64,000 nt of DNA from an uncultured Bacteroidia bacterium (GTDB taxonomy: Bacteria; Bacteroidota; Bacteroidia; Bacteroidales; UBA932): the NCBI GenBank assembly GCA_902788175.1, contig CADAJF010000001.1, positions 38,044 to 102,043 of the forward strand, written 5' to 3'. Made by a program: the position numbers and the translations under genes. This document shows positions 1-64,000 of this stretch, piece after piece; position 1 is the first letter of the stretch; every line of letters starts with the position of its first letter. A model generated the notes under the pieces. It did not search any database. It was given only the letters and a program-made list of their open reading frames with translations, and was not told the origin of the DNA.

Positions 1-797
1 TTCCAGGCAAGTTGCTGAACATATGATGAATACAACTGGACTTTATCGCACAGTCGCCCTGCCATCTCTTCTGTAATAATCATATTCCTTGTAGCAAAAC
101 GTTGGACAATGTAATTGACCCATTCTTCCTTTGGTATCGCCTCCAGGAAAAACATATCTCCGAAATGATATAATGGCATGGACTTATCCTGAAATAGTTT
201 ATCCATCATATGTTTCTTGCTCCCGAACAGGCAATATGATACGTTCTCTTGCAATTGCCACACGCCCCTTGCCTTCTTTTGGAAACCGACAGAATCCGGG
301 AATTCTCCAACTTGCTGAAACTCGTCAATGCAAACCACGATGTTCAGATTTCTCTTTTGAGCTATTTTTTCAGGAAGGTCCAGGATCTCCTCCGGCTTTT
401 CTGTCTTTGGGCCGATTCCAAATGAAACTGAAAACTCCTGCGACGGGTCCGGCGAGATGGATATCTTGGGAGAAAGGCGGGACAGAAAGCTTTTGGCCAG
501 AGTCATTGCCTGTTCTGCCTTAGTTGCAAGGCTTTTCAGAATGGCTGATGCAAAACGTTCATAGAACTCATATTCGTCACGGCAATCATAGATGTCCATC
601 ATCACAATCTTGACAGATGGATCCGTTATTTGTTCAACAGCCCTATATACCAGAGAGGTCTTCCCTGTCCTGCGGGGAGAAATCAGAATCGTATTCACAC
701 CTGCCTCAAAGTTCATTTTGAGGTGTTTGGTCTCGGCTTTCCTATCGGTAAAGTTCTCTCCAAAGACGGCAGTCCCGTATACAAATGGTTTGCCCAT
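1..797 (-). CDS. ATPase of the AAA/ATPase_2 type, truncated by the window edge
   Basis: The frame is open from the ATG at 797 to base 1, so about 265 N-terminal residues are seen and the C-terminus lies outside. A P-loop reads SPRRTGKTSL (about residues 40-49). A Walker B-like segment reads NIVVCIDEFQQV. This matches the bacterial/archaeal ATPase_2 family (STAND-like ATPases), often of unknown role and common in Bacteroidota accessory DNA. The protein starts MGKPFVYG, and a 'restriction-like' C-terminal domain cannot be confirmed. Inverted and phased repeats lie directly upstream. Family call is firm; function is unknown. Confidence 0.8.
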   Translation of the reverse strand, partial: MGKPFVYGTAVFGENFTDRKAETKHLKMNFEAGVNTILISPRRTGKTSLVYRAVEQITDPSVKIVMMDIYDCRDEYEFYERFASAILKSLATKAEQAMTLAKSFLSRLSPKISISPDPSQEFSVSFGIGPKTEKPEEILDLPEKIAQKRNLNIVVCIDEFQQVGEFPDSVGFQKKARGVWQLQENVSYCLFGSKKHMMDKLFQDKSMPLYHFGDMFFLEAIPKEEWVNYIVQRFATRNMIITEEMAGRLCDKVQLYSSYVQQLAW

Positions 798-835
798 AAT
801 TCTTTATTTTTTGCAAATATAGCGCATTATTTTTA

Positions 836-869
836 GTCCACAAAATTGTGGACCACAAAATTGTAGACC
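836..869. repeat. Inverted repeat upstream of the ATPase gene
   Basis: GTCCACAA and TTGTGGAC form an 8-bp palindrome with a 2-nt spacer at 836-853. A second, imperfect copy (CCACAAAATTGTAGAC) follows at once. It lies about 40 bp upstream of the ATPase start and could be an operator. Confidence 0.5.
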
Positions 870-888
870 GGATCGCATTGATAGTTTT

Positions 889-928
889 TTGGTCACTTTT
901 GGTCACCTCTTTCAAAACTTGGTCACTT
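889..928. repeat. 10-bp phased TTGGTCACTT repeats
   Basis: TTGGTCACTT occurs at 889 and 919 and TTGGTCACCT at 899, so the units sit on exact 10-nt steps with one degenerate unit between. One-turn spacing suggests protein-binding half sites on one DNA face. The array lies left of the antitoxin gene; a related array lies to its right. Confidence 0.6.
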
Positions 929-983
929 TTGTTTGTCCCGGCACTTTTATCGCAAAAGATTTGGATACCAAAATGGTATTCAT

Positions 984-991
984 TATTTTTG
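984..991 (+). promoter_or_regulatory. -7 promoter box for the antitoxin gene
   Basis: TATTTTTG fits the Bacteroidota TAnnTTTG consensus and lies 16 nt before the ATG at 1008. It excludes the longer in-frame start at 933. Confidence 0.6.
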
Positions 992-1007
992 CAAAAAAGA
1001 TGTAATT

Positions 1008-1262
1008 ATGACCGTTGTAAGCATACGTGATTTCAGAGCAAATCAAAGCAAGTATCTTGGACTGGCCGCCGGTGGGGAAAGCGTAATCTTGACGTCCCGC
1101 ACAGGCAGTTTCAAGATTGTGCCAATAACTGAAGATGACAGCCTTATCAGCAAGAAGGAGTTCTTTGCCCGCATTGATGAGGCTCGCAAGAGCATTGCCG
1201 AAGGTAAAGGCACCTCGGTATCTGGGAAAGAGGAGCTGGATTCTTTATTGGCTAGTCTTTAA
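1008..1262 (+). CDS. Phd/YefM-type antitoxin
   Basis: This 84-residue protein begins MTVVSIRDFRANQSKYL, the N-terminal DNA-binding fold of the Phd/YefM antitoxin family. Its C-terminus (residues 50-84, charged) would wrap the partner toxin. In this family the antitoxin neutralises a RelE/YoeB-type mRNA interferase and represses its own promoter. The start at 1008 follows a -7 box; the longer frame from 933 reads through the promoter. The stop overlaps the next start (TAATG), the usual antitoxin-toxin coupling. The toxin downstream is broken, so this antitoxin is probably an orphan. Confidence 0.85.
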   Translation: MTVVSIRDFRANQSKYLGLAAGGESVILTSRTGSFKIVPITEDDSLISKKEFFARIDEARKSIAEGKGTSVSGKEELDSLLASL

Positions 1263-1375
1263 TGTACACTCTCATTTTTGCTCCTCAAGCGATAGAGGAT
1301 TTGTCAAAACTGAAAAAATCTGAACCTGCCGCTTTCAAAAAAGCAGGCAAGTTACTGGCATCTATGTTTTCTTGA
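1262..1375 (+). pseudogene. Truncated Txe/YoeB-family toxin
   Basis: A 37-codon frame starts at the ATG that overlaps the antitoxin stop. It reads MYTLIFAPQAIEDLSKLKKS and continues EPAAFKKAGKLL, the typical N-terminus of Txe/YoeB/RelE-like toxins, which usually run to about 85 residues. It ends at a TGA in the first unit of a phased repeat array. The catalytic C-terminal half is absent, so it should be inactive. The sequence downstream shows no continuation in another frame. Confidence 0.75.
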
Positions 1376-1421
1376 CCACGTTTTGACAACAACTTACAAC
1401 AATCGGCCACATTTGACCACT
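1372..1421. repeat. 10-bp phased TTTGACCACA-like repeats
   Basis: Five consecutive 10-nt units can be read: TTGACCACGT, TTTGACAACA, ACTTACAACA, ATCGGCCACA, TTTGACCACT. The toxin frame ends inside the first unit, so this array marks a recombination or insertion junction. Nothing else is recognisable from 1422 to 1558. Confidence 0.55.
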
Positions 1422-1558
1422 TTTCTCGTGGATTGTTTTGATGGCTTCAACAAGAGGGGTAATCAATTGGTGCTCAAATCCTTAATAGCATCCAATAAAC
1501 ACACAACAATCCCCACCTGTCACCAACATCTTAGCTCCCGCTCAAGGCACGAAAAAGG

Positions 1559-1975
1559 TCAGATGGCTGACATCTCACGCCCTAGCTGACGAATAGTGCC
1601 CAGAATTTGCTCTGTTCGCTGGACAGAAGGCTTCTTGATTCCATATATATAACGGGAGAGAAGACTCTTGTTGATGCCGATGGTGCGAGCCACCTCTGAA
1701 ACATTCAGCTGAGGAAACTTACGGAACACTTCAGCAATGGGATTGTTCGTGTCCGGCTCAGCCGTAACAAAGAAACTGCTTATATGGATATCCTCGTCGA
1801 TATCGTCCCAGCGGATATCATCTCCATCAATGCCGATTTCGTAGTGTGCACGCTGTTCGGGTGTGGCTTCCAGCAAAAGTGGGAAAGCCTCCAGCGGGCG
1901 GCTGTAGGTATTCCCCTGATCCGTCAGAATATAGATCCTGCCGCCATCGAACCATAATTTAACGATAGATTCCAT
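1559..1975 (-). CDS. DUF2442 domain protein with C-terminal XRE-like helix-turn-helix
   Basis: The 138-residue product has a DUF2442-like N-terminus (residues 1-70, MESIVKLWFDGGRIYI). Its C-terminal HTH (about 90-135) contains NVSEVARTIGINKSLLSRYI. DUF2442 proteins are commonly encoded beside DUF4160 proteins, as here, in pairs that resemble toxin-antitoxin modules. The HTH suggests that this partner is the DNA-binding one. An ATG at 1990 would add five residues and overlap the upstream stop; the ATG at 1975, 4 nt after that stop, is equally good. The biochemical role is unknown. Confidence 0.75.
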   Translation of the reverse strand: MESIVKLWFDGGRIYILTDQGNTYSRPLEAFPLLLEATPEQRAHYEIGIDGDDIRWDDIDEDIHISSFFVTAEPDTNNPIAEVFRKFPQLNVSEVARTIGINKSLLSRYIYGIKKPSVQRTEQILGTIRQLGREMSAI

Positions 1976-1979
1976 ATCA

Positions 1980-2237
1980 TTAGTTCTCATCAAAGTACTC
2001 GTTCCAGGCCTTAATCATGTCGGCCTTGTACTGCTTGACGGCATCGACCGCCTTTTTAAGGTCGGCAGGTTTGATGCCCGTGTTCTCCACGACTTCGGCG
2101 GTCTCAATATTGATTTTGGCTTTGCCGTCGCCATTTTTCACGTGTACATGCATAGGCAAATGCTTATCTGAATAAAAGAAGAAGCGAAGGCCGAAAAGAA
2201 ACAGTATTGTAGGCCTAGCAGTATAGTTTTGTCGCAT
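1980..2237 (-). CDS. DUF4160 domain protein
   Basis: The 85-residue product carries the DUF4160 core RFFFYSDKHLPMHVHVKNGD (residues about 18-37). The family is small and has no known activity; it is usually paired with DUF2442, the next gene. Relatives usually start MPTIL; here the matching codon is AGG (RPTIL) and the only usable ATG lies eight codons upstream, 2 nt after a -7 box. The start is therefore doubtful and the gene may have lost its native start codon. Confidence 0.7.
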   Translation of the reverse strand: MRQNYTARPTILFLFGLRFFFYSDKHLPMHVHVKNGDGKAKINIETAEVVENTGIKPADLKKAVDAVKQYKADMIKAWNEYFDEN

Positions 2238-2239
2238 CA

Positions 2240-2247
2240 CAAAGATA
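2240..2247 (-). promoter_or_regulatory. -7 box upstream of the DUF4160/DUF2442 pair
   Basis: TATCTTTG on the minus strand matches TAnnTTTG. It lies only 2 nt before the ATG at 2237, so transcription probably begins at or inside the annotated start. Confidence 0.5.
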
Positions 2248-2361
2248 GGGATAAATTTTTATACCCGCAAGTCTGTAGCCGTAAAAACGGGGGATCCGAT
2301 GCTATTAAGAGAATTCACAACCCGGACCAAAAACCAATGGCGGAATATTTCTGACAAATAA

Positions 2362-2425
2362 TGCCATAGAAAGACACTAACGGACAGAGTAAGCGTCTCC
2401 GGGATGCCGTAGGCGTGGCATAAAG
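2362..2425. repeat. Vestigial island boundary (copy A)
   Basis: ATGCCATAGAAAGACACT is the same string found at 6472-6489 and, nearly, at 23895-23908. It is followed by a degenerate GGATGCCGTAGGC/GTGGCATAAA pair resembling the repeats at 6643-6663. No CCCGCCCG core is present. The rest of 2248-2421 shows no gene. Confidence 0.45.
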
Positions 2426-2457
2426 AAAGCAGGGTCATTCGCCCTGCTCTTTCTTTG
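2422..2457. terminator. Hairpin terminator
   Basis: AAAGAAAGCAGGG pairs with CCCTGCTCTTTCTTT with one bulge around a short loop. The A/T-rich outer stem would allow termination on either strand. Confidence 0.6.
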
Positions 2458-2495
2458 TCCAGTGGTCCGGGAGGAGGCCCTGGTGGCGGCAGGCC

Positions 2496-2700
2496 CTAGG
2501 CGATGCCTGCCATCAGGCGCATCAGGGTTTCTTTGGCGTCACCGAGTTCAAGGTAGACGCCTTTTTCGCGGCTGTAGATCGGGTTCTCCACACCGGCATA
2601 ACCCGGCTTGAGGTCGAACTACCCGCTTGAAATGCGGCAGGTCCTGCGCATTCAGTTCAAGGGCCGCCAATGAAAGAAGGATAATAAATAGCTTCTTCAT
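2496..2700 (-). pseudogene. Frameshifted remnant of a small secreted protein
   Basis: The frame opens MKKLFIILLSLAALELNAQD, a clear signal peptide, and runs to a stop at 2548. A second frame in the same segment reads KPGYAGVENPIYSREKGVYL and then LELGDAKETLMRLMAGIA before its stop at 2496, which looks like real protein. One shift near 2610-2625 would join the two. The family is not recognised. It lies just after the zinc-ribbon gene. Confidence 0.5.
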
Positions 2701-2703
2701 GCG

Positions 2704-3429
2704 TTATTCAATCACAAAACTGCGCGGATAGAAATCACTGTAGAAACGGCCGTCGGTGGCAGTGAACTTGAGTACACAGTAGTTGGGGTCGGTGACGCCG
2801 CCGGGGTAATACTGTTCATCGCCGTCGCGCCAGATCATCTCCTTCGAGGCGGCATCCGTCAGCACCTCCATCGTGCCCCGAAGCATCATGCCCTTGAAGC
2901 CCTCGGCGTCACAAAAGTAGATGCTGGCCTTGGGATTCGCCTTGTATTGCGCTACTCGCAGGGAGAAGGTATTGGTGGTGAAATAGAACACCTTAATGCC
3001 CTCACGCACTCGCGGCGAGAGCATGGCCTTTGTGCAGGGGTATCCTTCATCATCCACGGAAGAAATGAAGGCAATCGGGAGAGTATCGGCCATTTGGCCG
3101 ATGAGTTCCTTCACGCCGGAGAGAGCGGGATTCTCCGGCATGGAGTCCGTAAGTATAAGCGCCTTGCGCCAACGTTTCAGATGGGGGAAATACATCTTCA
3201 TCTGACCGATGTATTCTTCCTTTGTGATGGGCTGCGGCAGTCCCTTGTTCACCTCGTCCACAAACTGGGCGCAGTGTTCAATCATTTCGTCCATCGTGCA
3301 CTCCTGCAGGAACTTGCCGTCCTTATAGCAGTAAATGCAGTAATCTTCATTCTTGCTTCCATCGGCATTGGTGCCAAGGATTTCTTTCGTGAGCGGCATT
3401 CCGCAGCTCTGGCAAAACTTCTGCTCCAT
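2704..3429 (-). CDS. Zinc-ribbon protein fused to a pyridoxamine-phosphate-oxidase-like domain
   Basis: Residues 1-50 form a zinc ribbon with FCQSCGMPL and DYCIYCYKDGKF (two CxxC pairs). Residues about 100-241 look like the split-barrel FMN-binding fold of general stress protein 26 (SVDDEGYPCTKAML, FYFTTNTFSLRVAQ). Such proteins bind flavin or similar cofactors in the cytoplasm; the substrate is not predictable. The length of 241 fits both domains. A truncated relative of the first domain lies at 26725-26916. The acetyltransferase gene ends 1 nt upstream, so the two are probably co-transcribed. Confidence 0.8.
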   Translation of the reverse strand: MEQKFCQSCGMPLTKEILGTNADGSKNEDYCIYCYKDGKFLQECTMDEMIEHCAQFVDEVNKGLPQPITKEEYIGQMKMYFPHLKRWRKALILTDSMPENPALSGVKELIGQMADTLPIAFISSVDDEGYPCTKAMLSPRVREGIKVFYFTTNTFSLRVAQYKANPKASIYFCDAEGFKGMMLRGTMEVLTDAASKEMIWRDGDEQYYPGGVTDPNYCVLKFTATDGRFYSDFYPRSFVIE

Positions 3430-3430
3430 A

Positions 3431-4591
3431 TTATCTGACTATCAATCGCATTACTCTTATGGGCCGATCGGCACCCTGATACTGGGTTTCGTCGATGACG
3501 GTTTCTCCGGTGGGGACGAATCCGCATTTCTCCATCACCCGGCCGCTGGCGGGGTTGTCGACGAAGTGTCCGGATATCAGGGATTTGATGTCGGTCATAC
3601 ACCGGATATGCTCAATCATCAGCCCCAGCGCTTCTGTGCAAATACCTCTGTTCCAATAGGGTTTAGCAATCCAGTAGCCGATAAGAGGTTCGCCGTCCCT
3701 GGCCGGCAGGTTACACTCGCAAGACGGGCCGTAGCCCATTGCCCCTATAACTTCTCCGGTCTCCTTCAGTTCAATTGCCCAGGTATTGGTGGCGTCACAG
3801 AAGACCGTCCGGATAACCTCCAGGCTCTCCTCAACACTCTGGTGAGGCGGCCATCCGGCTCTGGGGCCGACATCCGGATCCGACGCCCATTTATACAGTA
3901 CAGGAGCGTCGCTGTCCTGCCAGGGGCGGAGAATGATCCGGTCTGTTTCCATCACGCCATCGTAAAACAGCTGGCCGGGCAGTCGCTTCTTCTCCTTTGC
4001 CGGGAAGGTGGCCTCGTATTGCTCGAATGCTTCCGGATTCTCATCGGCAACGAAATAACCCTTGGGCGGACAATAAGTTGCTTCCTCTATGCCATTGGCT
4101 TTAAGCCAGCCGGGAATCAGCTCCTGCGCCAGGAAGAAGGGAACCGGATCATCCTTTGGGAAGTCGTGATAGTGGATACCAAATCCGCTGGCAAGCGAGA
4201 AGCCGGCGTTCTTGTAAAAGTCGATATTTCCTTCCATGCAAAGGAATCCGACTCCCACTTCACGCGCCCTCTCAAGGGCGAACTGCAATAACTTCAGCCC
4301 ATATCCCTTCCTCTTATAGCCTGGATGGATGCAGATGGGGCCGAAGGTCCAGGACGGCTTGCGCATACCGTCAGGCAGCACCAGTTCCGCCTTGGAGAAC
4401 ATCACGTGACCTATCAGCCGGTCATTCTCCTCCATCACGAAGTCCAGTTCCGGAATGAAGTCCGGATTGCCCCTATAGCAATGCAGCACAAAGTGCTCCG
4501 TGCATCCGGGGCGATATACATTCCAAAATGCATCGCGAGTGAGAATCTCAACTGCACGGTAATCATCCTGTCTTTCAAGTCGTATTTTCAT
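3431..4591 (-). CDS. Tandem GNAT acetyltransferase (two domains in one chain)
   Basis: Two GNAT domains are joined. Residues 1-150 resemble YhbS-like N-acetyltransferases (ICIHPGYKRKGYGLKLLQFA, the acetyl-CoA loop). Residues about 210-386 resemble RimJ/RimL-type enzymes (TDRIILRPWQDSDAPVLY, YWNRGICTEALGLM). Both would move acetyl from acetyl-CoA to an amine; substrates are unknown. The second domain begins with a methionine (GVMETDRIILRP), as if a former start codon had been fused in frame. The start is set at MKIRLERQ; an ATG at 4606 would overlap the upstream frame. Confidence 0.85.
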   Translation of the reverse strand: MKIRLERQDDYRAVEILTRDAFWNVYRPGCTEHFVLHCYRGNPDFIPELDFVMEENDRLIGHVMFSKAELVLPDGMRKPSWTFGPICIHPGYKRKGYGLKLLQFALERAREVGVGFLCMEGNIDFYKNAGFSLASGFGIHYHDFPKDDPVPFFLAQELIPGWLKANGIEEATYCPPKGYFVADENPEAFEQYEATFPAKEKKRLPGQLFYDGVMETDRIILRPWQDSDAPVLYKWASDPDVGPRAGWPPHQSVEESLEVIRTVFCDATNTWAIELKETGEVIGAMGYGPSCECNLPARDGEPLIGYWIAKPYWNRGICTEALGLMIEHIRCMTDIKSLISGHFVDNPASGRVMEKCGFVPTGETVIDETQYQGADRPIRVMRLIVR

Positions 4592-4592
4592 A

Positions 4593-4706
4593 TTATTCTG
4601 ACTCATTTGAACTTATGAGCTCTCCCATCATTTTTTTCACGGCAATCTCTCCAGCACCGGAGCACTGATCGATGATATACTGAATGAAATCCGGATTGCA
4701 AGCCAT
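4593..4706 (-). pseudogene. Truncated TfoX-family gene (N-terminal fragment)
   Basis: MACNPDFIQYIIDQCSGAGE followed by IAVKKMMGE is the start of TfoX N-terminal-domain proteins, which normally continue for another 70-80 residues. After MMGE the frame runs into ELISSNESE and stops. Only 28-29 family residues survive, so it should be non-functional. It lies between the XRE repressor gene and the double acetyltransferase, and the acetyltransferase ATG follows within 2 nt, as if a deletion joined the two. Confidence 0.7.
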
Positions 4707-4783
4707 ATGTATCGTTTTTCTAATTCTCAATAACTCAGCAATGACCGATCTCTTTCTCAAGTTCCGTTTGAGAATGATGATGG

Positions 4784-5116
4784 CTATGAACTTTTTGTTG
4801 CTGTACACTGGGTAGAGTGGAGGGCCGATTTGACCAGATCTATACTCAAGGCGTTTTCCAGACGGGCAATGGTTTCAAGCGTCATATTGGAGCTGCCTTT
4901 AAGCAAGTTGGAAACATACTGCTGCGTACAACCCATACGCTTGGCCAATTCAACTTGTGTGATAGACTGGTCGTCCATTGCGCGCAGTACCTGAAGTGTA
5001 ATGTAGCGAGCATACTTGAGCCAATATTCGTTGTCTCTGCGCCACTGCGCATCTTCGCGCCAGCGTGAAGGTGTAGGAGACTGATGTGCCTCCATGAATT
5101 CAATTGCCCTGCTCAT
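4784..5116 (-). CDS. XRE-family helix-turn-helix repressor, copy 1
   Basis: The 110-residue protein has an XRE/HigA-like HTH at residues about 50-95 (SITQVELAKRMGCTQQYVSN). The N-terminus (MSRAIEFMEAHQSPTPSRWR) and the WLKYARYITLQVL helix are typical of Bacteroidota antitoxin-like repressors. The ATG overlaps the stop of a 17-codon leader frame (ATGA). The promoter carries two adjacent ACAATATT-type palindromes, so autoregulation is likely. A paralog at 23339-23773 is nearly identical over the first 95 residues. No intact toxin gene is beside it. Confidence 0.85.
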   Translation of the reverse strand: MSRAIEFMEAHQSPTPSRWREDAQWRRDNEYWLKYARYITLQVLRAMDDQSITQVELAKRMGCTQQYVSNLLKGSSNMTLETIARLENALSIDLVKSALHSTQCTATKSS

Positions 5117-5166
5117 CTGCCAATGATTTTAGCCATTAGTTCCTGCTCCTGCTTATCGAAAGTCAT
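5113..5166 (-). CDS. Short leader frame upstream of the XRE gene, copy 1
   Basis: MTFDKQEQELMAKIIGR is a 17-residue frame coupled to the repressor by an ATGA overlap. Its start lies 16 nt after a -7 box and follows GATGATGT. Copy 2 (MTFDKIHEDKRLWAEV) keeps the first five residues and the position but differs afterwards. It may be a leader peptide or the stub of a lost toxin gene; translation is unproven. Confidence 0.45.
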   Translation of the reverse strand: MTFDKQEQELMAKIIGR

Positions 5167-5181
5167 ACATCATCTTTTTCG

Positions 5182-5189
5182 CAAAGATA
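5182..5189 (-). promoter_or_regulatory. -7 box of XRE cassette 1
   Basis: TATCTTTG on the minus strand fits TAnnTTTG and lies between the operator and the leader frame. Confidence 0.65.
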
Positions 5190-5192
5190 AAA

Positions 5193-5224
5193 ACAATATT
5201 CGTATTGTACAATATTAATATTGT
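5193..5224. promoter_or_regulatory. Double palindromic operator of XRE cassette 1
   Basis: Two abutting 16-nt sites: ACAATATTCGTATTGT (6-bp arms) and ACAATATTAATATTGT (perfect palindrome). They cover the -33 region of the promoter. The same pair precedes copy 2, so they are the likely binding sites of the XRE protein. Confidence 0.7.
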
Positions 5225-5259
5225 TTATTCTGCAGTAAGAAGATGCTGACCGACAGAAT

Positions 5260-5354
5260 TGTTTCAGTATAGTTTCAGTAAGTTTTTTTCACAAAGGGCT
5301 AACAAATTTACCGTGAATTATTTATGGTAAAAAGTCGGCGCTCCCGCCCGAGGC
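5260..5354. other. Att-like island boundary (copy B)
   Basis: Two 11-nt repeats (TGTTTCAGTAT at 5260, AGTTTCAGTAA at 5271) are followed by exactly 61 nt and then CCCGCCCGAGGC at 5343. The 12-mer fits a tRNA T-stem 3' strand (CCCGC) plus acceptor 3' strand (CCGAGGC). Copies C and D keep the same geometry with different spacer sequence. This is read as a fossil attachment site; a small plus-strand RNA is the alternative. Confidence 0.55.
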
Positions 5355-5358
5355 GCGG

Positions 5359-5396
5359 GTACAGCTAATTGATATTCAATTAGCTGTACTTTGTTT
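5359..5396 (+). terminator. Strong hairpin terminator
   Basis: A perfect 14-bp stem (GTACAGCTAATTGA / TCAATTAGCTGTAC) with a 3-nt loop is followed by TTTGTTTTTG. The symmetrical stem may also stop transcription arriving from the STAS gene. Confidence 0.75.
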
Positions 5397-5446
5397 TTGC
5401 CCGGAGAATTCGACAGAAAAGGCGCAGGGAAATACCGGATAGTTCA

Positions 5447-5743
5447 CTACTTGCTGGCTATCTGCATCTGGCGCCTCTTCAAGGCGGTGAGGATGCTGCG
5501 TTCGGCAAGGGGTGTAAGGCCCGTGAAGGTGGTCTTGGATTTTAACTCTTCAAGGGACATTTCCAGCAGGAGTTTTGCGATACATTCATCGGCAAAAGAG
5601 TTGGTGACCGTATCCACGCCTGTAAAATCAAGGACTACTTTCTCATCTCCGTCCAGAAGCGGACGGAGATCGGCCCTTATTTTGGCTCCCAGGAGACGCG
5701 TTCCCAGACTGTCTCCGTATGCGGAAAACTTGAAGACCTTCAT
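5447..5743 (-). CDS. STAS-like DUF4325 protein
   Basis: The 98-residue protein has the DUF4325 signature VVLDFTGVDTVTNSFADECI (about residues 37-56). The STAS fold is related to anti-sigma-factor antagonists. The start MKVFKFSAYGDS is 1 nt after the stop of the ATPase-like gene; a longer frame from 5824 overlaps that gene and is rejected. DUF4325 genes are often paired with HATPase genes, suggesting partner-switching signalling. Targets are unknown. Confidence 0.8.
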   Translation of the reverse strand: MKVFKFSAYGDSLGTRLLGAKIRADLRPLLDGDEKVVLDFTGVDTVTNSFADECIAKLLLEMSLEELKSKTTFTGLTPLAERSILTALKRRQMQIASK

Positions 5744-5744
5744 C

Positions 5745-6395
5745 TTACCAAAGTTTATCAAGACCCGGATCATTATCCAGGAACAATTCATCAAACTCTT
5801 CGGACGGATCCGTTCTGTGGTCAACCACCAGCCCCGGATCGATATCCATATTTGAACGCAGTTCGAAGTAAACGATAGTTCCTTGCCAAGGATCAGATTC
5901 AGTTATGGTCATATCGCCATTGGCCGATAAAGTATGATTACCCGAGCGAATAATCAGCTTATGACCGGCCGTATTGATGAGCCGGGAAGTGGAATACAAG
6001 CCAAAGCCCATTCCCTTACCATCAGAAACCCGGTCTCTAATGCAATACTCAAGTGCTTCCGGTTCAGTTATGCCCGCATAGTCTTGATTCTGAGACAAGG
6101 ACGACTGAATCCCCATTCCATCATCGGCCACCAAAATCTGAATCAAGTGCTTAGCCTCTGAGTAATTGGTGATGACGATTCCATTTGTTTTGCCAGAATG
6201 GATAAGCACGTTATCCATTACCTCGTAGAAACAATAGCTCATCGCCTGAAGAAGAGAAGTCTCCACTTCAGGTTGATGAATCAGCACTTCTACCAAGCGG
6301 CGATACACCTGTTGGATGTTCTTTTCGTCGAACATCTCAATACAGATATTGTCGCTACCTGCAAAGTATTGATGAATTAATGTATCTACGTTCAT
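5745..6395 (-). CDS. HATPase_c (GHKL) ATP-binding protein
   Basis: The 216-residue protein has the GHKL ATP-site motifs: N box (YEVMDNVLIHSGKTNG), G1 (VADDGMGI) and G2 (GKGMGFGLYSTSRL). It lacks a phospho-acceptor histidine domain and membrane segments, so it resembles anti-sigma-factor kinases. With the STAS protein it forms a two-gene unit that may act by partner switching. The start is MNVDTLIHQ: a -7 box at 6425-6432 lies inside the longer frame to 6467, which rules that frame out. Confidence 0.8.
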   Translation of the reverse strand: MNVDTLIHQYFAGSDNICIEMFDEKNIQQVYRRLVEVLIHQPEVETSLLQAMSYCFYEVMDNVLIHSGKTNGIVITNYSEAKHLIQILVADDGMGIQSSLSQNQDYAGITEPEALEYCIRDRVSDGKGMGFGLYSTSRLINTAGHKLIIRSGNHTLSANGDMTITESDPWQGTIVYFELRSNMDIDPGLVVDHRTDPSEEFDELFLDNDPGLDKLW

Positions 6396-6424
6396 AAACA
6401 AATTTGGCGGTTGACCGCTATCCG

Positions 6425-6432
6425 CAAAGATA
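6425..6432 (-). promoter_or_regulatory. -7 box of the HATPase/STAS unit
   Basis: TATCTTTG on the minus strand, 29 nt before the ATG at 6395. Confidence 0.6.
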
Positions 6433-6471
6433 GCAACACAGCACGAAAAAACAAAAAAGGACGTCAATTAA

Positions 6472-6663
6472 TGCCATAGAAAGACACTGAATGACGAAAT
6501 TGTTTCCCAAATGTTACCCTAAAAATAGGCGTTCGCTAGATAACACACTCGTCATCAGGGATTTACACCGAAAAGTTAGTGTCCCCGCCCGAGGCACCTT
6601 ATTTCCGCTTTGTAGATATCTACAAGGCGGTTTTTGTTTTAGGGTGGCATAGAAGGTGGCATA
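6472..6663. other. Att-like island boundary (copy C), repeats on both sides of the core
   Basis: ATGCCATAGAAAGACACT at 6472 is followed by the 11-nt pair TGTTTCCCAAA (6501) and TGTTACCCTAA (6512), 61 nt, and CCCGCCCGAGGCAC (6584-6597). Right of the core, GGTGGCATA is repeated at 6643 and 6655. Phased repeats on both sides of a tRNA-end-like core are what a tyrosine-recombinase attachment site looks like. No recombinase gene is present. Confidence 0.55.
6605..6640 (+). terminator. Hairpin terminator next to boundary C
   Basis: CCGCTTTGTAG pairs with CTACAAGGCGG (one G-U pair), followed by TTTTTGTTTT. Confidence 0.7.
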
Positions 6664-6740
6664 AATCCCAACGCTGAGGACTTGTTTTTCCTATTTGTTG
6701 CCTAATCACGACTGAACTGGGCTTCAGGCCCATCCTTAAT

Positions 6741-6780
6741 AATCCGTCAGTGAGACCTCCGTTTCGCTGATGGATTTTTT
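6741..6780 (+). terminator. Hairpin terminator
   Basis: AATCCGTCAGTGAGAC pairs with GTTTCGCTGATGGATT through wobble pairs and ends in a T-run on the plus strand. Confidence 0.55.
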
Positions 6781-6868
6781 GGGGGGAGAGGTATCGCCTG
6801 TCCCGTCATGCCCGACCCGCTCGGGAACCCCACCTCGCCTCGCCATCGCTGGACCACCAACCGCAATT

Positions 6869-6905
6869 GCGCAAGCCGAGCGCCTGCCCCGAGCTCGGCT
6901 TGTGC
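6869..6905. repeat. Long hairpin downstream of the mannan operon
   Basis: A 13-bp stem (GCGCAAGCCGAGC / GCTCGGCTTGTGC) has an 11-nt loop and no T-run on either side. It may protect the 3' end of the operon transcript. The rest of 6664-6951 holds no gene that I can support. Confidence 0.5.
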
Positions 6906-6951
6906 GATCTGTCAGGAACGCCTTACACGATATTTTCTGATAGCGGTGTGA

Positions 6952-9228
6952 TTAATTGTTGCTGTAAGAATATGGCAAATCTTCGGGTTTGGTGCCTCGA
7001 GAAAGGTTGGGAGAGTCGCTCAGGGTGAAGTCCAGCCGTGCACCACCAGTGAGTTCGTTGTGGCGAAGGTAATTTCGGGTAACGCGGCGGCCATTGATTC
7101 TGAAGTTGTCGACGTAGGGAGTCCGGGCGATTTTGTCTGAATCACCTGCAGAGGCGCGGCAGCTTCCCTTCACTCCGGCACGCACGACCAGATTCCCTCC
7201 GGGAAGATGAACAGTAGCTTTTCGGAACAGCGGGGTGCCCAGGGCGTATTCGGTGCTGGTCGGACATACAGGATAGAAGCCCAAGGCGGAGAATACGTAC
7301 CAGGCAGAGGTCTGGCCGTTGTCTTCGTCGCCGCAATAGCCGTCTGGTGCCGGGGTGTAGAATTTCTCCATCACTTCGCGGATGCGGGCCTGGGCCTTCC
7401 ACGGAGAACCGCACCAGTTATACAGATAAAGCATATGCTGGATGGGTTGGTTGCCGTGGGCGTAATTGCCCATATTCATAATCTGCATCTCGCGTATTTC
7501 GTGGATAGTGAATCCGTAGTAGCTGTCATCGAAATCAGGAGGCATCGAGAAGACGCCGTCAAGCTTGGCCTCAAATGCTTCTTTTCCGCCCATAAGGTCC
7601 ATTAGGCCTGCCGGATCATGGAATACTGACCAGGTATAATGCAGCGAGTTGCCTTCCGTGAAATCTCCACCCCACTTCAGGGGATTGAATTCGGCAGGGA
7701 AACTGCCGTCGGCATTGCGCCCGCCCATAAGGCCGTAGTCTTCGCGGAACAACTTTCTGTAGTTCTGTGATGCTTTCTCGTAAGGAGCGAGTTCTTCTTC
7801 GGATTTGCAGAGGTCCTTGCCGAGTTGCCAGATGCACCAGTCGTCATAGGCATATTCGAGGGTGCGGGCGGCACTCTCGTTGATCCCCACATCGCAAGGG
7901 ACATAACCGAGTTCGTCGTAGTAGTCGTAGCCAAGGCGGCCTGAAGCATCCACGGTCGGGTGGACGGAGTGAGCGCCATTGGCGAGCGCATCCCAGAGGG
8001 TTTCGATGTCGTAATCTCCCCGGATCCCCTTGAGCCAGGCTTCAGCGACGACCGAAGCGCTGTTGTTCCCTATCATACAGCCGCGATGGCCGGGGCTGGA
8101 CCACTCAGGGATGAAACCGCTCTCCAGATAGTGGTTCAAGAATCCCTCCTGCATCTTAGATGCCATCTCAGGGTAGACAAGGTCTATCAGGGAGAACTGC
8201 GAGCGGAAGGTGTCCCAGAGGCCGGTGTCCGTGAACAGATAGCCGTCGTGGACCTTGCCGTCATGAGGGCTGTAATGCACTCGCCTGCCCTCTGCCGTAA
8301 TTTCGCTGAAATCGCGTGGAAACAGAACCGAACGGTACAGGCAGGAGTAGAAGGTCCGCAAATGGTCGATATTGCCATCTTCTATCTCGATGCGCGAAAG
8401 GACTTCGTTCCAGCGCTCGCGACCGTCGGCGCAGAGCCTGTCGAAATCACCGTCGCCGAGCTCCAGGAGGTTGGTCAGGGCCTGCTCATGGCTGATGAAC
8501 GAGGCTGCCACCCTCAGACCTACTTTCTGGCCTTTCGATGTCGGGAACCCGACTATGGCATAGGCCCTGCCATGCTCGTCGACCTGTTTGACCGATGTGA
8601 ACGGCGTGTCGCACTCGACCACGAAGTACAGCGCGAAGTTGCCGGCTACTCCTCCAGTGTTGATGGTGCTCACGCCGCTTATCGTGCTGCCGCTTATGGT
8701 GCATTTGCTGCCGGCAAAACCATCCACTACGAGGTATGAGGTCTCGCGCTCGGGATAGGTGATCCTGAAAGCGGCTGCACGCTCGGTAGGGGTGATTTCA
8801 AGATAGGTGTCGTGATCTGCGAGATATACTCCATAATAGTAAGGCTTGGCTACCTCTGCCTTGTGGGAAAACCAGCTTGCACGGGCGTCTTCATCCCATA
8901 CAGCACCGGTCGTGACAGGCATCAGGCTGAACTGGCCGTAGTCATTCATCCACGGGCTTGGCTGATGGGTCATCTTGAAGCCGCGGATCTTGTCTTCTGT
9001 ATACACGTAGGCCCAGCCGTCTCCCATCCTGCCCGTTTGTGGGGTCCAGAAATGAGTGCCCCAGGGCATCGCTATCGCCGGATATGTATTGCCGGTCGAA
9101 AGTGAATGTTTCGACTGGGTGCCGACGAGTGTGGAGACGTAGTCTACGGGCTGCAGCATCTTGCCCTCGGGCCGGGAGCAGGAGACGAGCCATAGAAGCA
9201 GAGGCAGGAGTATAAGTCTTGGTTTCAT
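6952..9228 (-). CDS. GH92 exo-alpha-mannosidase, lipoprotein
   Basis: The 758-residue product starts with a lipoprotein signal (LLPLLLWLVSC, Cys17). It shows GH92 landmarks: GTGNTYPAIAMPWG-like start region (STGNTYPAIAMPWGTHFWTP), GFIPEWSSPGHRGCMIGNNS, HGNQPIQHMLYLYNW, and the C-terminal CGDEDNGQTSAWYVFSALGF. GH92 enzymes are calcium-dependent, inverting exo-acting mannosidases that remove alpha-1,2/1,3/1,4/1,6-mannose. Linkage preference cannot be read here. The ATG overlaps the GH125 stop (ATGA); the frame continuing to 9318 is therefore not the start. It is the last gene of the mannan operon. Confidence 0.92.
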   Translation of the reverse strand: MKPRLILLPLLLWLVSCSRPEGKMLQPVDYVSTLVGTQSKHSLSTGNTYPAIAMPWGTHFWTPQTGRMGDGWAYVYTEDKIRGFKMTHQPSPWMNDYGQFSLMPVTTGAVWDEDARASWFSHKAEVAKPYYYGVYLADHDTYLEITPTERAAAFRITYPERETSYLVVDGFAGSKCTISGSTISGVSTINTGGVAGNFALYFVVECDTPFTSVKQVDEHGRAYAIVGFPTSKGQKVGLRVAASFISHEQALTNLLELGDGDFDRLCADGRERWNEVLSRIEIEDGNIDHLRTFYSCLYRSVLFPRDFSEITAEGRRVHYSPHDGKVHDGYLFTDTGLWDTFRSQFSLIDLVYPEMASKMQEGFLNHYLESGFIPEWSSPGHRGCMIGNNSASVVAEAWLKGIRGDYDIETLWDALANGAHSVHPTVDASGRLGYDYYDELGYVPCDVGINESAARTLEYAYDDWCIWQLGKDLCKSEEELAPYEKASQNYRKLFREDYGLMGGRNADGSFPAEFNPLKWGGDFTEGNSLHYTWSVFHDPAGLMDLMGGKEAFEAKLDGVFSMPPDFDDSYYGFTIHEIREMQIMNMGNYAHGNQPIQHMLYLYNWCGSPWKAQARIREVMEKFYTPAPDGYCGDEDNGQTSAWYVFSALGFYPVCPTSTEYALGTPLFRKATVHLPGGNLVVRAGVKGSCRASAGDSDKIARTPYVDNFRINGRRVTRNYLRHNELTGGARLDFTLSDSPNLSRGTKPEDLPYSYSNN

Positions 9229-10640
9229 AATTCGATTGAGTTGAGAAGCTCGAGCTTGCCGTCGCCGATGATTTTGAGAATCAGTTCGCCGAAAAGGGTG
9301 TTCTGCCAGGCGAACCATTCGCGCGTGAAGTTGTAAGGGTTGTCCTTGTGGAAACTCTCGTGTATGAAACCGGTGTTTGCATCGGTTTTCATAAGGGTCT
9401 CAACGCACCAGCGGATTTCCTCGTCATCGGTTGAGGTGAAAGCCTTCATTAGGATGCTCATCGGCCAGATCATATCATAGCCGATGTGAGGGCCGCCTAT
9501 GCCTTCGGCGGCCGAACCCCGGAAGAAGTAAGGGTTGTCCCCGCTCCAGACGAACCGTCTGGTATTCTTGTAGATGCGGTCTTTTGCAGGGACGTCGCCA
9601 AGATATGGGAGCGCGAGAAGCGACGGCACGTTGGCATCGTCCATGAGGAAGCGGTTGCCGAAACCGTCCACTTCGTAGGCGTAGATCTTTCCGTACTTGG
9701 GATGCTTGTAAACTGCGTATTTCCTGAGCGCACCGACGACTTCGTCGGCCAGGGCACGGCAGTCGGAAGCGAACTGCTTCCGGCCGTTGACCGTCTCCAG
9801 AATCTCGGCGGCCTTGCGAAGTGAGCTGACAGCAAAAAAGTTCGACGGCACCAGAAACTCGAAAGTGGTCGCATCGTCCGACGGGCGGAACGAGGATGCG
9901 ATCAGGCCGACCGGCTTGACAGGCCGGCCAAGGCCATTACACGCCTTCGTGTCGAGCTGGCGGTCGGTGACCCTCGTAAAAGTGTATGGTCCATGACCAT
10001 CCTTGCGCTGCTGTTCGCGGAATGTCGTATAGACCTTGCGCATGGCTTCGAGCCAGGTGGCGTCGAATACAGATTCGTCGCCGGTGACCTTCCAGTACTC
10101 GTACGCCAGGCGGATCACGTAGCAAGGCGAATCAATCTCCCATTTGCGCTCGTGCAGGTTCGGGTCCATCCTGGTGTTGTCGGTCATCCAGCCGGTGCCG
10201 GCAGGGCCGTCGTTGAAGGCATTTGCATAAGGGTCTATGCAGAGGAGGCTGAGCTGGCAGCGCACAGTGCCTTCGAGCATCTCCCTAAGATGCTCGTCTT
10301 GCCCGGCGAGCCGGAGATATGGCCAGACCTGGGCTCCCGAATCGCGCAGCCACATGGCGTGGATGTCTCCAGTGTAGACAAAAGTACGTGGATTGCCGTT
10401 TTCGTCCTTGCCGAAATGCACGGTGGTATCGAGAGTGTTCGGGAAACAGTTCTCGAACATCCAGCGCAACTTGGGGTTGGTGAGCTGAGAAGTGACCTCG
10501 GCGATCTTGGCTTCCACTGCTTCGGACACGAAAAGGCGGTCAGCCACTGCGGGCCGGCGCGAAACAAAGTCCTGGGCTCCGGCATAAAGCGGAGACAGGA
10601 GAAGGAAAAGAAGTAATATCCGTTTCATAAAAGTTTTCAT
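9225..10640 (-). CDS. GH125 exo-alpha-1,6-mannosidase
   Basis: The 471-residue product has a signal peptide (MKRILLLFLLLSPLYAGAQ from its fifth residue) and GH125 motifs: YTGDIHAMWLRDSGAQVWPY, GTGWMTDNTRMDP, EIDSPCYVIRLAYEYW, GGPHIGYDMIWPMSI. GH125 enzymes release mannose from non-reducing alpha-1,6-linked ends, matching oligosaccharides made by GH76. The ATG at 10640 overlaps the upstream stop (ATGA); MKRILL at 10628 is an alternative start. Its stop overlaps the GH92 start, so the three genes are translationally coupled. Confidence 0.92.
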   Translation of the reverse strand: MKTFMKRILLLFLLLSPLYAGAQDFVSRRPAVADRLFVSEAVEAKIAEVTSQLTNPKLRWMFENCFPNTLDTTVHFGKDENGNPRTFVYTGDIHAMWLRDSGAQVWPYLRLAGQDEHLREMLEGTVRCQLSLLCIDPYANAFNDGPAGTGWMTDNTRMDPNLHERKWEIDSPCYVIRLAYEYWKVTGDESVFDATWLEAMRKVYTTFREQQRKDGHGPYTFTRVTDRQLDTKACNGLGRPVKPVGLIASSFRPSDDATTFEFLVPSNFFAVSSLRKAAEILETVNGRKQFASDCRALADEVVGALRKYAVYKHPKYGKIYAYEVDGFGNRFLMDDANVPSLLALPYLGDVPAKDRIYKNTRRFVWSGDNPYFFRGSAAEGIGGPHIGYDMIWPMSILMKAFTSTDDEEIRWCVETLMKTDANTGFIHESFHKDNPYNFTREWFAWQNTLFGELILKIIGDGKLELLNSIEL

Positions 10641-11452
10641 GGAATGTCGACTTCGACAATATCGGAGTAGTTCCACCTGCGGGTGCCGCTGCCACGGGGC
10701 GTGTCGTAGTTGATGCGCGCGGCTGCGCGGATGAAGACTTTCTGTCCGGAGAGTATCGTTCCGTTCGACTTGACCGTAACATTGGTTCCCAGAAGGTCTT
10801 CGAACGACGATCCTTCATAAGAGACGGAACTTGACCACCTTGAGTCGCGGGCGCGGTAACCGGCTGTAGATGAGTAGCTGACAAAAAGCTGCACGTCTGT
10901 CACATTGGCATACGATTCCTTCCAGTCACCGGATTTCCCGATGGCGGCCTTGAGCTCCTCGCGCGATGTTGCACGGGTCACTTTCACGTGGGCCGTAATC
11001 TTGCCGGCACTGACCTGAGGGGAGCCAACGAACTCGACATTGAGGAAAGGCTGAACTGAGAAGTTCACTTCCTTTTCTCCTTTGAGATGGATGTTGACAC
11101 TTTCGTCTTTCATGACAGTGCCTTCGGCGTTCTCGATTACGACAGGCACGAAAGGTCCGTCGATGCGGATGTTGTAGTCTGCTTCGAAAAGACGGGCGTT
11201 GCGGAAGGTCCCGTCAGGCTTGCAGTAGAAGTCCAGAGGAGTTACGTTGCCCTCCCAGCTGGTCTCGATAAGGCGGACGCGAATGCCTTCGGAGCCCTGG
11301 TCGGTCAGCACGGGCGCTCCTGTCTTGGAATCCACGACGCTTCCGTAGAGAACCTCCGAAGGGGCGTCGTAATTGTCCAGCTCAAACAGTTCGCATGAGA
11401 CCGCACACACCGTGAGCAAAAACATACATATAGGAAGTGGAAAACTTTTCAT
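10637..11452 (-). CDS. DUF3823 surface lipoprotein of the mannan locus
   Basis: The 271-residue lipoprotein (CAVSC, Cys20) begins with a DUF3823 domain (VLYGSVVDSKTGAPVLTDQG) of carboxypeptidase-regulatory-like beta-sandwich type. Its C-terminal domain (about 130-271) ends RRWNYSDIVEVDIP. DUF3823 proteins are found after SusD in many polysaccharide loci and are thought to be glycan-binding outer-membrane proteins in the SusE/F position. It starts 6 nt after the SusD stop. The ligand is inferred only from context: alpha-mannan. Confidence 0.85.
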   Translation of the reverse strand: MKSFPLPICMFLLTVCAVSCELFELDNYDAPSEVLYGSVVDSKTGAPVLTDQGSEGIRVRLIETSWEGNVTPLDFYCKPDGTFRNARLFEADYNIRIDGPFVPVVIENAEGTVMKDESVNIHLKGEKEVNFSVQPFLNVEFVGSPQVSAGKITAHVKVTRATSREELKAAIGKSGDWKESYANVTDVQLFVSYSSTAGYRARDSRWSSSVSYEGSSFEDLLGTNVTVKSNGTILSGQKVFIRAAARINYDTPRGSGTRRWNYSDIVEVDIP

Positions 11453-11458
11453 AATATG

Positions 11459-13531
11459 CTATCTGTTTGGCTGTTGATCAATATACGCACTTTTCGAGAC
11501 TTCTCCGCCGGGGATGGCGAAATAATAGTCTATCGTGTCATAAAGAAACTCTTTTTCGCGTGCGAACTGCCAGTTTGCATCGAAGAAGAACTTCTTGTCC
11601 ACTGAACTGTAGAAAGGATAGAGTCCCCGGAGACGGTATCCGGCAGTATTTCCAATGCAGCTGTAATTTCGAACTTCGCCCCAGAAGCCTGAACGCGCTT
11701 CGTAGTGCTGGACTCGCCAGCGGCGGACATCCCACTTCGACTTGTGCTCGAAGGCAAGCTCCTTGCGGCGCTCGCGGCGAACGATGTTGCGGCTGTCGAT
11801 GTCTGCCTTCAGCGGCTGGGTGAGGGCATCGGCTCCCGCGCGTTCCCTGATGTCCGTGATTGCCTGCGTCGCCACCGCGAGCATGTCGTCGCCTTCAACC
11901 GGGCATGCGGCACCTGCGAGTGAAAGTTCGACCCCTGCCTCGGCGGCTGCGAGGAGCACGTCGGCATAGCGCATGAGGATCCATGGTTGCTCGCTCTTGC
12001 CCTCGCCGTGCAGGAACGCAGGATCGGGATTGAGCCACTTGCGCAGGTAGAATCCGGACAGATTGGCCTCGTTGCTCGAGCCGTCGCCGGCGTAGAACGG
12101 GCCGTTCGCACCGGAAGCGTTCATCTTCACTCCGTCGACATCGACCTGGACCTGCATCGATCCCGAGTAGGGGCTCATAACGAGTCTGCCGTCAGAGAAT
12201 GCGCTACTGTTCTGGTAGAAGTTCGAGGTGGCGCGTCCGTATGAATAGTCGTCCCACAGAGGAGAGATCGGAGTGCTTCCTGTATAGATGCCCGTGTAGA
12301 GCTCGATTTCCTCTTCGCGGAACTCGTCGCCGGGAAGGATGACGTATGCACGCAGACGAGGCTCCGCGTTTGCGAAGAAATCCATCGTGGTGTCGTATTC
12401 CAGATAATGTCCGCTGGTGGGGGAGCTTCCGTCGGTAACTCTTATGGTTCCGTCTGCATAGCGGTCGAATCCGTCGAACAGTTCCACGAAGTCGAGGGTA
12501 GGGCAGCTGCCCGAGCAGAGAGGATAACGGAAAATGTAAGGAGAGCAGTAAGCGTCGATCGAGTGGGTGTACGAAGGGTAAGAATACTTGCGGATCAGGA
12601 TTGCCTCCTTGTTGGAAGTCACGTCGCTGAACAGGTCTACCATATTCTTGTACTGCGCTTCGCGGTCGCCGTCTTTCCATGCGTTCTTGTAGAGGCCGTA
12701 GCGGCCCGAATCCATTACGGCGCGGGCTGCCTTGTATGCTTCGGAGAAGTAGCGGATGCTGGCTGCCTGCCAGGTGCTCTCGTCGAAGCCGATGACCCTG
12801 ACACCTGTCTTTTCGCCAAGACCTGTAAGTCGCCCGGGAACGGTCTCGTTGTACTTGGCGACAGAGCCGGCATAAAGCATCGCCTCTGCCTTGTAGGCGA
12901 GGGCTGCGTAACGGTTTGCGTATCCGTCGACTGACCCGGTTTCAGGGAGAAGCTGCGCGGCCATGTCGAAATCCGCACAGATCTGATTCCATGTCTCCTC
13001 CTCTTTCGCGCGCGGAACCTCGAGTTTGTCGGCATCGTTCGGATATGCGATCGTATGGGTTACGAGCGGAATACCGCCGAAGCGGCGTGCCATCTGGTAG
13101 AAGGCCATTGCGCGGGCGAAGTATCCCGTTCCGATGTATTCGTTGAGCGCGATCTCCGAGAATGCGCCGCTGTGCTCCGGCATGGTCTCGATAAGATGGT
13201 TTGCATAGTAGATGAGCTTGAAAGCCTCGCCCCAGTACGGGGTGCTTTCGCCGCGGAAGGTCTGGCAGACTCCGTCGCGGTTGACTGCCTCACCGCAGCC
13301 GTCGATGCCGGGGGCGTTGAGCCAGCCGCTATAATCGAAGCCCCACTCCGCCATGTACTTGAAATCTTCCCAAGGCATGAGGCTGTAGATCTTTGCCATG
13401 TAGATCTCGACACCGTTCTCCGAGTTGAGAAGCTCGTCGTCGGTGACGATGTTTTTCGGAGGAAGATAGAGGTCGATGCATGAACTCAGCAAGAGGCTGG
13501 AAACTGCTATGATAAAGCCGTATTTTTTCAT
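11459..13531 (-). CDS. SusD/RagB-family glycan-binding lipoprotein
   Basis: The 690-residue lipoprotein (SSLLLSSC, Cys18) has the SusD architecture: N-terminal TPR-like helices (ATGYFARAMAFYQMARRFGG as YIGTGYFARAMAFYQ...), the linker GGIPLVTHTI, and the C-terminal DIRERAGADALTQPL / RRERRKELAFEHKSKWDVRR segment. SusD caps the SusC channel and captures oligosaccharides. At 690 residues it is longer than many SusD proteins (500-600). It lies 12 nt after the SusC stop. The mannan substrate is inferred from the GH76/GH92/GH125 neighbours. Confidence 0.95.
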   Translation of the reverse strand: MKKYGFIIAVSSLLLSSCIDLYLPPKNIVTDDELLNSENGVEIYMAKIYSLMPWEDFKYMAEWGFDYSGWLNAPGIDGCGEAVNRDGVCQTFRGESTPYWGEAFKLIYYANHLIETMPEHSGAFSEIALNEYIGTGYFARAMAFYQMARRFGGIPLVTHTIAYPNDADKLEVPRAKEEETWNQICADFDMAAQLLPETGSVDGYANRYAALAYKAEAMLYAGSVAKYNETVPGRLTGLGEKTGVRVIGFDESTWQAASIRYFSEAYKAARAVMDSGRYGLYKNAWKDGDREAQYKNMVDLFSDVTSNKEAILIRKYSYPSYTHSIDAYCSPYIFRYPLCSGSCPTLDFVELFDGFDRYADGTIRVTDGSSPTSGHYLEYDTTMDFFANAEPRLRAYVILPGDEFREEEIELYTGIYTGSTPISPLWDDYSYGRATSNFYQNSSAFSDGRLVMSPYSGSMQVQVDVDGVKMNASGANGPFYAGDGSSNEANLSGFYLRKWLNPDPAFLHGEGKSEQPWILMRYADVLLAAAEAGVELSLAGAACPVEGDDMLAVATQAITDIRERAGADALTQPLKADIDSRNIVRRERRKELAFEHKSKWDVRRWRVQHYEARSGFWGEVRNYSCIGNTAGYRLRGLYPFYSSVDKKFFFDANWQFAREKEFLYDTIDYYFAIPGGEVSKSAYIDQQPNR

Positions 13532-13543
13532 CTTTAGCTCCTC

Positions 13544-16500
13544 CTAAAAATTTAAGTTGAGACCTACCGTGACCGTCTTGTTGAGAGGGTACATCCTTCC
13601 GTAGTCGGAATCCGGGTGCTCCGGATCGACGTATTTCATACCGGTCAGCGTGAAAATGTTGTAAGCGTTGGCGAAGATTCTCAGGCTCGTGTTCCTGAGT
13701 CCGAAATCCTGCAACGTGTAACCAAGTTCGATGCTCTTCAGGCGCAGATAACTTGTGCTGACTCTGTTGAAGGAAGAGTTCTTCAGAGGTGAGTGGCCTG
13801 TAAAGGCATGATCCCCGCTCACCCAGGCGAGAGTCTGGTCGAAAGGATTGACCATCTCGGCCGCAGGGTGCCAGCGGTCCAGATAAAGGTCGAGCGCACC
13901 GCCCCCGAAGGTGCCCCAAATCGAGTACAGAGGCTCGTCATACATATAAGAACCGAGGGCGGAACCCTGGAACAGGATGCTGAAGTCAAAGTTTTTCCAG
14001 CTTCCGTCGATGGAGAGCGAGTAGTTCATCCAAGGAGTCTGGTCGAAAGCGTATGGATGCTCGTCCAGGCCGTTGATTTCACCGTCTTCGTTCCAGTCGA
14101 CGTATTTATAATCTCCGGGAAGCAGATTGTTCTCCTTGAACTGTCCGTATGTCCAGATATCTTCCCAGCCGGTGAACCTGCCTGCGCTTTCGTATCCGAA
14201 CTGGATGCCCTGATAACGGTTCGTGAGATTGTCGTTGCGCCAGCGGTCGTAGCTGTTTCCATAAGGACCCTGGCCGAGAGCCGTAAGATATTTCTGGCGG
14301 GTGATTGTGGCGATACCCTTCACTGCGTAACGGAAGTCTCCGATCTTGTTGCGGTGGCTGAGTTCGAGTTCGAGTCCAAGGTTCATGTCGGAGTTGAGGT
14401 TCTCCACCGGAGCGGAGTTGCCGACGACGGTCGGAAGGGAAGAGGAATTGCGTGCGAAGATACCGGTCCTCGTGCGCATGAAGTAATCGAAGGTGAACCC
14501 GAATAATCCGTCCCAGGCCTCGAAGTCGACACCCACATTGAAAGAATGGGAGGTGAGCCAGGAGATTTTGGTGTTGGGAAGCGATGAGGCGTCGGCTCCT
14601 TTCACCACGCTGCCGTCGAACAGATATGCGCCGGCATAGCCGTTGTAGCTGCCCTGGGTCGGGTTGTGCGCTCCGGCGGGATAGGTGTAACCTGTAATCC
14701 ACTGATAGTTGAGGCCGCTGTCGTCGCCGAGCGTGCCGTAGCTGATCCTGAACTTGAACTGGTTGATGAACGACAGGAAGGAAAGATCCTTGAACCATGG
14801 TTCCTGCGAGATGCGCCAGCCTGCGGAGATTGAAGGGAAAAATCCCCATTCATATCCGGGTGCGAACTTGGAAGAACCGTCGTAGCGGAACTGACCTTCA
14901 AGCAGATAACGCCCGTCGTAAGAGTAGTTGAGGCGTCCGATGAAAGACTGGTAAGCCAGGTCGTAGAATGAGCCTATGTTGCTGTCGATGCCGACGAAGG
15001 TCGACTCGACGTTGTCCTTGAGGGCGGTGAAATACGGAGAACTGAAGATGAGGTCGCCGTAGAAGTAGTAATTGTCGCCGGCCCTGCGCTGAACCTCCAT
15101 GCCGAGCATGGCCCCGACTTCGTGTTTGTCGAAGGTGCGCTCGTAGTTGAGCAGTATCTGGGCCATCATCTGCTGTTTGGTATAGTTCTGGCGCGTAAGC
15201 CTGTCGGTGTGGTCGGCGTATGCCTTAGCGAGATACTCTCCCGTCAGTTCGTTCTTAGCATAGAGGTTGTAGGACTTGCGGAAGGCCTCGTTGTCGTCCA
15301 GGCGGAAATCGAAGCTGCCCATGCCCTTGAGCGAAAGGCCCTTCAGGAAATCTGTGAGAGTGCCGAAGTCATATTCCAGCGAGATGGAAGACTGGAACTG
15401 TTTCTGCCTGTATTTCTTGTATCCGGACACCTCGGAGCTCATCATGGCGACGGTGTTCTGTTCGAGATTGAGACCTTCGTAGTTGAGCATCGTCCGCCCT
15501 TCGTCTGCGTAAGCAGGGAAGAGGACGCCCTGTTTCCAGAGGTTGCGGATAAGGGTCACTGCGTCAGAATCAGGAGTGTTCCTTTCGTCGGCAAGACCGC
15601 TGATGTTCAGGTTAATCTTGAGACCTTGGACCAGTTCTGCCGTGATGTTCGAGCGCAGATTGTATTTGTTGTAATTAAGGTCTCCGCTCTTGAAGAAGCT
15701 CTGCTGATATTGATATCCCATGCTGACATAGTACTGGATCTTCCCGGTGCCTCCGGAGATGCTTATGTCGTGCTGGCTCTGAGGAGCCCAGCCGGAAAAT
15801 ACAAGAGAGTTCCAATCCTCTGCCGTGCGGGAGCCGTTCCGGTAGAGGTCCATGTAGTCCCGGGTGAAGGCGATGGTTCCGGTCCCGTCGGACTTGTTCA
15901 TCGATTGCTCGTTGTAGAGGGTCATCGCATCGATGGCGCCGGCAAGTTCAGGCATAGTCGAAGGGAACTGGAAGGTGAAAGAGCCGTTGTACCTGACTTC
16001 GTTCTTGCCTTCTCCGCCCGATTTGGTGGTAACGAGCAGAACTCCGTTGCCTCCCCGCAGGCCATAGATGGCTGCCGATGCATCCTTGAGCACGGAGACG
16101 TTGTCTATGTCGTTTGCATTGAGCCGCTGGAAGTCTTCAATCGTACGGGGGACGCCGTCGATGATGACGAGCGGACTGCCAAGGCCGCGGATATCGAAAC
16201 TATTGCTGTAGCTGCCCGGCTCGGCGGATTTCTGCCAGACGCGCACTCCGGGGAGCCGGCCGGTGAGCATGTTCTGAGGGTTCTCGGATTTGGTTCTGAG
16301 CATGTCGTCGCCATTGACCCCGGCAACGGATCCTGTTATTGAGCCTTTCTTCCTTGTGCCGTAGCCTACGACCACGACGCTCTCCAGATAGGTGCTGTCC
16401 TCGGAAAGGACCGCATTGATTTCGCTGCGGCCGTCCACGCTCTCAAAGTGCGTGGTGTATCCCAGACAGGAGAATACCAGGATCGCGTCAAAAGGAGCCG

Positions 16501-16684
16501 TGATGATATAATGTCCGTCCAGGTCGGTTGCCGTACCGGATGAAGTGCCCTTGATGAGCACGCTCGTGCCCGCAAGCGGCTGCCCGGTCCCGTCGAAGAC
16601 GGTTCCGGTGATACGTATCGTCTGGGCGGAGAGGCTCAGCGCGATCAGCAATCCTGTGATTGAGAGAATCAACCTTCGTCCCAT
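13544..16684 (-). CDS. SusC/RagA-family TonB-dependent transporter
   Basis: The 1046-residue protein has a signal peptide (ending LSLSAQ), an N-terminal carboxypeptidase-regulatory-like domain (RITGTVFDGTGQPLAGTSVL), a TonB-box region (SVVVVGYGTRKKGSITGSVA), the plug (VIIDGVPRTIEDFQRLNAND) and a barrel ending KTVTVGLNLNF with a terminal Phe. It imports oligosaccharides across the outer membrane with energy from TonB. Length and order are normal for SusC. It starts 9 nt after GH76, so the operon continues through it. Confidence 0.96.
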   Translation of the reverse strand: MGRRLILSITGLLIALSLSAQTIRITGTVFDGTGQPLAGTSVLIKGTSSGTATDLDGHYIITAPFDAILVFSCLGYTTHFESVDGRSEINAVLSEDSTYLESVVVVGYGTRKKGSITGSVAGVNGDDMLRTKSENPQNMLTGRLPGVRVWQKSAEPGSYSNSFDIRGLGSPLVIIDGVPRTIEDFQRLNANDIDNVSVLKDASAAIYGLRGGNGVLLVTTKSGGEGKNEVRYNGSFTFQFPSTMPELAGAIDAMTLYNEQSMNKSDGTGTIAFTRDYMDLYRNGSRTAEDWNSLVFSGWAPQSQHDISISGGTGKIQYYVSMGYQYQQSFFKSGDLNYNKYNLRSNITAELVQGLKINLNISGLADERNTPDSDAVTLIRNLWKQGVLFPAYADEGRTMLNYEGLNLEQNTVAMMSSEVSGYKKYRQKQFQSSISLEYDFGTLTDFLKGLSLKGMGSFDFRLDDNEAFRKSYNLYAKNELTGEYLAKAYADHTDRLTRQNYTKQQMMAQILLNYERTFDKHEVGAMLGMEVQRRAGDNYYFYGDLIFSSPYFTALKDNVESTFVGIDSNIGSFYDLAYQSFIGRLNYSYDGRYLLEGQFRYDGSSKFAPGYEWGFFPSISAGWRISQEPWFKDLSFLSFINQFKFRISYGTLGDDSGLNYQWITGYTYPAGAHNPTQGSYNGYAGAYLFDGSVVKGADASSLPNTKISWLTSHSFNVGVDFEAWDGLFGFTFDYFMRTRTGIFARNSSSLPTVVGNSAPVENLNSDMNLGLELELSHRNKIGDFRYAVKGIATITRQKYLTALGQGPYGNSYDRWRNDNLTNRYQGIQFGYESAGRFTGWEDIWTYGQFKENNLLPGDYKYVDWNEDGEINGLDEHPYAFDQTPWMNYSLSIDGSWKNFDFSILFQGSALGSYMYDEPLYSIWGTFGGGALDLYLDRWHPAAEMVNPFDQTLAWVSGDHAFTGHSPLKNSSFNRVSTSYLRLKSIELGYTLQDFGLRNTSLRIFANAYNIFTLTGMKYVDPEHPDSDYGRMYPLNKTVTVGLNLNF

Positions 16685-16693
16685 ATAGTCGTA

Positions 16694-18151
16694 TTACTTT
16701 TTATTTAGGATATAGTGCGCCAATACCGCATATTCCGTGGCGTAGGCGAATTCGAACATGCCCTCAGTCTTGCAGTAGGTCTGGATGGTGTTCCATGGAC
16801 AGAGCAGGTTCGGTGGAAGCAACCCCTTGTAAAGATTGTTCTCGAATGCGTAGTCGAGGTTGTGCTGGAAGCTCATGACCTGAAGATCTACGTTCGGGTA
16901 GTAAGGCGACACGTCCACCCAACCGCGCAGCAGTACGCAGTTGAACCAGTTGGAGAAACCGTCGACCGGATATTCGTAGCATCCCTCGATACCGTCAGAC
17001 TTGACGGCGAAGTTGCGGAATGCTGCGGAAGAGGTGTAGGTCATATCGTCCAGATATGCAGGCTCTCCCGTAATTCTGTAAAGGTCGGCAGCGCCCGAGA
17101 GCATCGTACCCGTATTGTACGTGTAAAACTCTCCGCTTGCGCGCTGTTCTTCGTTGTTGGCCCTGTAGGTCACGCCGTCTACCTCCTCATAGTTGACGCC
17201 GTCGCCTTTGGCCCCAAGCATGTCGTAATAGACGCCCTTGTTCTTGTTGTAGAGATTGTTCTTCTGGAAATCGTAGACCTTGCGCGCATACATAAGGTAG
17301 TATTCGCTCTTGTCCATCGTCTCCACGAGTCTTTTCTTGTCGGTTCCGATATAATGGTGCTCGGCCGTCACATCCTTATCCTTGTAGTGTTCGGCAAGGC
17401 GGACGAGCGGGCTTATGAAAGGACCGTTCGAGCACGAGTGTTTGGTGATGTATCCCGGCCCCCAGACGATGCCCCCGTGCTCGGTGCCGTCGCTCTTGAG
17501 GGTACAGTCCCAGCCGTCGATGACATAGGATGCAAGATATTCGGCCTTGACCAGATATTTTTCTTCTCCGGTGATCCTGTAGGAGTGGAGAAGTTCGCGT
17601 ACGAGCCACTCCTGGTCGTCGTAGACGTTGTTGATTCCGTCGACGGCTGCCGTATGGGGGCTGGTTCCGCGGTTTACTCCGTAAACGGACCAGTCCGCAC
17701 GGCCGGTGTATGAGATCAGGCTGAAGGTCCCTTCATACCAGTCGAGGCCGCTGATCAGTTCGGAGAGAACCCCGCTCCATGTGCCGTAATACTGATCATA
17801 GAGCGAGGCGTCTCCGGCTTCTTTAAGTTCTGAGATCCCTGCGAGAAAAGCGTTGACGGCTTCGATCGAAGACGTGTACATCCAGACGCTGGCCTTCTCC
17901 GACGGGCGGGTGCCAGTGAATGGGTTGTAGTACCTGTACATGGTCTTGCCGTCGAAATAGAAATTCCTGGCCGCCTCCAGAATCCGGAGGGAGCGTGTCA
18001 AGTCCTGTTTTGCGTCGGAAAGTGCGTCTTTTTTATCCGTCGGCTGCACCTCGATGGGATCGTCAGGATCTGCAGGCGTACTTTCCGTACACGCAGTACA
18101 GCTGGACAGGAAAGCCAGCAGTACTGCATATAGGAAAAGGGTTCGTTTCAT
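16694..18151 (-). CDS. GH76 endo-alpha-1,6-mannanase, lipoprotein
   Basis: The 485-residue lipoprotein (AFLSSC, Cys18) carries the GH76 signature VYDDQEWLVREL with the paired aspartates D178-D179, which act as nucleophile and acid/base in this retaining family. Other GH76 blocks are GGIVWGPGYITKHSCSNGPF and YTYNTGTMLSGAADLYRITG. GH76 enzymes cut the alpha-1,6-mannan backbone of yeast mannan. The lipobox suggests surface display, so it probably makes the oligosaccharides that SusC/D import. Its ATG overlaps the preceding stop by 1 nt (TAATG). Confidence 0.93.
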   Translation of the reverse strand: MKRTLFLYAVLLAFLSSCTACTESTPADPDDPIEVQPTDKKDALSDAKQDLTRSLRILEAARNFYFDGKTMYRYYNPFTGTRPSEKASVWMYTSSIEAVNAFLAGISELKEAGDASLYDQYYGTWSGVLSELISGLDWYEGTFSLISYTGRADWSVYGVNRGTSPHTAAVDGINNVYDDQEWLVRELLHSYRITGEEKYLVKAEYLASYVIDGWDCTLKSDGTEHGGIVWGPGYITKHSCSNGPFISPLVRLAEHYKDKDVTAEHHYIGTDKKRLVETMDKSEYYLMYARKVYDFQKNNLYNKNKGVYYDMLGAKGDGVNYEEVDGVTYRANNEEQRASGEFYTYNTGTMLSGAADLYRITGEPAYLDDMTYTSSAAFRNFAVKSDGIEGCYEYPVDGFSNWFNCVLLRGWVDVSPYYPNVDLQVMSFQHNLDYAFENNLYKGLLPPNLLCPWNTIQTYCKTEGMFEFAYATEYAVLAHYILNKK

Positions 18152-20019
18152 TATTCAAGTACGATGCTGTGGAAAGCGAGCTTGCACTCGTCGTCGTTCT
18201 CCTCGCCCTTGTAGACAGCTATGGCGATGATTACGTTGCTGCCGTCGTAAGCAGAGAGGTCGAACACAAGTTTGGTGTAGTCGTCAGGGTTGTCCTTTCC
18301 GCCACCCTCGCTGATCATCTTGTATGCGCCGTCAGTTCTCTCGAGAATATTGCGGTCGTCCGGTCCCTTAAGGGTCTCCGACGCCTCGAGGTTGGCAACT
18401 TTGCAGTCCTCGGTAATGGCGATGACCTTGAACCAGGTTGCGTTGTTGGTGTTGAAGTTACGTACGCGCATGGTCATCTTATCTGACCCTGCTGCGATAG
18501 GGAGCTTGGCGTATATGTAAGCCTGAGGCTCGTCGAGCGAAGCTGCAGTGCCTCCGCCGTTGGTCTTGATCACGAAGCCCTCGCCGGGGAAAGGCTCGGT
18601 GTCTTTGTGGACAGGAACCATAGCCCAGTATCCCATGAGGTGATTCTGGCTGCGCCAGGAACCGTATGCTTCGGCGTAGTTGTCGCGGTCGCCGCCGATC
18701 TCGGAGATCCCGGTGAAAACCTTGGTCTGGGTGACAGGCATCGTAGAGCGGACCATTTCCTTGGTCATGTGCCAGTTGGTTCCAACCTCCGTGAGTTCTT
18801 CGCCCGGGCACCATCCCCAGTCGCTCGGACGCTCCTTGGCGAAGACGATGCGGCGAAGTACGAGCTGATGCCAATAGTCACCGGTCTCTGCGCGGTAGAT
18901 GCCGATAGCGATGTAGATGGTCTTTCCGATGTAAGCGCTGAGGTCGTATTCGAAGTCCGGACGATCGCCGTCACCGTTGGTGTAGCTGTCGTTGTCGTAC
19001 TCGCAGATTCCGCCGATTCTCACGCCGGTAGGGTCAGCTGCGGTGGGATCTACTACCATGACGCCGAACTTTGCAAGTCCTCCGTGAGTGCGGAGCTTCA
19101 GGTACATCTTGCAGTTGTCGGCAGTGATAGCCTTGCGGCCGAACACATAGGAGTCGAAGTTCTCAAGGTCGGCGGGGTTGTCCTGATGTCCCTGGTTTGC
19201 GTCATTCCTGATCTGGACGGTAGTTCCCTCATTCTGCTCCTCAAGCCACCCGATGTGTGAGTAGCCGACATAGCAGTAGAAGAAGTCGGTAGACCAGTCG
19301 AAGTGCGGATAGTCGTCTCCGTTGCGTCCGCCTCTGAACTCATTGTAGCTCCAGTCCTGGGCTGCGGCTTCGAGCTGGGAGAGTGTGAGTTCAGGGAGAA
19401 CCTCGAGCGCGCTCATGTTGATGGCATCAAGCGTGACGACGTACTTGTCTGCCGCCTTGAAATCGGTCTTTGCGACCGTCTTCTCGACTGTAGGGCAACC
19501 TTTGGCCGTGAAGGTGAGTTTGTAGTTGTCCAGGATAAGGTTCTCGAACTTGAAAGCACCGTCAGCAGCGGTCACGAGAGTCTGTGCTCCGCCGTTGAGG
19601 TTTACGGTTACATCAGCGAGAGGGGCTTCTCCCATATAGACAACGCCCTCGATCACTGCGCAGGCAACTTCCATGATTGCATCGGCAGTAGCAACGCCAT
19701 CCTTGAACGAAGCGGCTGTGAGGGCGATGGTTGCATCGGCGAAGCCGGTCTTCTTGAATACTACGCTGCACTTGTCCTGAGGTACGTTCGCGATAGAGTA
19801 GGTACCGTCTGCTGCGGTAACGGCTGTAAGCTCTCCGACTGCGACATTTACGTCTGCAAGTGCAGAACCGTCGTCTGCGGTAACGGTTCCCCGTACCGTT
19901 CCGGTCTTGGTCGCCGGAGTGTTTTCTTTAGACTTCCCTTCCTTGTTGCAGGATGTGGCTGCTATTGATCCGACCAGAAGAAGGCCGGCCATCATCAAAA
20001 AAAGATGTTTTGTTTTCAT
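18151..20019 (-). CDS. Multidomain lipoprotein, first gene of the mannan operon
   Basis: The 622-residue lipoprotein (IAATSC, Cys24) has two carboxypeptidase-regulatory-like repeats (about 40-118, GTVRGTVTADDGSALADVNV; about 119-200, AVIEGVVYMGEAPLADVTVN). Two jelly-roll-like segments follow, each with a similar ending (FDLSAYDGSNVIIAIAVYKG; YDLSAYIGKTIYIAIGIYRA). No catalytic motif is seen. The position before GH76 and SusC suggests a surface glycan-binding protein, but no family is firmly recognised. A -7 box lies 44 nt upstream of the start. Confidence 0.75.
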   Translation of the reverse strand: MKTKHLFLMMAGLLLVGSIAATSCNKEGKSKENTPATKTGTVRGTVTADDGSALADVNVAVGELTAVTAADGTYSIANVPQDKCSVVFKKTGFADATIALTAASFKDGVATADAIMEVACAVIEGVVYMGEAPLADVTVNLNGGAQTLVTAADGAFKFENLILDNYKLTFTAKGCPTVEKTVAKTDFKAADKYVVTLDAINMSALEVLPELTLSQLEAAAQDWSYNEFRGGRNGDDYPHFDWSTDFFYCYVGYSHIGWLEEQNEGTTVQIRNDANQGHQDNPADLENFDSYVFGRKAITADNCKMYLKLRTHGGLAKFGVMVVDPTAADPTGVRIGGICEYDNDSYTNGDGDRPDFEYDLSAYIGKTIYIAIGIYRAETGDYWHQLVLRRIVFAKERPSDWGWCPGEELTEVGTNWHMTKEMVRSTMPVTQTKVFTGISEIGGDRDNYAEAYGSWRSQNHLMGYWAMVPVHKDTEPFPGEGFVIKTNGGGTAASLDEPQAYIYAKLPIAAGSDKMTMRVRNFNTNNATWFKVIAITEDCKVANLEASETLKGPDDRNILERTDGAYKMISEGGGKDNPDDYTKLVFDLSAYDGSNVIIAIAVYKGEENDDECKLAFHSIVLE

Positions 20020-20062
20020 GTGGTTTGTATTAATGGGTTTGGAGTTAGCGTTATTTTACACG

Positions 20063-20070
20063 CAAAACTA
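20063..20070 (-). promoter_or_regulatory. -7 box of the mannan operon
   Basis: TAGTTTTG on the minus strand fits TAnnTTTG, 44 nt before the ATG at 20019. Spacing suggests a leader of about 38 nt. Confidence 0.65.
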
Positions 20071-20117
20071 AAACCATTAGATTAACTTGTCGGTTATTTA
20101 TGGATTAATTTGCGAAT

Positions 20118-20125
20118 TATTTTTG
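20118..20125 (+). promoter_or_regulatory. -7 box of the regulator gene
   Basis: TATTTTTG on the plus strand fits TAnnTTTG, 45 nt before the ATG at 20171. The two divergent -7 boxes are only about 50 bp apart, so one bound regulator could affect both. Confidence 0.6.
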
Positions 20126-20170
20126 TTAATCGGGTTATTTTTTTAATTTTCGGGGTATATCCGGTTAATT

Positions 20171-22639
20171 ATGAGGAGGTCTAAATATTTTCTAGCATTA
20201 ATCGCCATTATTTGTGCGTTTGCCCCGGCTTTCGCCCAGGGACTCAGATTCCAGGGTATGGACAAGCGCATCGCGGAGAGGACTTCGTATGATGTCTTCG
20301 GCGACAAGCGAGTCAGGCTCGACGGCTGGCTCTCCATCTGCTTCTCGATGTGTACATACAACACATCCGATTTCGGTTACATCCTCAGGATCACCGACCA
20401 GGGAGAATCCGGCTCCATCTGGAACCTTTCTTACGACAGGGGGCAAAGTCTTACGATGCGTCTCAACGAAGAGGGAAGGTTCAGCCTCATAAAGGCGGAG
20501 CTCGACAAGGAGAACCTTCCTCCGCTCAGATGGGTTGATGTCAAGCTTGAGTTCAACTCCCACAAAGATTCAGTTTATCTTTCGTTGGGAGACAAGGTGT
20601 TCGCTGAGAAGGCGGATCTGCCGGATACCTTCTTTCCGAAAATTCAGTTCGGACGCAGCGGTTTCATTATCGACGTTCCCTCATTTGCCATCCGTGACCT
20701 GCGGGTTTCGGATGACAAGACAGAATACTCTTTCCCGCTCGACGAGTCTGCCGGGACCAGTGTAAGGGACCGGCTCTCCAGGATCAAAGGCAAGGTCACG
20801 AATCCGACTTGGCTCATCAGGGAATCCCTGGAGTGGTCTCAGATCGCAGAACTCCACTGCTGGACCAACGCCGGAGCCAATTATGATCCGGAAAGGAAGT
20901 GTTTCTATTATTTCAGCAGCGACTCCTTATATACATATGACGTGATATCCGGCCAGGTCAGCGAACGCCGCGTCCACTCTCCGCTGTCCATTAATCTCGG
21001 CATGAGCTTCATGCGCGAAGGCAGGCTCTATGCTTACGAGCCGTTTTGTTACGGCCGGCAGGAAGGCGCTCCGACTATAGCATGCCTCGACCCTGAGGCC
21101 GGAAACTGGACAGTCGTGAGCACTGACCATCTTTCGCAACCGTTCCACCACCATGCTTCGTTTATGCGTGGAGACCGCTTCGAGTTTTTCGGCGGCTTTG
21201 GAGAGATGATGTACAACGGAGAATTCTACGCGCTGGACGAGCATTACCGCTGGCATCGCGATACTCTCATCGACAACACTACGCTTTTCCCGCGCTACTT
21301 TACGGCCATGGGCCAGCAGGGTGATCTGGTCTACGTTTACGGCGGTATGGGCAACGAATGCGGCGAACAGATCGTAGGGCGCAGGTACTTCTACGACCTG
21401 CACCGCATCGATCTTGGCAGCGGATCGTGCGAAAAGCTCTGGGAGCACGAATGGGCGGGGGAAGACTGCGTGCCTGCAAGGACAATGGTCATAGACGGAG
21501 ATAAATTCTACGTCCTGTGCTATCCTGAATACAAGAGCGTGTCGCGCATCAGCCTTTACGAATTCGCTATAGAAGATGGTTCATACAGGGTTCTTGCAGA
21601 TGAGATTCCGATCATCTCCGACAAATTGTTCACCAACGCGGCGCTTTACCTCGACAGCGATCTCAAGAAATTCTTCGTCACCACGCTCGTCTTCGACGAT
21701 GACATTCGTTCGACCCTCAAGATATACTCGCTGGCATACCCGCCGCGCTCGTTGGCAGAAGTGGAGGCAGGCGGATCCCGTCAGGTTTCCTGGCTGGTCA
21801 TATTCGGGCTGATCGCCCTGGTCGTGATCCTTGCAATCATCTTGTACATCCGCCACAGACGCGAAAGGGCCCGGGCAAGATACGGCTATCTGCTCTCGCG
21901 AAGTCATCCGGAAAAGAAAAAATTCTCACAGCCCGACAGGGCAAACGCCATTTATCTTTTCGGTGATTTCCAGGTGAACGACAAAGACGGCAGGGATATT
22001 ACCGGGCGTATCTCCGCCCAGCAGAAAAAGCTCCTCTGGCTGCTCGTCAAATACAGCGACTCCCAGGGCGTGTCGACCTCGAGGCTGAGCAGCATCTTCT
22101 GGCCGGACAAGGAGGAAGAGAAAGTCAAGAATTCTCGCGGCGTAGCCATCAATCACCTCAGGAACAGCCTGGCGGATGTAGAAGGCCTCTCGATAGTTTT
22201 CGACAAGGGCTATTATCGTCTGGTGCTGGGCGAGCCGTGCTACTGCGACGTAGTAGATCTGCTCGGGCAGGTCAGCTCCAGGGAACCTGATATGGACAGA
22301 ATTCTTTCGGTCCTTTCGCGCGGCAAGTTCCTCAAGCACGTCGATGATCCTGTCTTCGACTCTTACAAGAGCAGGATCGAGAACGGCGTGTCGCCTGTCC
22401 TCCAGAGCGAGATCGTCCGACGATATAGGTCGAACTCATGGCAGGAGGTCATCGAAATCGCCGATATGATCCTGTATTTTGATCCGCTCGACGAAACTGC
22501 TCTCAAATATGCGACAAGCGCACTGGTACGCATCCAAAGGAATGAGGACGCGCTGCTGCGCTATGCTGCATTCACTTCTGAATACCGGAAGGTGAACGAT
22601 TCCGATTATCCGGTTCCTTTCGAGAAGACTATACTGTGA
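20171..22639 (+). CDS. Membrane-spanning regulator: sensor propeller plus winged-helix/BTAD-like activator
   Basis: This 822-residue protein has a signal peptide (1-22, ending FAPAFAQ). A LamG-like beta-sandwich follows (about 25-210, LDGWLSICFSMCTYNTSDFG). A kelch-like propeller spans about 230-530 (GDRFEFFGGFGEMMYNGEFY, GDLVYVYGGMGNECGEQIVG). One membrane helix (541-563, WLVIFGLIALVVILAIILYI) is followed by RHRRER. The cytoplasmic part has an OmpR/SARP-like winged helix (about 594-690, QKKLLWLLVKYSDSQGVSTS, SRGVAINHLRNSLADVEGL) and an alpha-helical BTAD-like tail. It is divergent from the mannan operon and is its likely regulator. Domain calls are by eye. Confidence 0.8.
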   Translation: MRRSKYFLALIAIICAFAPAFAQGLRFQGMDKRIAERTSYDVFGDKRVRLDGWLSICFSMCTYNTSDFGYILRITDQGESGSIWNLSYDRGQSLTMRLNEEGRFSLIKAELDKENLPPLRWVDVKLEFNSHKDSVYLSLGDKVFAEKADLPDTFFPKIQFGRSGFIIDVPSFAIRDLRVSDDKTEYSFPLDESAGTSVRDRLSRIKGKVTNPTWLIRESLEWSQIAELHCWTNAGANYDPERKCFYYFSSDSLYTYDVISGQVSERRVHSPLSINLGMSFMREGRLYAYEPFCYGRQEGAPTIACLDPEAGNWTVVSTDHLSQPFHHHASFMRGDRFEFFGGFGEMMYNGEFYALDEHYRWHRDTLIDNTTLFPRYFTAMGQQGDLVYVYGGMGNECGEQIVGRRYFYDLHRIDLGSGSCEKLWEHEWAGEDCVPARTMVIDGDKFYVLCYPEYKSVSRISLYEFAIEDGSYRVLADEIPIISDKLFTNAALYLDSDLKKFFVTTLVFDDDIRSTLKIYSLAYPPRSLAEVEAGGSRQVSWLVIFGLIALVVILAIILYIRHRRERARARYGYLLSRSHPEKKKFSQPDRANAIYLFGDFQVNDKDGRDITGRISAQQKKLLWLLVKYSDSQGVSTSRLSSIFWPDKEEEKVKNSRGVAINHLRNSLADVEGLSIVFDKGYYRLVLGEPCYCDVVDLLGQVSSREPDMDRILSVLSRGKFLKHVDDPVFDSYKSRIENGVSPVLQSEIVRRYRSNSWQEVIEIADMILYFDPLDETALKYATSALVRIQRNEDALLRYAAFTSEYRKVNDSDYPVPFEKTIL

Positions 22640-22648
22640 TCATTGTTT

Positions 22649-22686
22649 CCCCGGCTGGTTTAGGATGGATATCCGGAGTGCCGGGG
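22649..22686. terminator. Possible terminator after the regulator gene
   Basis: CCCCGGC and GCCGGGG form a 7-bp stem around a 24-nt loop between two convergent genes. There is no clear T-run. Confidence 0.35.
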
Positions 22687-22695
22687 GGGCAACGG

Positions 22696-23316
22696 TTATG
22701 ATTCTTCTGCGTAAACTGATTCAAAGATGGTCCGGAGCCGCGGTTCATCTTTGATAATCTCACGCAGTTGCTGCAGGGGAGCCTCATTGGGCGACCCAGG
22801 AATCAGAAGGTGAAGATAGCCGACTTCGGCATACTTCTCATGGAGATGCTCCAGCGTGCGGTTCCAGTGGCCTTCCTTGTCCAGTTCAGGGTAGTTGGAA
22901 AGGCCGAAGAGAACGGTCCGGCGAATGATGGTTTCAGGAACAATTAGACGGTCTGCCTCGGCAACAAGACGGCCATAGATGCTTCTTGGCGGCGTTTTTG
23001 CCGATGCCCGGTGGTCTTCCGCAGCCTGGGCGATTGTCTCTATCTGCTCAGGTGAGAACCATTCGGAGAGCCGCTTGTCTTCGCGGATAATCCGTCCGCT
23101 TTCCAAATGGTGAGTTTTCCGGTCCACCGCAAGACCAAGGTCGTGACACGCCGCTGCCGTCAGGAGCATCTCCTCATTGATATCATACTGCTTGCCCATC
23201 GAAAGGGCACGCTCAATGACCGTCAAAGCGTGGTCTTCCCGATGCGCCTTATCAAAGGCCGCATACCCAGGAAAGACTTCATTATAAATGTAGTTCTTCA
23301 GGCTTTCTCTTATCAT
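22696..23316 (-). CDS. HD-domain phosphohydrolase
   Basis: The 206-residue protein has the HD metal site: an upstream His in KAHREDHALTVIERAL, the HD pair in AAACHDLGLAVD, and EDHRASAKTP. HD enzymes hydrolyse phosphomonoesters or phosphodiesters, often of nucleotides; the substrate is unknown. The start MIRESLKNYIYNEVF at 23316 is preferred; the frame back to 23424 overlaps the XRE gene upstream and reads as non-protein. It follows XRE copy 2 by 22 nt and may share its promoter. Confidence 0.8.
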   Translation of the reverse strand: MIRESLKNYIYNEVFPGYAAFDKAHREDHALTVIERALSMGKQYDINEEMLLTAAACHDLGLAVDRKTHHLESGRIIREDKRLSEWFSPEQIETIAQAAEDHRASAKTPPRSIYGRLVAEADRLIVPETIIRRTVLFGLSNYPELDKEGHWNRTLEHLHEKYAEVGYLHLLIPGSPNEAPLQQLREIIKDEPRLRTIFESVYAEES

Positions 23317-23338
23317 GCAGAAAAGTTCTGAATTCTTA

Positions 23339-23773
23339 TTATTTAGCGTTCTTTCTATGCTTGTAGCCTTCAACGAAATCGCTTGTTTTGATATCCGGAT
23401 CAAATTTTTCCCCTGCCGAATCACTCAGGCATTGGGGACGGGAGGGTACAGTTGAACCATAGCCACTGACGTAAGTAAAGGCCGATTTGATCAGATCTAT
23501 ACTCAAGGCGTTCTCCAGACGGGCAATGGTCTCAAGCGTCATATTGGAACTGCCTTTAAGCAAGTTGGAAACATACTGCTGCGTACAGCCCATCCGCTTT
23601 GCCAGCTCAACTTGTGTAATAGACTGCTCTTCCATTGCACGTAATACCTGAAGTGTAATGTAGCGAGCGTACTTGAGCCAATATTCGTTGTCTCTGCGCC
23701 ACTGCGCATCCTCACGCCAGCGTGAAGGTGTTGGAGACTGATGTGCCTCCAGGAATTCAATTGCCCTGCTCAT
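23339..23773 (-). CDS. XRE-family helix-turn-helix repressor, copy 2
   Basis: The 144-residue protein begins MSRAIEFLEAHQSPTPSRWR and is nearly identical to copy 1 through ARLENALSIDL. It then has a longer unrelated tail ending VEGYKHRKNAK, with KFDPDIKTSDFVEGY. The HTH reads SITQVELAKRMGCTQQYVSN. The ATG at 23773 is matched to copy 1; a GTG at 23791 is possible. It shares the -7 box, twin operator and upstream boundary with copy 1, so the whole unit was duplicated. The tail difference suggests different downstream joins. Confidence 0.85.
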   Translation of the reverse strand: MSRAIEFLEAHQSPTPSRWREDAQWRRDNEYWLKYARYITLQVLRAMEEQSITQVELAKRMGCTQQYVSNLLKGSSNMTLETIARLENALSIDLIKSAFTYVSGYGSTVPSRPQCLSDSAGEKFDPDIKTSDFVEGYKHRKNAK

Positions 23774-23775
23774 TG

Positions 23776-23826
23776 TCATACTTCTGCCCACAGCCGTTTA
23801 TCTTCATGTATCTTATCAAACGTCAT
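23776..23826 (-). CDS. Short leader frame upstream of the XRE gene, copy 2
   Basis: MTFDKIHEDKRLWAEV (16 residues) ends 2 nt before the repressor ATG. It shares MTFDK and position with copy 1 at 5113-5166. It is a leader or toxin stub; expression is unproven. Confidence 0.4.
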   Translation of the reverse strand: MTFDKIHEDKRLWAEV

Positions 23827-23841
23827 ACATCATCTTTTTCG

Positions 23842-23849
23842 CAAAGATA
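23842..23849 (-). promoter_or_regulatory. -7 box of XRE cassette 2
   Basis: TATCTTTG on the minus strand, at the same distance from the leader frame as in copy 1. Confidence 0.65.
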
Positions 23850-23852
23850 AAA

Positions 23853-23884
23853 ACAATATTTGTATTGTACAATATTTATGTTGT
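23853..23884. promoter_or_regulatory. Double palindromic operator of XRE cassette 2
   Basis: ACAATATTTGTATTGT and ACAATATTTATGTTGT abut, as at 5193-5224. The second site has lost one arm match compared with the perfect palindrome of copy 1. Confidence 0.65.
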
Positions 23885-23919
23885 CTTTCCAGTAATAGAA
23901 AGACACTGACTGACAGAAA

Positions 23920-24010
23920 TGTTTCAGTAATGTTACACTAAAGAACGAATCCAGGTTGGCAACTATTTGACATTCAATTGGTTCAGTCCGATGGTTAGTA
24001 CCCCCGCCCG
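23920..24010. other. Att-like island boundary (copy D), cut at the core
   Basis: TGTTTCAGTAA (23920) and TGTTACACTAA (23931) are followed by exactly 61 nt and CCCGCCCG (24003-24010). After that 8-mer the shared AGGC is missing and ATPase coding sequence begins. The junction falls inside the shared core. Confidence 0.55.
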
Positions 24011-24148
24011 TGCCGGCGATAATCATCTCCGTCAACTGGCGGGCTCCACCGAGGTCAAGATTCAGTATGCGCAGCACAAGTCCGCTGTCCAGATAAATAT
24101 ACTTACGGAATTTCTCATTGACCTCTGCTCCAAGGGGAAAATATCCTT
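24011..24148 (-). pseudogene. Fragment of a DUF4143-type ATPase
   Basis: The minus strand reads KGYFPLGAEVNEKFRKYIYL then DSGLVLRILNLDLGGARQLT then EMIIAG, a conserved stretch of the DUF4143 region of bacterial AAA-type ATPases. It is cut at the CCCGCCCG core at 24010 and has no start or P-loop. The interval 24149-24392 holds no other gene; TAAGTTACCGTG and TAAGTTACTGTG occur 28 nt apart near 24193. Confidence 0.6.
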
Positions 24149-24392
24149 TCCAAACACATGGCTTTGGCGCGATTTTTGCCTTTTTTATCGGTTAAGTTAC
24201 CGTGACTTTCACGAAAAACCTAAGTTACTGTGTGCTTACCAAGCATATATGAACAGGTCAAACGGCTATTAACCCGAACGAGAAGCCTCCTCCGGAGCGT
24301 TATCTTAGTGTCTGTCCTTCTTATTTTACGTTCAGGTGCCGTAACATCGTAAAGATAATGTCGTCGATAATAATCCAAAATATCACAAACAA

Positions 24393-25271
24393 ATGAAACC
24401 ACTCGCAAAATTCTCCTTTCTGTTGGCTGCCGTCATTATGGTGGTTGCACCGGTATCGGCACAGGATAAGACCATCAAGAGGAAAGTCGCCATTGGCCGC
24501 TTCACCAACGAAACGCAGTATGCAAAGGGCATCTTCTACGACAAGGAGAACGATCCTATGCGTAAGCAGGCCCTGGACATCCTTTCTTCCAAACTTGCCG
24601 CCAGTGAAAAGTTTATTCTTCTTGAAAGGGAAGACCTTGATATTCTTGTCGCAGAGGCGGGAGAAGGCATGAACAAAATTGGCGCCGACTATATCATCCT
24701 CGGCTCCATCACTGAATTCGGCCGCAAGGCCGAGGGACAGCAGAAAGTCTTCTCTACAACCAAGACCCAAACTGTTGAAGCCGGAGTAAGTATTCGCCTT
24801 GTCGAGGCTGCCACGGGCTTGATTATCTACTCCGACGAGGCGAAAGGTTTTGCCGAAACCACAACAAAGCAGACTCTGGGCGTAGGCGGAACCGCCGGCT
24901 TTGATGCAACCCTTAGCGACAAAGCCATCTCCTCTGCATTGAGCCAGCTCGTCGAGAACATTATCAACAAGTGCATGGACAAACCTTGGAGGTCTTACAT
25001 CCTTTCTGTTGACGATGGCTCCTATATTATTTCCGGCGGTGCCTCCCAGGGCCTTTCTGTCGGTGATTCTTTCAGCGTCTACAAGAGAGGGAAAACCGTC
25101 AAGAACCCTCAGACCGGACTCAACATCGAACTTCCCGGTCAAAAGATTGGAACCATTTCGGTACAGACATCTTATGGTGAAACTCCCGAAACGGAGATTT
25201 CATTCTGCACATATGAAGGCGAAGCCCTTGATGTGGAGAATCTTGGCAATTACTACATTTCTGACAAATAA
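24393..25271 (+). CDS. CsgG/HfaB-family protein
   Basis: The 292-residue product has a Sec signal (ending VAPVSAQ) and a CsgG domain (about 28-190): KRKVAIGRFTNETQYAKGIF, LLEREDLDILVAEAGEGMNK, GADYIILGSITEFGRKAEGQ, AGVSIRLVEAATGLIIYSDE. CsgG proteins form outer-membrane export channels for curli in Escherichia coli. In many bacteria CsgG-like proteins occur instead with DUF4810 and DUF799 lipoproteins, as here. No lipobox is seen, unlike curli CsgG. It is the first gene of a four-gene operon; export substrate unknown. Confidence 0.85.
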   Translation: MKPLAKFSFLLAAVIMVVAPVSAQDKTIKRKVAIGRFTNETQYAKGIFYDKENDPMRKQALDILSSKLAASEKFILLEREDLDILVAEAGEGMNKIGADYIILGSITEFGRKAEGQQKVFSTTKTQTVEAGVSIRLVEAATGLIIYSDEAKGFAETTTKQTLGVGGTAGFDATLSDKAISSALSQLVENIINKCMDKPWRSYILSVDDGSYIISGGASQGLSVGDSFSVYKRGKTVKNPQTGLNIELPGQKIGTISVQTSYGETPETEISFCTYEGEALDVENLGNYYISDK

Positions 25272-25280
25272 ACCACACAA

Positions 25281-25619
25281 ATGAAAAAGATTATCATTGC
25301 CATTATTGGCGCCCTGATGTTAACTTCTTGTGGTGTAGGATCTTACTCCGTTTCTTCCGGCAAGGCCGACGAAGGAATGATTTCCTTTGTCAGCGAGTCC
25401 AGGACACCCATTACCGTGACCATTGATAATGATACTTACAATGCCTGCACAGTAAAGACCAAAGCCTGGCGCAAGGATAGAAATATCAAAAAGACGGCCC
25501 AGAATACCATCTTTCTCACTCCTGGACAGCACAATGTCATTGTTACCATGAATGGGAAAGAGGTATGCAACAAGAAGGTTTTCATTTCTTCCCAGGAGCA
25601 TAAAGTGATCGAACTATGA
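25281..25619 (+). CDS. Small lipoprotein with a PEGA-like beta domain
   Basis: The 112-residue lipoprotein (ALMLTSC, Cys17) has a short all-beta domain (SRTPITVTIDNDTYNACTVK ... GQHNVIVTMNGKEVCNKKVF) reminiscent of PEGA repeats. Its TGA overlaps the next ATG (ATGA), so it is coupled to the DUF4810 gene. Its role is presumably structural within the CsgG operon product. The PEGA comparison is by eye. Confidence 0.65.
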   Translation: MKKIIIAIIGALMLTSCGVGSYSVSSGKADEGMISFVSESRTPITVTIDNDTYNACTVKTKAWRKDRNIKKTAQNTIFLTPGQHNVIVTMNGKEVCNKKVFISSQEHKVIEL

Positions 25620-26056
25620 GGAAGGTTTTGTCTTTTGCCATAGCCGTTGCTGTGCTTACCTCTTGCGGCATAACCGATGATCTCTACTACTGGGGAGGAG
25701 AACAGAGCGGAACGACAGCTTACGAGAATCTGGCTTATCAATCCTCCCATAAGCAGACGCCCAAAAGTCTCTGCAACCTTGTGGCCGTATATGAGGATAT
25801 GGTTACAAACCCGGGGGGAACCCGCCAAGTTCCACCTCCTGGCATTTGCGCCGAATATGGCTATCTCCTTCTCCAGCCTCAGACAGCTGAAACCTTCCTG
25901 AACAATGCAACTTCGGCCCAAAAGAGGCTGTTCCAGTCTGATGACTACAGTGCCCTGTTCCTTGAGAGGGGGAAAGAAATGCTTCAGAAAGAAATCGAGT
26001 TCTACCCTGAATCGGCCAAGTTCATCGAACCGTTAATCAAGAAACTTGCAAGGTAA
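25616..26056 (+). CDS. DUF4810 lipoprotein
   Basis: The 146-residue lipoprotein (VAVLTSC, Cys17) reads YYWGGEQSGTTAYENLAYQS and PPPGICAEYGYLLLQ, the DUF4810 pattern. DUF4810 is typically encoded between a CsgG-family gene and a DUF799 gene, as in the Neisseria GNA1162 locus. Coupled start (ATGA). It is likely a periplasm-facing outer-membrane component of the same envelope complex. Confidence 0.85.
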   Translation: MRKVLSFAIAVAVLTSCGITDDLYYWGGEQSGTTAYENLAYQSSHKQTPKSLCNLVAVYEDMVTNPGGTRQVPPPGICAEYGYLLLQPQTAETFLNNATSAQKRLFQSDDYSALFLERGKEMLQKEIEFYPESAKFIEPLIKKLAR

Positions 26057-26057
26057 C

Positions 26058-26732
26058 ATGAAAAGACTTATTCCCCTCATTCTTCTTGCCGTAATTGTAA
26101 GTTCCTGCGGTTCAACAAGTCAGATCACCAGGGAGTCTCAGTATGCCGCCATGTATAACGATATGCCCGTCACCATTCTCGTGATGCCGCCTATCAACAA
26201 CACGACAAACGTGGAGGCCAAGGACCTTCTCTATACTTCTATCAGCCGCCCGCTTGCAGAGGCCGGTTATTATGTTATCTCTCCGCTTCTTGCCATGGAT
26301 ATTCTAAAAGCGGAAAGTGCATACGATGCCGAGATGTTTATTGACAAGCCTTTAACGCTGTTTCGAGAGTATTTCGGGGCCGATGCCGTGGTTTTCTCCC
26401 AGATTGACGACTGGACAAAGCGCGGGTTCGGTATAGACACCAAGATCCGATACATCATCAAATCTGCCACTTCAGGTGAAATCTTATTTGACCGTAGCTG
26501 CGATCTTTACCTTGATCTCCAGCAGAACTCTGGTGGCAGTTCTGCGCTTTCTCAGCTTATAGACCTCGCGGTTTCAGCGATTTCAACAGCCGCAACCGAT
26601 CACATCGTTGCTGCCAGGAAGGCCAATTACTTTATTTTCCGCGACATTCCCAGAGGCAAGTATGACCCTCAGTATCTGCAGGACAAGGAAGTGATGGCGG
26701 AAAAGAAGGATGTCAAGATGACAGTCAAATAA
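26058..26732 (+). CDS. DUF799 (GNA1162-family) lipoprotein
   Basis: The 224-residue lipoprotein (VIVSSC, Cys17) shows the DUF799 core: VTILVMPPINNTTNVEAKDL, SISRPLAEAGYYVISPLLAM, FGADAVVFSQIDDWTKRG. GNA1162 of Neisseria meningitidis belongs here and has a fold related to TolB/CsgG-type periplasmic domains. The start MKRLIPLIL follows the previous stop by 1 nt. The last 8 nt overlap the end of the convergent truncated zinc-ribbon gene. Confidence 0.85.
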   Translation: MKRLIPLILLAVIVSSCGSTSQITRESQYAAMYNDMPVTILVMPPINNTTNVEAKDLLYTSISRPLAEAGYYVISPLLAMDILKAESAYDAEMFIDKPLTLFREYFGADAVVFSQIDDWTKRGFGIDTKIRYIIKSATSGEILFDRSCDLYLDLQQNSGGSSALSQLIDLAVSAISTAATDHIVAARKANYFIFRDIPRGKYDPQYLQDKEVMAEKKDVKMTVK

Positions 26733-26916
26733 TACGGTCCTCAAAAGGGGCGCAGTGCTCAATCATTTCGTCCATGGTGCATTCCTGCAGGAACTTGCCG
26801 TCCCTGTAGCAGTACATGCAGTAATCTTCGTTCCTGCTTCCATCGGCATTGGTGCCCAGCACCTGGTCGTTCAGCGGCATGCCGCAGCTCTGACAGAATT
26901 TCATTGTCTTTTCCAT
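26725..26916 (-). pseudogene. Truncated zinc-ribbon protein, relative of the gene at 2704
   Basis: The 63-codon frame reads MKFCQSCGMPLNDQVLGTNA (from its fifth residue) and DYCMYCYRDGKFLQECTMDE, nearly matching the N-terminus of the protein at 2704-3429 at DNA level too. After EMIEHCAPF it runs into EDRII and stops. The flavin-binding domain is missing. All four ribbon cysteines remain, so a free ribbon is possible, but the abrupt break beside the CsgG operon suggests a remnant. Confidence 0.7.
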
Positions 26917-27005
26917 ATTAACAAAGATAATCATTTTTACATTCTTTCCCTGCCGTCAGTGCCCGCGCCGCGGCCGCATTTGGAACCATCCAAGAGGTAG
27001 TTTTA

Positions 27006-27206
27006 TTAATCTTCCTCCTCCAGCTCAAACACAGACTCTGCTGGTTTGCCAAAAAACTTGGCAATCTTAAAAGCAAGTACGGCAGAGGGAACATAACCTC
27101 CGGCCTCGATAGAATTGATAGTTTGCCGGCTCACGCCAACGGCAGTTGCCAGTTCCTGCTGGGTAATATCTTTGATCGCCCGCTCTACTTTTACAGTATT
27201 CTTCAT
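27006..27206 (-). CDS. Small XRE-family regulator
   Basis: The 66-residue protein is almost only an HTH domain (ITQQELATAVGVSRQTINSI, EAGGYVPSAVLAFKIAKFFG). It fits the compact YozG-like XRE group that accompanies small membrane proteins. Its ATG overlaps the stop of the membrane-protein gene (ATGA), so the two form one unit. It probably represses its own promoter; targets unknown. Confidence 0.85.
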   Translation of the reverse strand: MKNTVKVERAIKDITQQELATAVGVSRQTINSIEAGGYVPSAVLAFKIAKFFGKPAESVFELEEED

Positions 27207-27649
27207 TTCCCTGCCCTCCTGATTGCTCTCATTGTGAAATTGAACTTAAGGATGTAAATGATGTAGTAAAGATAGATTGCAGCAATAGCAAAGCTCAAAA
27301 AATAGCCCCCCATTATGAAAAGAATGCCAAAGGCCAGGATGGCCGATGTGAGCCAAAGACTCCAGACAAAAGACTGCATCCGGATATGAGCGGTCATTTC
27401 GTCTTCATCTTTCTCACGGGACAGGGCAACGAAGCAAAGGGAGACCAGCAGTCCCATCATGCCGACTTCGGTCAGAAGATCGGCTTTCCCTTGATAGAAT
27501 AATCCGTCCCCAAAGGCTATCCACGGAATCTGGATGCTTGGAAGGTTTACATCGAAAAAGCGACAAAGGCAAATAACCGCGAAAGGAAGAAACATCCACA
27601 TCCCTACTCTCTTGTAGGTGTAAGGCAGAAGATAATTATGTGTTTTCAT
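27203..27649 (-). CDS. Small integral membrane protein paired with the XRE regulator
   Basis: The 148-residue protein has about four membrane helices (near 17-35, 57-75, 88-110, 112-135), with a short charged loop ALSREKDEDEMTAHI between the second and third. It resembles the membrane partners of small XRE regulators in Bacteroidota and Firmicutes, whose function is unknown. The start MKTHNYLLPYTYKRVG lies 35 nt after a -7 box; a longer frame to 27706 crosses that box. Confidence 0.7.
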   Translation of the reverse strand: MKTHNYLLPYTYKRVGMWMFLPFAVICLCRFFDVNLPSIQIPWIAFGDGLFYQGKADLLTEVGMMGLLVSLCFVALSREKDEDEMTAHIRMQSFVWSLWLTSAILAFGILFIMGGYFLSFAIAAIYLYYIIYILKFNFTMRAIRRAGK

Positions 27650-27683
27650 AAGGCAATGGCTATAATTATTCGTTTCACCGCTG

Positions 27684-27691
27684 CAAAAGTA
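27684..27691 (-). promoter_or_regulatory. -7 box of the membrane-protein/XRE pair
   Basis: TACTTTTG on the minus strand fits TAnnTTTG and fixes the start at 27649. Confidence 0.6.
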
Positions 27692-27872
27692 AAAACAATT
27701 TTCCAATTTGTCAAGTTTATTTTACATTATTTCTTAATGTATATTCAAAGGCGTGTATTGTGGAAAATACATTTTGTGAGCAGCCTTTCTGTGTGGAATT
27801 ACGATACGAGGATGAAAAATCTGATCATATTGAAATAGTCAATAATGACGGAGAATTGACGCCGGGTGCAAC

Positions 27873-27891
27873 TGTTCGGAAATTCCGAACA
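27873..27891. repeat. Palindrome TGTTCGGA-AAT-TCCGAACA
   Basis: Eight-bp arms with a 3-nt spacer in gene-free sequence. It could be an operator. There is no coding frame nearby. Confidence 0.4.
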
Positions 27892-27992
27892 ATTTAACAG
27901 GAAGGAGAACGGATGGTTAGCTCCATTACAACCTGCAAGTGACTATCTCCGCAGGCTTTAGGTGAACAATGATCTTTTGGTAATGCACGAAA

Positions 27993-28018
27993 AAAGACCG
28001 CTGTCATTGGCGGTCTTT
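27993..28018. terminator. Bidirectional hairpin terminator
   Basis: AAAGACCGC pairs perfectly with GCGGTCTTT across an 8-nt loop, preceded by A-run and followed by TGTGTTTT. Confidence 0.65.
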
Positions 28019-28096
28019 GTGTTTTACATTTTAACTAAAGGACAGTCATACGCCCTGGTTATTTGTTCCGAGGCAAAGATAAGCACTTTTCTTAAG

Positions 28097-28118
28097 TTGG
28101 ACAACATTTGGACAACAT
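28097..28118. repeat. 11-bp phased TTGGACAACAT pair
   Basis: TTGGACAACAT occurs at 28097 and again, exactly abutting, at 28108. It is the same layout as the pairs at boundaries B, C and D but with another sequence. The stretch 28119-28265 is AT-rich without a gene. Confidence 0.55.
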
Positions 28119-28269
28119 CTTTTAAAATAAAGTAAAATGGAATTCGACAGATTACCGTTATTTCGAGTGGCGAACAACAATTTAATATATTATAGTTCAG
28201 TTATTTATATATTTATTCACAAGCCGCATTATATCATATTCTTCCGTATTCAGCCGTCTATACGTGCGT

Positions 28270-28363
28270 TCCGCCCGAGGCACAGAGTATAGAGCCAACT
28301 GCTTGACTATCAGCGGTCGGCTCTTTTCTTTATCGATCTCTGTCCCCAAAAAGTCCCAATACT
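28270..28363. other. Att-like island boundary (copy E)
   Basis: TCCGCCCGAGGCAC at 28270 matches the cores of B and C with one change. A hairpin follows, then GTCCCCAAAAA (28342) and GTCCCAATACT (28353), again an 11-nt phased pair to the right of the core, 64 nt away. Confidence 0.45.
28291..28330 (+). terminator. Hairpin terminator next to boundary E
   Basis: AGAGCCAACTGCT pairs with AGCGGTCGGCTCT with one mismatch and is followed by TTTCTT. Confidence 0.55.
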
Positions 28364-28476
28364 TTTGAAAACGATTGAAATGGGGTGAAAGAAACTCAAT
28401 ATATCTTCAAAATACTTTGAAAACTAACGAGACTTACTTACCTTTGAGACGGCCTTCCGCTAAAATTATCGCTGTT

Positions 28477-29004
28477 ATGAAAAAATTAGCCATTGTATGC
28501 GGCTTTGTTGCCGCTCTCCTGTGCTTCGGTGCACAGAACGTCAGCGCCCAGTACGCATCTCCCATTGTCAGAAAAGGCGCCGATCTGGTAGACCGCAACG
28601 GTGCCATTCTCACCGATTCCCAGATTGCTGAAATCGTAGGAACCAATGTCTACAACCAGACTGTTGTCGGTGCCCGCAAGCAGGTAAAAGCCGGGCGTGC
28701 CCTCATCTGGGCTGGCGCTGGTGGCATGGTTGCAGGTGCAACCGCTTATATAACCGGTCTTGTACTCGCGAACAGTGTCCATGATAAGAAAGGAGAGCTG
28801 CTTTGGGAGCAGGGGAACGCAGTAGCTATTTTCGGCGGACTTTTCGCCGGTCTTAGCTCACTGGCTTTTGATATCGGCATGCCCCTCTACTTCATTGGCC
28901 GTGAACGCCTGAACTGGGTTGCCGGGCAAGCAACAAATACCGTTTCGTACAATTACAAAATAGGCCTTACCCCCAATGGAGTAGGCTTTGCCATGAACTT
29001 TTAG
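28477..29004 (+). CDS. Secreted or outer-membrane protein of unknown function
   Basis: The 175-residue product has a signal peptide (VAALLCFGAQNVSAQ) and a short soluble segment (KGADLVDRNGAILTDSQIAE). Two glycine-rich hydrophobic stretches follow (AGRALIWAGAGGMVAGATAY; NAVAIFGGLFAGLSSLAFDI), then a beta-like end GLTPNGVGFAMNF with terminal Phe. A similar layout is common in uncharacterised Bacteroidota envelope proteins. The start MKKLAIV is chosen for the signal peptide; the frame upstream to 28375 has no protein-like features. Convergent with the phosphatase. Confidence 0.6.
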   Translation: MKKLAIVCGFVAALLCFGAQNVSAQYASPIVRKGADLVDRNGAILTDSQIAEIVGTNVYNQTVVGARKQVKAGRALIWAGAGGMVAGATAYITGLVLANSVHDKKGELLWEQGNAVAIFGGLFAGLSSLAFDIGMPLYFIGRERLNWVAGQATNTVSYNYKIGLTPNGVGFAMNF

Positions 29005-29012
29005 GAGCGTAT

Positions 29013-29750
29013 TCAGAGTCTTTTGCGGCGGAACTCGGCCTGGGCGCGGGCCATGTCGCACTGGAACTGGACCGATGTCTGGAGGCGGGAATAGCCTATA
29101 CCGGCAACGGGGCGGCTGGCGTCCACGTCGCTCTGCCAGTGGCAGCCTGAGATGACACGGCTTTCCCCGGACAGCCAGGCCCTGGCAAAGACAGCCTCTG
29201 CCGATGCAGGGTTGATCTGGGCCATAAGCAGAGCACAGGCCCAGGCGCGGATGGTGTGACCGGACGGGTAGGAGCCCTCCGTGGAAAGCCATTCATCGTC
29301 CTGGGGGAAGATGGACGGCTCCTGGAAGTATGCGAATGGCCTTATCCTGAAGTAGTGTGCCTTGGGGCGGAAACGGATGTTCTCTATGGTGGTGATGCCG
29401 CGGGTGAGGACCTCGTAGATAGCCGGGGTCTCTTCTTTTGATATCTTGAGGCCAAACGGTTCACTCAGAATGACCAGCGTGGTGTCCAGATTCCAGATAG
29501 CGTCGCGGGTGGCCATTTCCAGGCGGAGTGAATCTTTCCGCTGCTGCTTGCCCCACATATAACGGAGGATGTCGTGGTCGAAGTCCGGGCTGGGATCCTT
29601 CGGCGGTGCGGGAACGATTTCCACCACGTCCGGCATTTCGTTTTCCGGAATATAAGGTTCAAAGGTCTGTGCAAAAGCACTGTACTGCAGGAAAGCCTGC
29701 AGCACGATTACGGCGGCAAGAACGCCACATAGTTTTCCGAAATGTGTCAT
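29013..29750 (-). CDS. Class A non-specific acid phosphatase (PAP2 superfamily)
   Basis: The 245-residue periplasmic enzyme has a signal peptide (ending LQYSAFAQ) and the full phosphatase signature: KAHYFRIRP (K-x6-RP), GSYPSGHTIRAWA (PSGH), SRVISGCHWQSD (SR-x5-H-x3-D). The family removes phosphate from many organic phosphomonoesters through a phosphohistidine. Length fits PhoN-type enzymes (about 250). It stands alone and is convergent with the gene before it. Confidence 0.9.
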   Translation of the reverse strand: MTHFGKLCGVLAAVIVLQAFLQYSAFAQTFEPYIPENEMPDVVEIVPAPPKDPSPDFDHDILRYMWGKQQRKDSLRLEMATRDAIWNLDTTLVILSEPFGLKISKEETPAIYEVLTRGITTIENIRFRPKAHYFRIRPFAYFQEPSIFPQDDEWLSTEGSYPSGHTIRAWACALLMAQINPASAEAVFARAWLSGESRVISGCHWQSDVDASRPVAGIGYSRLQTSVQFQCDMARAQAEFRRKRL

Positions 29751-30007
29751 ACTGCATATTTACACAAAAAAGTTTTGTATATCCAGTCCCAATGACCATA
29801 AGTTGCGACGTGAGAGCCCGCAATCAGAAATAGCAAATAATCTTGATAAGTGTAGGATATTATGAAGAATACTCGTAATTTTGTAAATATTTAAAGAATG
29901 AGAAATTCTTATATATAAGATGACTTTTCCTGAAAACAAGAGTTGATTTTCACCTCAACCCTTCGTATTATTCTATTTATACATTAACCATTTAGTACCA
30001 AAGTTTT

Positions 30008-30373
30008 ATGAAAATCAAATCTTTCATTGCAGCCATGGCTTTAGCCGTTGCCGCCCTCGCTTTCTCTTCCTGCCAAAAGACCGATACCGCCAAGGATGCC
30101 GGTGGTTACTACATTGAGCCCCATTCTGACGCTAGCGGTTACAATGCCACCTTCATTCTGTCTTGCAACACCGCTCTGGTCGAGACCTTCGGCAATGCCA
30201 TCATCTACAAGAACGACGCCAATGACAAAAAGGCCATCGCCGCTTGCGACAAGGTATTTGACGCACAGAAGAGTCTTATATCCATCTCGTTCGACCTGGT
30301 CTTCAAGACTGCCGTCGCATCGGGTGAAACGCCCAAGGTAACCAAGATCAAGACCTATAAGCCTGCCAACTAA
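30008..30373 (+). CDS. Small lipoprotein of unknown function
   Basis: The 121-residue product has a lipoprotein signal (ALAFSSC, Cys22) and a mature domain rich in beta propensity (NATFILSCNTALVETFGNAI, SISFDLVFKTAVASGETPKV). No family is recognised. A long AT-rich region (29751-30007) lies upstream; I see no -7 match there. A GC-rich hairpin follows the gene. Confidence 0.65.
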   Translation: MKIKSFIAAMALAVAALAFSSCQKTDTAKDAGGYYIEPHSDASGYNATFILSCNTALVETFGNAIIYKNDANDKKAIAACDKVFDAQKSLISISFDLVFKTAVASGETPKVTKIKTYKPAN

Positions 30374-30413
30374 TCAGCTGACTTACAGTAAGATTCGTTA
30401 TTTTTTGAGCTGG

Positions 30414-30444
30414 AGCCCCGCTGGTCCTTATGGCCTGCGGGGCT
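30414..30444. terminator. GC-rich hairpin between convergent genes
   Basis: AGCCCCGC pairs with GCGGGGCT; the right arm enters the last codons of trmB. AGCTTTTCC follows on the plus strand. Confidence 0.55.
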
Positions 30445-31306
30445 AGCTTTTCCGGGTGGGCTGGTGGGAGAAGGAGCGGCGGGGGCCTTCGGCCTGGAGC
30501 CAGTAGTCGTGGTCGAAGGCGGCGCCCGGGAAGGCGTACGGGCCTTCATGGTCTATGCAGAAGGCCAGATACGTAATGGGAAGGCCCATCTGAAGGAACA
30601 TCTTCTCGTAGAACGTCTGCACCTGGGTTACCTCGTCTACGCAGAGGTGGTGCTTCTCGCCGGACGGGGCTCCAACCGGAGTATCCGCAGCTGCCGGGAA
30701 AAGTATCACCTCCCCGTAAATATCTGTTCCACTGGCCATTACGCTCAATTCATTCACCTTGCATACGGCCGATGTGTACTCATACAGGTAACGGGAATCG
30801 GTTTTGAGGTGCACGGTGCCGCCGGGGCGCAGGAACTTGCGGTAGCGCTCCAGAAAAAGCGGTGAGCTAAGGCGGCTGTTTTCGCTGCCATGAAGCTGAG
30901 GGTCCGAGAAAGTGAGCCAGATTTCGGACACTTCCCCGGGACCGAAGAAAGCCTCGATAAACTCTATGCGCGTGCGAAGGAAGGCCACATTGGGAAGGGC
31001 CTGCTCCGTAGCGAATTTGGCCCCCTTCCAAAGGCGCGCCCCCTTGATATCCACGCCGATATAATTAATTTCCGGATGCCGAAGTGCCAGGGCAATGGTG
31101 TAGTCCCCCTTGCCGCAGCCAAGTTCCAGTACAATGGGATGGTCATTCCCGAACATCTCCCGGCCCCAGCTCCCCTTGATGGCATGGTCCCTGAGCTTCA
31201 GCGCCCGGCTGCCCGGCTCTTTGTTCAGGATGGCCGAAGCATCCGGCTGCAGCAGGCAGCGGAAGGTCTCGTTCTCTGCAAATTTTTTCAGTTTTCCGTG
31301 TCCCAT
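30443..31306 (-). CDS. trmB: tRNA (guanine-N7)-methyltransferase
   Basis: The 287-residue protein has the SAM site VLELGCGKGDYTIALALRHP and the TrmB pattern (YIGVDIKGARLWKGAKFA, IWLTFSDPQL, FLERYRKFLRPGGTVHLKTD). It makes m7G46 in tRNA. In most bacteria the block after SDP reads W-P-K-K-R-H; here it is SDPQLHGSENSRLSSPLFLE, the Bacteroidota form with no lysine pair. At 287 residues it is longer than the usual 210-240, with extra C-terminal sequence. It overlaps the gldH end by 19 nt. Confidence 0.9.
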   Translation of the reverse strand: MGHGKLKKFAENETFRCLLQPDASAILNKEPGSRALKLRDHAIKGSWGREMFGNDHPIVLELGCGKGDYTIALALRHPEINYIGVDIKGARLWKGAKFATEQALPNVAFLRTRIEFIEAFFGPGEVSEIWLTFSDPQLHGSENSRLSSPLFLERYRKFLRPGGTVHLKTDSRYLYEYTSAVCKVNELSVMASGTDIYGEVILFPAAADTPVGAPSGEKHHLCVDEVTQVQTFYEKMFLQMGLPITYLAFCIDHEGPYAFPGAAFDHDYWLQAEGPRRSFSHQPTRKS

Positions 31307-31686
31307 GGTCTTTTAGTTACTACCAAACCCATTCCCCAGAGGCCTTCAGGCATGGAAAGCGGCGTGAGCGTGACTGTCCATTCGCCGGCCTGCGGAGGCT
31401 GCATCCCCCGGCGATAAGGCTGATACACCTCCTCCGATAACGGCAGGTACACCGTTTCCTGGAACATGGCATGCGAAGGCGCAGTCCACTGCACTTTGAG
31501 GGGTATCTCCGGAGGCACTTCCCCGTCCACGCGGGTAAAAATATCCACGTCGTAGGTGCTTAGGGTATCGGCCATGTCCAGCACAAAGACGTAGGGGCCG
31601 AGACCTTTGATGAAGCGCTCCGTAGAACGGGGTTCCCGGCAGCTAAATGCCAGTAGCAGAAGAAATATGACAGGGAAGCGTCTCAC
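31288..31686 (-). CDS. gldH: GldH-type lipoprotein
   Basis: The 132-residue lipoprotein (LLAFSC, Cys16) matches the GldH family in size, position after ricT, and the segment FVLDMADTLSTYDVDIFTRV. GldH is needed for gliding in Flavobacterium; non-gliding Bacteroidales keep it, where its role is unclear. The start is GTG, overlapping the ricT stop by 1 nt (TAGTG). Confidence 0.75.
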   Translation of the reverse strand: MRRFPVIFLLLLAFSCREPRSTERFIKGLGPYVFVLDMADTLSTYDVDIFTRVDGEVPPEIPLKVQWTAPSHAMFQETVYLPLSEEVYQPYRRGMQPPQAGEWTVTLTPLSMPEGLWGMGLVVTKRPWDTEN

Positions 31687-32843
31687 TATTTACCGGAGCC
31701 TTCCTTGGTTCGGCCGCGCTGCTTTCCCTTGCGGCGGCGTTTTTTCTTTTCGGGGTCGAAGCGGTTGATGGCACCGTCGCCCACAGCCGACACAAATTCA
31801 GGGGCCGAAACCTCCTCCTGGCGCAGCGTGGCGGGTTTTTCGCCGCGGCGGTTCATGGCCTGGATCTCCTTCACCTCACTGGCCGGCAGCGGGAAAACCT
31901 GCGCCAGCGAGCCTTTCTCGTAGGAGAAGTAAAGGGTCTCGGCCAGGATATCCGTTTTTACCAGCCAAGCCTGTCCGTCCTGGAACTCCAGCGGCTCGCT
32001 TACGCGCGGAATGCGCGAATGGGCATCCATATAGGCGGCCACTTCATAGTTGAGGCAGCACTTGAGCTTGCCGCACTGCCCCGCCAGTTTCTGCGGATTC
32101 AGCGACAGGTCCTGCGTACGGGCGGCCGACGTAGTGATGGACTTGAACTCCGTGATATAGTTGGCGCAGCAAAGCTCCCTGCCACAGACGCCCAGTCCGC
32201 CGATCAGGCCGGCCTCCTGCCGGGCACCTATCTGCTTCATTTCCACGCGGATATGGAATTCCTCGGCGAAGTCCTTGATAAGCTGGCGGAAGTCCACGCG
32301 GCCATCGGCAATATAGTAGAAGATGGCCTTGGTGCCGTCTCCCTGGAACTCTACGTCGCCGATTTTCATCTCCAGGCCCAGGTTGGCTGCCAGCACGCGG
32401 GCGCGGATCATCGTTTCCTGCTCCCGGGCTATAGCGTCCTGCCAGCGCTGGATGTCGAAGGGACGGGCCTTGCGGTAGATTTTGCGAAACTCCTGCTTCT
32501 CGGGGTCCAGCCCTTTGCAGCGCATTTGTCGGCCCACTATGGCCCCTTCCAGGGTAACGATGCCCAGATCGTGGCCCGTAGCAGCCTCTACCACCACCAG
32601 GTCTCCGGTCTTGATGCTTTGTCCGGAGGTATTGATGTAGATACCCTTGCGCGTGTTCTTGAAACGCACCTCGAAGTATTTGTCAAACTCCTCCTGGGGA
32701 ATGCCCTTGAGCGTATCATAAACCTCCAGCTTGCAGCATCCCTGCCTGTATTTGATATCTTTCTCTCCGGTGGCCTCGTCCGTCACCACGGTGCAGCCCC
32801 GGAAACAGTCAAATTGTATAGATTCGTTCGTATAATCGTTCAT
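31686..32843 (-). CDS. ricT: PSP1/RicT-type protein
   Basis: The 385-residue protein carries the PSP1 domain (about 90-270) with the cysteine-rich GGLGVCGRELCCANYITEFK and LAGQCGKLKCCLNYE, which bind an iron-sulfur cluster with RicA/RicF in Bacillus. The C-terminus is a basic tail (KKKRRRKGKQRG). In Bacteroidota ricT precedes gldH, as here. It is a cytoplasmic regulator linked to RNA maturation in Bacillus; the partner proteins are not visible in this window. Confidence 0.88.
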   Translation of the reverse strand: MNDYTNESIQFDCFRGCTVVTDEATGEKDIKYRQGCCKLEVYDTLKGIPQEEFDKYFEVRFKNTRKGIYINTSGQSIKTGDLVVVEAATGHDLGIVTLEGAIVGRQMRCKGLDPEKQEFRKIYRKARPFDIQRWQDAIAREQETMIRARVLAANLGLEMKIGDVEFQGDGTKAIFYYIADGRVDFRQLIKDFAEEFHIRVEMKQIGARQEAGLIGGLGVCGRELCCANYITEFKSITTSAARTQDLSLNPQKLAGQCGKLKCCLNYEVAAYMDAHSRIPRVSEPLEFQDGQAWLVKTDILAETLYFSYEKGSLAQVFPLPASEVKEIQAMNRRGEKPATLRQEEVSAPEFVSAVGDGAINRFDPEKKKRRRKGKQRGRTKEGSGK

Positions 32844-32903
32844 TTCATGAACATTAAATGATTAAACGTTACCCCTTCCCTAAATCGGCTCCGTCTCTTC
32901 GAT

Positions 32904-33884
32904 TCAGCATAGTACATATAATTGATTCACCAGGTCGGTGAAAAGGATTTTCTGGTTTACGTTGCGCTCCAGCAGGAGGAGGGTGCGGTCCAGGGCAGCC
33001 ATGCCTTTTCGCGCGAAAGTGGGTTTGAGCGCAGTGGCCATGCGGCGGAAAAAGGCTTCCTCCCCTTCCGGCAGCTGCGCCAGTGAAGGCATTTTCTGCA
33101 GCAGGAAAATACGCCGAAGGTCTTCCGAACAGAGCCTGCAGAAGCTTTTCTGCTGCTCGCGCGATTTGAGTTCTGCCACAGCCTCGCCGCTTTCCAGCGC
33201 ACCCAGCATATCCCTGGCCACAATAGCTTCCAGCAAGTCATGGAAAAGGTCTGTGAGGACCTTGTTCCCGGCTGCCTCTGCGGCATGAACCTCGCGGGCT
33301 GCCTCTTCCGTAAGCGGCTGTACGCGCAGGTGCAGGCAACGGGAAGCGATGGTAGGGAGCACCTTCTCCGGTGCATGGGTAATGAACACGAAAAGTGTCA
33401 TCTGGGGCGGTTCCTCCACCATTTTCAGCAGTGCATTGGCCGCCTGTGCATTCATCTTCTCCGGCAGGTACAGCACCACCGTCCGGTAGCCGCCCTCTAC
33501 GGCCGAAAGGGCCAGCCGCTCCAGGATGCTCCGGGCCTCATGCACGGAGATATTGCTCTGCTTCCCTTCTATCCCCACTGCCCCGTAAAGCTCACTTTCG
33601 TAGAAATAAGGATTCTCCAGCAGCAGTTCCCGGAACGCAGCGGCAAACTGCAGGGAAACCGGTTTGTCCGGGCCGGCTACCGGGAAAACGTAATGGATAT
33701 CCGGATGAAGGAGTTTAAGCACCCGGGGATTGCCGCCGTAGAGCTCCTCCAGGAAGGTCAGCACCAGGGGAAAAGCCCCGCCGCCGTCATCCTCGTGAAA
33801 GAGGAGGGCATGCGGCACGTGCCCCTGATGAACCATCTGGTGCAGGGCGCGCATCACTTCCTTATTTCCGTAAATCTCCATCAT
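32904..33884 (-). CDS. holB: DNA polymerase III delta-prime subunit
   Basis: The 326-residue protein follows the delta-prime pattern: QMVHQGHVPHALLFHEDDGG, SNISVHEARSILERLALSAV, YRTVVLYLPEKMNAQAANAL, LLKMVEEPPQMTLFVFITHA, PTIASRCLHLRV. It is a clamp-loader subunit. The P-loop position reads EDDGGGAFP without the lysine, as expected for a subunit that does not hydrolyse ATP. Its ATG overlaps the prenyl synthase stop (TAATG). Confidence 0.88.
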   Translation of the reverse strand: MMEIYGNKEVMRALHQMVHQGHVPHALLFHEDDGGGAFPLVLTFLEELYGGNPRVLKLLHPDIHYVFPVAGPDKPVSLQFAAAFRELLLENPYFYESELYGAVGIEGKQSNISVHEARSILERLALSAVEGGYRTVVLYLPEKMNAQAANALLKMVEEPPQMTLFVFITHAPEKVLPTIASRCLHLRVQPLTEEAAREVHAAEAAGNKVLTDLFHDLLEAIVARDMLGALESGEAVAELKSREQQKSFCRLCSEDLRRIFLLQKMPSLAQLPEGEEAFFRRMATALKPTFARKGMAALDRTLLLLERNVNQKILFTDLVNQLYVLC

Positions 33885-34855
33885 TAAAACAACCTTTCAC
33901 CCACAAAGCGGGTAAGGGCCTCCAGGTAATCTTTTTCTGGACCCTCCGGGAAGGCCTCCAGGCAGGTCAGCGCCTTGCCGATATAACCGTTCATCACCTC
34001 TACCGCCAGCGAAGGGCCGTCCTGTTCCATCACAAACTCCCGGACCTTCTGCTCCAGTTCCGGCTGCCCTGCCAGACAAGCCACCATGGAGCGGACAGCT
34101 GCGGCCTCCTGCGGTGATTTTTCCAGCGCACAAAGCAGCGGCTGGGTGATTTTCTGCTCCTTCAGGTCTGCCCCGGAAGGTTTGCCCAGGGCTTCTCCCA
34201 CATAGTCCAGGATGTCGTCCCGCAGCTGAAAGGCTGTTCCCAGGAAACGGGCAAAATCCTCTGCCTTGGCACACAGCTGCTCCGATGCTCCCACAGAAAT
34301 GGCGCCCGAGAGGGCCGCCGTCACAAAGAGCGACGCAGTTTTCCCATAGATGATGCGAAGGTAATCCTCCTGCGTAGTGGCACCGTCCTTCGTACGTTCC
34401 ATCTGCAGCAGTTCCCCCTCCGTCAAATGGCTAAGCGTAGCGGAAAAAAGCCGAATAACACGGTCAGGCTGCTCCTTGCCCGACAATACCAGGTCCAGGC
34501 AACGGACCAGCCAGAAATCCCCCATCAGGACGGCAGCTTCCGGGCCCAGGAGACGGGCCACGGTGGGAACGCCGCGCCTGAGCTGCGCCCCGTCCACCAC
34601 ATCGTCGTGCAGGAGGGTGGCATTGTGCAGCAGTTCCGTTGCCGCCGCATAGCGCAGCGTGCTGTCATTCACCTTACCCAGCGCCCCGGCCACCAGCAGG
34701 GCGAGCATGGGCCTGAGCATTTTGCCGGGATGCTCCCTAAGGCTGCGGTTAGTCTGGTCCAACAGGCCGATATCCGAGCGCAGAGACGTCTCTATCAACG
34801 TCTCCACGCCGGTCAGATGGCCCTGCAGAAAAGTATGGATGTCCTTGATATCCAC
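33884..34855 (-). CDS. Polyprenyl diphosphate synthase
   Basis: The 323-residue protein has both aspartate motifs: LLHDDVVDGAQLRRG (D84, D85, D88) and FQLRDDILDYVGE (about residue 213). It condenses isopentenyl diphosphate to long all-trans chains, probably for the menaquinone side chain. The start is GTG, directly after the LOG stop. Product length is not readable from the sequence. Confidence 0.92.
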   Translation of the reverse strand: MDIKDIHTFLQGHLTGVETLIETSLRSDIGLLDQTNRSLREHPGKMLRPMLALLVAGALGKVNDSTLRYAAATELLHNATLLHDDVVDGAQLRRGVPTVARLLGPEAAVLMGDFWLVRCLDLVLSGKEQPDRVIRLFSATLSHLTEGELLQMERTKDGATTQEDYLRIIYGKTASLFVTAALSGAISVGASEQLCAKAEDFARFLGTAFQLRDDILDYVGEALGKPSGADLKEQKITQPLLCALEKSPQEAAAVRSMVACLAGQPELEQKVREFVMEQDGPSLAVEVMNGYIGKALTCLEAFPEGPEKDYLEALTRFVGERLF

Positions 34856-35386
34856 TTATTTAAAATTTGCCAGGAGCTCCTGGACAGAATCTACGAAATG
34901 AATCAGGTCAATGTCTTCCCTGACAGTCATATTGGTTTGGGCATAATGCTCCAGCAAGTCCTTCAGCGGCTGGTAAAAGCCATCCAGGTTCAGGGCATAG
35001 ACCTCTCCCTGGTACTTGCCAAGCTTGCGAAGGACATGCGTTTCCATCAGCTCGTCCAGGGTGCCGATTCCCCCGGGCAGCGCAATGGCAGCGCAGGTGC
35101 CTTCCCGCATACGTTCCTTGCGGTCCGACATGGTTTCCGTCCACAGCACTTGAGACACTTCCGAATGTTCCAGGCCCTCCATAAAGCGCGGCAGCACGGC
35201 CACATGCCGGCCGCCCAGGCGCACCGATTCACTGGTAATGGCCCCCATGGTGCCGCGAAGGCCACCACCGGAGACAATGTCATAACCCAACGCATGCAAG
35301 CCCGCCACTAGCTGGCGGGCCGCTTCATTGTATTTAGGGTCTATGGTGCTGCTGGAAGCACAGAAAATCACTACTTCCTTGCCCAT
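34856..35386 (-). CDS. LOG-family (TIGR00730) protein
   Basis: The 176-residue Rossmann protein has IALPGGIGTLDELMET (PGGxGTxxE) and ETMSDRKERMREG, the LOG signature. Family members release free cytokinin bases from nucleoside monophosphates or act as nucleotide hydrolases. Cellular role here is unknown. It starts 3 nt after the porin-like gene. Confidence 0.9.
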   Translation of the reverse strand: MGKEVVIFCASSSTIDPKYNEAARQLVAGLHALGYDIVSGGGLRGTMGAITSESVRLGGRHVAVLPRFMEGLEHSEVSQVLWTETMSDRKERMREGTCAAIALPGGIGTLDELMETHVLRKLGKYQGEVYALNLDGFYQPLKDLLEHYAQTNMTVREDIDLIHFVDSVQELLANFK

Positions 35387-35389
35387 ACC

Positions 35390-36037
35390 CTAGAAGAACA
35401 TGCCCAGTGTGAGTTTGACGCCCGAATAGTTTTTGAGGTCCTTGTAACCGCTCAGGGCCTGGCCCATGATAGCATCTGTATTCAGTTTGTTGCCATCATA
35501 GAGCTTGCCCACGTTCATGAACCACTGGAAGGAAAGCTGCAGGTGGTTCAGGATTTCCACACCGCCGCCTATGCCAAAACCTACCTCAAACTTGTTCTTG
35601 GCATCGCTGAGATACTTGTTCAGGTCCTTGGAAGAGAAACTGGCCATATTGATGTCTTCCGATTCCGATATCACCTGATAACCCAGGAAAGGCTCAAAAA
35701 GGAAATAAGGGCGGAAGGCCAGCAGGTCCAGGCCCAGCTGCATGCCCAGTTCCAGTTCCATAAAGCCCGCGCGGGAACTGAGAGTGGTCATAGGGTTTTC
35801 TACCTTTGTGCCCTTGGCCTGATAAACCAGGGCCGGCTGGAAGGTGAAGAGGGCGCCCATATCCACTTTGTAAGCTACGCCCACGTGGTAGAGCGAAACA
35901 GACTTGAGAGCATCGCGGCTGAAAGTGTTCCCCTCCACGCCGGAGCGGGAGCTGGTCCAGCCACCTATTACGCCGAACTGTGCATTGGCGGCTATACTGG
36001 CAAACACCAATGCAAGGGTAAGAACGAACTTTTTCAT
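35390..36037 (-). CDS. PorT-like outer-membrane beta-barrel protein
   Basis: The 215-residue product has a signal peptide (ending FASIAANAQ), alternating beta strands (GVIGGWTSSRSGVEGN, LFTFQPALVYQAKG, FEVGFGIGGGVEIL), and a terminal LTLGMFF with Phe at the end. This fits the small PorT-type barrels of Bacteroidota. It follows trxA by 3 nt. Confidence 0.8.
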   Translation of the reverse strand: MKKFVLTLALVFASIAANAQFGVIGGWTSSRSGVEGNTFSRDALKSVSLYHVGVAYKVDMGALFTFQPALVYQAKGTKVENPMTTLSSRAGFMELELGMQLGLDLLAFRPYFLFEPFLGYQVISESEDINMASFSSKDLNKYLSDAKNKFEVGFGIGGGVEILNHLQLSFQWFMNVGKLYDGNKLNTDAIMGQALSGYKDLKNYSGVKLTLGMFF

Positions 36038-36040
36038 ACG

Positions 36041-36355
36041 CTAAAGGTTTGCTTTGATTTTCTCGATCAGCGCCGGCTTTGACATGGCGCCAACGGTTTT
36101 GTCCACCATTTCCCCGTTCTTGAAAAAGAGCAGGGTGGGAATGCTCATGATGCGGTACTGGGCGGCAATCTCGTCGGCGTCGTCCACATTGACTTTCACC
36201 ACGGAGATCTGCTCTGCCATTTCTTCCTCTACCTCGTCCAGGATGGGAGAAAGCATGCGGCAGGGGCCGCACCAGGTGGCCCAGAAATCTACGATAACCA
36301 GCTTGCTGCCTTCCAGCAGTTCAGGGAAATTGGTATTGGTTGCTACTTTTGCCAT
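36041..36355 (-). CDS. trxA: Thioredoxin
   Basis: The 104-residue protein has the active site WCGPC (Cys29, Cys32) in IVDFWATWCGPCRMLSPILD and the cis-proline loop MSIPTLLFFKNGEMV. It reduces protein disulfides in the cytoplasm. There is no signal peptide. A -7 box lies 23 nt before the start. It heads a run trxA-barrel-LOG-prenyl synthase-holB with gaps of 0-4 nt, probably one operon. Confidence 0.95.
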   Translation of the reverse strand: MAKVATNTNFPELLEGSKLVIVDFWATWCGPCRMLSPILDEVEEEMAEQISVVKVNVDDADEIAAQYRIMSIPTLLFFKNGEMVDKTVGAMSKPALIEKIKANL

Positions 36356-36377
36356 AATGAATGAATCTTTAATTTTA

Positions 36378-36385
36378 CAAATATA
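36378..36385 (-). promoter_or_regulatory. -7 box of the trxA operon
   Basis: TATATTTG on the minus strand, 22 nt before the trxA ATG. Confidence 0.65.
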
Positions 36386-36402
36386 AGAATATTTTCCGTT
36401 TT

Positions 36403-36696
36403 CTACAGCACCTGCTCTACCGGAAGTACATACGCGCGAAGGCCCAGCAAAGGGTTGGCTATATCAGTCTCCCGCAGGGCGTCCATCACGCGCGGGACCA
36501 GGGAGTCCTCCAGCACGGAGAGCAGTGCATGGTTCTGCGTGGGCCAGGCATGGTTGCCAAGATGCGGTTCCCCATCTACAGACCCGCGGCCGCCCACTTC
36601 TTCCCACACGGTATAGCCCCGCTGCCCGAAGCCTTCCAACAGCTCTACAATCTCCTGATTGAAAGCCTGGTTATATGCTATAAAGATTGCTTTCAT
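36403..36696 (-). CDS. PII-like small protein next to the RND pump
   Basis: The 97-residue protein has a ferredoxin-like pattern: MKAIFIAYNQAFNQEIVELL, then GFGQRGYTVWEEVGGRGSVDGEPHLGNHAW, then ALLSVLEDSLVPRVMDALRE. The glycine-rich segment takes the place of a PII T-loop. It follows the RND pump gene by 48 nt on the same strand. PII-like proteins sense small molecules or metals; the ligand is unknown and the PII comparison rests on pattern. Confidence 0.6.
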   Translation of the reverse strand: MKAIFIAYNQAFNQEIVELLEGFGQRGYTVWEEVGGRGSVDGEPHLGNHAWPTQNHALLSVLEDSLVPRVMDALRETDIANPLLGLRAYVLPVEQVL

Positions 36697-36744
36697 GTGT
36701 AATATCTTTGTTGTTCACGTTACCCCTTCCGGAAAGGACTTCGA

Positions 36745-39700
36745 TCAAGCTTTTTCTGCTTTTCGCTTTTTTCTGCGAGCCCTGTGCTCTGTTAAACCGC
36801 AATACAGCACGGGAATAAGGACCAGGGTAATGAGGGTGGAGATGCTCAAACCCCAGGCTACGGTGGTACCCAGGCCGTTCCACATTTCCGAGCCTTCACC
36901 CCGGCCCAGCGCCATGGGCAGCATGCCCAGGACGGTGGTGAGGGTGGTCATGAGGATGGGGCGCAGACGGGCCTTGGCGGCCTCCACGGAAGCTTCCCGC
37001 ACGCTGTAACCCCGCTCCTGCAGGAGGATGGTGTAGTCAATGAGCACAATACCGTTTTTCACCACTATACCCAGCAGGATAATGATACCCACGGCCGACA
37101 TCATGCCGATAGCCAGCCCTGCCGCCATATTCCCCAGCGCCACGCCCACAAAAGCAAACGGGATGGAGAACATGATTACGAAGGGACCCAGGAAACTCTC
37201 GAACTGGGAGGCCATCACCATGTACACCAGGATGATAATGAGGAGGGCCAGGAGAATCATGTCGGCGAACATCTTCTGCTGTTCCTCAAAGTCGCCGCCT
37301 ATCTGCCAGGTGAGACCCTGCGGCAGGGGGTTGGCGTTCAAATGGGACTCCACGAACTCCACACCGTCGGACAGGGCGTACCCCTTGGCCAGGATGCCGT
37401 TGACGGTGATGTAGCGGTCCCGGTTCTTGCGCTGGATGGTGGGCGGGACCTTGGACTCCACGATGCGGCCCAGGTCCTTCACCTTGAGTGCACGGCCCTG
37501 CGCATTGGTGATGATGATATTCTCCAGGTCCTCTATGCTGGTGCGGAATTCCGGCGCATAGCGCACGCGGATATTGTATTCCTCACCGTCCTCGCGGTAG
37601 TAGGAAGTGACCGATCCGGACATGGCCGCCGACACCGCCGATGCCGCCGTCACAGAGGATAAACCGTTGAGCGCCAGTTTCTCCCGGTCAAAGTCAACCT
37701 CGTATTCCGGGGTGTACTGGTCCCTCGAGAGGATGGCCTGGACAAAGATTCCGCTTCCAAGCATCTGCTCCCGCAAGGCGCGGGCGGCACTTTCCGTATC
37801 GGCGAAATCATAGCCGTAGATCTCCACCTGCACGGAAGCGCGGCCGCCGGGGCCCATCATGCCGCCTTCGCTCACATTGAAGCGGTTCAGCTCCGGGAAG
37901 AGCTTCAGGTCTGCCCGGATAACGTCCGCTATGTCCGAGACGGAGCGCTCACGCTCTTCCATGGAACCCACGTTGATGTTCATGGAAATGAGGTAAGTGC
38001 CGTTTTGCTGCATGGAAGCGAAGGCATTCTCTGAATCGGCCTGGCCAAAGCTGTAGCTCATGATGCGCACTTCAGGAACGTCCTCGCAGATTTTCTCATA
38101 GATGCGGGCGGCCACATCGCGCGTCACATCCTGCGCCGTGCCGATAGGAAGCTCGATGGTGGCCCTGATGCGGCCGGAGTCCGCGTTGGGGAAGAATTCC
38201 GTCTTCATGCGGGGAGCGTAGATGGCCAGCACCAGCGCAAAAATGACCATAGCTCCTGCCAGAATCCACTTTTTGTGGTTCATGCACCAGCCGATAAAGC
38301 GCGAATAGGCGGCCGACACTGCATCCAGCGCCTTGTTCACCGGCTTGAAAATGGCCGTGTACAGCTTGTTGGTGGTGGGCTTGTTGTCCATCAGCAGGGC
38401 GCACAGCATGGGCACCAGGGTAAGGGCCGCCGTGGTGGAAACAATCATGATGATGGAAACAATCCAGCCCAGCTGACGGAACATGATGCCGGCCATGCCG
38501 GAAATCATGGTAAGGGGCAGGAACACGCACAGCATGGTGAGCGTGGAGGCGATGACGGAAATACCTACCTCCGCCGTTCCGTGCACGGCCGCTTCCCTGG
38601 GTTTTTCACCGCGTTCCAGGTGCGAGGTAACGTTTTCCAGTACCACTATAGCATCGTCCACCACCATGCCGATGGCAATGGACAGGGCGCTCATGGATAT
38701 GATATTGAGCGTGTTACCCGTAGCAAACAGGTACAGCAGCGAAGCCAGCAGGGCAATCGGGATACTCAGCACTACGATCAGCGTTCCCTTCAGGCGCCCC
38801 AGGAAAAGGAACACCACCAGCATCACCACCAGGAAGGTAATGAGGATGGTTCTCTTGAGGGAAGCGATGGTTTTGAGGATGTTGTCCGAGTTGTCCACTA
38901 CCGTGGTAATCTTGATGTCCGACGGCAGGTTGCGCTGCAGCGATGCCAGCGTGGACTTGACCTTCCGGATCACCTCCACGGTATTGTAGCCGGCCTGTTT
39001 CTGGATAATGATCTGGGCGCCGCGTACACCGTTGGTGTAGGATTCCTGGGACTTTTCCTCTACGTCGTCCTGTATACGGGCTACGTCCCGCAGATAAATG
39101 GTTCCGCCGTTCACGGAACCCAGTACCACGTCCAGCAGCTCAGACGGGTCCTTGAACTCCTTCTTGATGCGAAGCGTATAAGTTTCCGAGCCGATATCGA
39201 TGCTGCCCGAAGGGATGTTCCTGTTCTCGGCTGCAATAATCTGGGAGATGGCGGCGATGCTCAGGTTGTAGGCTTCCAGCTTGGAAGGGTCGCAGTAAAC
39301 CTGGATTTCCCGCTTGGGGGCGCCGGAAACCGACACCGTACCCACGCCCGACACACGGGCCAGCGGGGTGGCCACCCTGTCGTCCAGGATCTTGTCCAGG
39401 GCGCTGACGCTCTGGACCGCCGTGGCGGAGAGGATCATGATGGGCATGTCGTCCGCGCTGAACTTGAACAGGTAAGGGGCCGATGCGCCGTCCGGTATGC
39501 GCTGGCTCACCATGTCCAGCTTGTCGCGGACGTCGTTGGTGGCTTCGTCGATGTCTGTCCCGTACTCGAATTCCAGGGTGAGCACGGCAATGTTCTCACG
39601 CGAGGTGGAAGTGATGTCCTTCAGGTCCGAGACGCCGTTGAGGGAGTTCTCCAGCACCTTGGTGAGGTTGTTTTCCACATCCTCGGCCGAGGCGCCGGGG

Positions 39701-39852
39701 TAGGAGCTCATCACCATGATGGTGTTGGACTCGAAATCCGGGAAATTGTCCACGGGAAGGCGCACCAGGGCGAAAACGCCCAGGATGGCGAAGGCCAGGA
39801 AGACCAGCGCCGTGGTTACCGGATGTTCTACCGATGTCCTGTAGATACTCAT
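36745..39852 (-). CDS. RND-family efflux pump, inner-membrane subunit
   Basis: The 1035-residue protein is of HAE1/AcrB type: start MSIYRTSVEHPVTTALVFLA, periplasmic head NFPDFESNTIMVMSSYPGAS, and the proton-relay aspartates in AIGMVVDDAIVVLENVTSHL (TM4). Twelve helices in the usual arrangement are seen; the end is basic (ARRKKRKAEKA). It exports amphiphilic compounds with proton energy. Its ATG overlaps the adaptor stop (ATGA). Confidence 0.95.
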   Translation of the reverse strand: MSIYRTSVEHPVTTALVFLAFAILGVFALVRLPVDNFPDFESNTIMVMSSYPGASAEDVENNLTKVLENSLNGVSDLKDITSTSRENIAVLTLEFEYGTDIDEATNDVRDKLDMVSQRIPDGASAPYLFKFSADDMPIMILSATAVQSVSALDKILDDRVATPLARVSGVGTVSVSGAPKREIQVYCDPSKLEAYNLSIAAISQIIAAENRNIPSGSIDIGSETYTLRIKKEFKDPSELLDVVLGSVNGGTIYLRDVARIQDDVEEKSQESYTNGVRGAQIIIQKQAGYNTVEVIRKVKSTLASLQRNLPSDIKITTVVDNSDNILKTIASLKRTILITFLVVMLVVFLFLGRLKGTLIVVLSIPIALLASLLYLFATGNTLNIISMSALSIAIGMVVDDAIVVLENVTSHLERGEKPREAAVHGTAEVGISVIASTLTMLCVFLPLTMISGMAGIMFRQLGWIVSIIMIVSTTAALTLVPMLCALLMDNKPTTNKLYTAIFKPVNKALDAVSAAYSRFIGWCMNHKKWILAGAMVIFALVLAIYAPRMKTEFFPNADSGRIRATIELPIGTAQDVTRDVAARIYEKICEDVPEVRIMSYSFGQADSENAFASMQQNGTYLISMNINVGSMEERERSVSDIADVIRADLKLFPELNRFNVSEGGMMGPGGRASVQVEIYGYDFADTESAARALREQMLGSGIFVQAILSRDQYTPEYEVDFDREKLALNGLSSVTAASAVSAAMSGSVTSYYREDGEEYNIRVRYAPEFRTSIEDLENIIITNAQGRALKVKDLGRIVESKVPPTIQRKNRDRYITVNGILAKGYALSDGVEFVESHLNANPLPQGLTWQIGGDFEEQQKMFADMILLALLIIILVYMVMASQFESFLGPFVIMFSIPFAFVGVALGNMAAGLAIGMMSAVGIIILLGIVVKNGIVLIDYTILLQERGYSVREASVEAAKARLRPILMTTLTTVLGMLPMALGRGEGSEMWNGLGTTVAWGLSISTLITLVLIPVLYCGLTEHRARRKKRKAEKA

Positions 39853-40865
39853 AGCACGTTCACCTTAACGCCGTCCCTGAGGGCCGACTGTCCCTTCACC
39901 ACCACGCGCTCCCCGCCCTGGAGGCCTTCCGTAATCTCATACTCCGTACCCATGTGGCGGCCGGTTTTTACCGGGAGGTAACTGACGGTGCCGTCCTCCT
40001 TCAGTACATAGATGAAGCGCGTACCGGTACCTTCCTGCTTGACCAGGGCCCGGTCCGGGACCACCACGCTGCGGCGCGTCCCGAAGTTCACGTTTACGCG
40101 GGCATACATGCCGGGGCGCAGCACGCGGTCCGTGTTGGGGACGCGGACTTCGGCCTTGAAGGTGTGCGTGGCGGCGTCCATGGTGGGATGCAGGCGCTCC
40201 ACCTTGCCGGTGAATGTGCGGCCCGGGATAGCATCCACGGTGAGGCTTACCTCGTCCCCTTTGGCCACCCGGGTGTACTCGCTCTCGGAGATGCCTACCA
40301 GCAGCTTGACAGGCGTCACCTGCTGCACCACAAAGAGCGGGGCGCTCAGGGAGAACATGTCCCCGGCGTCAAAGTTGCGGGCGGTCACGTAACCGCTGAT
40401 AGGGCTGCGCAGGATGGTGTTTTCACGCAGGTTACTCAGATTGGTGCGGCGCACCTTGTAGCCAAGTTCGGCCGTCTCGAAGTCACTCTTGGAGACGCCG
40501 CCTTCCTCATAGAGACCCTTCAGGCGTTCGTACTCTATCTCGTCGTTCTGGACCTGGAGCTCCATCTGTTCCAGCTGGAGGCGGTCCATCTCTGCCAGGA
40601 CCTGGCCCTTGGAAACATAGTCTCCCACTTCCACATTCACCTTGCGGATACGGCCGCCGCTCTGCGGCATGATGTTGTTCACGGCCCAGGCCTGCACGGT
40701 GGCGGCATAAGTGTTTTCCTGAGGGACGTCCCGCACCTGCGAAACGGTCACCTCCACATTGGGAATCACTTCCTCGGGGGCCTCAGTGGCATTTTGGCTG
40801 GAACTGTTGCTGTTCCCGCAGGCTGCGGCCACAAAGGCTCCAAGCAGCAGTGCATACTTTCTCAT
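39849..40865 (-). CDS. RND periplasmic adaptor lipoprotein
   Basis: The 338-residue protein has a lipobox (FVAAAC, Cys16), a barrel-sandwich hybrid (GRIRKVNVEVGDYVSKGQVL), a coiled coil (QLEQMELQVQNDEIEYERLK), and a membrane-proximal part (GTRFIYVLKEDGTVSYLPVK). It links the pump to TolC. The start MRKYALLL is 10 nt after the TolC stop; the frame to 40904 overlaps TolC and is rejected. Confidence 0.93.
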   Translation of the reverse strand: MRKYALLLGAFVAAACGNSNSSSQNATEAPEEVIPNVEVTVSQVRDVPQENTYAATVQAWAVNNIMPQSGGRIRKVNVEVGDYVSKGQVLAEMDRLQLEQMELQVQNDEIEYERLKGLYEEGGVSKSDFETAELGYKVRRTNLSNLRENTILRSPISGYVTARNFDAGDMFSLSAPLFVVQQVTPVKLLVGISESEYTRVAKGDEVSLTVDAIPGRTFTGKVERLHPTMDAATHTFKAEVRVPNTDRVLRPGMYARVNVNFGTRRSVVVPDRALVKQEGTGTRFIYVLKEDGTVSYLPVKTGRHMGTEYEITEGLQGGERVVVKGQSALRDGVKVNVL

Positions 40866-40875
40866 ATCTGTACTT

Positions 40876-42393
40876 TTATTTTTCTTCGGTAAAATCGTAG
40901 CCAAGGGTTTGCTCCAGGCCGGCTTTGGCCGTCACGAAGCTGTAGATGGCCTGCACGGCCTGCAGACGCGTCTGGGTAAGGGTGAGCTCCGTATTGTTCA
41001 GGTCCGTGAGGGTGCTCTTCCCCAGCCGATAGCTCTTGGACGCAATGTCGTAGGCTTTTTCCGCCGATGCAAGCGCGCTCCGGGCGGCATCATAGGTTTT
41101 CATGGCCGTTTCCATGGTGGAAAGGCTCTGGCGTATGCCTATCCGCAGCTGGCGCTCCGCCTCCTGGCGCTGGAGGTCCAGTTCATCGGCCTGGATGCGG
41201 GTTTGCCGGATGGCATAGTAGCGCTGCCCGCCGGAGAAGATGGGGATGTTCAGGCTGAACACCAAGGTGCTGGAAGGCAGCCACTTCCACTGGCTCAGGT
41301 TGAATTTGTCGCTCTGGGTGTAGTAGTTGTAGCTCACTTGCATGGAGAGGCTGGGAAGATAGGCGTACTGCTGCATGCGGATCTGCCGGGAAAGCATCTC
41401 TGCCTGGGCAGCCAGCTGACGGAGCTGGGAGTTGCGGTCCAGGGGGGCGTCGCCCCCTTCCTGATACTCGTAGAACATCTTGTCCGCGTAGTCTTCCAGC
41501 TTGCCGGCCACGTCAATGGCGTGGTCCAGATCCATGCCCATCACGGCTTTGAGCTGCCACAGGGACAGGTAGATGGCGTTCTCTGCGTTGTAGAGGTTGG
41601 GAATGGCGGCAGCCAGGGTGCTATGGGCCCGGGCCATGTCCATTTCCGAAGCTTTCTGGACGTTGTAGCGGCTTTCCGTGTACTTGAAGTTCTGGACAGC
41701 GTTCTCATAGACGGCGTTGTACACCTCGTACGAGGCCTTGGCCATGAGGACGGCAAAGTAGGCCTGTTTGACAGAGGCCACGGTGCCCAGGCGCGAATCC
41801 CGTGCCTGTTCCACGGCCAGTTCCACCTGGTCCCCGCTCAGGCGCAGGCTTTCCCACAGCTGCATGTTCACCAGCGGCATGGAAGCGCTAAGACCCAGCT
41901 GAACCTGGTTCCGGCGGCCCATCTCGATGGGGTCGCTGGACGAAGAAGCGCCCTCCCCGGGGTCCGGCTGCGGCGACACATAGGGCACAAACGGCGTACC
42001 GGTAGCCTGATAAAGCTGCTCAATATAATACATGATGGGCTCGAAGGCCGATGCAAACATGGACGACATACCTCCGCCGCTGCTGCCACTGCCGCTGTCA
42101 TCGTCCGAGCCGAAGAAAACCTTCTGCTTCTGGATGGCGTAGCTGTACATGCCGCTGGCACTGATTTGCGGGAAAAGCTGGCCATAGGCTCCTTTGCGGG
42201 CATACTCGCTGCGCCGGATCTCCATATCCGCCACCTTGACGGAGGTATTCTCGCTGAGGGCTATCTTGATGGCGTCTTCCAGGCCCAGTACCAGGGTGCT
42301 GTCTCCGGCGGGGCGCTCCGTTCCCTGGAACTGCGCCCACACCGCTGTGGGAAGAAAGAGTAAAAAAGTCAGAATCAGTTTGTTCAATCGCAT
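40876..42393 (-). CDS. TolC-family outer-membrane efflux protein
   Basis: The 505-residue protein has a signal peptide (LFLPTAVWAQ) and two TolC repeats (GLEDAIKIALSENTSVKVAD; YAYLPSLSMQVSYNYYTQSD). Near residues 95-108 an insert reads GSDDDSGSGSSGGGMSS, and near 145-155 PDPGEGASSSSDPIE. These low-complexity, Ser/Gly/Asp-rich stretches are unusual in TolC and probably face outside. It is the first gene of the efflux operon. Confidence 0.92.
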   Translation of the reverse strand: MRLNKLILTFLLFLPTAVWAQFQGTERPAGDSTLVLGLEDAIKIALSENTSVKVADMEIRRSEYARKGAYGQLFPQISASGMYSYAIQKQKVFFGSDDDSGSGSSGGGMSSMFASAFEPIMYYIEQLYQATGTPFVPYVSPQPDPGEGASSSSDPIEMGRRNQVQLGLSASMPLVNMQLWESLRLSGDQVELAVEQARDSRLGTVASVKQAYFAVLMAKASYEVYNAVYENAVQNFKYTESRYNVQKASEMDMARAHSTLAAAIPNLYNAENAIYLSLWQLKAVMGMDLDHAIDVAGKLEDYADKMFYEYQEGGDAPLDRNSQLRQLAAQAEMLSRQIRMQQYAYLPSLSMQVSYNYYTQSDKFNLSQWKWLPSSTLVFSLNIPIFSGGQRYYAIRQTRIQADELDLQRQEAERQLRIGIRQSLSTMETAMKTYDAARSALASAEKAYDIASKSYRLGKSTLTDLNNTELTLTQTRLQAVQAIYSFVTAKAGLEQTLGYDFTEEK

Positions 42394-42470
42394 ACAATCG
42401 CTCGATAAAAGTCCCCTTTATCTTGCAAAAATTACGCCTAAGCATAGTTTTTGAAGCAAAATAAATTACT

Positions 42471-42478
42471 TACCTTTG
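42471..42478 (+). promoter_or_regulatory. -7 box immediately before lgt
   Basis: TACCTTTG on the plus strand ends 5 nt before the ATG at 42484, so the lgt transcript is probably leaderless or nearly so. Confidence 0.6.
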
Positions 42479-42483
42479 TACGT

Positions 42484-43371
42484 ATGGAATACTTGACTGT
42501 AAACTGGAATATAGACCCCGCCATCTTCCGCTTGGGCGGGCTGGAGCTCAGATACTACTCCGTCCTCTTCGTGGGCGGTTTCATCCTGGGCTGGTATATC
42601 ATGAAAAGCTTCTTCAAGCGGGAGAATATCAAGCAGGACCTGCTGGACCCCCTGCTCTACATGCTGCTGCTCTGCACCATCGTGGGCGCCCGGCTGGGGC
42701 ACTGCCTTTTCTATCAGCCAGACTATTACCTGGGCTCCTGGAGCGGCTTCTGGGAAATCTTCATGCCCTGGAAGGGCGGCCTGGCCAGCCACGGCGGCAC
42801 CATCGCCATCCTGCTGGGCATCTGGTGGTATGCCCGCAAGTACGGCCGCTCCAATGGCTTCGACTATGTATGGGTGCTGGACCACCTGGTCATCCCCGTA
42901 GCCTTCGCCGCCTGCTTTATTCGGCTTGGAAACCTCTTTAACTCAGAGATTTACGGCGGTCCCACCTCCCTTCCCTGGGGCTTTGTCTTTGAGCGCAACG
43001 GGGAAACCGTGGCCAAGCACCCCACCCAGCTCTATGAGGCCGGCACCTATCTGCTGCTGGGCATCCTTCTGATGTGGCTATACTGGAAACGCCTGGACAA
43101 AACCTACCGGGGCACTTATGTGGGAATCTTCCTTATCGGCTGCTTCGGCTCCCGCTTCCTTATTGAGTTTATCAAGAACCCTCAGGTGGCGTTCGAGGAG
43201 GGCATGGCCCTTAACATGGGTCAGCTCCTCAGCATCCCCTTCGTGCTGCTGGGAATCGGCCTTCTGGTCTATGCCTTCGTGCGCAAGCTTCCCGCCCGCG
43301 CCACCCCTCCTTCGGACCAGCCCACCGCCTCCAAGCCCAAACCCCAAACCCACTACGCCCGTCCACTCTAA
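42484..43371 (+). CDS. lgt: Prolipoprotein diacylglyceryl transferase
   Basis: The 295-residue membrane enzyme has the Lgt signature ACFIRLGNLFNSEIYG (Arg, Gly-Asn, Asn, Glu) and HPTQLYEAGTY, plus seven helices (for example SVLFVGGFILGWYIM). It adds diacylglycerol to lipobox cysteines, serving the many lipoproteins here. The start MEYLTVNWNIDPAIF matches homologs; the frame back to 42451 crosses the -7 box. The C-terminus has a Pro/Lys-rich tail (PSDQPTASKPKPQ). Confidence 0.94.
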   Translation: MEYLTVNWNIDPAIFRLGGLELRYYSVLFVGGFILGWYIMKSFFKRENIKQDLLDPLLYMLLLCTIVGARLGHCLFYQPDYYLGSWSGFWEIFMPWKGGLASHGGTIAILLGIWWYARKYGRSNGFDYVWVLDHLVIPVAFAACFIRLGNLFNSEIYGGPTSLPWGFVFERNGETVAKHPTQLYEAGTYLLLGILLMWLYWKRLDKTYRGTYVGIFLIGCFGSRFLIEFIKNPQVAFEEGMALNMGQLLSIPFVLLGIGLLVYAFVRKLPARATPPSDQPTASKPKPQTHYARPL

Positions 43372-43387
43372 CCGCGTGATAAAGAAT

Positions 43388-43483
43388 CCCCTGATTCTCA
43401 GCCGTTTACAAAAATCAATCGTTGCAAATTGCAACGATTGATTTTTATAAATAACAGCCAGTCAGGCACTTAGCTATCAGGGC
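43388..43483. repeat. Palindromic repeat element, copy 1
   Basis: The core is a near-perfect palindrome with 17-bp arms, AAAATCAATCGTTGCAA and its complement around one A (43411-43445). Outer arms CCCTGAT and ATCAGGG lie about 40 nt away. It sits between lgt and pgk. Confidence 0.75.
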
Positions 43484-43494
43484 CGATGGGGATT

Positions 43495-44748
43495 TTAGTC
43501 CTGGATGGCGGCAATGCCGGGGAGAATCTTGCCTTCGATGGCTTCCAGCATGGCGCCGCCGCCGGTGGAGACGTAGCTCACTTTGTCTGCGTAACCCATC
43601 TGGGTAACGGCGGCCACAGAGTCGCCGCCGCCCACCAGGGTGTAAGCGCCCATCCGGGTGGCTTCTGCCAGGTCTTCTGCAATCTGGAGCGTACCCTTGG
43701 CAAAGTTGGGGAGTTCAAAAACGCCCACTGGTCCGTTCCAAAGGATGGTTTTGGAAGAGAGGATAATCTTTTTCCAGTTCTCCAGGCTGGCGGGAGCGGC
43801 ATCCATGCCCTCCCAGTCGTCGGGTATCTGGGTGATGGGGAAGATCTGGCGGGGAGCGTCATTGTCGAAACTCTGGGCGCAGACGGTGGCAACGCTCAGG
43901 GACAGGTTCACGCCGCGCTCCTTGGCTTCCTTCAGGATTTCGAGAGCATCCGGAATGAGCTCGTCCTCATGCAGGGAAAGGCCCACATGGCCGCCCTGTG
44001 CCTTGATGAAGGTATAGCCCATACCGCCGCCGATAATGAGGTTGTCCACCTTCCCCAGCAGGTTCTTCAGGACAGCCAGCTTGGAGCTGACCTTGGAGCC
44101 GCCGATGATGGCCGTCAGCGGGCGCTGGGCATTCTTGAGGATATTGTCGATGGCCTTGATCTCGCCTTCCATCAGGTAGCCGAACATCTTGTCATTCGGG
44201 AAAAATTCTGCGATAAGGGCGGTGGAGGCGTGCGCACGGTGGGCGGTGCCGAAGGCATCGTTGATATAACAATCGGCATAACCGGCGAGGGTTTTTACAA
44301 ACGCCTTCTGGCTTTCCTTCACAGCCTTTTTGGCAGCCTTCTTCTCTTCCTCGGTGGCATCTTCTGCCAGGCCGCGGGGCTTGCCTTCCTCTTCTGCATA
44401 ATAGCGGAGGTTTTCCAGCAGGAGGGCCTCACCGGGTTTCAGGGCGGCGGCCTGCTCTGCAGCCTTCATACAGTCCGGGGCAAACTGGACGGGAACGCCC
44501 AGGCACTCGCTCACGCGAGCTACAATATGCTGGAGGGAGAACTTGGGATCCACTTTCTTGGGACGGCCCAAGTGCGACATGATGATCAGGGAACCGCCTT
44601 CTGCGAGTACCTTTTTAAGGGTGGGCATGGCCCTGCGGATGCGGGTGTCGTCCGTGATTTCGAAGTTTTCGTTGAGGGGGACGTTGAAGTCTACGCGTAC
44701 GATGGCTTTTTTGCCGGAAAAATCGTACTTGTCGATGAATTGCTGCAT
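43495..44748 (-). CDS. pgk: Phosphoglycerate kinase
   Basis: The 417-residue enzyme has the PGK signature [33 protein letters not shown], the nucleotide region [20 protein letters not shown], and the C-terminal [20 protein letters not shown]. It makes ATP from 1,3-bisphosphoglycerate. The start [14 protein letters not shown] lies 33 nt after a -7 box at 44781-44788; the frame back to 44781 crosses that box. Confidence 0.97.
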
Positions 44749-44780
44749 GGTATAGAGTATATTAATGTTGTTCCAACTCA

Positions 44781-44798
44781 CAAAGTTAGCTATATTTG
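44781..44798. promoter_or_regulatory. Divergent -7 boxes for pgk and the methyltransferase
   Basis: TAACTTTG on the minus strand (44781-44788) serves pgk. TATATTTG on the plus strand (44791-44798) serves the methyltransferase. They are 2 nt apart. Confidence 0.65.
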
Positions 44799-44816
44799 CA
44801 AAAATTTCAAAAAGTT

Positions 44817-45764
44817 ATGGCGATAGAATTCCCTGCAGCCTATTGGAAAGACTATGAACTCCTGGACTCCGGAAACGGGGAAAAGCTGGAGCGCTTTGGC
44901 AAATACGTGCTCAGAAGGCCGGAGCCCAAGGCCCTCTGGACCCCCTCCATGAGCACGGCCGAGTGGCAGCGCCTAAGCCACGTCACCTTCACTCCGGGCG
45001 CCGGATTCGGCAAAGCCGGAAAGGAAGACAGCGGCACCTGGGACCGTTCCAAGCGGATGGAAGACCAGTGGGGTATCGCCTATAACGGGGAACAGGACCC
45101 TGAAACGCACGCCGCCAGCGACCTGCACCTCTCCCTCCGCCTGGGCCTCACCTCCTTCAAGCACGTGGGCGTATTCCCGGAGCAGGCCCCCAATTGGGAG
45201 TTTATCTACAAGGAAACCAGCCGTTTATGCCGCATCCACAAGGCCAACGGCCTGCCCGCTCCCAAAGTATTGAACCTCTTCGCTTACACCGGCGCCGCCT
45301 CCCTTGCAGCCAAATGTGCGGGGGCCGATGTCACCCACCTCGACTCCGTCCGTCAGGTAGTCACCTGGGCGCGCGAGAACATGGAGCGCAGCGGCCTGGA
45401 CGGCATCCGCTGGGTGGTGGAGGATGCGCTCAAGTTCGCCCGGCGGGAAGCGCGGCGCGGCAACAGCTACAGCGGCATCATCCTGGACCCTCCGGCTTAC
45501 GGCCACGGCCCGGACGGTGAAAAATGGAAACTGGACGAGCTCCTCTTCGGCCTGCTGCAAAACGTGGCGGAAATCCTTTCCCCGCGCGACGCCTTCATGG
45601 TCCTGAACCTCTATTCCAACGGTTACAGCGCCGCCCTGGGAGAAACAGTGGTCCGCGAAGCCTTCAAAGGCGCCTTCCGCGAAATGACCTCCGGCGAACT
45701 CGCCCTGGCCGATTCCTTCGGCAAGAATCTCCCCCTCAGCATCTACGTCCGCCTAAAACGCTAA
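44817..45764 (+). CDS. Class I SAM-dependent methyltransferase (RlmI-like)
   Basis: The 315-residue protein has a SAM site VLNLFAYTGAASLAAKCAGA, VTHLDSVRQVVTWARENMER, and the catalytic motif IILDPPAYGHGPDGEKWKLD (DPPAYG). The fold is that of rRNA cytosine-C5 methyltransferases, though it lacks the PUA domain of RlmI. The substrate is probably an RNA base. The start MAIEFPAAYW is fixed by the -7 box 18 nt upstream. Confidence 0.88.
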   Translation: MAIEFPAAYWKDYELLDSGNGEKLERFGKYVLRRPEPKALWTPSMSTAEWQRLSHVTFTPGAGFGKAGKEDSGTWDRSKRMEDQWGIAYNGEQDPETHAASDLHLSLRLGLTSFKHVGVFPEQAPNWEFIYKETSRLCRIHKANGLPAPKVLNLFAYTGAASLAAKCAGADVTHLDSVRQVVTWARENMERSGLDGIRWVVEDALKFARREARRGNSYSGIILDPPAYGHGPDGEKWKLDELLFGLLQNVAEILSPRDAFMVLNLYSNGYSAALGETVVREAFKGAFREMTSGELALADSFGKNLPLSIYVRLKR

Positions 45765-45766
45765 CG

Positions 45767-45859
45767 CCTGTCTATCAGCAAGTTATAAAAATCAATCGTT
45801 GCAAATTGCAACGATTGATTTCTGTAATCGCCTCTGGCACAGATACTTGCGTATCAGGG
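45767..45859. repeat. Palindromic repeat element, copy 2
   Basis: The core AAAATCAATCGTTGCAA plus complement is identical to copy 1 except for the last base of the right arm. Outer arms are CTATCAGCAAGT and ACTTGCGTATCAG. It lies between convergent genes. Confidence 0.75.
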
Positions 45860-45881
45860 CTGAGGGGGATATTTGGCGGGG

Positions 45882-48317
45882 TTATTTCAGGCCTTGCTCG
45901 ATTTGCTGGGCGATGGAGAGCCAGTGGCCCTTGGTGGCGGCATCGGGACCTTTGCCCTTGGCGGCCTTCTTCTGGATGTCCATCAGCTCGCCGATCAGGA
46001 GGGCACGGCTGGGAGAACTCTTGGACCGGGGGGCCTTGACTGCATCCAGCGCAGCGGAGACAAAGCGGCTCTGGAGGTACTGCCTGTAGGAAGAAACCTT
46101 GCCGCCTTTCTCCAGCTCGGAGAACACCATGCCGTGAAGGTCCTGGAGGTAGTCTTCCGGGGCATAGTTGCCGGAGCCGGCCTGGGCGAAGGAAGCCATG
46201 CGGTCAAGGCGCTCAACACTAAGCAGGAAACCGGTGCTTACCACATTGTTCACCAGCGGATAGAGCTTCTCTTCCGGCGTGTCCGTGAGGTTGAAGATAT
46301 AAGGCTGCTCCACCAGCCAGGACGGCTTCTGGAACACGCGGCGGTTCAGGAACTGCAGGCACTTTTTCTGGTGGTCCCTGGGCACAGGGGCATACTTGGG
46401 ACCTGCCTCTTCCACGCTCTTGTTGGTGATATAGCGGCCGCCGATATTCATGGCCACATGGCCCAGGTAACGGCCATACTGCTGCACCAGGGCGCTGTAC
46501 ATGCGGTTCAGGTTGGTGTACATGTTGCCTTCCTCGGTGTTCCACTCCGGAAGCTGGCCGATAATGCGCTGGAGGTTCTGGATGCCGTAGTCGCTGGCGG
46601 CCACGGCGTCGTCGCCAAGGTCTTCGCTCTGAGCGCGGGGGTCCTGGTCATAGCCTTCGCCGCCGAACCAGAGCTTGGGATCGGCCTGCAGACGGGCGAT
46701 GATTTCCTTGTTCCACCACAGATGGTCCTCTTTGGGGTCCGTGATATAGGTGGGCTTGTAGCCGTATTCGATGGCCCACTTGTCATAGGTGTTGATGCGG
46801 GGATAGATACCGGCCGTGCCGATATTGTCTTCCGGCTGCGCCACATAGTTGAAGCGGGCATAGTCCATGATGCTCACGGTGTGGCCGTTGGCCTCTACCC
46901 ACTCTTTGTCGCGGAGTTTCTCTACGGGCGTCATGGAGGAGGAGCCCTTGTTATGGCGCAGGCCCAGCGTGTGGCCTACCTCGTGGGAGGAGACAAAGCG
47001 GATGAGGTCTCCCATGAGTTCCTCGTCGTACTTGAAAGCGCGGGCGCGGGGATCCACGGCGGCCACCTGAATCTGGTACCAGTCATGTACCAGGGTCATC
47101 ACATTGTGGTACCAGCCGATATGGCTTTCCAGAATCTCACCGCTGCGAGGGTCGTGCACATTGGGGCCGTAGGCATTGGCGATGGGCGAAGCCAGGTAGC
47201 GGATTACGCAGAAACGGGCATCCTCCAGGCTCATGTCCGGACGGTCTTCCGGCCATTCCTCGCCGCGGATGGCGTTCTTCCAGCCGGCCTGCTCAAAGGC
47301 AACCTGCCAGTCATTCACGCCGGCAATCAGGTACTTGCGCCACTGCTTGGGCGTAGCGGGGTCTATATAGTAGATGATGGGCTTGATGGGCTCCACCAGT
47401 TCTCCCCTCTTCTGCTTCTCCACGTCTTCCGGGCGGGCCTCCAGGCGGTAGCGGGTGATGAAGCGAACCTGCTCCGTACCCTGCTGCTCGTCGGAGAAAT
47501 GGGTGTAACCGCCGGCGAAGTAGCCTACGCGGGGGTCGAACCAGCGCTGCTGCATGGGAACCTCCGGCAGCAGGATGAAGGAGGTGTTGAGAACCATCGT
47601 CACCACACCGGCTTCACGGCCTGCGGGCAGGCTGTTGGCGCGTACGGGGCCGCTGGCACCGCCGGGACCGCCCGGCGTGGGCTGGTTGTAGGTGTAGGTC
47701 TTGGTCACCGTCACTTCCGTGTTGATGGGATAGGAACGCATGCTCTGGATGAAGCTGGCATCGGCCTTCAGGTTACCCAGGTTGAACTGCTTCTTGGTGC
47801 GCTGGTCCAGCGAGAAAATCTGCAGGTCCCCTTCGAAGAGGCTGTTGGCCTTGATGCGGGTGGTACCGGCGTTCCCGCCTTTTTCCGGCTTAAACGAGGC
47901 TACAATGGGGTTTTCGGAGCTTACGCGCACGGCCTTGGCAATCTGGTCCTGGGCCGGGGCCTCCACGTTCACCACGTCCACTCTGAGGAGCAGGTTACCG
48001 GTGGGTGCCTTCTCCCAGTAGAGCATGGCCTCTGCCACTTGTTCGCCGCCATAGACGCCGGCGCCCATGGTGTTGGCCACATAGCGCGTAACGGCCAGGA
48101 TGCGGCGGCCCAGCAGGCTGTCCGGCACCTCCATATACCAGTCTTTTTCATTCTGGGCTACGGAGAAAAGGCCCTTGGAGAAGTTCAGATTGGCGGGAGC
48201 CTCTTTTTTCTCCTGGGGTTTGTCTCCGGCGGGCGCATCCGGGCGCGGGGGACGCCCCTGGGACAGGCCGCTCACACATACTGCGAGCGCAACGAGGGTA
48301 ATAAGGATTCGTTTCAT
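45882..48317 (-). CDS. Zinc-dependent metalloprotease (DUF5117/DUF4953 type)
   Basis: The 811-residue secreted protein (signal ending VSGLSQG) has the metzincin site SSHEVGHTLGLRHNKGSS at about residue 446 with the Met-turn region VSIMDYARFNYVAQPED. N-terminal DUF5117 and C-terminal DUF4953 regions match large Bacteroidota metalloproteases of unknown substrate. A short Pro/Gly stretch (PTPGGPGGASGP) lies between domains. It starts 3 nt after the DUF2723 stop and is co-transcribed with it. Confidence 0.9.
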   Translation of the reverse strand: MKRILITLVALAVCVSGLSQGRPPRPDAPAGDKPQEKKEAPANLNFSKGLFSVAQNEKDWYMEVPDSLLGRRILAVTRYVANTMGAGVYGGEQVAEAMLYWEKAPTGNLLLRVDVVNVEAPAQDQIAKAVRVSSENPIVASFKPEKGGNAGTTRIKANSLFEGDLQIFSLDQRTKKQFNLGNLKADASFIQSMRSYPINTEVTVTKTYTYNQPTPGGPGGASGPVRANSLPAGREAGVVTMVLNTSFILLPEVPMQQRWFDPRVGYFAGGYTHFSDEQQGTEQVRFITRYRLEARPEDVEKQKRGELVEPIKPIIYYIDPATPKQWRKYLIAGVNDWQVAFEQAGWKNAIRGEEWPEDRPDMSLEDARFCVIRYLASPIANAYGPNVHDPRSGEILESHIGWYHNVMTLVHDWYQIQVAAVDPRARAFKYDEELMGDLIRFVSSHEVGHTLGLRHNKGSSSMTPVEKLRDKEWVEANGHTVSIMDYARFNYVAQPEDNIGTAGIYPRINTYDKWAIEYGYKPTYITDPKEDHLWWNKEIIARLQADPKLWFGGEGYDQDPRAQSEDLGDDAVAASDYGIQNLQRIIGQLPEWNTEEGNMYTNLNRMYSALVQQYGRYLGHVAMNIGGRYITNKSVEEAGPKYAPVPRDHQKKCLQFLNRRVFQKPSWLVEQPYIFNLTDTPEEKLYPLVNNVVSTGFLLSVERLDRMASFAQAGSGNYAPEDYLQDLHGMVFSELEKGGKVSSYRQYLQSRFVSAALDAVKAPRSKSSPSRALLIGELMDIQKKAAKGKGPDAATKGHWLSIAQQIEQGLK

Positions 48318-48320
48318 CTG

Positions 48321-51300
48321 TTATTGGGCTATGGTTAATGTATCTTCTTTTTCCAGCGAATACTGGGAGCCTGTAACGGCATGCAGGAGGGCTTCCAGGT
48401 TACGGGTCATGGCATCCCCCAGATCCTTGTCCCCGTACTGCTTACAAACGTCAGAGACATACAGGAGCACGCGGCTGGCGGTTTCAAACTCCGATGCCCC
48501 CAGCGAGCCCCAGGAGAGGAAGAAGGCGGCGGTGTCCGTGAGTTGGTCGCCCAGATCGGCCGCCAGTTCGCGGGCCTTGTCCGGGGCTCCCAGGTAATAG
48601 TAGTTCTCGATCATCTGGGCCACCATATAGTCGTTGGCCGAGAAACCCAGCGGAATGCTTTCCAGCGGGAATACCTCTGCGGGGAAGTTTTCCTGGCAAA
48701 GGTCCATGATTTCCAGGGCCTTCTGGTCTTCCTCCACGTCGATGAGCGCATTGGCCACCGTCAGGAACAACTGACGCTGGGACATCACGCCCAGGAAGGT
48801 GTACATGTTCTGGTAGTCGGCGAAATAGTCCTTGCGCCTCAGGGCATCCCACTTGTACTTGGTTTTCATATCCTCGTACAGCTGCAGGGCATCCACCACG
48901 GGACCGGGATCCGTAGAACCCAGCTTGTTGCGGATGGGCGTAAAGCGCGAAGAGAAGCCGTCAAACATGAGGTAATCCTTGATGCCGATATTCAGGTCCC
49001 CGCCCTGGTTAAGCAGGTGGATGGGGCGGTCCCACTGATAACCGGACAGCAGGTCCAGCATAAAGAGCTCCGGCTTGGAAAGGTAGTTCTTGTCCTTGGA
49101 CATGGTAAGGACTATCTGATCCGGGATCTGGTCTGCGAACTGCTCCGGCACAATGCCGTACTTGAGGCAGTTCTCCTTATTGACGGGAATGACCAGGTTG
49201 CGGGCGCAGATGAAATCCAGTTTCTGGCCGCTTTCCAGCGATACCTTCATCTTGGGGTCCTTGAACACGTCCATCACGTCCGAAAGGTACATGGGAGAGC
49301 CGTCGTCGTAGGCTATATAGACATACTCGTTGGTACCATAAAGGTACTGCGCCTGCGATACGCTGAGGGGCAGAGGTTTGCTCTCGTTGCAGGCCCATTT
49401 CATCTGGTCTATGTACCAGTCCGTTCCCAGCAGCGAGGTGTTCACCACCCGCACATCCGTACGGACGCTTTCAATCTCCTGGGCATACCACAGCGGGAAG
49501 GTGTCGTTGTCCCCGTGGGTGATCAGCAGGCCGTTCTCCCCTACTGAGTTCAGGTAGTTCCAGGCCATTTCCGGGGCCGTGTAACGGTGGGAACGGTCAT
49601 GGTCGTCCCAGTTCTGGGCGGCCATCAGGGCCGGCACGCAAAGGCAAAGGGCCGATACACCCCCCGCCAGCGCCTTCCCGGAGACCTTCCCCTTCAGGGG
49701 CTCCGAGAGCCACTCGCAGAGCGCCACCACGCCCAGGCCTATCCAGATGGAGAACATATAGAAGGAACCCGCATAGGCATAATCCCGCTCACGCACCTGA
49801 TAAGGCGGCTGGTTCAGGTACAGCACAATGGCGATACCCGTCATGAAGAACATCAGGAACACCAGCCAGCTGCCGCGTTTATCCTTGTCAAACTGGAATA
49901 CCAGCCCCAGCAGGCCCAGCAGCAGCGGCAGGAAGTAGTAGTGGTTCTTTCCTTTGTTTTCCCGCAGGGTTGCGGGTGCATCCGACTGGTCTCCCAGGCG
50001 CAGCTTGTCCAGCACGCCTATCCCGCTCTCCCAGTTCCCGTAGAACACATTGCCGGGGAGGGGGGAATGAATTTCGTTCTGGCGGCCCACAAAATTCCAC
50101 ATAAAGTAGCGCCAGTACATCCAGTTAAGCTGATAGTCAAAGAAATAGGCCAGGTTTGCGCCAAAACTGGGCTTGCGGTGCTTGGCTCCCTTCACGCGCG
50201 TACCCTTGCCCTGGGTGTAGTCCTGGTAGAAGTCCGTGTAGCGGGGGTCTGCGCCTGACCACATGCGGGGGAAGAGCATCTTGCCCTCCGGGAGGTAGTC
50301 TGCGTCTGCCGGGGCATCGGCCCGGACATATTTCCCGTTCAGGGGAGCCCAGTATTTGTCCTGCCGAAGGTCATAGGGCGCATCATAATACTGACCGTAC
50401 AGAAGCGGCGTGGAGCCGTACTGCTCACGGCTCAAGTAGCGCACCAGCGTGTAGGGATTGTCCGGCTGGTACTCGTTGGTGGGCGTTTTTACGCTGGAGC
50501 GGATAATCACAATGCTGAACAGCGAGAAGCCCGTCACCAGCATCACCACGCACAGAAGCACCGTATTCCAGAACACCCTGCCCTTTTTCAGCGTCACAAA
50601 AAGCGCCCAGAAGCAAAGTCCCAACAGGGCCACCAGGAAGAAGGTGGCGCCGCTGTTATACGGCAGGCCGAAGCTGTTCACGAAGATGCGGTCAAACAGG
50701 GCCGCCAGCTTGGGAAGGTACGGGATAAAGAGGTACACCAGCAGGAATTCTATCACCACGCCGATAGCAAATATGCCCGCCAGCTTCCCGAAAGGCAGCT
50801 TTTTGTCTTCGTTCATGCGGTAGTAGTACATGAACACGAAGGCCGGGATGGTAAGAAGGTTGAGCAGGTGTACGCCGATACTGAGGCCCATCAGGAAGGC
50901 AATCAGGACTATCCAGCGGTTGGCATGGGGCTTATGGGCCTGATCATACCATTTGCACATGGCCCAGAAGACAAGGGCCGTAAAGAGCGACGACATGGCA
51001 TACACTTCCCCCTCCACGGCACTGAACCAGAAGGTGTCGCTGAAACAGTAGGCCAGCGCCCCCACGGCTCCTGAGGCGAAAACGGCCACTGCACGGGCTA
51101 CAGACAGCTGGTCTGAGCCGGCTGTGGCGTCTCCCGTCAAGCCCTGCCTGGCCGGGGGACCCAGAACCAGCCGCCTGGCGAAGAAGACGATGGTCAGGTA
51201 CAGCAGGAAAACGGTGAGCGCACTGAGGATGGCGTTCATGGCATTGACGGCCACCGCGGCATGCTGGGGTGCCACAGGAATGGAGAAAAAGCGTGCAAAA

Positions 51301-51482
51301 AGCTGGAAAACGGGGTTTCCCGGCGGGTGCCCCACCTCCAGTTTATAGGAAGACGCTATGAATTCCCCGCAATCCCAGAAAGACGCCGTGGGCTCTATGG
51401 TACAAAGGTATGTAAGGGCCGATACGGCCAGAACGGCCAGCCCCACTATCCGGTTCCACCTGTTGAATGTTCTTGTTTCCAT
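48321..51482 (-). CDS. DUF2723 integral membrane protein (protein O-mannosyltransferase-like)
   Basis: The 1053-residue protein starts with the DUF2723 core TASFWDCGEFIASSYKLEVG HPPG (Asp-Cys-Gly-Glu and HPPGNP). It has about a dozen helices in its N-terminal 60% and a soluble C-terminal region with TPR-like helices (DVEEDQKALEIMDLCQENFP). The family is related to TMEM260/PMT-type glycosyltransferases, and acceptors are unknown. The start METRTFNRW is 6 nt after a -7 box (TATCTTTG, 51489-51496), so the mRNA may be leaderless. Confidence 0.88.
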   Translation of the reverse strand: METRTFNRWNRIVGLAVLAVSALTYLCTIEPTASFWDCGEFIASSYKLEVGHPPGNPVFQLFARFFSIPVAPQHAAVAVNAMNAILSALTVFLLYLTIVFFARRLVLGPPARQGLTGDATAGSDQLSVARAVAVFASGAVGALAYCFSDTFWFSAVEGEVYAMSSLFTALVFWAMCKWYDQAHKPHANRWIVLIAFLMGLSIGVHLLNLLTIPAFVFMYYYRMNEDKKLPFGKLAGIFAIGVVIEFLLVYLFIPYLPKLAALFDRIFVNSFGLPYNSGATFFLVALLGLCFWALFVTLKKGRVFWNTVLLCVVMLVTGFSLFSIVIIRSSVKTPTNEYQPDNPYTLVRYLSREQYGSTPLLYGQYYDAPYDLRQDKYWAPLNGKYVRADAPADADYLPEGKMLFPRMWSGADPRYTDFYQDYTQGKGTRVKGAKHRKPSFGANLAYFFDYQLNWMYWRYFMWNFVGRQNEIHSPLPGNVFYGNWESGIGVLDKLRLGDQSDAPATLRENKGKNHYYFLPLLLGLLGLVFQFDKDKRGSWLVFLMFFMTGIAIVLYLNQPPYQVRERDYAYAGSFYMFSIWIGLGVVALCEWLSEPLKGKVSGKALAGGVSALCLCVPALMAAQNWDDHDRSHRYTAPEMAWNYLNSVGENGLLITHGDNDTFPLWYAQEIESVRTDVRVVNTSLLGTDWYIDQMKWACNESKPLPLSVSQAQYLYGTNEYVYIAYDDGSPMYLSDVMDVFKDPKMKVSLESGQKLDFICARNLVIPVNKENCLKYGIVPEQFADQIPDQIVLTMSKDKNYLSKPELFMLDLLSGYQWDRPIHLLNQGGDLNIGIKDYLMFDGFSSRFTPIRNKLGSTDPGPVVDALQLYEDMKTKYKWDALRRKDYFADYQNMYTFLGVMSQRQLFLTVANALIDVEEDQKALEIMDLCQENFPAEVFPLESIPLGFSANDYMVAQMIENYYYLGAPDKARELAADLGDQLTDTAAFFLSWGSLGASEFETASRVLLYVSDVCKQYGDKDLGDAMTRNLEALLHAVTGSQYSLEKEDTLTIAQ

Positions 51483-51488
51483 ATCTGG

Positions 51489-51525
51489 CAAAGATAAACA
51501 AATTAGCGGAATTTTGCTATATTTG
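51489..51525. promoter_or_regulatory. Divergent -7 boxes of the DUF2723 and AMP-ligase genes
   Basis: TATCTTTG on the minus strand (51489-51496) and TATATTTG on the plus strand (51518-51525). The first leaves only 6 nt to the DUF2723 ATG. Confidence 0.65.
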
Positions 51526-51559
51526 CATCCTTGACAGTAAAACTGAAACCTTACTTTTT

Positions 51560-53050
51560 ATGTCCAATTATTTTTACAACATGCTCCCGAAGGAGGAATT
51601 CCAGCGCATTCCCTACCTTCCTACCATGGGAGAATTCGTCAATTGGTTCACCCGCGAATTCGCCGCATCGCCGGCCATTTCCAACCAGACAGACACCATT
51701 ACTTATGAGCAGCTGGGCCAGCGCGTAGCACGCCGCCGCGCCTATATCGAAGGCCTGGGCCTTCCCAAGGGCGCCCATATCGGCATCTTTGACCGCAACA
51801 GCCAGGATGCCATAGAGCTGTTCCTTGCCGTGACATCGGCCGGATATGTGGCCATGAACTTCCCGGCCTCGCTGCCGGAGATGGCCGTGATAGGCTCCTG
51901 CATGAAATTTGACATCGCCGCCCTCTTTGTGCGCGAGGAATTCATGCCCCTCACCGCCAAGCTCCAGGGCGTGAAGGTATGCCCCGCCGCTGCTATCGGC
52001 GAGACTGAGGCCCCAGCCGCTACCATCGACCCTGAGAGCCCCGCCGCCATCTTCTTCACCGGCGGTACCACCGGCCAGCCCAAGGGCGCCGTCCTCAGCC
52101 ACCGGGCCCTGATGAGAGGCAACTACAACGCCATCTTCAAACCCGGCCACGTGATTGGCGTACACCGCTATATCGCCCTGCTGCCCCTCAGCCACGTCTT
52201 CGGCCTCATCGCCGGCACCATGGGCTGCTTCTACACCGGCAACCTCATCTATACCTGCGAGGACATGAAGGCTACCATCGGCAAGTTGCCCATGCTCAAG
52301 CCCACCGTGCTGGTCATTGTGCCCGGCATCTGCGACATCCTCTCCGGCCTGGTTAAGATGTACGGCCCGCAGTTCCTGGGCGGGGAGCTCCGCATGATCA
52401 TTGCCGGCGCCGCCAATGTGCCGCCGCGCCTGGTGGACATTTTCACCAAGCTGGGCGTGGAGTTCTGCTTCGGCTACGGCCTCACGGAAAGCGCCAACCT
52501 CACCTCCGCCAACGCCGATGCCATTACGCACCCCACTTCCATCGGCAAGATTTATCCCGGCCAGGAAACCAAGCTGGTGGACGGGGAACTGTGGATCAAG
52601 GGAGACAACATCTTCTCCGGCTATTACAAAGATCCCGAACGCACCGCCGAGGCCCTCACCCCGGACGGCTGGCTGCGCACCGGAGACCTTTGCCACTTCG
52701 ACGAGGAAGGTTTCCTCTATATCACCGGCCGCATCAAGAACCTCATCGTCCTCTCCAACGGTGAGAACATCAGCCCGGAAAGCCTGGAAGAGCCTTTCTA
52801 TGCAGATCCTTGCGTCCGCGACGCCATGGTCAAGGAAGACGAGTTTCACGGTCAGAATGTAATTGCCGTGGAAATCCTTCCCTTCATGCCTGCCTTCGAC
52901 GGCAAGCCCTGGGAAGAGGTGGAAGCCTACATGCACGCACTGGTAGCCCGCATCAACGAGGGCCTTCCCACCACCCACCGCATTGTAAAAGTGACCGTAC
53001 GCACGGAAGATTTCAAGCGCACCGGCAGCATGAAAGTCTCCCGCGTATGA
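51560..53050 (+). CDS. AMP-dependent acyl/aryl ligase (ANL family)
   Basis: The 496-residue protein has the ANL motifs: IFFTGGTTGQPKGAVLSHRA (P-loop), LLPLSHVFGLIAGT, FGYGLTESAN, WLRTGDLCHFDEEGFLYITG, RIKNLIVLSNGENISPESLE and the A10 lysine in KRTGSMKVSRV. It activates a carboxylate as an adenylate and probably loads it on the carrier protein encoded next, with which it overlaps (ATGA). The substrate is unknown. The start MSNYFYNML is 35 nt after a -7 box. Confidence 0.93.
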   Translation: MSNYFYNMLPKEEFQRIPYLPTMGEFVNWFTREFAASPAISNQTDTITYEQLGQRVARRRAYIEGLGLPKGAHIGIFDRNSQDAIELFLAVTSAGYVAMNFPASLPEMAVIGSCMKFDIAALFVREEFMPLTAKLQGVKVCPAAAIGETEAPAATIDPESPAAIFFTGGTTGQPKGAVLSHRALMRGNYNAIFKPGHVIGVHRYIALLPLSHVFGLIAGTMGCFYTGNLIYTCEDMKATIGKLPMLKPTVLVIVPGICDILSGLVKMYGPQFLGGELRMIIAGAANVPPRLVDIFTKLGVEFCFGYGLTESANLTSANADAITHPTSIGKIYPGQETKLVDGELWIKGDNIFSGYYKDPERTAEALTPDGWLRTGDLCHFDEEGFLYITGRIKNLIVLSNGENISPESLEEPFYADPCVRDAMVKEDEFHGQNVIAVEILPFMPAFDGKPWEEVEAYMHALVARINEGLPTTHRIVKVTVRTEDFKRTGSMKVSRV

Positions 53051-53286
53051 CCAGGGAAGAAGTGTTCGCCGGCCTTAAGGAGGTGATTGGCGTCATCCGG
53101 CCCCAGACAGACCTGGCCGGAGTGGATTTTGACACGGAACTGGTGCGGCAGCTGGGCATAGACTCGCTGTCCATGCTGCTCCTTTCGCTGGCCGTGGAAG
53201 AGAAATTCCAAATGCATTTCCCGGACGGCGCCCCAGCCCCCACCACCGTGGGTGAGGTCTGCGACGCCGTCATCAAAGCGCTCTGA
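53047..53286 (+). CDS. Acyl carrier protein
   Basis: The 79-residue protein carries LGIDSLSMLLLSLAVEEKF with Ser40 as the phosphopantetheine site. It is distinct from a fatty-acid ACP by its coupling to the AMP-ligase (overlap ATGA). It would hold the activated acyl group as a thioester. A condensing enzyme is not visible nearby. Confidence 0.9.
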   Translation: MTREEVFAGLKEVIGVIRPQTDLAGVDFDTELVRQLGIDSLSMLLLSLAVEEKFQMHFPDGAPAPTTVGEVCDAVIKAL

Positions 53287-53323
53287 TTTTGTCCGGGTTG
53301 ATTAATCGTCAATCCGGACAAAA
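53287..53323. terminator. Bidirectional terminator
   Basis: TTTTGTCCGG and CCGGACAAAA form a perfect 10-bp stem between the convergent ACP and PepSY genes; the right arm includes the last PepSY codons. Confidence 0.7.
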
Positions 53324-53736
53324 TTACAGTTTTTATCAAACTCCAGTTCCAGGCCGTTGCTGATATTTACTTCGTATCCCCAGCGGCTGCGTTCGATTTG
53401 GGTGATGGACAGGTCGGGGAACGCTTCCTTGACATAGGAGAGGATGCGCAGGGGAATAATGGCTTCGGGGAGGCCAGCCCTCTTCCGTTTTACCTGCTTC
53501 CAGTTTCCGGAACGGTCAAATTCCACCTGGGTCAGGTCTTCCAGCAGCACTTCGTACTCGTTCCATTCGGCAGTCACCTGAAGGACTTTTACGGAGCCGA
53601 AGTGCTCCTTGATAAACGCGCGTGCCTCGGCGGGCATCTTGTCAAAAGGGATCACCTTTCCGTCGGCCTGGGCCGTGCGGGGGAAAAGAATCAGGGCCAG
53701 GGTCATGGCCAGCATCAGTTGTAAGGTCTTTTTCAT
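53302..53736 (-). CDS. PepSY-like periplasmic protein
   Basis: The 144-residue protein has a signal peptide (LALILFPRTAQA) and two PepSY-like repeats (FIKEHFGSVKVLQVTAEWNE; YVKEAFPDLSITQIERSRWG). Such DUF2874-type proteins sit next to two-component systems in Bacteroidota. A -7 box (TAACTTTG, 53765-53772) lies 28 nt upstream. It is divergent from the response-regulator gene, so it may be a target. Confidence 0.85.
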   Translation of the reverse strand: MKKTLQLMLAMTLALILFPRTAQADGKVIPFDKMPAEARAFIKEHFGSVKVLQVTAEWNEYEVLLEDLTQVEFDRSGNWKQVKRKRAGLPEAIIPLRILSYVKEAFPDLSITQIERSRWGYEVNISNGLELEFDKNCNFVRIDD

Positions 53737-53764
53737 AATTGTTGTGTTAATTTGTTTCCGGATG

Positions 53765-53772
53765 CAAAGTTA
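53765..53772 (-). promoter_or_regulatory. -7 box of the PepSY gene
   Basis: TAACTTTG on the minus strand, 28 nt before the ATG at 53736. Confidence 0.6.
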
Positions 53773-53863
53773 ATCCGCCGTTGTTACCGGCCGGCTACCG
53801 GATTGTTACATTACTGTTACGGTGTTGTAAATTCAAATGAAATATGCCATTTTTGTAAGGCAA

Positions 53864-54568
53864 ATGGATACGGAAACACGCATACAGGTTCTGCTGGTAG
53901 ATGACGAACAGGATATTCTGGATATCCTGGAGTTCAATTTTTCCGCCAGCGGCTATGAAGTGACAACGGCAAATTCAGCCGAAGAAGCCCTCCGGCTGGA
54001 CCTTCAGCGCTTTCACCTTATTATATTGGACGTGATGCTGGGCGGCATGTCCGGATTCAAGGCGGCCATGCTGCTGAAGCAGAATCCCCTGACAGCCTCC
54101 ATTCCCATCATCTTTCTCACCGCCAAAAACGCCCGTGAGGATATCATCGACGGCCTGCGAATCGGCGTTGACGATTATGTGACCAAGCCTTTTTCCGTGC
54201 AGGAGCTGCTGCTCCGGGCCCAGGCCGTACTCAGGCGCAGCTATCATCGGCCCATACAAGAGGAGGTAAAGTCATATGGGGGAATGTTCCTGGACAGGGA
54301 AGGCAAAACCCTCAGCATAGACGGCACGCCGGTCTCCCTTACCCGCACCGAGTTCAACATCCTGGACCTGATGATGGGGCATCCGGGCATGGTGTACTCC
54401 CGGGAGCAGATCCTGGACCATGCATGGCCGGAAGGTGTGCTGGTAACGGACCGGAGCGTAGACGTAAGCATCACGCGCCTGCGAAAAAAAATCGCCCCTT
54501 ATTCCCATTGCATCATCACCCGTCCGGGACATGGCTATTGTTTCAGGTATGAAGATGTCCAGGCTTAG
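53864..54568 (+). CDS. OmpR-family response regulator
   Basis: The 234-residue protein has a receiver domain with phospho-acceptor Asp56 (HLIILDVMLGG) and Lys108 (DDYVTKPFS), and a winged helix (about 135-232, SLTRTEFNILDLMMGHPGMV, RSVDVSITRLRKK). It resembles PhoB/PhoP regulators. The start MDTETRIQ is preferred over the ATG at 53837. Its end overlaps the kinase start. Confidence 0.93.
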   Translation: MDTETRIQVLLVDDEQDILDILEFNFSASGYEVTTANSAEEALRLDLQRFHLIILDVMLGGMSGFKAAMLLKQNPLTASIPIIFLTAKNAREDIIDGLRIGVDDYVTKPFSVQELLLRAQAVLRRSYHRPIQEEVKSYGGMFLDREGKTLSIDGTPVSLTRTEFNILDLMMGHPGMVYSREQILDHAWPEGVLVTDRSVDVSITRLRKKIAPYSHCIITRPGHGYCFRYEDVQA

Positions 54569-55817
54569 TCGTTTGCTGTTCTTCAGCATCATCTCCCTCT
54601 TCCTGCTGTTTGCCGGGGCCTTTACGCTATACCAGAACCGGCGTGAAAAGACCTTCAAGATTGCCCTTCTCAACCAGCAGCTGCAGACATATAACCTTTC
54701 GCTGGGAGAGGCCCTGCTGCAAATGCCGATAGATGAGGATTCCCTCCAAAACTACCTTCTTGCCCATCCCCTGACCTCCGTCCGCATCACCATCCTGGAC
54801 CCGCACGGATTTGTCCTTTTCGACAACCGGACCAAGGAATATCCCACGCTGAGCGACCACCGGAAACGGAAAGAGATCCAGGAAGCCCTCGTCAAGGGCA
54901 GCGGATACTGTATAGACCGTAGAAGCATCACCGTGGAGGAGAAGTTCTTCTATTCGGCCACCTACATCCCGTCACAGAATCTGATTATCCGCTCGGCCCT
55001 GCCTTACGACGAAAAGCTCCCGAAGTCCCTCCGGGCCGATTATTCTTTTCTCTGGTACGCCCTCCTGCTGATGCTTGTCCTGGTGGCGGTGCTTTTTGTC
55101 TTTGCGCAAAAGGTAGGACTGATGGTGTCCAAGATCCAGGATCAGGAAAGCCTGGAACTGCAAAAAGAGCTCACCCAGAACATTTCCCATGAGCTGAAAA
55201 CGCCCATTTCCGGCATTCAGGCTTATCTGGAAACCCTGCGCTCCCATCCGGAGTTGCCGGACAAGACCCGCAATCAGTTCATAGACCGCAGTTGGGCGCT
55301 GGCCAGCCGCCTGGCCAGCCTGACAGAGGATCTGAACTCCCTGGATGCCGCCGAAAGGAAGGTATGCCGCGAGGAACTGGACCTGGCCGATATCATCCGA
55401 TGCATCCTGCAGGAAACCGAGCCGGACTTCCAAAGCCGCCGCATGAGCTTAAAGACCGCTATTCCGGAATCCATCCCCATGATAGGAGACCGGAAGATCC
55501 TGTACAGCCTGTTCCGGAACCTCATCGACAATGCCCTTCACTATGCCGGGGAGGGGAGCACCGTGGAAATCCTCGCGCGAGAGGAAGGCCGCACCTGGCA
55601 CTTCTCCTTTGCCGATAACGGTCCCGGGGTGCCCGAAAGCAGCCTCCCCCGCCTGTATGAACGTTTCTTCCGGGTTGACAAGGGCCGGAGCCGCGAAATG
55701 GGCGGAACAGGCCTGGGGCTTTCCATCGTCAGAGAGGCCGTCCGCCTGCACGGCGGGGACATTTACGCCGAAGCAGTATCTCCGCATGGCCTGAGACACC
55801 GCTTCACCTTGTTGTAA
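54549..55817 (+). CDS. Sensor histidine kinase
   Basis: The 422-residue kinase has two membrane helices (about 8-28 and 166-187) around a periplasmic sensor, the H box NISHELKTPISGIQ (His214), N box LFRNLIDNALHYAGEG, G1 FADNGPGVP and G2 MGGTGLGLSIV. It phosphorylates the preceding regulator. The signal is unknown. The start MKMSRLSRLL overlaps the regulator by 20 nt. Confidence 0.93.
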   Translation: MKMSRLSRLLFFSIISLFLLFAGAFTLYQNRREKTFKIALLNQQLQTYNLSLGEALLQMPIDEDSLQNYLLAHPLTSVRITILDPHGFVLFDNRTKEYPTLSDHRKRKEIQEALVKGSGYCIDRRSITVEEKFFYSATYIPSQNLIIRSALPYDEKLPKSLRADYSFLWYALLLMLVLVAVLFVFAQKVGLMVSKIQDQESLELQKELTQNISHELKTPISGIQAYLETLRSHPELPDKTRNQFIDRSWALASRLASLTEDLNSLDAAERKVCREELDLADIIRCILQETEPDFQSRRMSLKTAIPESIPMIGDRKILYSLFRNLIDNALHYAGEGSTVEILAREEGRTWHFSFADNGPGVPESSLPRLYERFFRVDKGRSREMGGTGLGLSIVREAVRLHGGDIYAEAVSPHGLRHRFTLL

Positions 55818-55824
55818 TGGCAGC

Positions 55825-56952
55825 TTAAATATCCATCACATAACTGCGACGACGCTGGTAGGGGTGCGTTTCAAACGTGTCCCAGAGGGCCTGTACCTTG
55901 TGATTTTCTTCCAGCTGGGGGTTCAGCAGCATCTGGCGGATCCCCAGCCGGTGGTAATTGTCCAGCAGGTATTTGAACATGAGCATGGTGGCTCCTTTGG
56001 CCTGATACTCCGGCAGAACGCCAATCAGGAGGGCCTCCGTAATCTTATTCCGCTTGGGAGAGAGCGCCGGCAGAAGGTGCATCCATCCCCAGGGCAGAAT
56101 ACGGCCCTTAGCCTTTCGCACGGCGGCCGATATGTGCGGCATGGTGACGGTAAAGCCCACCAGCTGGTCCTTATCGTTTATCACCATGGCCACCAGGTCT
56201 TTGTTCAGTACGGGCACATACTGTTTTACGTAGCCGTCTATCTGCTCCTCGGAGAGCTTGCTGTACTCGTACAGGCCGGCGAAGGCCTCGTTCAGCACGT
56301 GGAACATCTCCCGGCCGCGTTTAGCCATTTCTCCAAGGGTAGAGGCCCTCAGGATACGGATTTTATAGCGGTCCTCGATAAGGTGGGCATACTCGAAAAC
56401 CGGGGGAATCTGCTCCGGAATCACCATCACGCGCTGGGTCCAGTCCACGTCCTTGGTAAAGCCAAGGCGCTCCAGGTACTCCGGATAATAGGGGTAATTG
56501 TAGATGACGGTGAAGGGACTCTCGTTTTCAAAGCCCTCTACCAGAAGGCCTTCGCGGTCCATGTCCGTAAAGCCCAGGGGGCCTTTGATCTTGACGGCGC
56601 CGCGCTCCCGACCCCACGCCTCCACCGCGCCGATAAGCGCCCGTGCCACCTCGAAATCCTCTACAAAGTCTATCCAGCCGAATCGGACGGTATTCTCCCC
56701 CCACTTTTCATTGGCCTTGTGGTTCAGGATGGCAGCCACACGGCCAACTGTCCGGCCTTCCTGCACCGCCAGGTACAGTTCCCGTTCACAGAAAGCCAGG
56801 GACGGATTGTCCGGCCCCAGGGACTTGAATTCATCGCCCTCGAAGGCGGGCACCCACTTGTCGCAGCCTTTGTACAGCGACAGGGGGAAACGGATGAATT
56901 CCTTTAACTGGCGGCGGTTCCGCACAGGGATCATTTGGATAGGTGCAGACAT
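55825..56952 (-). CDS. GNAT-like protein of unknown substrate
   Basis: The 375-residue protein is conserved in Bacteroidota. Its features are RQLKEFIRFPLSLYKGCDKW at the start, KIKGPLGFTDMDREGLLVEG in the middle, and a GNAT-like C-terminal half (LIGVLPEYQAKGATMLMFKY). The acetyltransferase fold is likely, but catalysis is unproven. It is convergent with the kinase gene. Confidence 0.7.
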   Translation of the reverse strand: MSAPIQMIPVRNRRQLKEFIRFPLSLYKGCDKWVPAFEGDEFKSLGPDNPSLAFCERELYLAVQEGRTVGRVAAILNHKANEKWGENTVRFGWIDFVEDFEVARALIGAVEAWGRERGAVKIKGPLGFTDMDREGLLVEGFENESPFTVIYNYPYYPEYLERLGFTKDVDWTQRVMVIPEQIPPVFEYAHLIEDRYKIRILRASTLGEMAKRGREMFHVLNEAFAGLYEYSKLSEEQIDGYVKQYVPVLNKDLVAMVINDKDQLVGFTVTMPHISAAVRKAKGRILPWGWMHLLPALSPKRNKITEALLIGVLPEYQAKGATMLMFKYLLDNYHRLGIRQMLLNPQLEENHKVQALWDTFETHPYQRRRSYVMDI

Positions 56953-56981
56953 GGTTTTCAGGTTTTAGCCCTTAAAGATAA

Positions 56982-57680
56982 TCATTTTTCGCCGATAAAC
57001 ATGCGGCACAGGCCCAAAGTCAGGCTGCGGTGGCGCACATGGCGGAAGCCGGCCGTCTCCATCATGGCGCAGAAAGCCTCCGGCGAGGGGAAGGCATGGA
57101 CCGATGCCGGCAGGTAACGGTAGGCTGCCTTGTTGCCGGACAGCTTCCCGCCTATCCTGGGCAGCAGGCGCAGGAAATAGAGGTCATAGGCCTTTCTCAC
57201 CAGACGGTTGCGGGGAACGGAAAGCTCCAGCACAACGGCCTTTCCGCCCGGCTTCAGTACGCGGTGGAACTCCTTCAGCCCCAGCTCTTTGTGCTCGAAA
57301 TTGCGCACGCCGAATGCGCAGGTCACCCGGTGGAAGCTCTCTGCCTGGAAAGGGAGGTCCTCGGCGTCCGCCTGCCGGAGGGTGATGCGCTCATGCACTC
57401 CTTTTTTCGCCGCCTTCTCCATCACGCGGGCCATCATGCCCTCCGAGATGTCCACGCCCGTCACGGTCGAGCCCGGGGCGGCGGCTTCTGCCAGGACGAT
57501 GGTGCTGTCGCCGGTCCCGCAGGCTACATCCAGGATGCGCTGCGGCGCTCCGTCCACCACTTCCCGGATTGCACGCCGCCGCCACAGCTTGTCAACGTTC
57601 ATTGACAGGACATGGTTCAAACTGTCATAGGACGGCGCAATCCCGTCAAACATTTCCTGTATGTATTCTTTATTTGGCAT
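56982..57680 (-). CDS. ubiE: Demethylmenaquinone methyltransferase
   Basis: The 232-residue protein has the UbiE/MenG motifs: MFDGIAPSYDSLNHVLSMNV, ILDVACGTGDSTIVLAEAAA, VTGVDISEGMMARVMEKAAK, VTCAFGVRNFEHKELGLKEF. It performs the last methylation of menaquinone, consistent with anaerobic respiration, and fits the prenyl synthase seen earlier. Its ATG overlaps the stop of the gene upstream, yidD (TAATG). Confidence 0.93.
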   Translation of the reverse strand: MPNKEYIQEMFDGIAPSYDSLNHVLSMNVDKLWRRRAIREVVDGAPQRILDVACGTGDSTIVLAEAAAPGSTVTGVDISEGMMARVMEKAAKKGVHERITLRQADAEDLPFQAESFHRVTCAFGVRNFEHKELGLKEFHRVLKPGGKAVVLELSVPRNRLVRKAYDLYFLRLLPRIGGKLSGNKAAYRYLPASVHAFPSPEAFCAMMETAGFRHVRHRSLTLGLCRMFIGEK

Positions 57681-57913
57681 TATGGCACAGGATCATAGCC
57701 GCTCCCCCCCCAGGGATGGCAGCGCAGCAGGCGCCGGACGGTCAAATACAGCCCTTTGAAGGGACCGTACTTACGGAAAGCCTCCAGGGCATACTGCGAG
57801 CAGGTGGGGGTGAACCGGCACGAGGGCGGCGTGAGCGGACTGATACACAGCTGATAGAACTTGATCAGCAGCACGAAGGGGGCAATCAGGATTTTCTTGA
57901 GGACAGGGTTCAT
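57680..57913 (-). CDS. yidD: Membrane protein insertion efficiency factor
   Basis: The 77-residue protein has the YidD pattern [53 protein letters not shown]. It assists YidC-dependent insertion. It follows rnpA with a 4-nt overlap, the usual order. Confidence 0.95.
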
Positions 57914-58251
57914 CGGATGCCCTCCAGAGCTTGGGTCATATCGGCATAAATGACCTCGTAGGGCAGCAGTTCGCGGGAAGTGTAGAGAAACAGCACGTCC
58001 AGCCCTGCATCCAGCAGGCCTTTTTGCCGGCGATAACTCTCCCGGATGCGGCGCTTCAGGAGGTTGCGCTTGACGGCGCGCTTGAAATGGCGCTTGGGAA
58101 CGGAGACCACTATACGGGAAGGGGCCTGGTCCGGGCGGCGGATATAGCGGCAGCGAAGGCAGCCCGCCTGGAAGCTTTTCCCATGCTCGAACAAGGCAGC
58201 CACGGCGGTTTTGCCGCAGAGCCGCTCGGACTTGGGAAGCGAGGCATCCAT
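57910..58251 (-). CDS. rnpA: Ribonuclease P protein component
   Basis: The 113-residue basic protein has the RNR motif [20 protein letters not shown] and the start [20 protein letters not shown]. It binds RNase P RNA for tRNA 5' maturation. Its ATG overlaps the hemD stop (TAATG). rpmH and dnaA are not adjacent, as is usual in Bacteroidota. Confidence 0.93.
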
Positions 58252-58994
58252 TACTGTAAACTCTTCAGGTAGAGCTCTATGGCAGAGGCCACGGAGGGGG
58301 CTTCCGGGGAAGGGGCTTTCACGTCTATCCTGAGTCCGGCATCCTCCATGGCTTTCACGATGGAGCGGCCGTAGGAGACCATTTTGAGATCTCCTTGCTC
58401 GAAGCCTGGGAAGTTTTCCTGGAGGGACTTGACATCGGCCGGGTTGTAGAAGACTACCATGTCGTAGGAGTGGATGTCCAGGTCCTTGAGGTCCATGCTT
58501 TCCGACTTGACGAAAACGCCGGTGACATAGCTGAGCTTATGGTCGTCAAAAAGCGAAGTGAGGGCCTCCGACGAGGTGGAATCCGACATGGTGATGAGGA
58601 ATTTCTCCCCTTTATGCTTGGGGCCGATAAGACCCACGATGCTCTCCGGCGTACCAGTGCCGAAGAAGATTTTCCGCTTGCGATAGACGATGTGCTTCTG
58701 CAGGTACATGGCCACGGCTTCCGTGGAGCAGAAGTACTTCATGGTCTCGGGGATCTTGGCGCGCAGTTCTTCCGCCAGGGCAAAGAAAGCGTCTATGGCA
58801 TGACGGGAAGAGAACACGATGGCCGTATAATCCAGCAGGTTGATGCGCTGTGCACGGAATTCCCTGGAAGTGAGGGGCTCCACCTTGAAGAAGGGACAAA
58901 AGTCAAAGGTAACGCCAAACTTTTCGCTGACAGCCTCATACTGAGTGAGCACCCGAGGTGTTTTCTGCGAAATGAGAATCTTTTTTATGTTCAT
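58251..58994 (-). CDS. hemD: Uroporphyrinogen-III synthase-like protein
   Basis: The 247-residue protein has the two-lobed HemD pattern ([80 protein letters not shown]). HemD closes the tetrapyrrole ring; other haem genes are not adjacent, and many Bacteroidales lack complete haem synthesis, so activity is uncertain. The start [10 protein letters not shown] is preferred; the frame to 59021 adds nine non-conserved residues. Confidence 0.85.
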
Positions 58995-59081
58995 CTTACA
59001 ACGAGACTTGCAGTCTTTCAATTCAACTTTTTTCGCACTGGCCTGCCCCGCTGCATCCTGCGTTCTGAGGAACGGAAATGC

Positions 59082-59786
59082 TTAAAAAAGGGCGGCCGAA
59101 AGGACCAAAATGGCCGTAGGCAAAAATTCCAGGCCGCAAAGGTACAAAAAAGTTCTGAAAGGATTGCAAGAGAGGGAAAGAATTTGCGAGCGGCGCACAA
59201 GATAGAAGCCGTAGACAAGGGCAATTTCCCCGTATATCAAAGGTCTGGCTTCCAGTTTGTTATAAGGTGTGAGAACCACTATGCCAAGCGTTACTAAAAG
59301 CAGTACTACCAGAAGGATGAAATAGGTATAACCGGCCTTGTGGGACAAGACGTAAAAATCCGACTTGCGACGGGGCTTCATCCAGGCGTACATGAGCCTT
59401 CTTAGCAGGAGATAAACAGCCAGGACCCCGGCAAGGACCGGCAGGTGCCACCGGGAAGGTATCTGCTGGAGGAAATCCGGATTGTACAGGCAGTAGCGGT
59501 GCATGATAAGGACGGCCGGAACCACGAAGGAAATGGCGATGATATTGCGGTCGTGGCTGACGCGGACGCTGTTTTCCAGGTAGAAACTGCCCCGGGCCCG
59601 GAAGAAGCTGTCCCACAGATAGGGTAACAGCTCCAGGAAACGCCTGAGCAGGAAAATGCTCACCACCACAAAGACCAGCACCAGCACCTCTACGGCAAGC
59701 TGCGGGCCAGCCTCCACCGCAGCGGTGGAGGTGGAAGGGCTCTTTTCTAACAGCAGTTCTCCGCTACCCAGTATATCCTGCCACAT
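59082..59786 (-). CDS. DUF4271 membrane protein
   Basis: The 234-residue protein has about six helices (AVEVLVLVFVVVSIFLLRRF, IIAISFVVPAVLIMHRYCLY, FILLVVLLLVTLGIVVLTPY and others). DUF4271 proteins precede hemD in Bacteroidota; function unknown. Its ATG overlaps the SUI1 stop (TGATG). Confidence 0.88.
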   Translation of the reverse strand: MWQDILGSGELLLEKSPSTSTAAVEAGPQLAVEVLVLVFVVVSIFLLRRFLELLPYLWDSFFRARGSFYLENSVRVSHDRNIIAISFVVPAVLIMHRYCLYNPDFLQQIPSRWHLPVLAGVLAVYLLLRRLMYAWMKPRRKSDFYVLSHKAGYTYFILLVVLLLVTLGIVVLTPYNKLEARPLIYGEIALVYGFYLVRRSQILSLSCNPFRTFLYLCGLEFLPTAILVLSAALF

Positions 59787-60127
59787 CAGTTTCCTCTTTT
59801 GGCGTTGTATCCCAAGGACTTGAGTATCTCCACCACTTTGTCGCGGAAGTCTCCCTGGATGGTGATTTCCCCCTCCTTGGCGCTGCCTCCTACGCCCAGG
59901 CGCGTTTTGAGGGTCCGGCCAAGTTCCTTGAGGTCATCGGCCTTCCCCACAAAACCGCTCACCAGCGTAACCTGCTTGCCGCCGCGGTTGCGGCGGTCGA
60001 TGCCTACTGTCAACTTTTGCCGCCCCGGGGGAAGCGTCTCCTCCTCCGGCGCCTGCGCCGTGGCGTAGGCAAAGTCCGGATTGGTGGAATAAACCACCCC
60101 CAGCCGTTGTTTCCAGTCGTTTTCCAT
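59786..60127 (-). CDS. SUI1/YciH-type translation factor
   Basis: The 113-residue protein has the SUI1 core TVGIDRRNRGGKQVTLVSGF, LKTRLGVGGSAKEGEITIQG, and DFRDKVVEILKSLGY. The family relates to eukaryotic eIF1 and is thought to tune start-site fidelity. The start is the ATG in TGATG, overlapping the GH77 stop. Confidence 0.92.
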   Translation of the reverse strand: MENDWKQRLGVVYSTNPDFAYATAQAPEEETLPPGRQKLTVGIDRRNRGGKQVTLVSGFVGKADDLKELGRTLKTRLGVGGSAKEGEITIQGDFRDKVVEILKSLGYNAKRGN

Positions 60128-62562
60128 CACAGATTCCTTCCTGCTTCTTCCACCATCCCGCGGATATGGGCGTTAAACTTATCCTGTGCCGCCAGGCTTT
60201 CCAGCGTGCAGTGCATGCGGTAGCGCCAGTAGTAGCGGGGAATGGCGGGTACGTTGATGCGTTCATCGGCCGGATTACCGCCGTAGCGGAGCTCTCCGTC
60301 TGCGGCCAGCCAGTCCTGCAGGGGCAGGATGGTCAGGATGGCGGGAGAGTGGAGGTGCTGCTTGAGAATGATATCGACCACCCAGGGATCGCAGAAATAG
60401 GGGGCGTCGCCTTCGCAGCCCAGCATCCGGTTGTAATAGCGCTGAGTAAGGGCGCGGTCTTCCTCCCACCAGGCACGGAGCGGAGAGGTGTCGTGCGTGC
60501 CGGTGGTGCAGACGCACCAGTAAGGATAGTGCTCCGGACGGCCGAATTCCTGGCTGGGATCCTTGGGCATACGCTTGATTTCCAGCGACAGGATATTCAG
60601 TTCTTCCATCACGGAAGCCACGCAATTGGGAATCATGCCCAGGTCTTCCCCGCAGGAGAGCATGCCCGTAGAGCGCAGCAGGGCCGGCAGTTTGCGAAGG
60701 GCAGCTTCGCGCCAGAAATCATCGTGCCGATGCCAGAAGAACTCCTCCGAGAGCTGCAGGTAACGCTGTTTCATGTGCTCGGGCAGGGAGGAGAAAAGGG
60801 CTGTCTTCTCCCCGCTGATGCGCGGATGCCACCAGTGAGGACGGCGGGGATCCTCCACGAAAAGGACATCGGTTCCTTCGCCGGCATGGGGGTCGAAGCC
60901 TTTGGCGCGCAATTCTTCTTCCGGATAAGGGAGGGCGGGGTTGAAATGCCCCATGAGGCCGCTTTTGTGCGGGATGGGTATTTCCCAGATGCGGAAAAAG
61001 CCCAGGATATGGTCTATGCGGAAGGCGTCGAAATATTCCGCCATCTTGCCCATGCGGGCTTTCCACCAGGCATAGCCGTCCTTGGCCATTTCTTCCCAGT
61101 TGTAGGTGGGGAAGCCCCAGTTCTGGCCATCCTCTGCAAAAGCATCCGGCGGTGCCCCCGCCTGGCTGTCCATGTGGAAGAGTTCCGGGTGCTGCCAGGC
61201 ATCCACGCTGTCGCGGCTTACGCCGATGGGAAGATCTCCCTTGAGGGCCACCCCATGCACGTGGGCGTATTCCACGGCCTCTTTGAGCTGCTTGTCCAGC
61301 AGGAACTGGAGGTAGCAGTAGAAGCCAGTCTCGGCCGCTTTTTCCTTGGCAAAGGCGGCCACTTTGCGAGCGCCATATTTGGACCAGGAGCCCCACTCGC
61401 TGAAAACGGGCGTGCCGTGGATGTCCCGGAGGACGCTGAAAACTGCATACGGGAGCAGCCAGTCCTTGTTGGCCTGCAGGAAGGTTTTGTAGGCCGGGGA
61501 CGCCAGATCGGCTTTGCCCCGGGCGCCTTTGTACAGCTTGCGGAGCATCTCCAGCTTGGCGCTGTTCACTGCCTCGTAATCTACGGCGGAAAGGGATTCC
61601 AGCGCTGCCTTCTTGGCTTTGTAGGCGGCATCCTGCCGTACACCGGCGGCGGGCAGGTGGATAAACTGCGGATGCAGGGCAAAGGAGCTCACGGCATTGT
61701 AGGGATAGGAATCATGCCAGCTGTGCCTCATGGTGGTGTCGTTGACAGGGAGCAGCTGGATTACGCTCTGGCCGGCTTTTACGGCCCAGTCCACCAGGTG
61801 CTTGATGTCGTTGAACTCCCCTACGCCAAAGCTGTCCTCACTGCGCAGCGAGAACACCGGGACGGCCACGCCGGCTCCGCGCCAGGGATTGGTGTGGAAA
61901 TGGGGATGCCAGTCCGATATCACCACCAGGGTATCCTTGGGAGGTACCTCTGCGAAAAAATGGTTGGGGCCTTCTTCCCAGTGAAGGATTTCCTGGCTCT
62001 TGGCATCTACAATAACCAACTTGTATTCAATGGGTTCCTGCACATCCAGGGTAATGGACCACCAGGGGAAAAGGTTGTCCTGCATGAGCAGCACTTTGTC
62101 CCAGTTGCCCAGTTTGTCCCCGCAGCCAACCAGGGCCAGGGACTCATGGCTGCGCACCCGGGGCATTGCCACCTGGATGCTCAGATTGCCTTTTTGGGGG
62201 GCTTTTACCGTTCCCGGATGCCGGAAAGACACGCCGCCTTCCCTGCGGAAAATCACATCGCTGAAGGCCGATGAATAGAAGGCGGAATCTGCCGGTCTGT
62301 CCATCCATGCGCTGCGCACGATGACATCTTTGCAGTTGAGCGGAGCCGTGAAAATGTGCTCCCGCCACTCGCGCCTGACTACCTTGCCATCGCGCACAAT
62401 CTCGAAGGTGAAGCGGTCGCCGTCACGGAGGTCCTGGCTGCTCAATTTTGCCTGCCAGATTCCCTCGAAGGCGTGTTCCATGGGGAAGCAGCGCTTGCCG
62501 CTGCGAAGCCGCACGCTCTCTCCCCAGGCTGTATGGTATTGTAACTGAATAGTGATGCTCAT
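60127..62562 (-). CDS. malQ: 4-alpha-glucanotransferase (GH77) with N-terminal starch-binding domains
   Basis: The 811-residue enzyme has two CBM20-like domains (about 1-100, MSITIQLQYHTAWGESVRLR; about 110-215, SLALVGCGDKLGNWDKVLLM), then GH77. Catalytic residues lie in FDAFRIDHILGFFRIWEIP (about 510), SCGEDLGMIPNCV (about 637) and TGTHDTSPLRAWW (about 690). The order resembles plant DPE2-type amylomaltases. It rearranges maltodextrins in the cytoplasm. The start is set by a -7 box (TAATTTTG, 62613-62620); a longer frame to 62643 crosses it. Confidence 0.93.
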   Translation of the reverse strand: MSITIQLQYHTAWGESVRLRSGKRCFPMEHAFEGIWQAKLSSQDLRDGDRFTFEIVRDGKVVRREWREHIFTAPLNCKDVIVRSAWMDRPADSAFYSSAFSDVIFRREGGVSFRHPGTVKAPQKGNLSIQVAMPRVRSHESLALVGCGDKLGNWDKVLLMQDNLFPWWSITLDVQEPIEYKLVIVDAKSQEILHWEEGPNHFFAEVPPKDTLVVISDWHPHFHTNPWRGAGVAVPVFSLRSEDSFGVGEFNDIKHLVDWAVKAGQSVIQLLPVNDTTMRHSWHDSYPYNAVSSFALHPQFIHLPAAGVRQDAAYKAKKAALESLSAVDYEAVNSAKLEMLRKLYKGARGKADLASPAYKTFLQANKDWLLPYAVFSVLRDIHGTPVFSEWGSWSKYGARKVAAFAKEKAAETGFYCYLQFLLDKQLKEAVEYAHVHGVALKGDLPIGVSRDSVDAWQHPELFHMDSQAGAPPDAFAEDGQNWGFPTYNWEEMAKDGYAWWKARMGKMAEYFDAFRIDHILGFFRIWEIPIPHKSGLMGHFNPALPYPEEELRAKGFDPHAGEGTDVLFVEDPRRPHWWHPRISGEKTALFSSLPEHMKQRYLQLSEEFFWHRHDDFWREAALRKLPALLRSTGMLSCGEDLGMIPNCVASVMEELNILSLEIKRMPKDPSQEFGRPEHYPYWCVCTTGTHDTSPLRAWWEEDRALTQRYYNRMLGCEGDAPYFCDPWVVDIILKQHLHSPAILTILPLQDWLAADGELRYGGNPADERINVPAIPRYYWRYRMHCTLESLAAQDKFNAHIRGMVEEAGRNL

Positions 62563-62612
62563 ATCCTGATACACGTTTAAATGGTCGTTTCGTCCCGCAT
62601 GGGACGGATATG

Positions 62613-62620
62613 CAAAATTA
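62613..62620 (-). promoter_or_regulatory. -7 box of the GH77 operon
   Basis: TAATTTTG on the minus strand, 50 nt before the ATG at 62562. It probably drives GH77-SUI1-DUF4271, which are coupled by overlaps. Confidence 0.6.
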
Positions 62621-62714
62621 GGTTTTTTTTCCGGTGTACGCAACCCCCTGTTTTTTGTTCACCGCTGGCCGTTTTTTGCCGTCTCGTGAACAAAAACCGC
62701 CCTTTTGTGTTCAC

Positions 62715-62777
62715 CGCCGAAGCAGGGCCGTCATTCGCCGAAGTAGGGCCGTTATTCGCCAAAGTAGGGCCGGAGCA
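62715..62777. repeat. Three 21-bp tandem repeats at the end of the MATE gene
   Basis: Units at 62715, 62736 and 62757 follow CGCC(G/A)AAG(C/T)AGGGCCG. On the minus strand each reads RPYFGE or RPCFGG, and the first two units from the gene side end in a stop (TAA, then TGA). The C-terminal hexapeptide and its stop codon have been duplicated. Confidence 0.7.
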
Positions 62778-64000
62778 CGGCGCTGCGGTAGCGGAAGGTC
62801 TGGTAGAGGGTGCGGATGGCCAGGTGCGTGAAATAGGCGGCCATCAGAAGGTGCAGGGCGCGCTCCGGCAGGAGTTTACCCGTGCCGATACTGCCATCGG
62901 CCCCAAGAGCGCCGAAGAGCCAGAGGCCCAGGAACCAGACGGCGAAAAAGCCGGCCGCACAGAGCAAGGTGCTGTTACGCAGCTGTTTGGAGGCAGTGGC
63001 GCCTACGAAGATGCCGTCCCAAGCGAAGGCCGGACAGCCAACAAGGGGCATCAGCAGCAGCCAGGGAAGGAAGGCCTGCCCGGCCTGCACTACGGCGGTA
63101 TCGGAGGTGAGAAGACGGAACATCGGCACGCCGCCAAAGCCATAGAGCAGCATGAATACGCCGGCCAGCCCGAAGCTCCAGGCAAAGGTTCCCCTGACGG
63201 CGGCGCGGACACCTTCCCGGGAGCGCTCGCCGATGAATCGGCCCGTAAGTGCTTCCCCGGCATAGGCAAAACCGTCCGTGAAATAGCTGAAAAGCATGAG
63301 CAGCTTCATCAGGATACTGCTCACCGCCAGCATCAGATCCCCCAGCCGCGCGCTTAAAACGGTAAAGCCGATATACACCGCAATCATCCCCACCGAACGC
63401 AGGAACAAATCCCGGTTAAGCCTGTAAAACGCCTGATGGCTAACTCCCTGACCCTCAGCCGTTTCCTGAAATTTATCGTTGCATTTTGCGACGATTGATT
63501 TTAGTAAGTTGCTGAGTGACAGGTACTTGCTTGCCAGGAGGAGGGCCAGCAGAAGGCCGGTCCATTGGGCAATGACGGTGCCCCAGGCGACGCCGGCAAA
63601 GCCCAGAGCGGGCAAAAAGAGAAAGCCAAAGCCCAGGCCCAGCGACAGGAGGATATTGCAGAGGTTGATCCACAGGTCCACCAGCATGGGACGGAGGGTA
63701 TCCTGCAGGCCGATAAACCACCCCTTGAGCGCAAAGAGCGAAAGGGTGGCAGGGGCCGCCCAGATGCGGATGTAGAAGTAACGGGTGGCGAGCATGCGCA
63801 CCTCGGGGGAGCAGTCAACGACCAGGAAGGCCAGCTGGACCACCACCCATTGCAGCGCCAGCAGGGCCAGGCCCGAGAGCAGCGCTATCCGCAGCGCCCG
63901 CCCCAGAATCTGGGAAATTTTCCCGCTCACGGCAGATGCCCGATCAGCGTCGGGCAGAACGGCTCCGGAAGTCTCCTTCAGGGACTCGCCGTAGGCCTGT
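62752..64000 (-). CDS. MATE-family efflux transporter, truncated by the window edge
   Basis: The frame is open to 64000; the first visible residues AYGESLKETSG match the end of the MATE TM2 region (GQAYG). About ten helices follow, including FALKGWFIGLQDTLRPMLVD and MLFSYFTDGFAYAGEALTGR. The GTG at 63930 is internal. MATE proteins export drugs or metabolites with sodium or proton energy; this one is DinF-like. Between helices 6 and 7 about 32 extra residues (YLSLSNLLKSIVAKCNDKFQ onward) come from an inserted palindromic element. The reading frame is kept. Confidence 0.88.
   Translation of the reverse strand, partial: QAYGESLKETSGAVLPDADRASAVSGKISQILGRALRIALLSGLALLALQWVVVQLAFLVVDCSPEVRMLATRYFYIRIWAAPATLSLFALKGWFIGLQDTLRPMLVDLWINLCNILLSLGLGFGFLFLPALGFAGVAWGTVIAQWTGLLLALLLASKYLSLSNLLKSIVAKCNDKFQETAEGQGVSHQAFYRLNRDLFLRSVGMIAVYIGFTVLSARLGDLMLAVSSILMKLLMLFSYFTDGFAYAGEALTGRFIGERSREGVRAAVRGTFAWSFGLAGVFMLLYGFGGVPMFRLLTSDTAVVQAGQAFLPWLLLMPLVGCPAFAWDGIFVGATASKQLRNSTLLCAAGFFAVWFLGLWLFGALGADGSIGTGKLLPERALHLLMAAYFTHLAIRTLYQTFRYRSAVLRPYFGE
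63445..63540. repeat. Palindromic repeat element, copy 3, inside the MATE gene
   Basis: ATCGTTGCATTTTGCGACGA followed by TTGATTTT matches the core of copies 1 and 2 at 25 of 28 positions. The left flank CCTGACCCTCAGCCGTTTCC resembles copy 1 (CCTGATTCTCAGCCGTTTAC). It lies in frame within the MATE reading frame. Confidence 0.75.

Follow-up and report, generated by a model that had tools for sequence, protein, structure and literature searches.

Along the window, the whole 64,000-nt stretch of DNA analysed here, pairs of 11-nt repeats stand at a constant distance before a short core, and the question raised by this locus is what these boundaries are and how the genes between them came to lie in a row. 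A preliminary description proposed that separate elements had been stacked at one tRNA gene and had lost their integrases. This is still the best reading, since the tRNA gene has been found and the contig is free of Phage_integrase matches, although the units differ in part from those named at the time. The boundaries are very probably att sites of arm-binding tyrosine recombinases, with repeated insertion at the 3′ end of tRNA-Leu(UAA) (features listed below).

1538-1550, plus strand: degenerate core CCGCTCAAGGCAC with two changes, preceded by the flank AACATCTTAGCTC
4784-5116, minus strand: HTH_3 (XRE-like) gene next to right end B
5260-5281, plus strand: pair TGTTTCAGTAT AGTTTCAGTAA of core B, putative arm sites
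5343-5356, plus strand: core B, copy of the tRNA-Leu(UAA) 3′ end, CCCGCCCGAGGC followed by GC replacing AC
5447-5824, minus strand: STAS-like DUF4325 gene, cargo of B-C
5745-6467, minus strand: HATPase gene, cargo of B-C
6501-6522, plus strand: pair TGTTTCCCAAA TGTTACCCTAA of core C, putative arm sites
6584-6597, plus strand: core C, CCCGCCCGAGGCAC, matching the tRNA end exactly
6598-6640, plus strand: hairpin and T-run 3′ of core C, putative terminator of the next segment's left end
6643-6663, plus strand: GGTGGCATA twice, putative arm pair of another left-end class, of segment C-D
6952-22639: mannan-type polysaccharide locus inside C-D (including GH92, GH125, GH76, SusD-like and TonB-dependent receptor genes)
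23920-23941, plus strand: pair TGTTTCAGTAA TGTTACACTAA of core D, putative arm sites
24003-24010, plus strand: core D, CCCGCCCGtgcc, following the tRNA end for 8 nt and then diverging
24393-26732, plus strand: CsgG / DUF4810 / GNA1162-like gene cluster of segment D-E
28097-28118, plus strand: TTGGACAACAT twice, pair of a different right-end class
28271-28283, plus strand: core E, CCGCCCGAGGCAC, the last core recognised before conserved backbone
28342-28357, plus strand: GTCCC pair, 11 nt from repeat to repeat, which may open a further segment

Repeat pairs, cores and the anchoring tRNA gene

Direct reading of the sequence puts the starts of the repeat pairs at 5260, 6501 and 23920 and those of CCCGCCCG at 5343, 6584 and 24003, as first described, and the distance from pair start to CCCGCCCG is 83 nt at all three sites (22 nt of repeats plus 61 nt). 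The continuation of the core with AGGC is present at B and C, while D differs (CCCGCCCGTGCC), and the variant core E starts at 28271. To the right of core C a phased pair is indeed found (GGTGGCATA at 6643 and 6655), but its step is 12 nt and not 11; the GTCCC pair to the right of core E stands at 28342 and 28353, and the further segment that it perhaps opens would have lost its right core. Conserved backbone to the right of core E is seen again by about 30774. Three elements had been overlooked, namely the degenerate core at 1538, whose flank AACATCTTAGCTC also precedes an intact core in a relative (G334, at 9866), an arm pair without a core 1.4 kb after the tRNA gene, and a pair that core E has to its left (TTGGACAACAT, starting at 28097 and 28108).

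The tRNA gene predicted from the core is tRNA-Leu(UAA) (C1:34845-34930), the 3′ end of which is exactly CCCGCCCGAGGC; it is located 3.1 kb to the left of the window, on the same strand as the cores. Within the window's genome (G000), cores occur on the plus strand only, downstream of this gene and several in a row, and the stack from the tRNA to core E measures about 31 kb. By itself, CCCGCCCG shows no excess over chance in the window (6 seen, 4.5 expected). The combination of arm pair and core with a gap of 60-68 nt is found three times in the 2.09-Mb genome, each time in this stack, and the reversed control of the pattern gives no match there.

Among related genomes, 8 of 398 of the family are positive (the window's genome counted in), with the same total length for all 12 matches when nine gap sizes were allowed, of which the observed gap was the largest. 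A search of GTDB r220 that also allowed three shorter and three longer gaps (seven spacings in all) returned 38 matches in 36 stretches; the 31 matches judged genuine (29 stretches) all have length 91, and the seven stretches judged chance by context have lengths of 91 (three), 92 (three) and 94 (one). When the core was placed 2 nt too early, with two extra fixed bases, GTDB r220 gave 0 matches, and the six arm-pattern matches in viral_contigs were judged chance by context. The fetched DNA contains 35 distinct matches to the right-end pattern, of which 33 have the same spacing and one is a chance match; the remaining one, in G486, carries the core sequence of tRNA-Leu(CAA) and is 1 nt longer, an exception to the fixed spacing. 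Similar blocks occupy the same tRNA site in relatives, many from ruminant guts, with at least two cores beyond the tRNA in G381, G334, G315 and G459 and one core in G397 and G340.

The 61 nt between repeats and core had been called poorly conserved, which does not hold throughout. Over the 33 right ends the mean information is 1.58 bits in the arms, 1.90 in the core and 0.69 in the spacer, and the conserved spacer columns resemble an IHF site: the half-site TCARNNNNTT is present in 20 of 33 spacers, compared with 1.4 on average and at most 5 in 500 shuffles. The boundaries would thus be attachment sites at which arm-binding tyrosine recombinases insert DNA into the 3′ end of tRNA-Leu(UAA). With each insertion the incoming element would restore the tRNA, and the previous 3′ end would be displaced away from the gene as an attR core, so that repeated insertions would yield a one-directional stack. 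The right ends B, C and D would follow one att design, in which a pair of 11-nt arm sites is followed by an IHF-like site of bending, a flank of the TTAGTG type and the core. The left ends would supply the terminator at which transcription of the interrupted tRNA gene stops, and some classes of left end would also have a second arm pair.

Hairpins, segments and shared cargo

A hairpin with a T-run follows 26 of the 33 cores (in 50 shuffles, 4.8 on average and never more than 9; in control windows, 7 of 32 upstream and 3 of 27 downstream), and such hairpins had suggested that the cores belong to plus-strand small RNAs of one family. This is extremely improbable, since a similar hairpin follows the tRNA-Leu(UAA) gene itself, the hairpin sequences vary between segments, Rfam families have no match in the window, and the conserved part consists of the tRNA end and the repeats upstream of it. 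Given the hairpin behind the tRNA gene and those behind the 26 cores, they are read as terminators.

Of the units named in the preliminary description, the HATPase/STAS segment B-C is real. It has cores at both sides, as do many of its relatives, and most of it stands directly behind the tRNA in G315, where the 1142 nt up to core C adjoin the gene at 87.7% nucleotide identity (backbone, 75-76% over 16 kb); B-C lacks the left 0.9 kb, with a half arm in it, that is present in G315. Segment C-D, by contrast, is probably a fusion, because its left arms are unlike its right arms, and core D is decayed; with the ends of C-D and D-E mismatched or decayed, some segments would be fusions or relics. Boundary E resembles a right end belonging to another class of integrase, the gene for which is missing here, and the stretch of G334 homologous to the 28097 pair region abuts an integrase gene that the window lacks. 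An HTH_3 gene similar to that beside B adjoins core D (23339-23791).

Between species the segments are 88-94% identical, as against 69-79% for the chromosomes, and their order differs. The final 1.3 kb left of core D reach 94.1%, and an AAA_14 segment is 92.4% identical between G232 and G397, with 69% over 579 nt at a xer locus. One 1.4-kb single-gene segment, which has a right att site and no recognisable left arm, recurs in four species; it adjoins the tRNA in two cases and lies further out in the other two. The 18 bounded segments have a median length of about 2.1 kb, and several hold one or two complete genes; no transfer genes are present among the cargo proteins scanned. An empty site in which both chromosomal flanks match, which the preliminary description had called for, was not found among 58 genomes. 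PSP1, one gene of the right flank, has the tRNA as a near neighbour in just two genomes, G000 and the rearranged G232, so that the right flank is not a conserved neighbour; PSP1 is on the tRNA's contig at 307 kb in G260 and 139 kb in G217, and in the remaining genomes it is on other contigs or has no determined position.

A candidate integrase and the mobility of the segments

Integrases beside the site had also been anticipated, and in three relatives a tyrosine recombinase directly follows tRNA-Leu(UAA) (G406 and G504) or tRNA-Leu(CAA) (G292). The representative P0001 (domains Arm-DNA-bind_5, Phage_int_SAM_5 and Phage_integrase) is placed directly after tRNA-Leu(UAA), with repeats 125 nt from the core; the same 125 nt are seen for its 81% homologue after tRNA-Leu(UAA) in G504 and its 72% homologue after tRNA-Leu(CAA). 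The repeats would be arm sites bound by a P0001-type integrase, which probably reads the repeat-core signature. All three integrase-bearing elements run to the contig end and none shows a second core, so the link between integrase and right end rests on the shared repeats, core and tRNA. No close relative of P0001 is present in viral_contigs, its identity to phage records is at most 26.5% among the matches listed (15 of 19), and 2 of 10 proteins of the integrase-bearing elements match PHROGs, one of them a DNA polymerase family. As an integron integrase P0001 scores 41 bits, far below the 265-bit cut-off.

None of the genome's four Phage_integrase (PF00589) matches is on the window's contig, and no tyrosine integrase was detected in the 18 bounded segments (tyrosine-recombinase profiles; PF00589 for the window's genome). 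Among 400 genomes of the genus, a close P0001-like integrase is found in 3, with at most three candidates scored per genome, and the arm pattern in 26, 8 of which have no recognisable core at the usual distance. Two genomes, both among these 8, carry integrase and arm pattern together, and there the arm match is the integrase's own left repeat. The window's genome is a draft (84.5% complete), so that an integrase acting in trans may be missing from the assembly.

How the segments move can be read in more than one way. They may be the remains of once-complete integrase-bearing elements that now move only by homologous recombination or within larger elements, a reading to which we give somewhat less than an even chance: decay is seen in core D and in the core at 1538, the integrase present in E's G334 relative is absent from E, B-C is without the left 0.9 kb, half arm included, that its G315 counterpart has, and in G388, at the same kind of left end, the integrase is reduced to a broken N-terminal piece matching 79 codons. 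Against such decay, arms, flank and core of the 33 right ends are conserved well above the spacer, few of these ends have an integrase detected in the fetched surrounding DNA, and the same single-gene segment recurs in four species at different positions. An arrangement resembling integrons, in which small cassettes with one standard att site each are moved in trans by an integrase encoded elsewhere and the tRNA serves as primary site, would fit the small integrase-less segments, the 26 to 3 ratio of arm pattern to integrase, the two genomes in which both coincide only through the integrase's own repeat, and the four-species segment with its right att site only. We regard this as possible but doubtful, since the genomes yielded no trans integrase (at most three candidates scored in each), arm sites with a three-domain integrase are the ordinary tRNA-island type, and 8 of the 26 arm matches, including both integrase carriers, are without a core at the usual distance; moreover, draft assemblies break near such arrays, so that linked integrases may be lost from them. 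It is a tentative suggestion that Bacteroidales, many from ruminant guts, share a tRNA-Leu(UAA) cassette system with a rare trans integrase and exchange of cassettes between species; that the cassettes hold single to few genes, each with an arm-bend-core att site and its own terminator, is a similarly speculative part of it, and that they comprise AAA ATPase, RhuM, KilA-N, HipA, AbiEi and TIR genes and metabolic loci is put forward with equal reserve. On the preferred explanation, repeated insertion at the tRNA, the segments would be integrase-less derivatives (cis-mobilizable, CIME-like) that are not wholly dead and are sometimes moved in trans, which is plausible, or in composite circles.

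The repeat pair, the 83-nt distance and the tRNA-Leu end provide a searchable signature for an accessory-gene hotspot of uncultured Bacteroidales, with a mannan-use locus, toxin-antitoxin-like genes and candidate defence genes as cargo. A candidate integrase for this signature, of the P0001 type, can now be named, and since integrase-less units outnumber integrases, movement in trans is directly testable.

Comparison with known systems

Integron cassette arrays run in one direction from a single anchor site and line up small genes, every one of which has its own recombination site. The present stack is likewise a one-directional array at one anchor, but no integron integrase was found, and duplex repeats with a tRNA end seem to take the place of attC. 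Tycheposons are tRNA-anchored elements with adaptive cargo; as far as their description goes, they share both features with the stack, in different hosts. Works by Pavlovic (2004) and Bellanger (2011) reportedly deal with CIMEs or tandem accretion with ICEs and IMEs.

CIMEs keep attL and attR, have lost integration and transfer genes, and are stacked by later site-specific integration, and transfer of CIME-ICE tandems has been observed (PMC5704250). The window resembles them in its integrase-less segments, probably stacked by site-specific integration of later arrivals; CIMEs are set among ICEs and IMEs, whereas neither a helper nor, among the cargo proteins scanned, transfer genes were identified in the present stack. 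The Islander database marks island ends by the regenerated target tRNA or tmRNA gene and the displaced fragment (PMC4383910); the same ends are seen here, but in contrast to those tyrosine-integrase islands no segment of the window keeps an integrase. In the ssrA islands of Dehalococcoides, multiple tandem islands lie downstream of one RNA gene, bounded by short copies of its 3′ end that are each flanked by a conserved motif; 16 islands have an integration module and 15 do not, the latter being suggested to be cis-mobilizable (PMC3146451). The arrangement behind one RNA gene, with 3′-end copies as bounds, is the same in the window, while a serine recombinase and ssrA are replaced by a tyrosine recombinase, tRNA-Leu(UAA), two 11-nt repeats and an IHF-like site, and a tyrosine integrase was detected in 0 of 18 bounded segments, compared with the module in 16 islands there (PMC3146451). 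The structure is best read as a tandem accretion of integrase-less, CIME-like islands, of a known kind and unusually cassette-like.

The tRNA-Leu(UAA) gene and its array of cores

The stack is a tandem accretion, at tRNA-Leu(UAA), of integrase-less islands resembling cis-mobilizable elements (CIMEs), which keep their att sites and have lost integrase and transfer genes. The preliminary description had placed pairs of 11-nt repeats (arms) at three positions, each followed by 61 nt and then by CCCGCCCG (the core); all three are present, with exact spacing. In the window CCCGCCCG alone is unremarkable (6 observed, 4.5 expected); the 2.09-Mb genome G000 contains the pair with core at three places, always within the stack, and the reversed control at none. 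The 12-mer CCCGCCCGAGGC is likewise found three times in the genome, at cores B and C and at the 3' end of a tRNA-Leu(UAA) gene, which is the flanking tRNA gene the preliminary description had proposed to look for. The sites are as follows, the last two being relics additional to those described before.

Contig C1, 34845-34930, same strand: tRNA-Leu(UAA) gene, with CCCGCCCGAGGC at 34917-34928
Window 5260: arms, followed by core B at 5343
Window 6501: arms, followed by core C at 6584
Window 23920: arms, followed by core D at 24003
Window 28271: core E
Window 1538: core with two changes
1.4 kb past the tRNA gene: arm pair without core

The array extends about 31 kb from the tRNA gene to core E, with 8.5 kb between the tRNA and core B. 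The window (bases 38044-102043) ends with the contig C1 on its right, and backbone to the right of core E is recognised by window position ~30774, via a collinear but inverted block in the relative G232. The right-flank gene PSP1 lies at most 35 kb from the tRNA in G000 and ~23 kb in G232, is on the tRNA contig but remote in G260 (307 kb) and G217 (139 kb), and in the remainder of 58 genomes the two are on different contigs or the tRNA is not placed. Therefore the right flank is not a conserved neighbour, and the search via PSP1 in these 58 genomes, whose draft assemblies break near the arrays, found no clean empty site. Since segment C-D carries GGTGGCATA repeats at its left and TGTTTC repeats at its right, the mannan locus may, to judge from these unlike ends, occupy a fused segment.

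A survey of the family, with nine gap sizes permitted of which the observed one is the largest, found the pattern in 8 of 398 genomes including G000 (12 matches, all of identical length). A search of GTDB r220, permitting three smaller and three larger gaps, gave 36 stretches, seven of which (L153, L162, L166, L167, L171, L175 and L177; lengths 91, 92 or 94) were judged to be chance for want of the ACAGAAA/TTAGTG context; the other 29, with 31 matches, have the context and are all of length 91. The GTDB contigs are partly the same records as the genomes of relatives, so that the sets overlap. By record title, 28 of the 29 are Bacteroidales, Bacteroidia or Paludibacteraceae and one is Clostridia; a ruminant host is named in eight, an RUG isolate name (rumen uncultured genome) in 12, and nine state no source. 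The Clostridia contig carries a right end (arms, spacer and core) with full context (L173:4270-4360), reflecting either wrong binning or transfer between phyla.

The tRNA-Leu(UAA) gene was recognised in five of the eight family genomes, and in all five the cores lie downstream in the orientation of the tRNA, single or stacked. The tRNA of a sixth family genome (G232) reads by eye as intron-bearing, as do those of G459 and G534. An apparent class of 5'-truncated tRNA-Leu genes in relatives was rejected: the genes proved to be tRNA-Leu(UAA) genes interrupted by group I introns, which ARAGORN had missed. Such introns (RF00028) are present in a number of genomes of the genus (L121:1237-1442, L099:1168-1386 and 10 further loci): all 12 loci picked as intron-like match at E ≤ 4.7e-6, two of them above the gathering score. 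A narrow literature search found no paper on tRNA-Leu group I introns in Bacteroidetes. In two other relatives (L101 in G393, L119 in G354) the tRNA-Leu gene is followed by a short direct duplication of its 3' part, 56 and 61 bp apart.

Anatomy of the element ends

Among 35 distinct right-end matches in the fetched DNA, a single spacing is common to 33; of the other two, L153 is chance and the G486 end is genuine but 1 nt longer, so that the common spacing holds for 33 of 34 genuine ends. The exception (L217, reverse strand) is the sole right end whose core is of the tRNA-Leu(CAA) type, and its arms stand 1 nt further from the core than in the 33 others. The set of 33 leaves out core D, other decayed cores, ends lying too close to the edge of a contig, ends that duplicate another over their first 95 nt, and the two matches 1 nt longer (L153, G486). 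Its consensus is about GACACTAACTGACAGAAATGTTTCAGTAWWGTTWCASTAAA, spacer, GTTAGTGTTC, core, with mean information of 1.90 bits in the core, 1.58 in the arms and 0.69 in the spacer. The description of the spacer as poorly conserved thus holds for its mean, but not throughout, as some columns are nearly invariant (TCARNNNNTT). This motif, a half-match to the IHF consensus, occurs in 20 of 33 spacers (500 shuffles: mean 1.4, maximum 5), and the full IHF consensus in four of 33 (shuffles: mean 0.13); the sequences are related, and neither count is of independent cases. In a lambda-type att site, arms, bend site and core follow one another in that order, and the right ends here have the same order.

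In 26 of 33 cases the left end has a hairpin with a T-run; by the same criterion 50 shuffles give a mean of 4.8 (maximum 9), and such hairpins stand in 7 of 32 upstream windows and 3 of 27 downstream windows. The preliminary description had offered a family of plus-strand small RNAs as an alternative. This alternative was dropped because no Rfam family matches within the window and because the tRNA-Leu(UAA) gene likewise has a similar hairpin 3' of it. Given such a hairpin at the tRNA gene too, it is simplest to suppose that each element would bring a terminator for the tRNA gene that it rebuilds.

Integrases present and missing

No tyrosine integrase is detectable in any of 18 bounded segments (15 from the relatives' list and three on the window's contig: degenerate core 1538 to B, B-C and C-D), which measure 1.2-17.4 kb (median 2.1 kb), and a PF00589 profile search of the window's contig gave no match. 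In two separate draws of 400 genomes from the genus, the arm pattern was found in 26 genomes of one, and an integrase of at least 72% identity in three genomes of the other; eight of the 26 have no recognisable core at the usual distance, so that not all hold an intact right end. In the two genomes with both, the arm match is the integrase's own left repeat. G388 retains a broken N-terminal integrase piece, and the left flank of core E matches a stretch of G334 that has a core-like site on one side and an integrase gene on the other, the match ending at the integrase start; at the level of sequence, integrase loss is visible at core E. After core 3727 on contig C16 of G404 (L098), a left end of the G406/G504 type has a small gene reading by eye like ribosomal protein S21 in place of the integrase.

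Integrases in two relatives came to light through arms that have no core at the usual distance. In G406, tRNA-Leu(UAA) is followed by the core, a hairpin, a pair of TGTTTCAGTAA repeats at a distance of 125 nt from the core, a sequence promoter-like by eye and the integrase P0001 (Arm-DNA-bind_5, Phage_int_SAM_5 and Phage_integrase domains). G504 has the same arrangement at tRNA-Leu(UAA), with slightly different repeats and an integrase of 81% identity. G292 shows this arrangement at tRNA-Leu(CAA), with an integrase of 72% identity; the core of that tRNA, CCCGCTCTGGGCAC, also terminates the G486 right end. Few of the other proteins of these three elements match a known family, and no far end was seen before the contigs end. 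Ten distant matches to P0001 (32-47% identity; L246-L255) include seven beside tRNA-Leu(GAG), -Leu(CAG), -Gly(GCC) or -Met(CAT), with no tRNA found for three. Several have different phased repeats upstream by eye, and the ten possibly form a natural series that varies in the specificities of integrase, arm and tRNA.

A phage or satellite origin was not supported: viral_contigs gave only six arm matches, chance by context, and no close integrase relative; the integrases in phage and plasmid records are all distant, none reaching 60% identity. G000 itself has four PF00589 matches, all on contigs other than the window's, and no integrase of the P0001 clade was found at E ≤ 1e-50 among the at most three candidates scored per genome. 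A 443-aa tyrosine recombinase on contig C14 (L258:8050-9443), with arm-like TGTTACTCGTT repeats upstream in 11-nt steps, is a candidate trans integrase. It follows a gene for a GTPase that looks YchF-like by eye, and no tRNA was found in the 20-kb stretch.

Shared segments and known systems

In G315, 1142 nt of B-C (most of the segment, with HATPase and STAS, up to core C) lie directly after the tRNA at 87.7% identity; the backbone left of the tRNA is 75-76% identical between the two genomes over 16 kb. The final 1.3 kb before core D matches a segment end in G315 at 94.1% identity. A 1.4-kb segment with a single AAA_14 ATPase gene is present in G334, G232, G397 and G402 at differing stack positions (76.9-92.4% identity), G232 and G397 being 92.4% identical there and 69% over 579 nt at a xer locus. 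Scanned cargo in relatives includes RhuM, KilA-N, HipA, AbiEi and TIR proteins.

The titles and abstract openings returned by a literature search held no description of the tRNA-Leu(UAA) locus in Bacteroidales. Proof of small units moving in trans would raise the stack above an ordinary example. The ssrA islands of Dehalococcoides (PMC3146451) and the CIME model (PMC5704250) are closest to the tRNA-Leu(UAA) stack.
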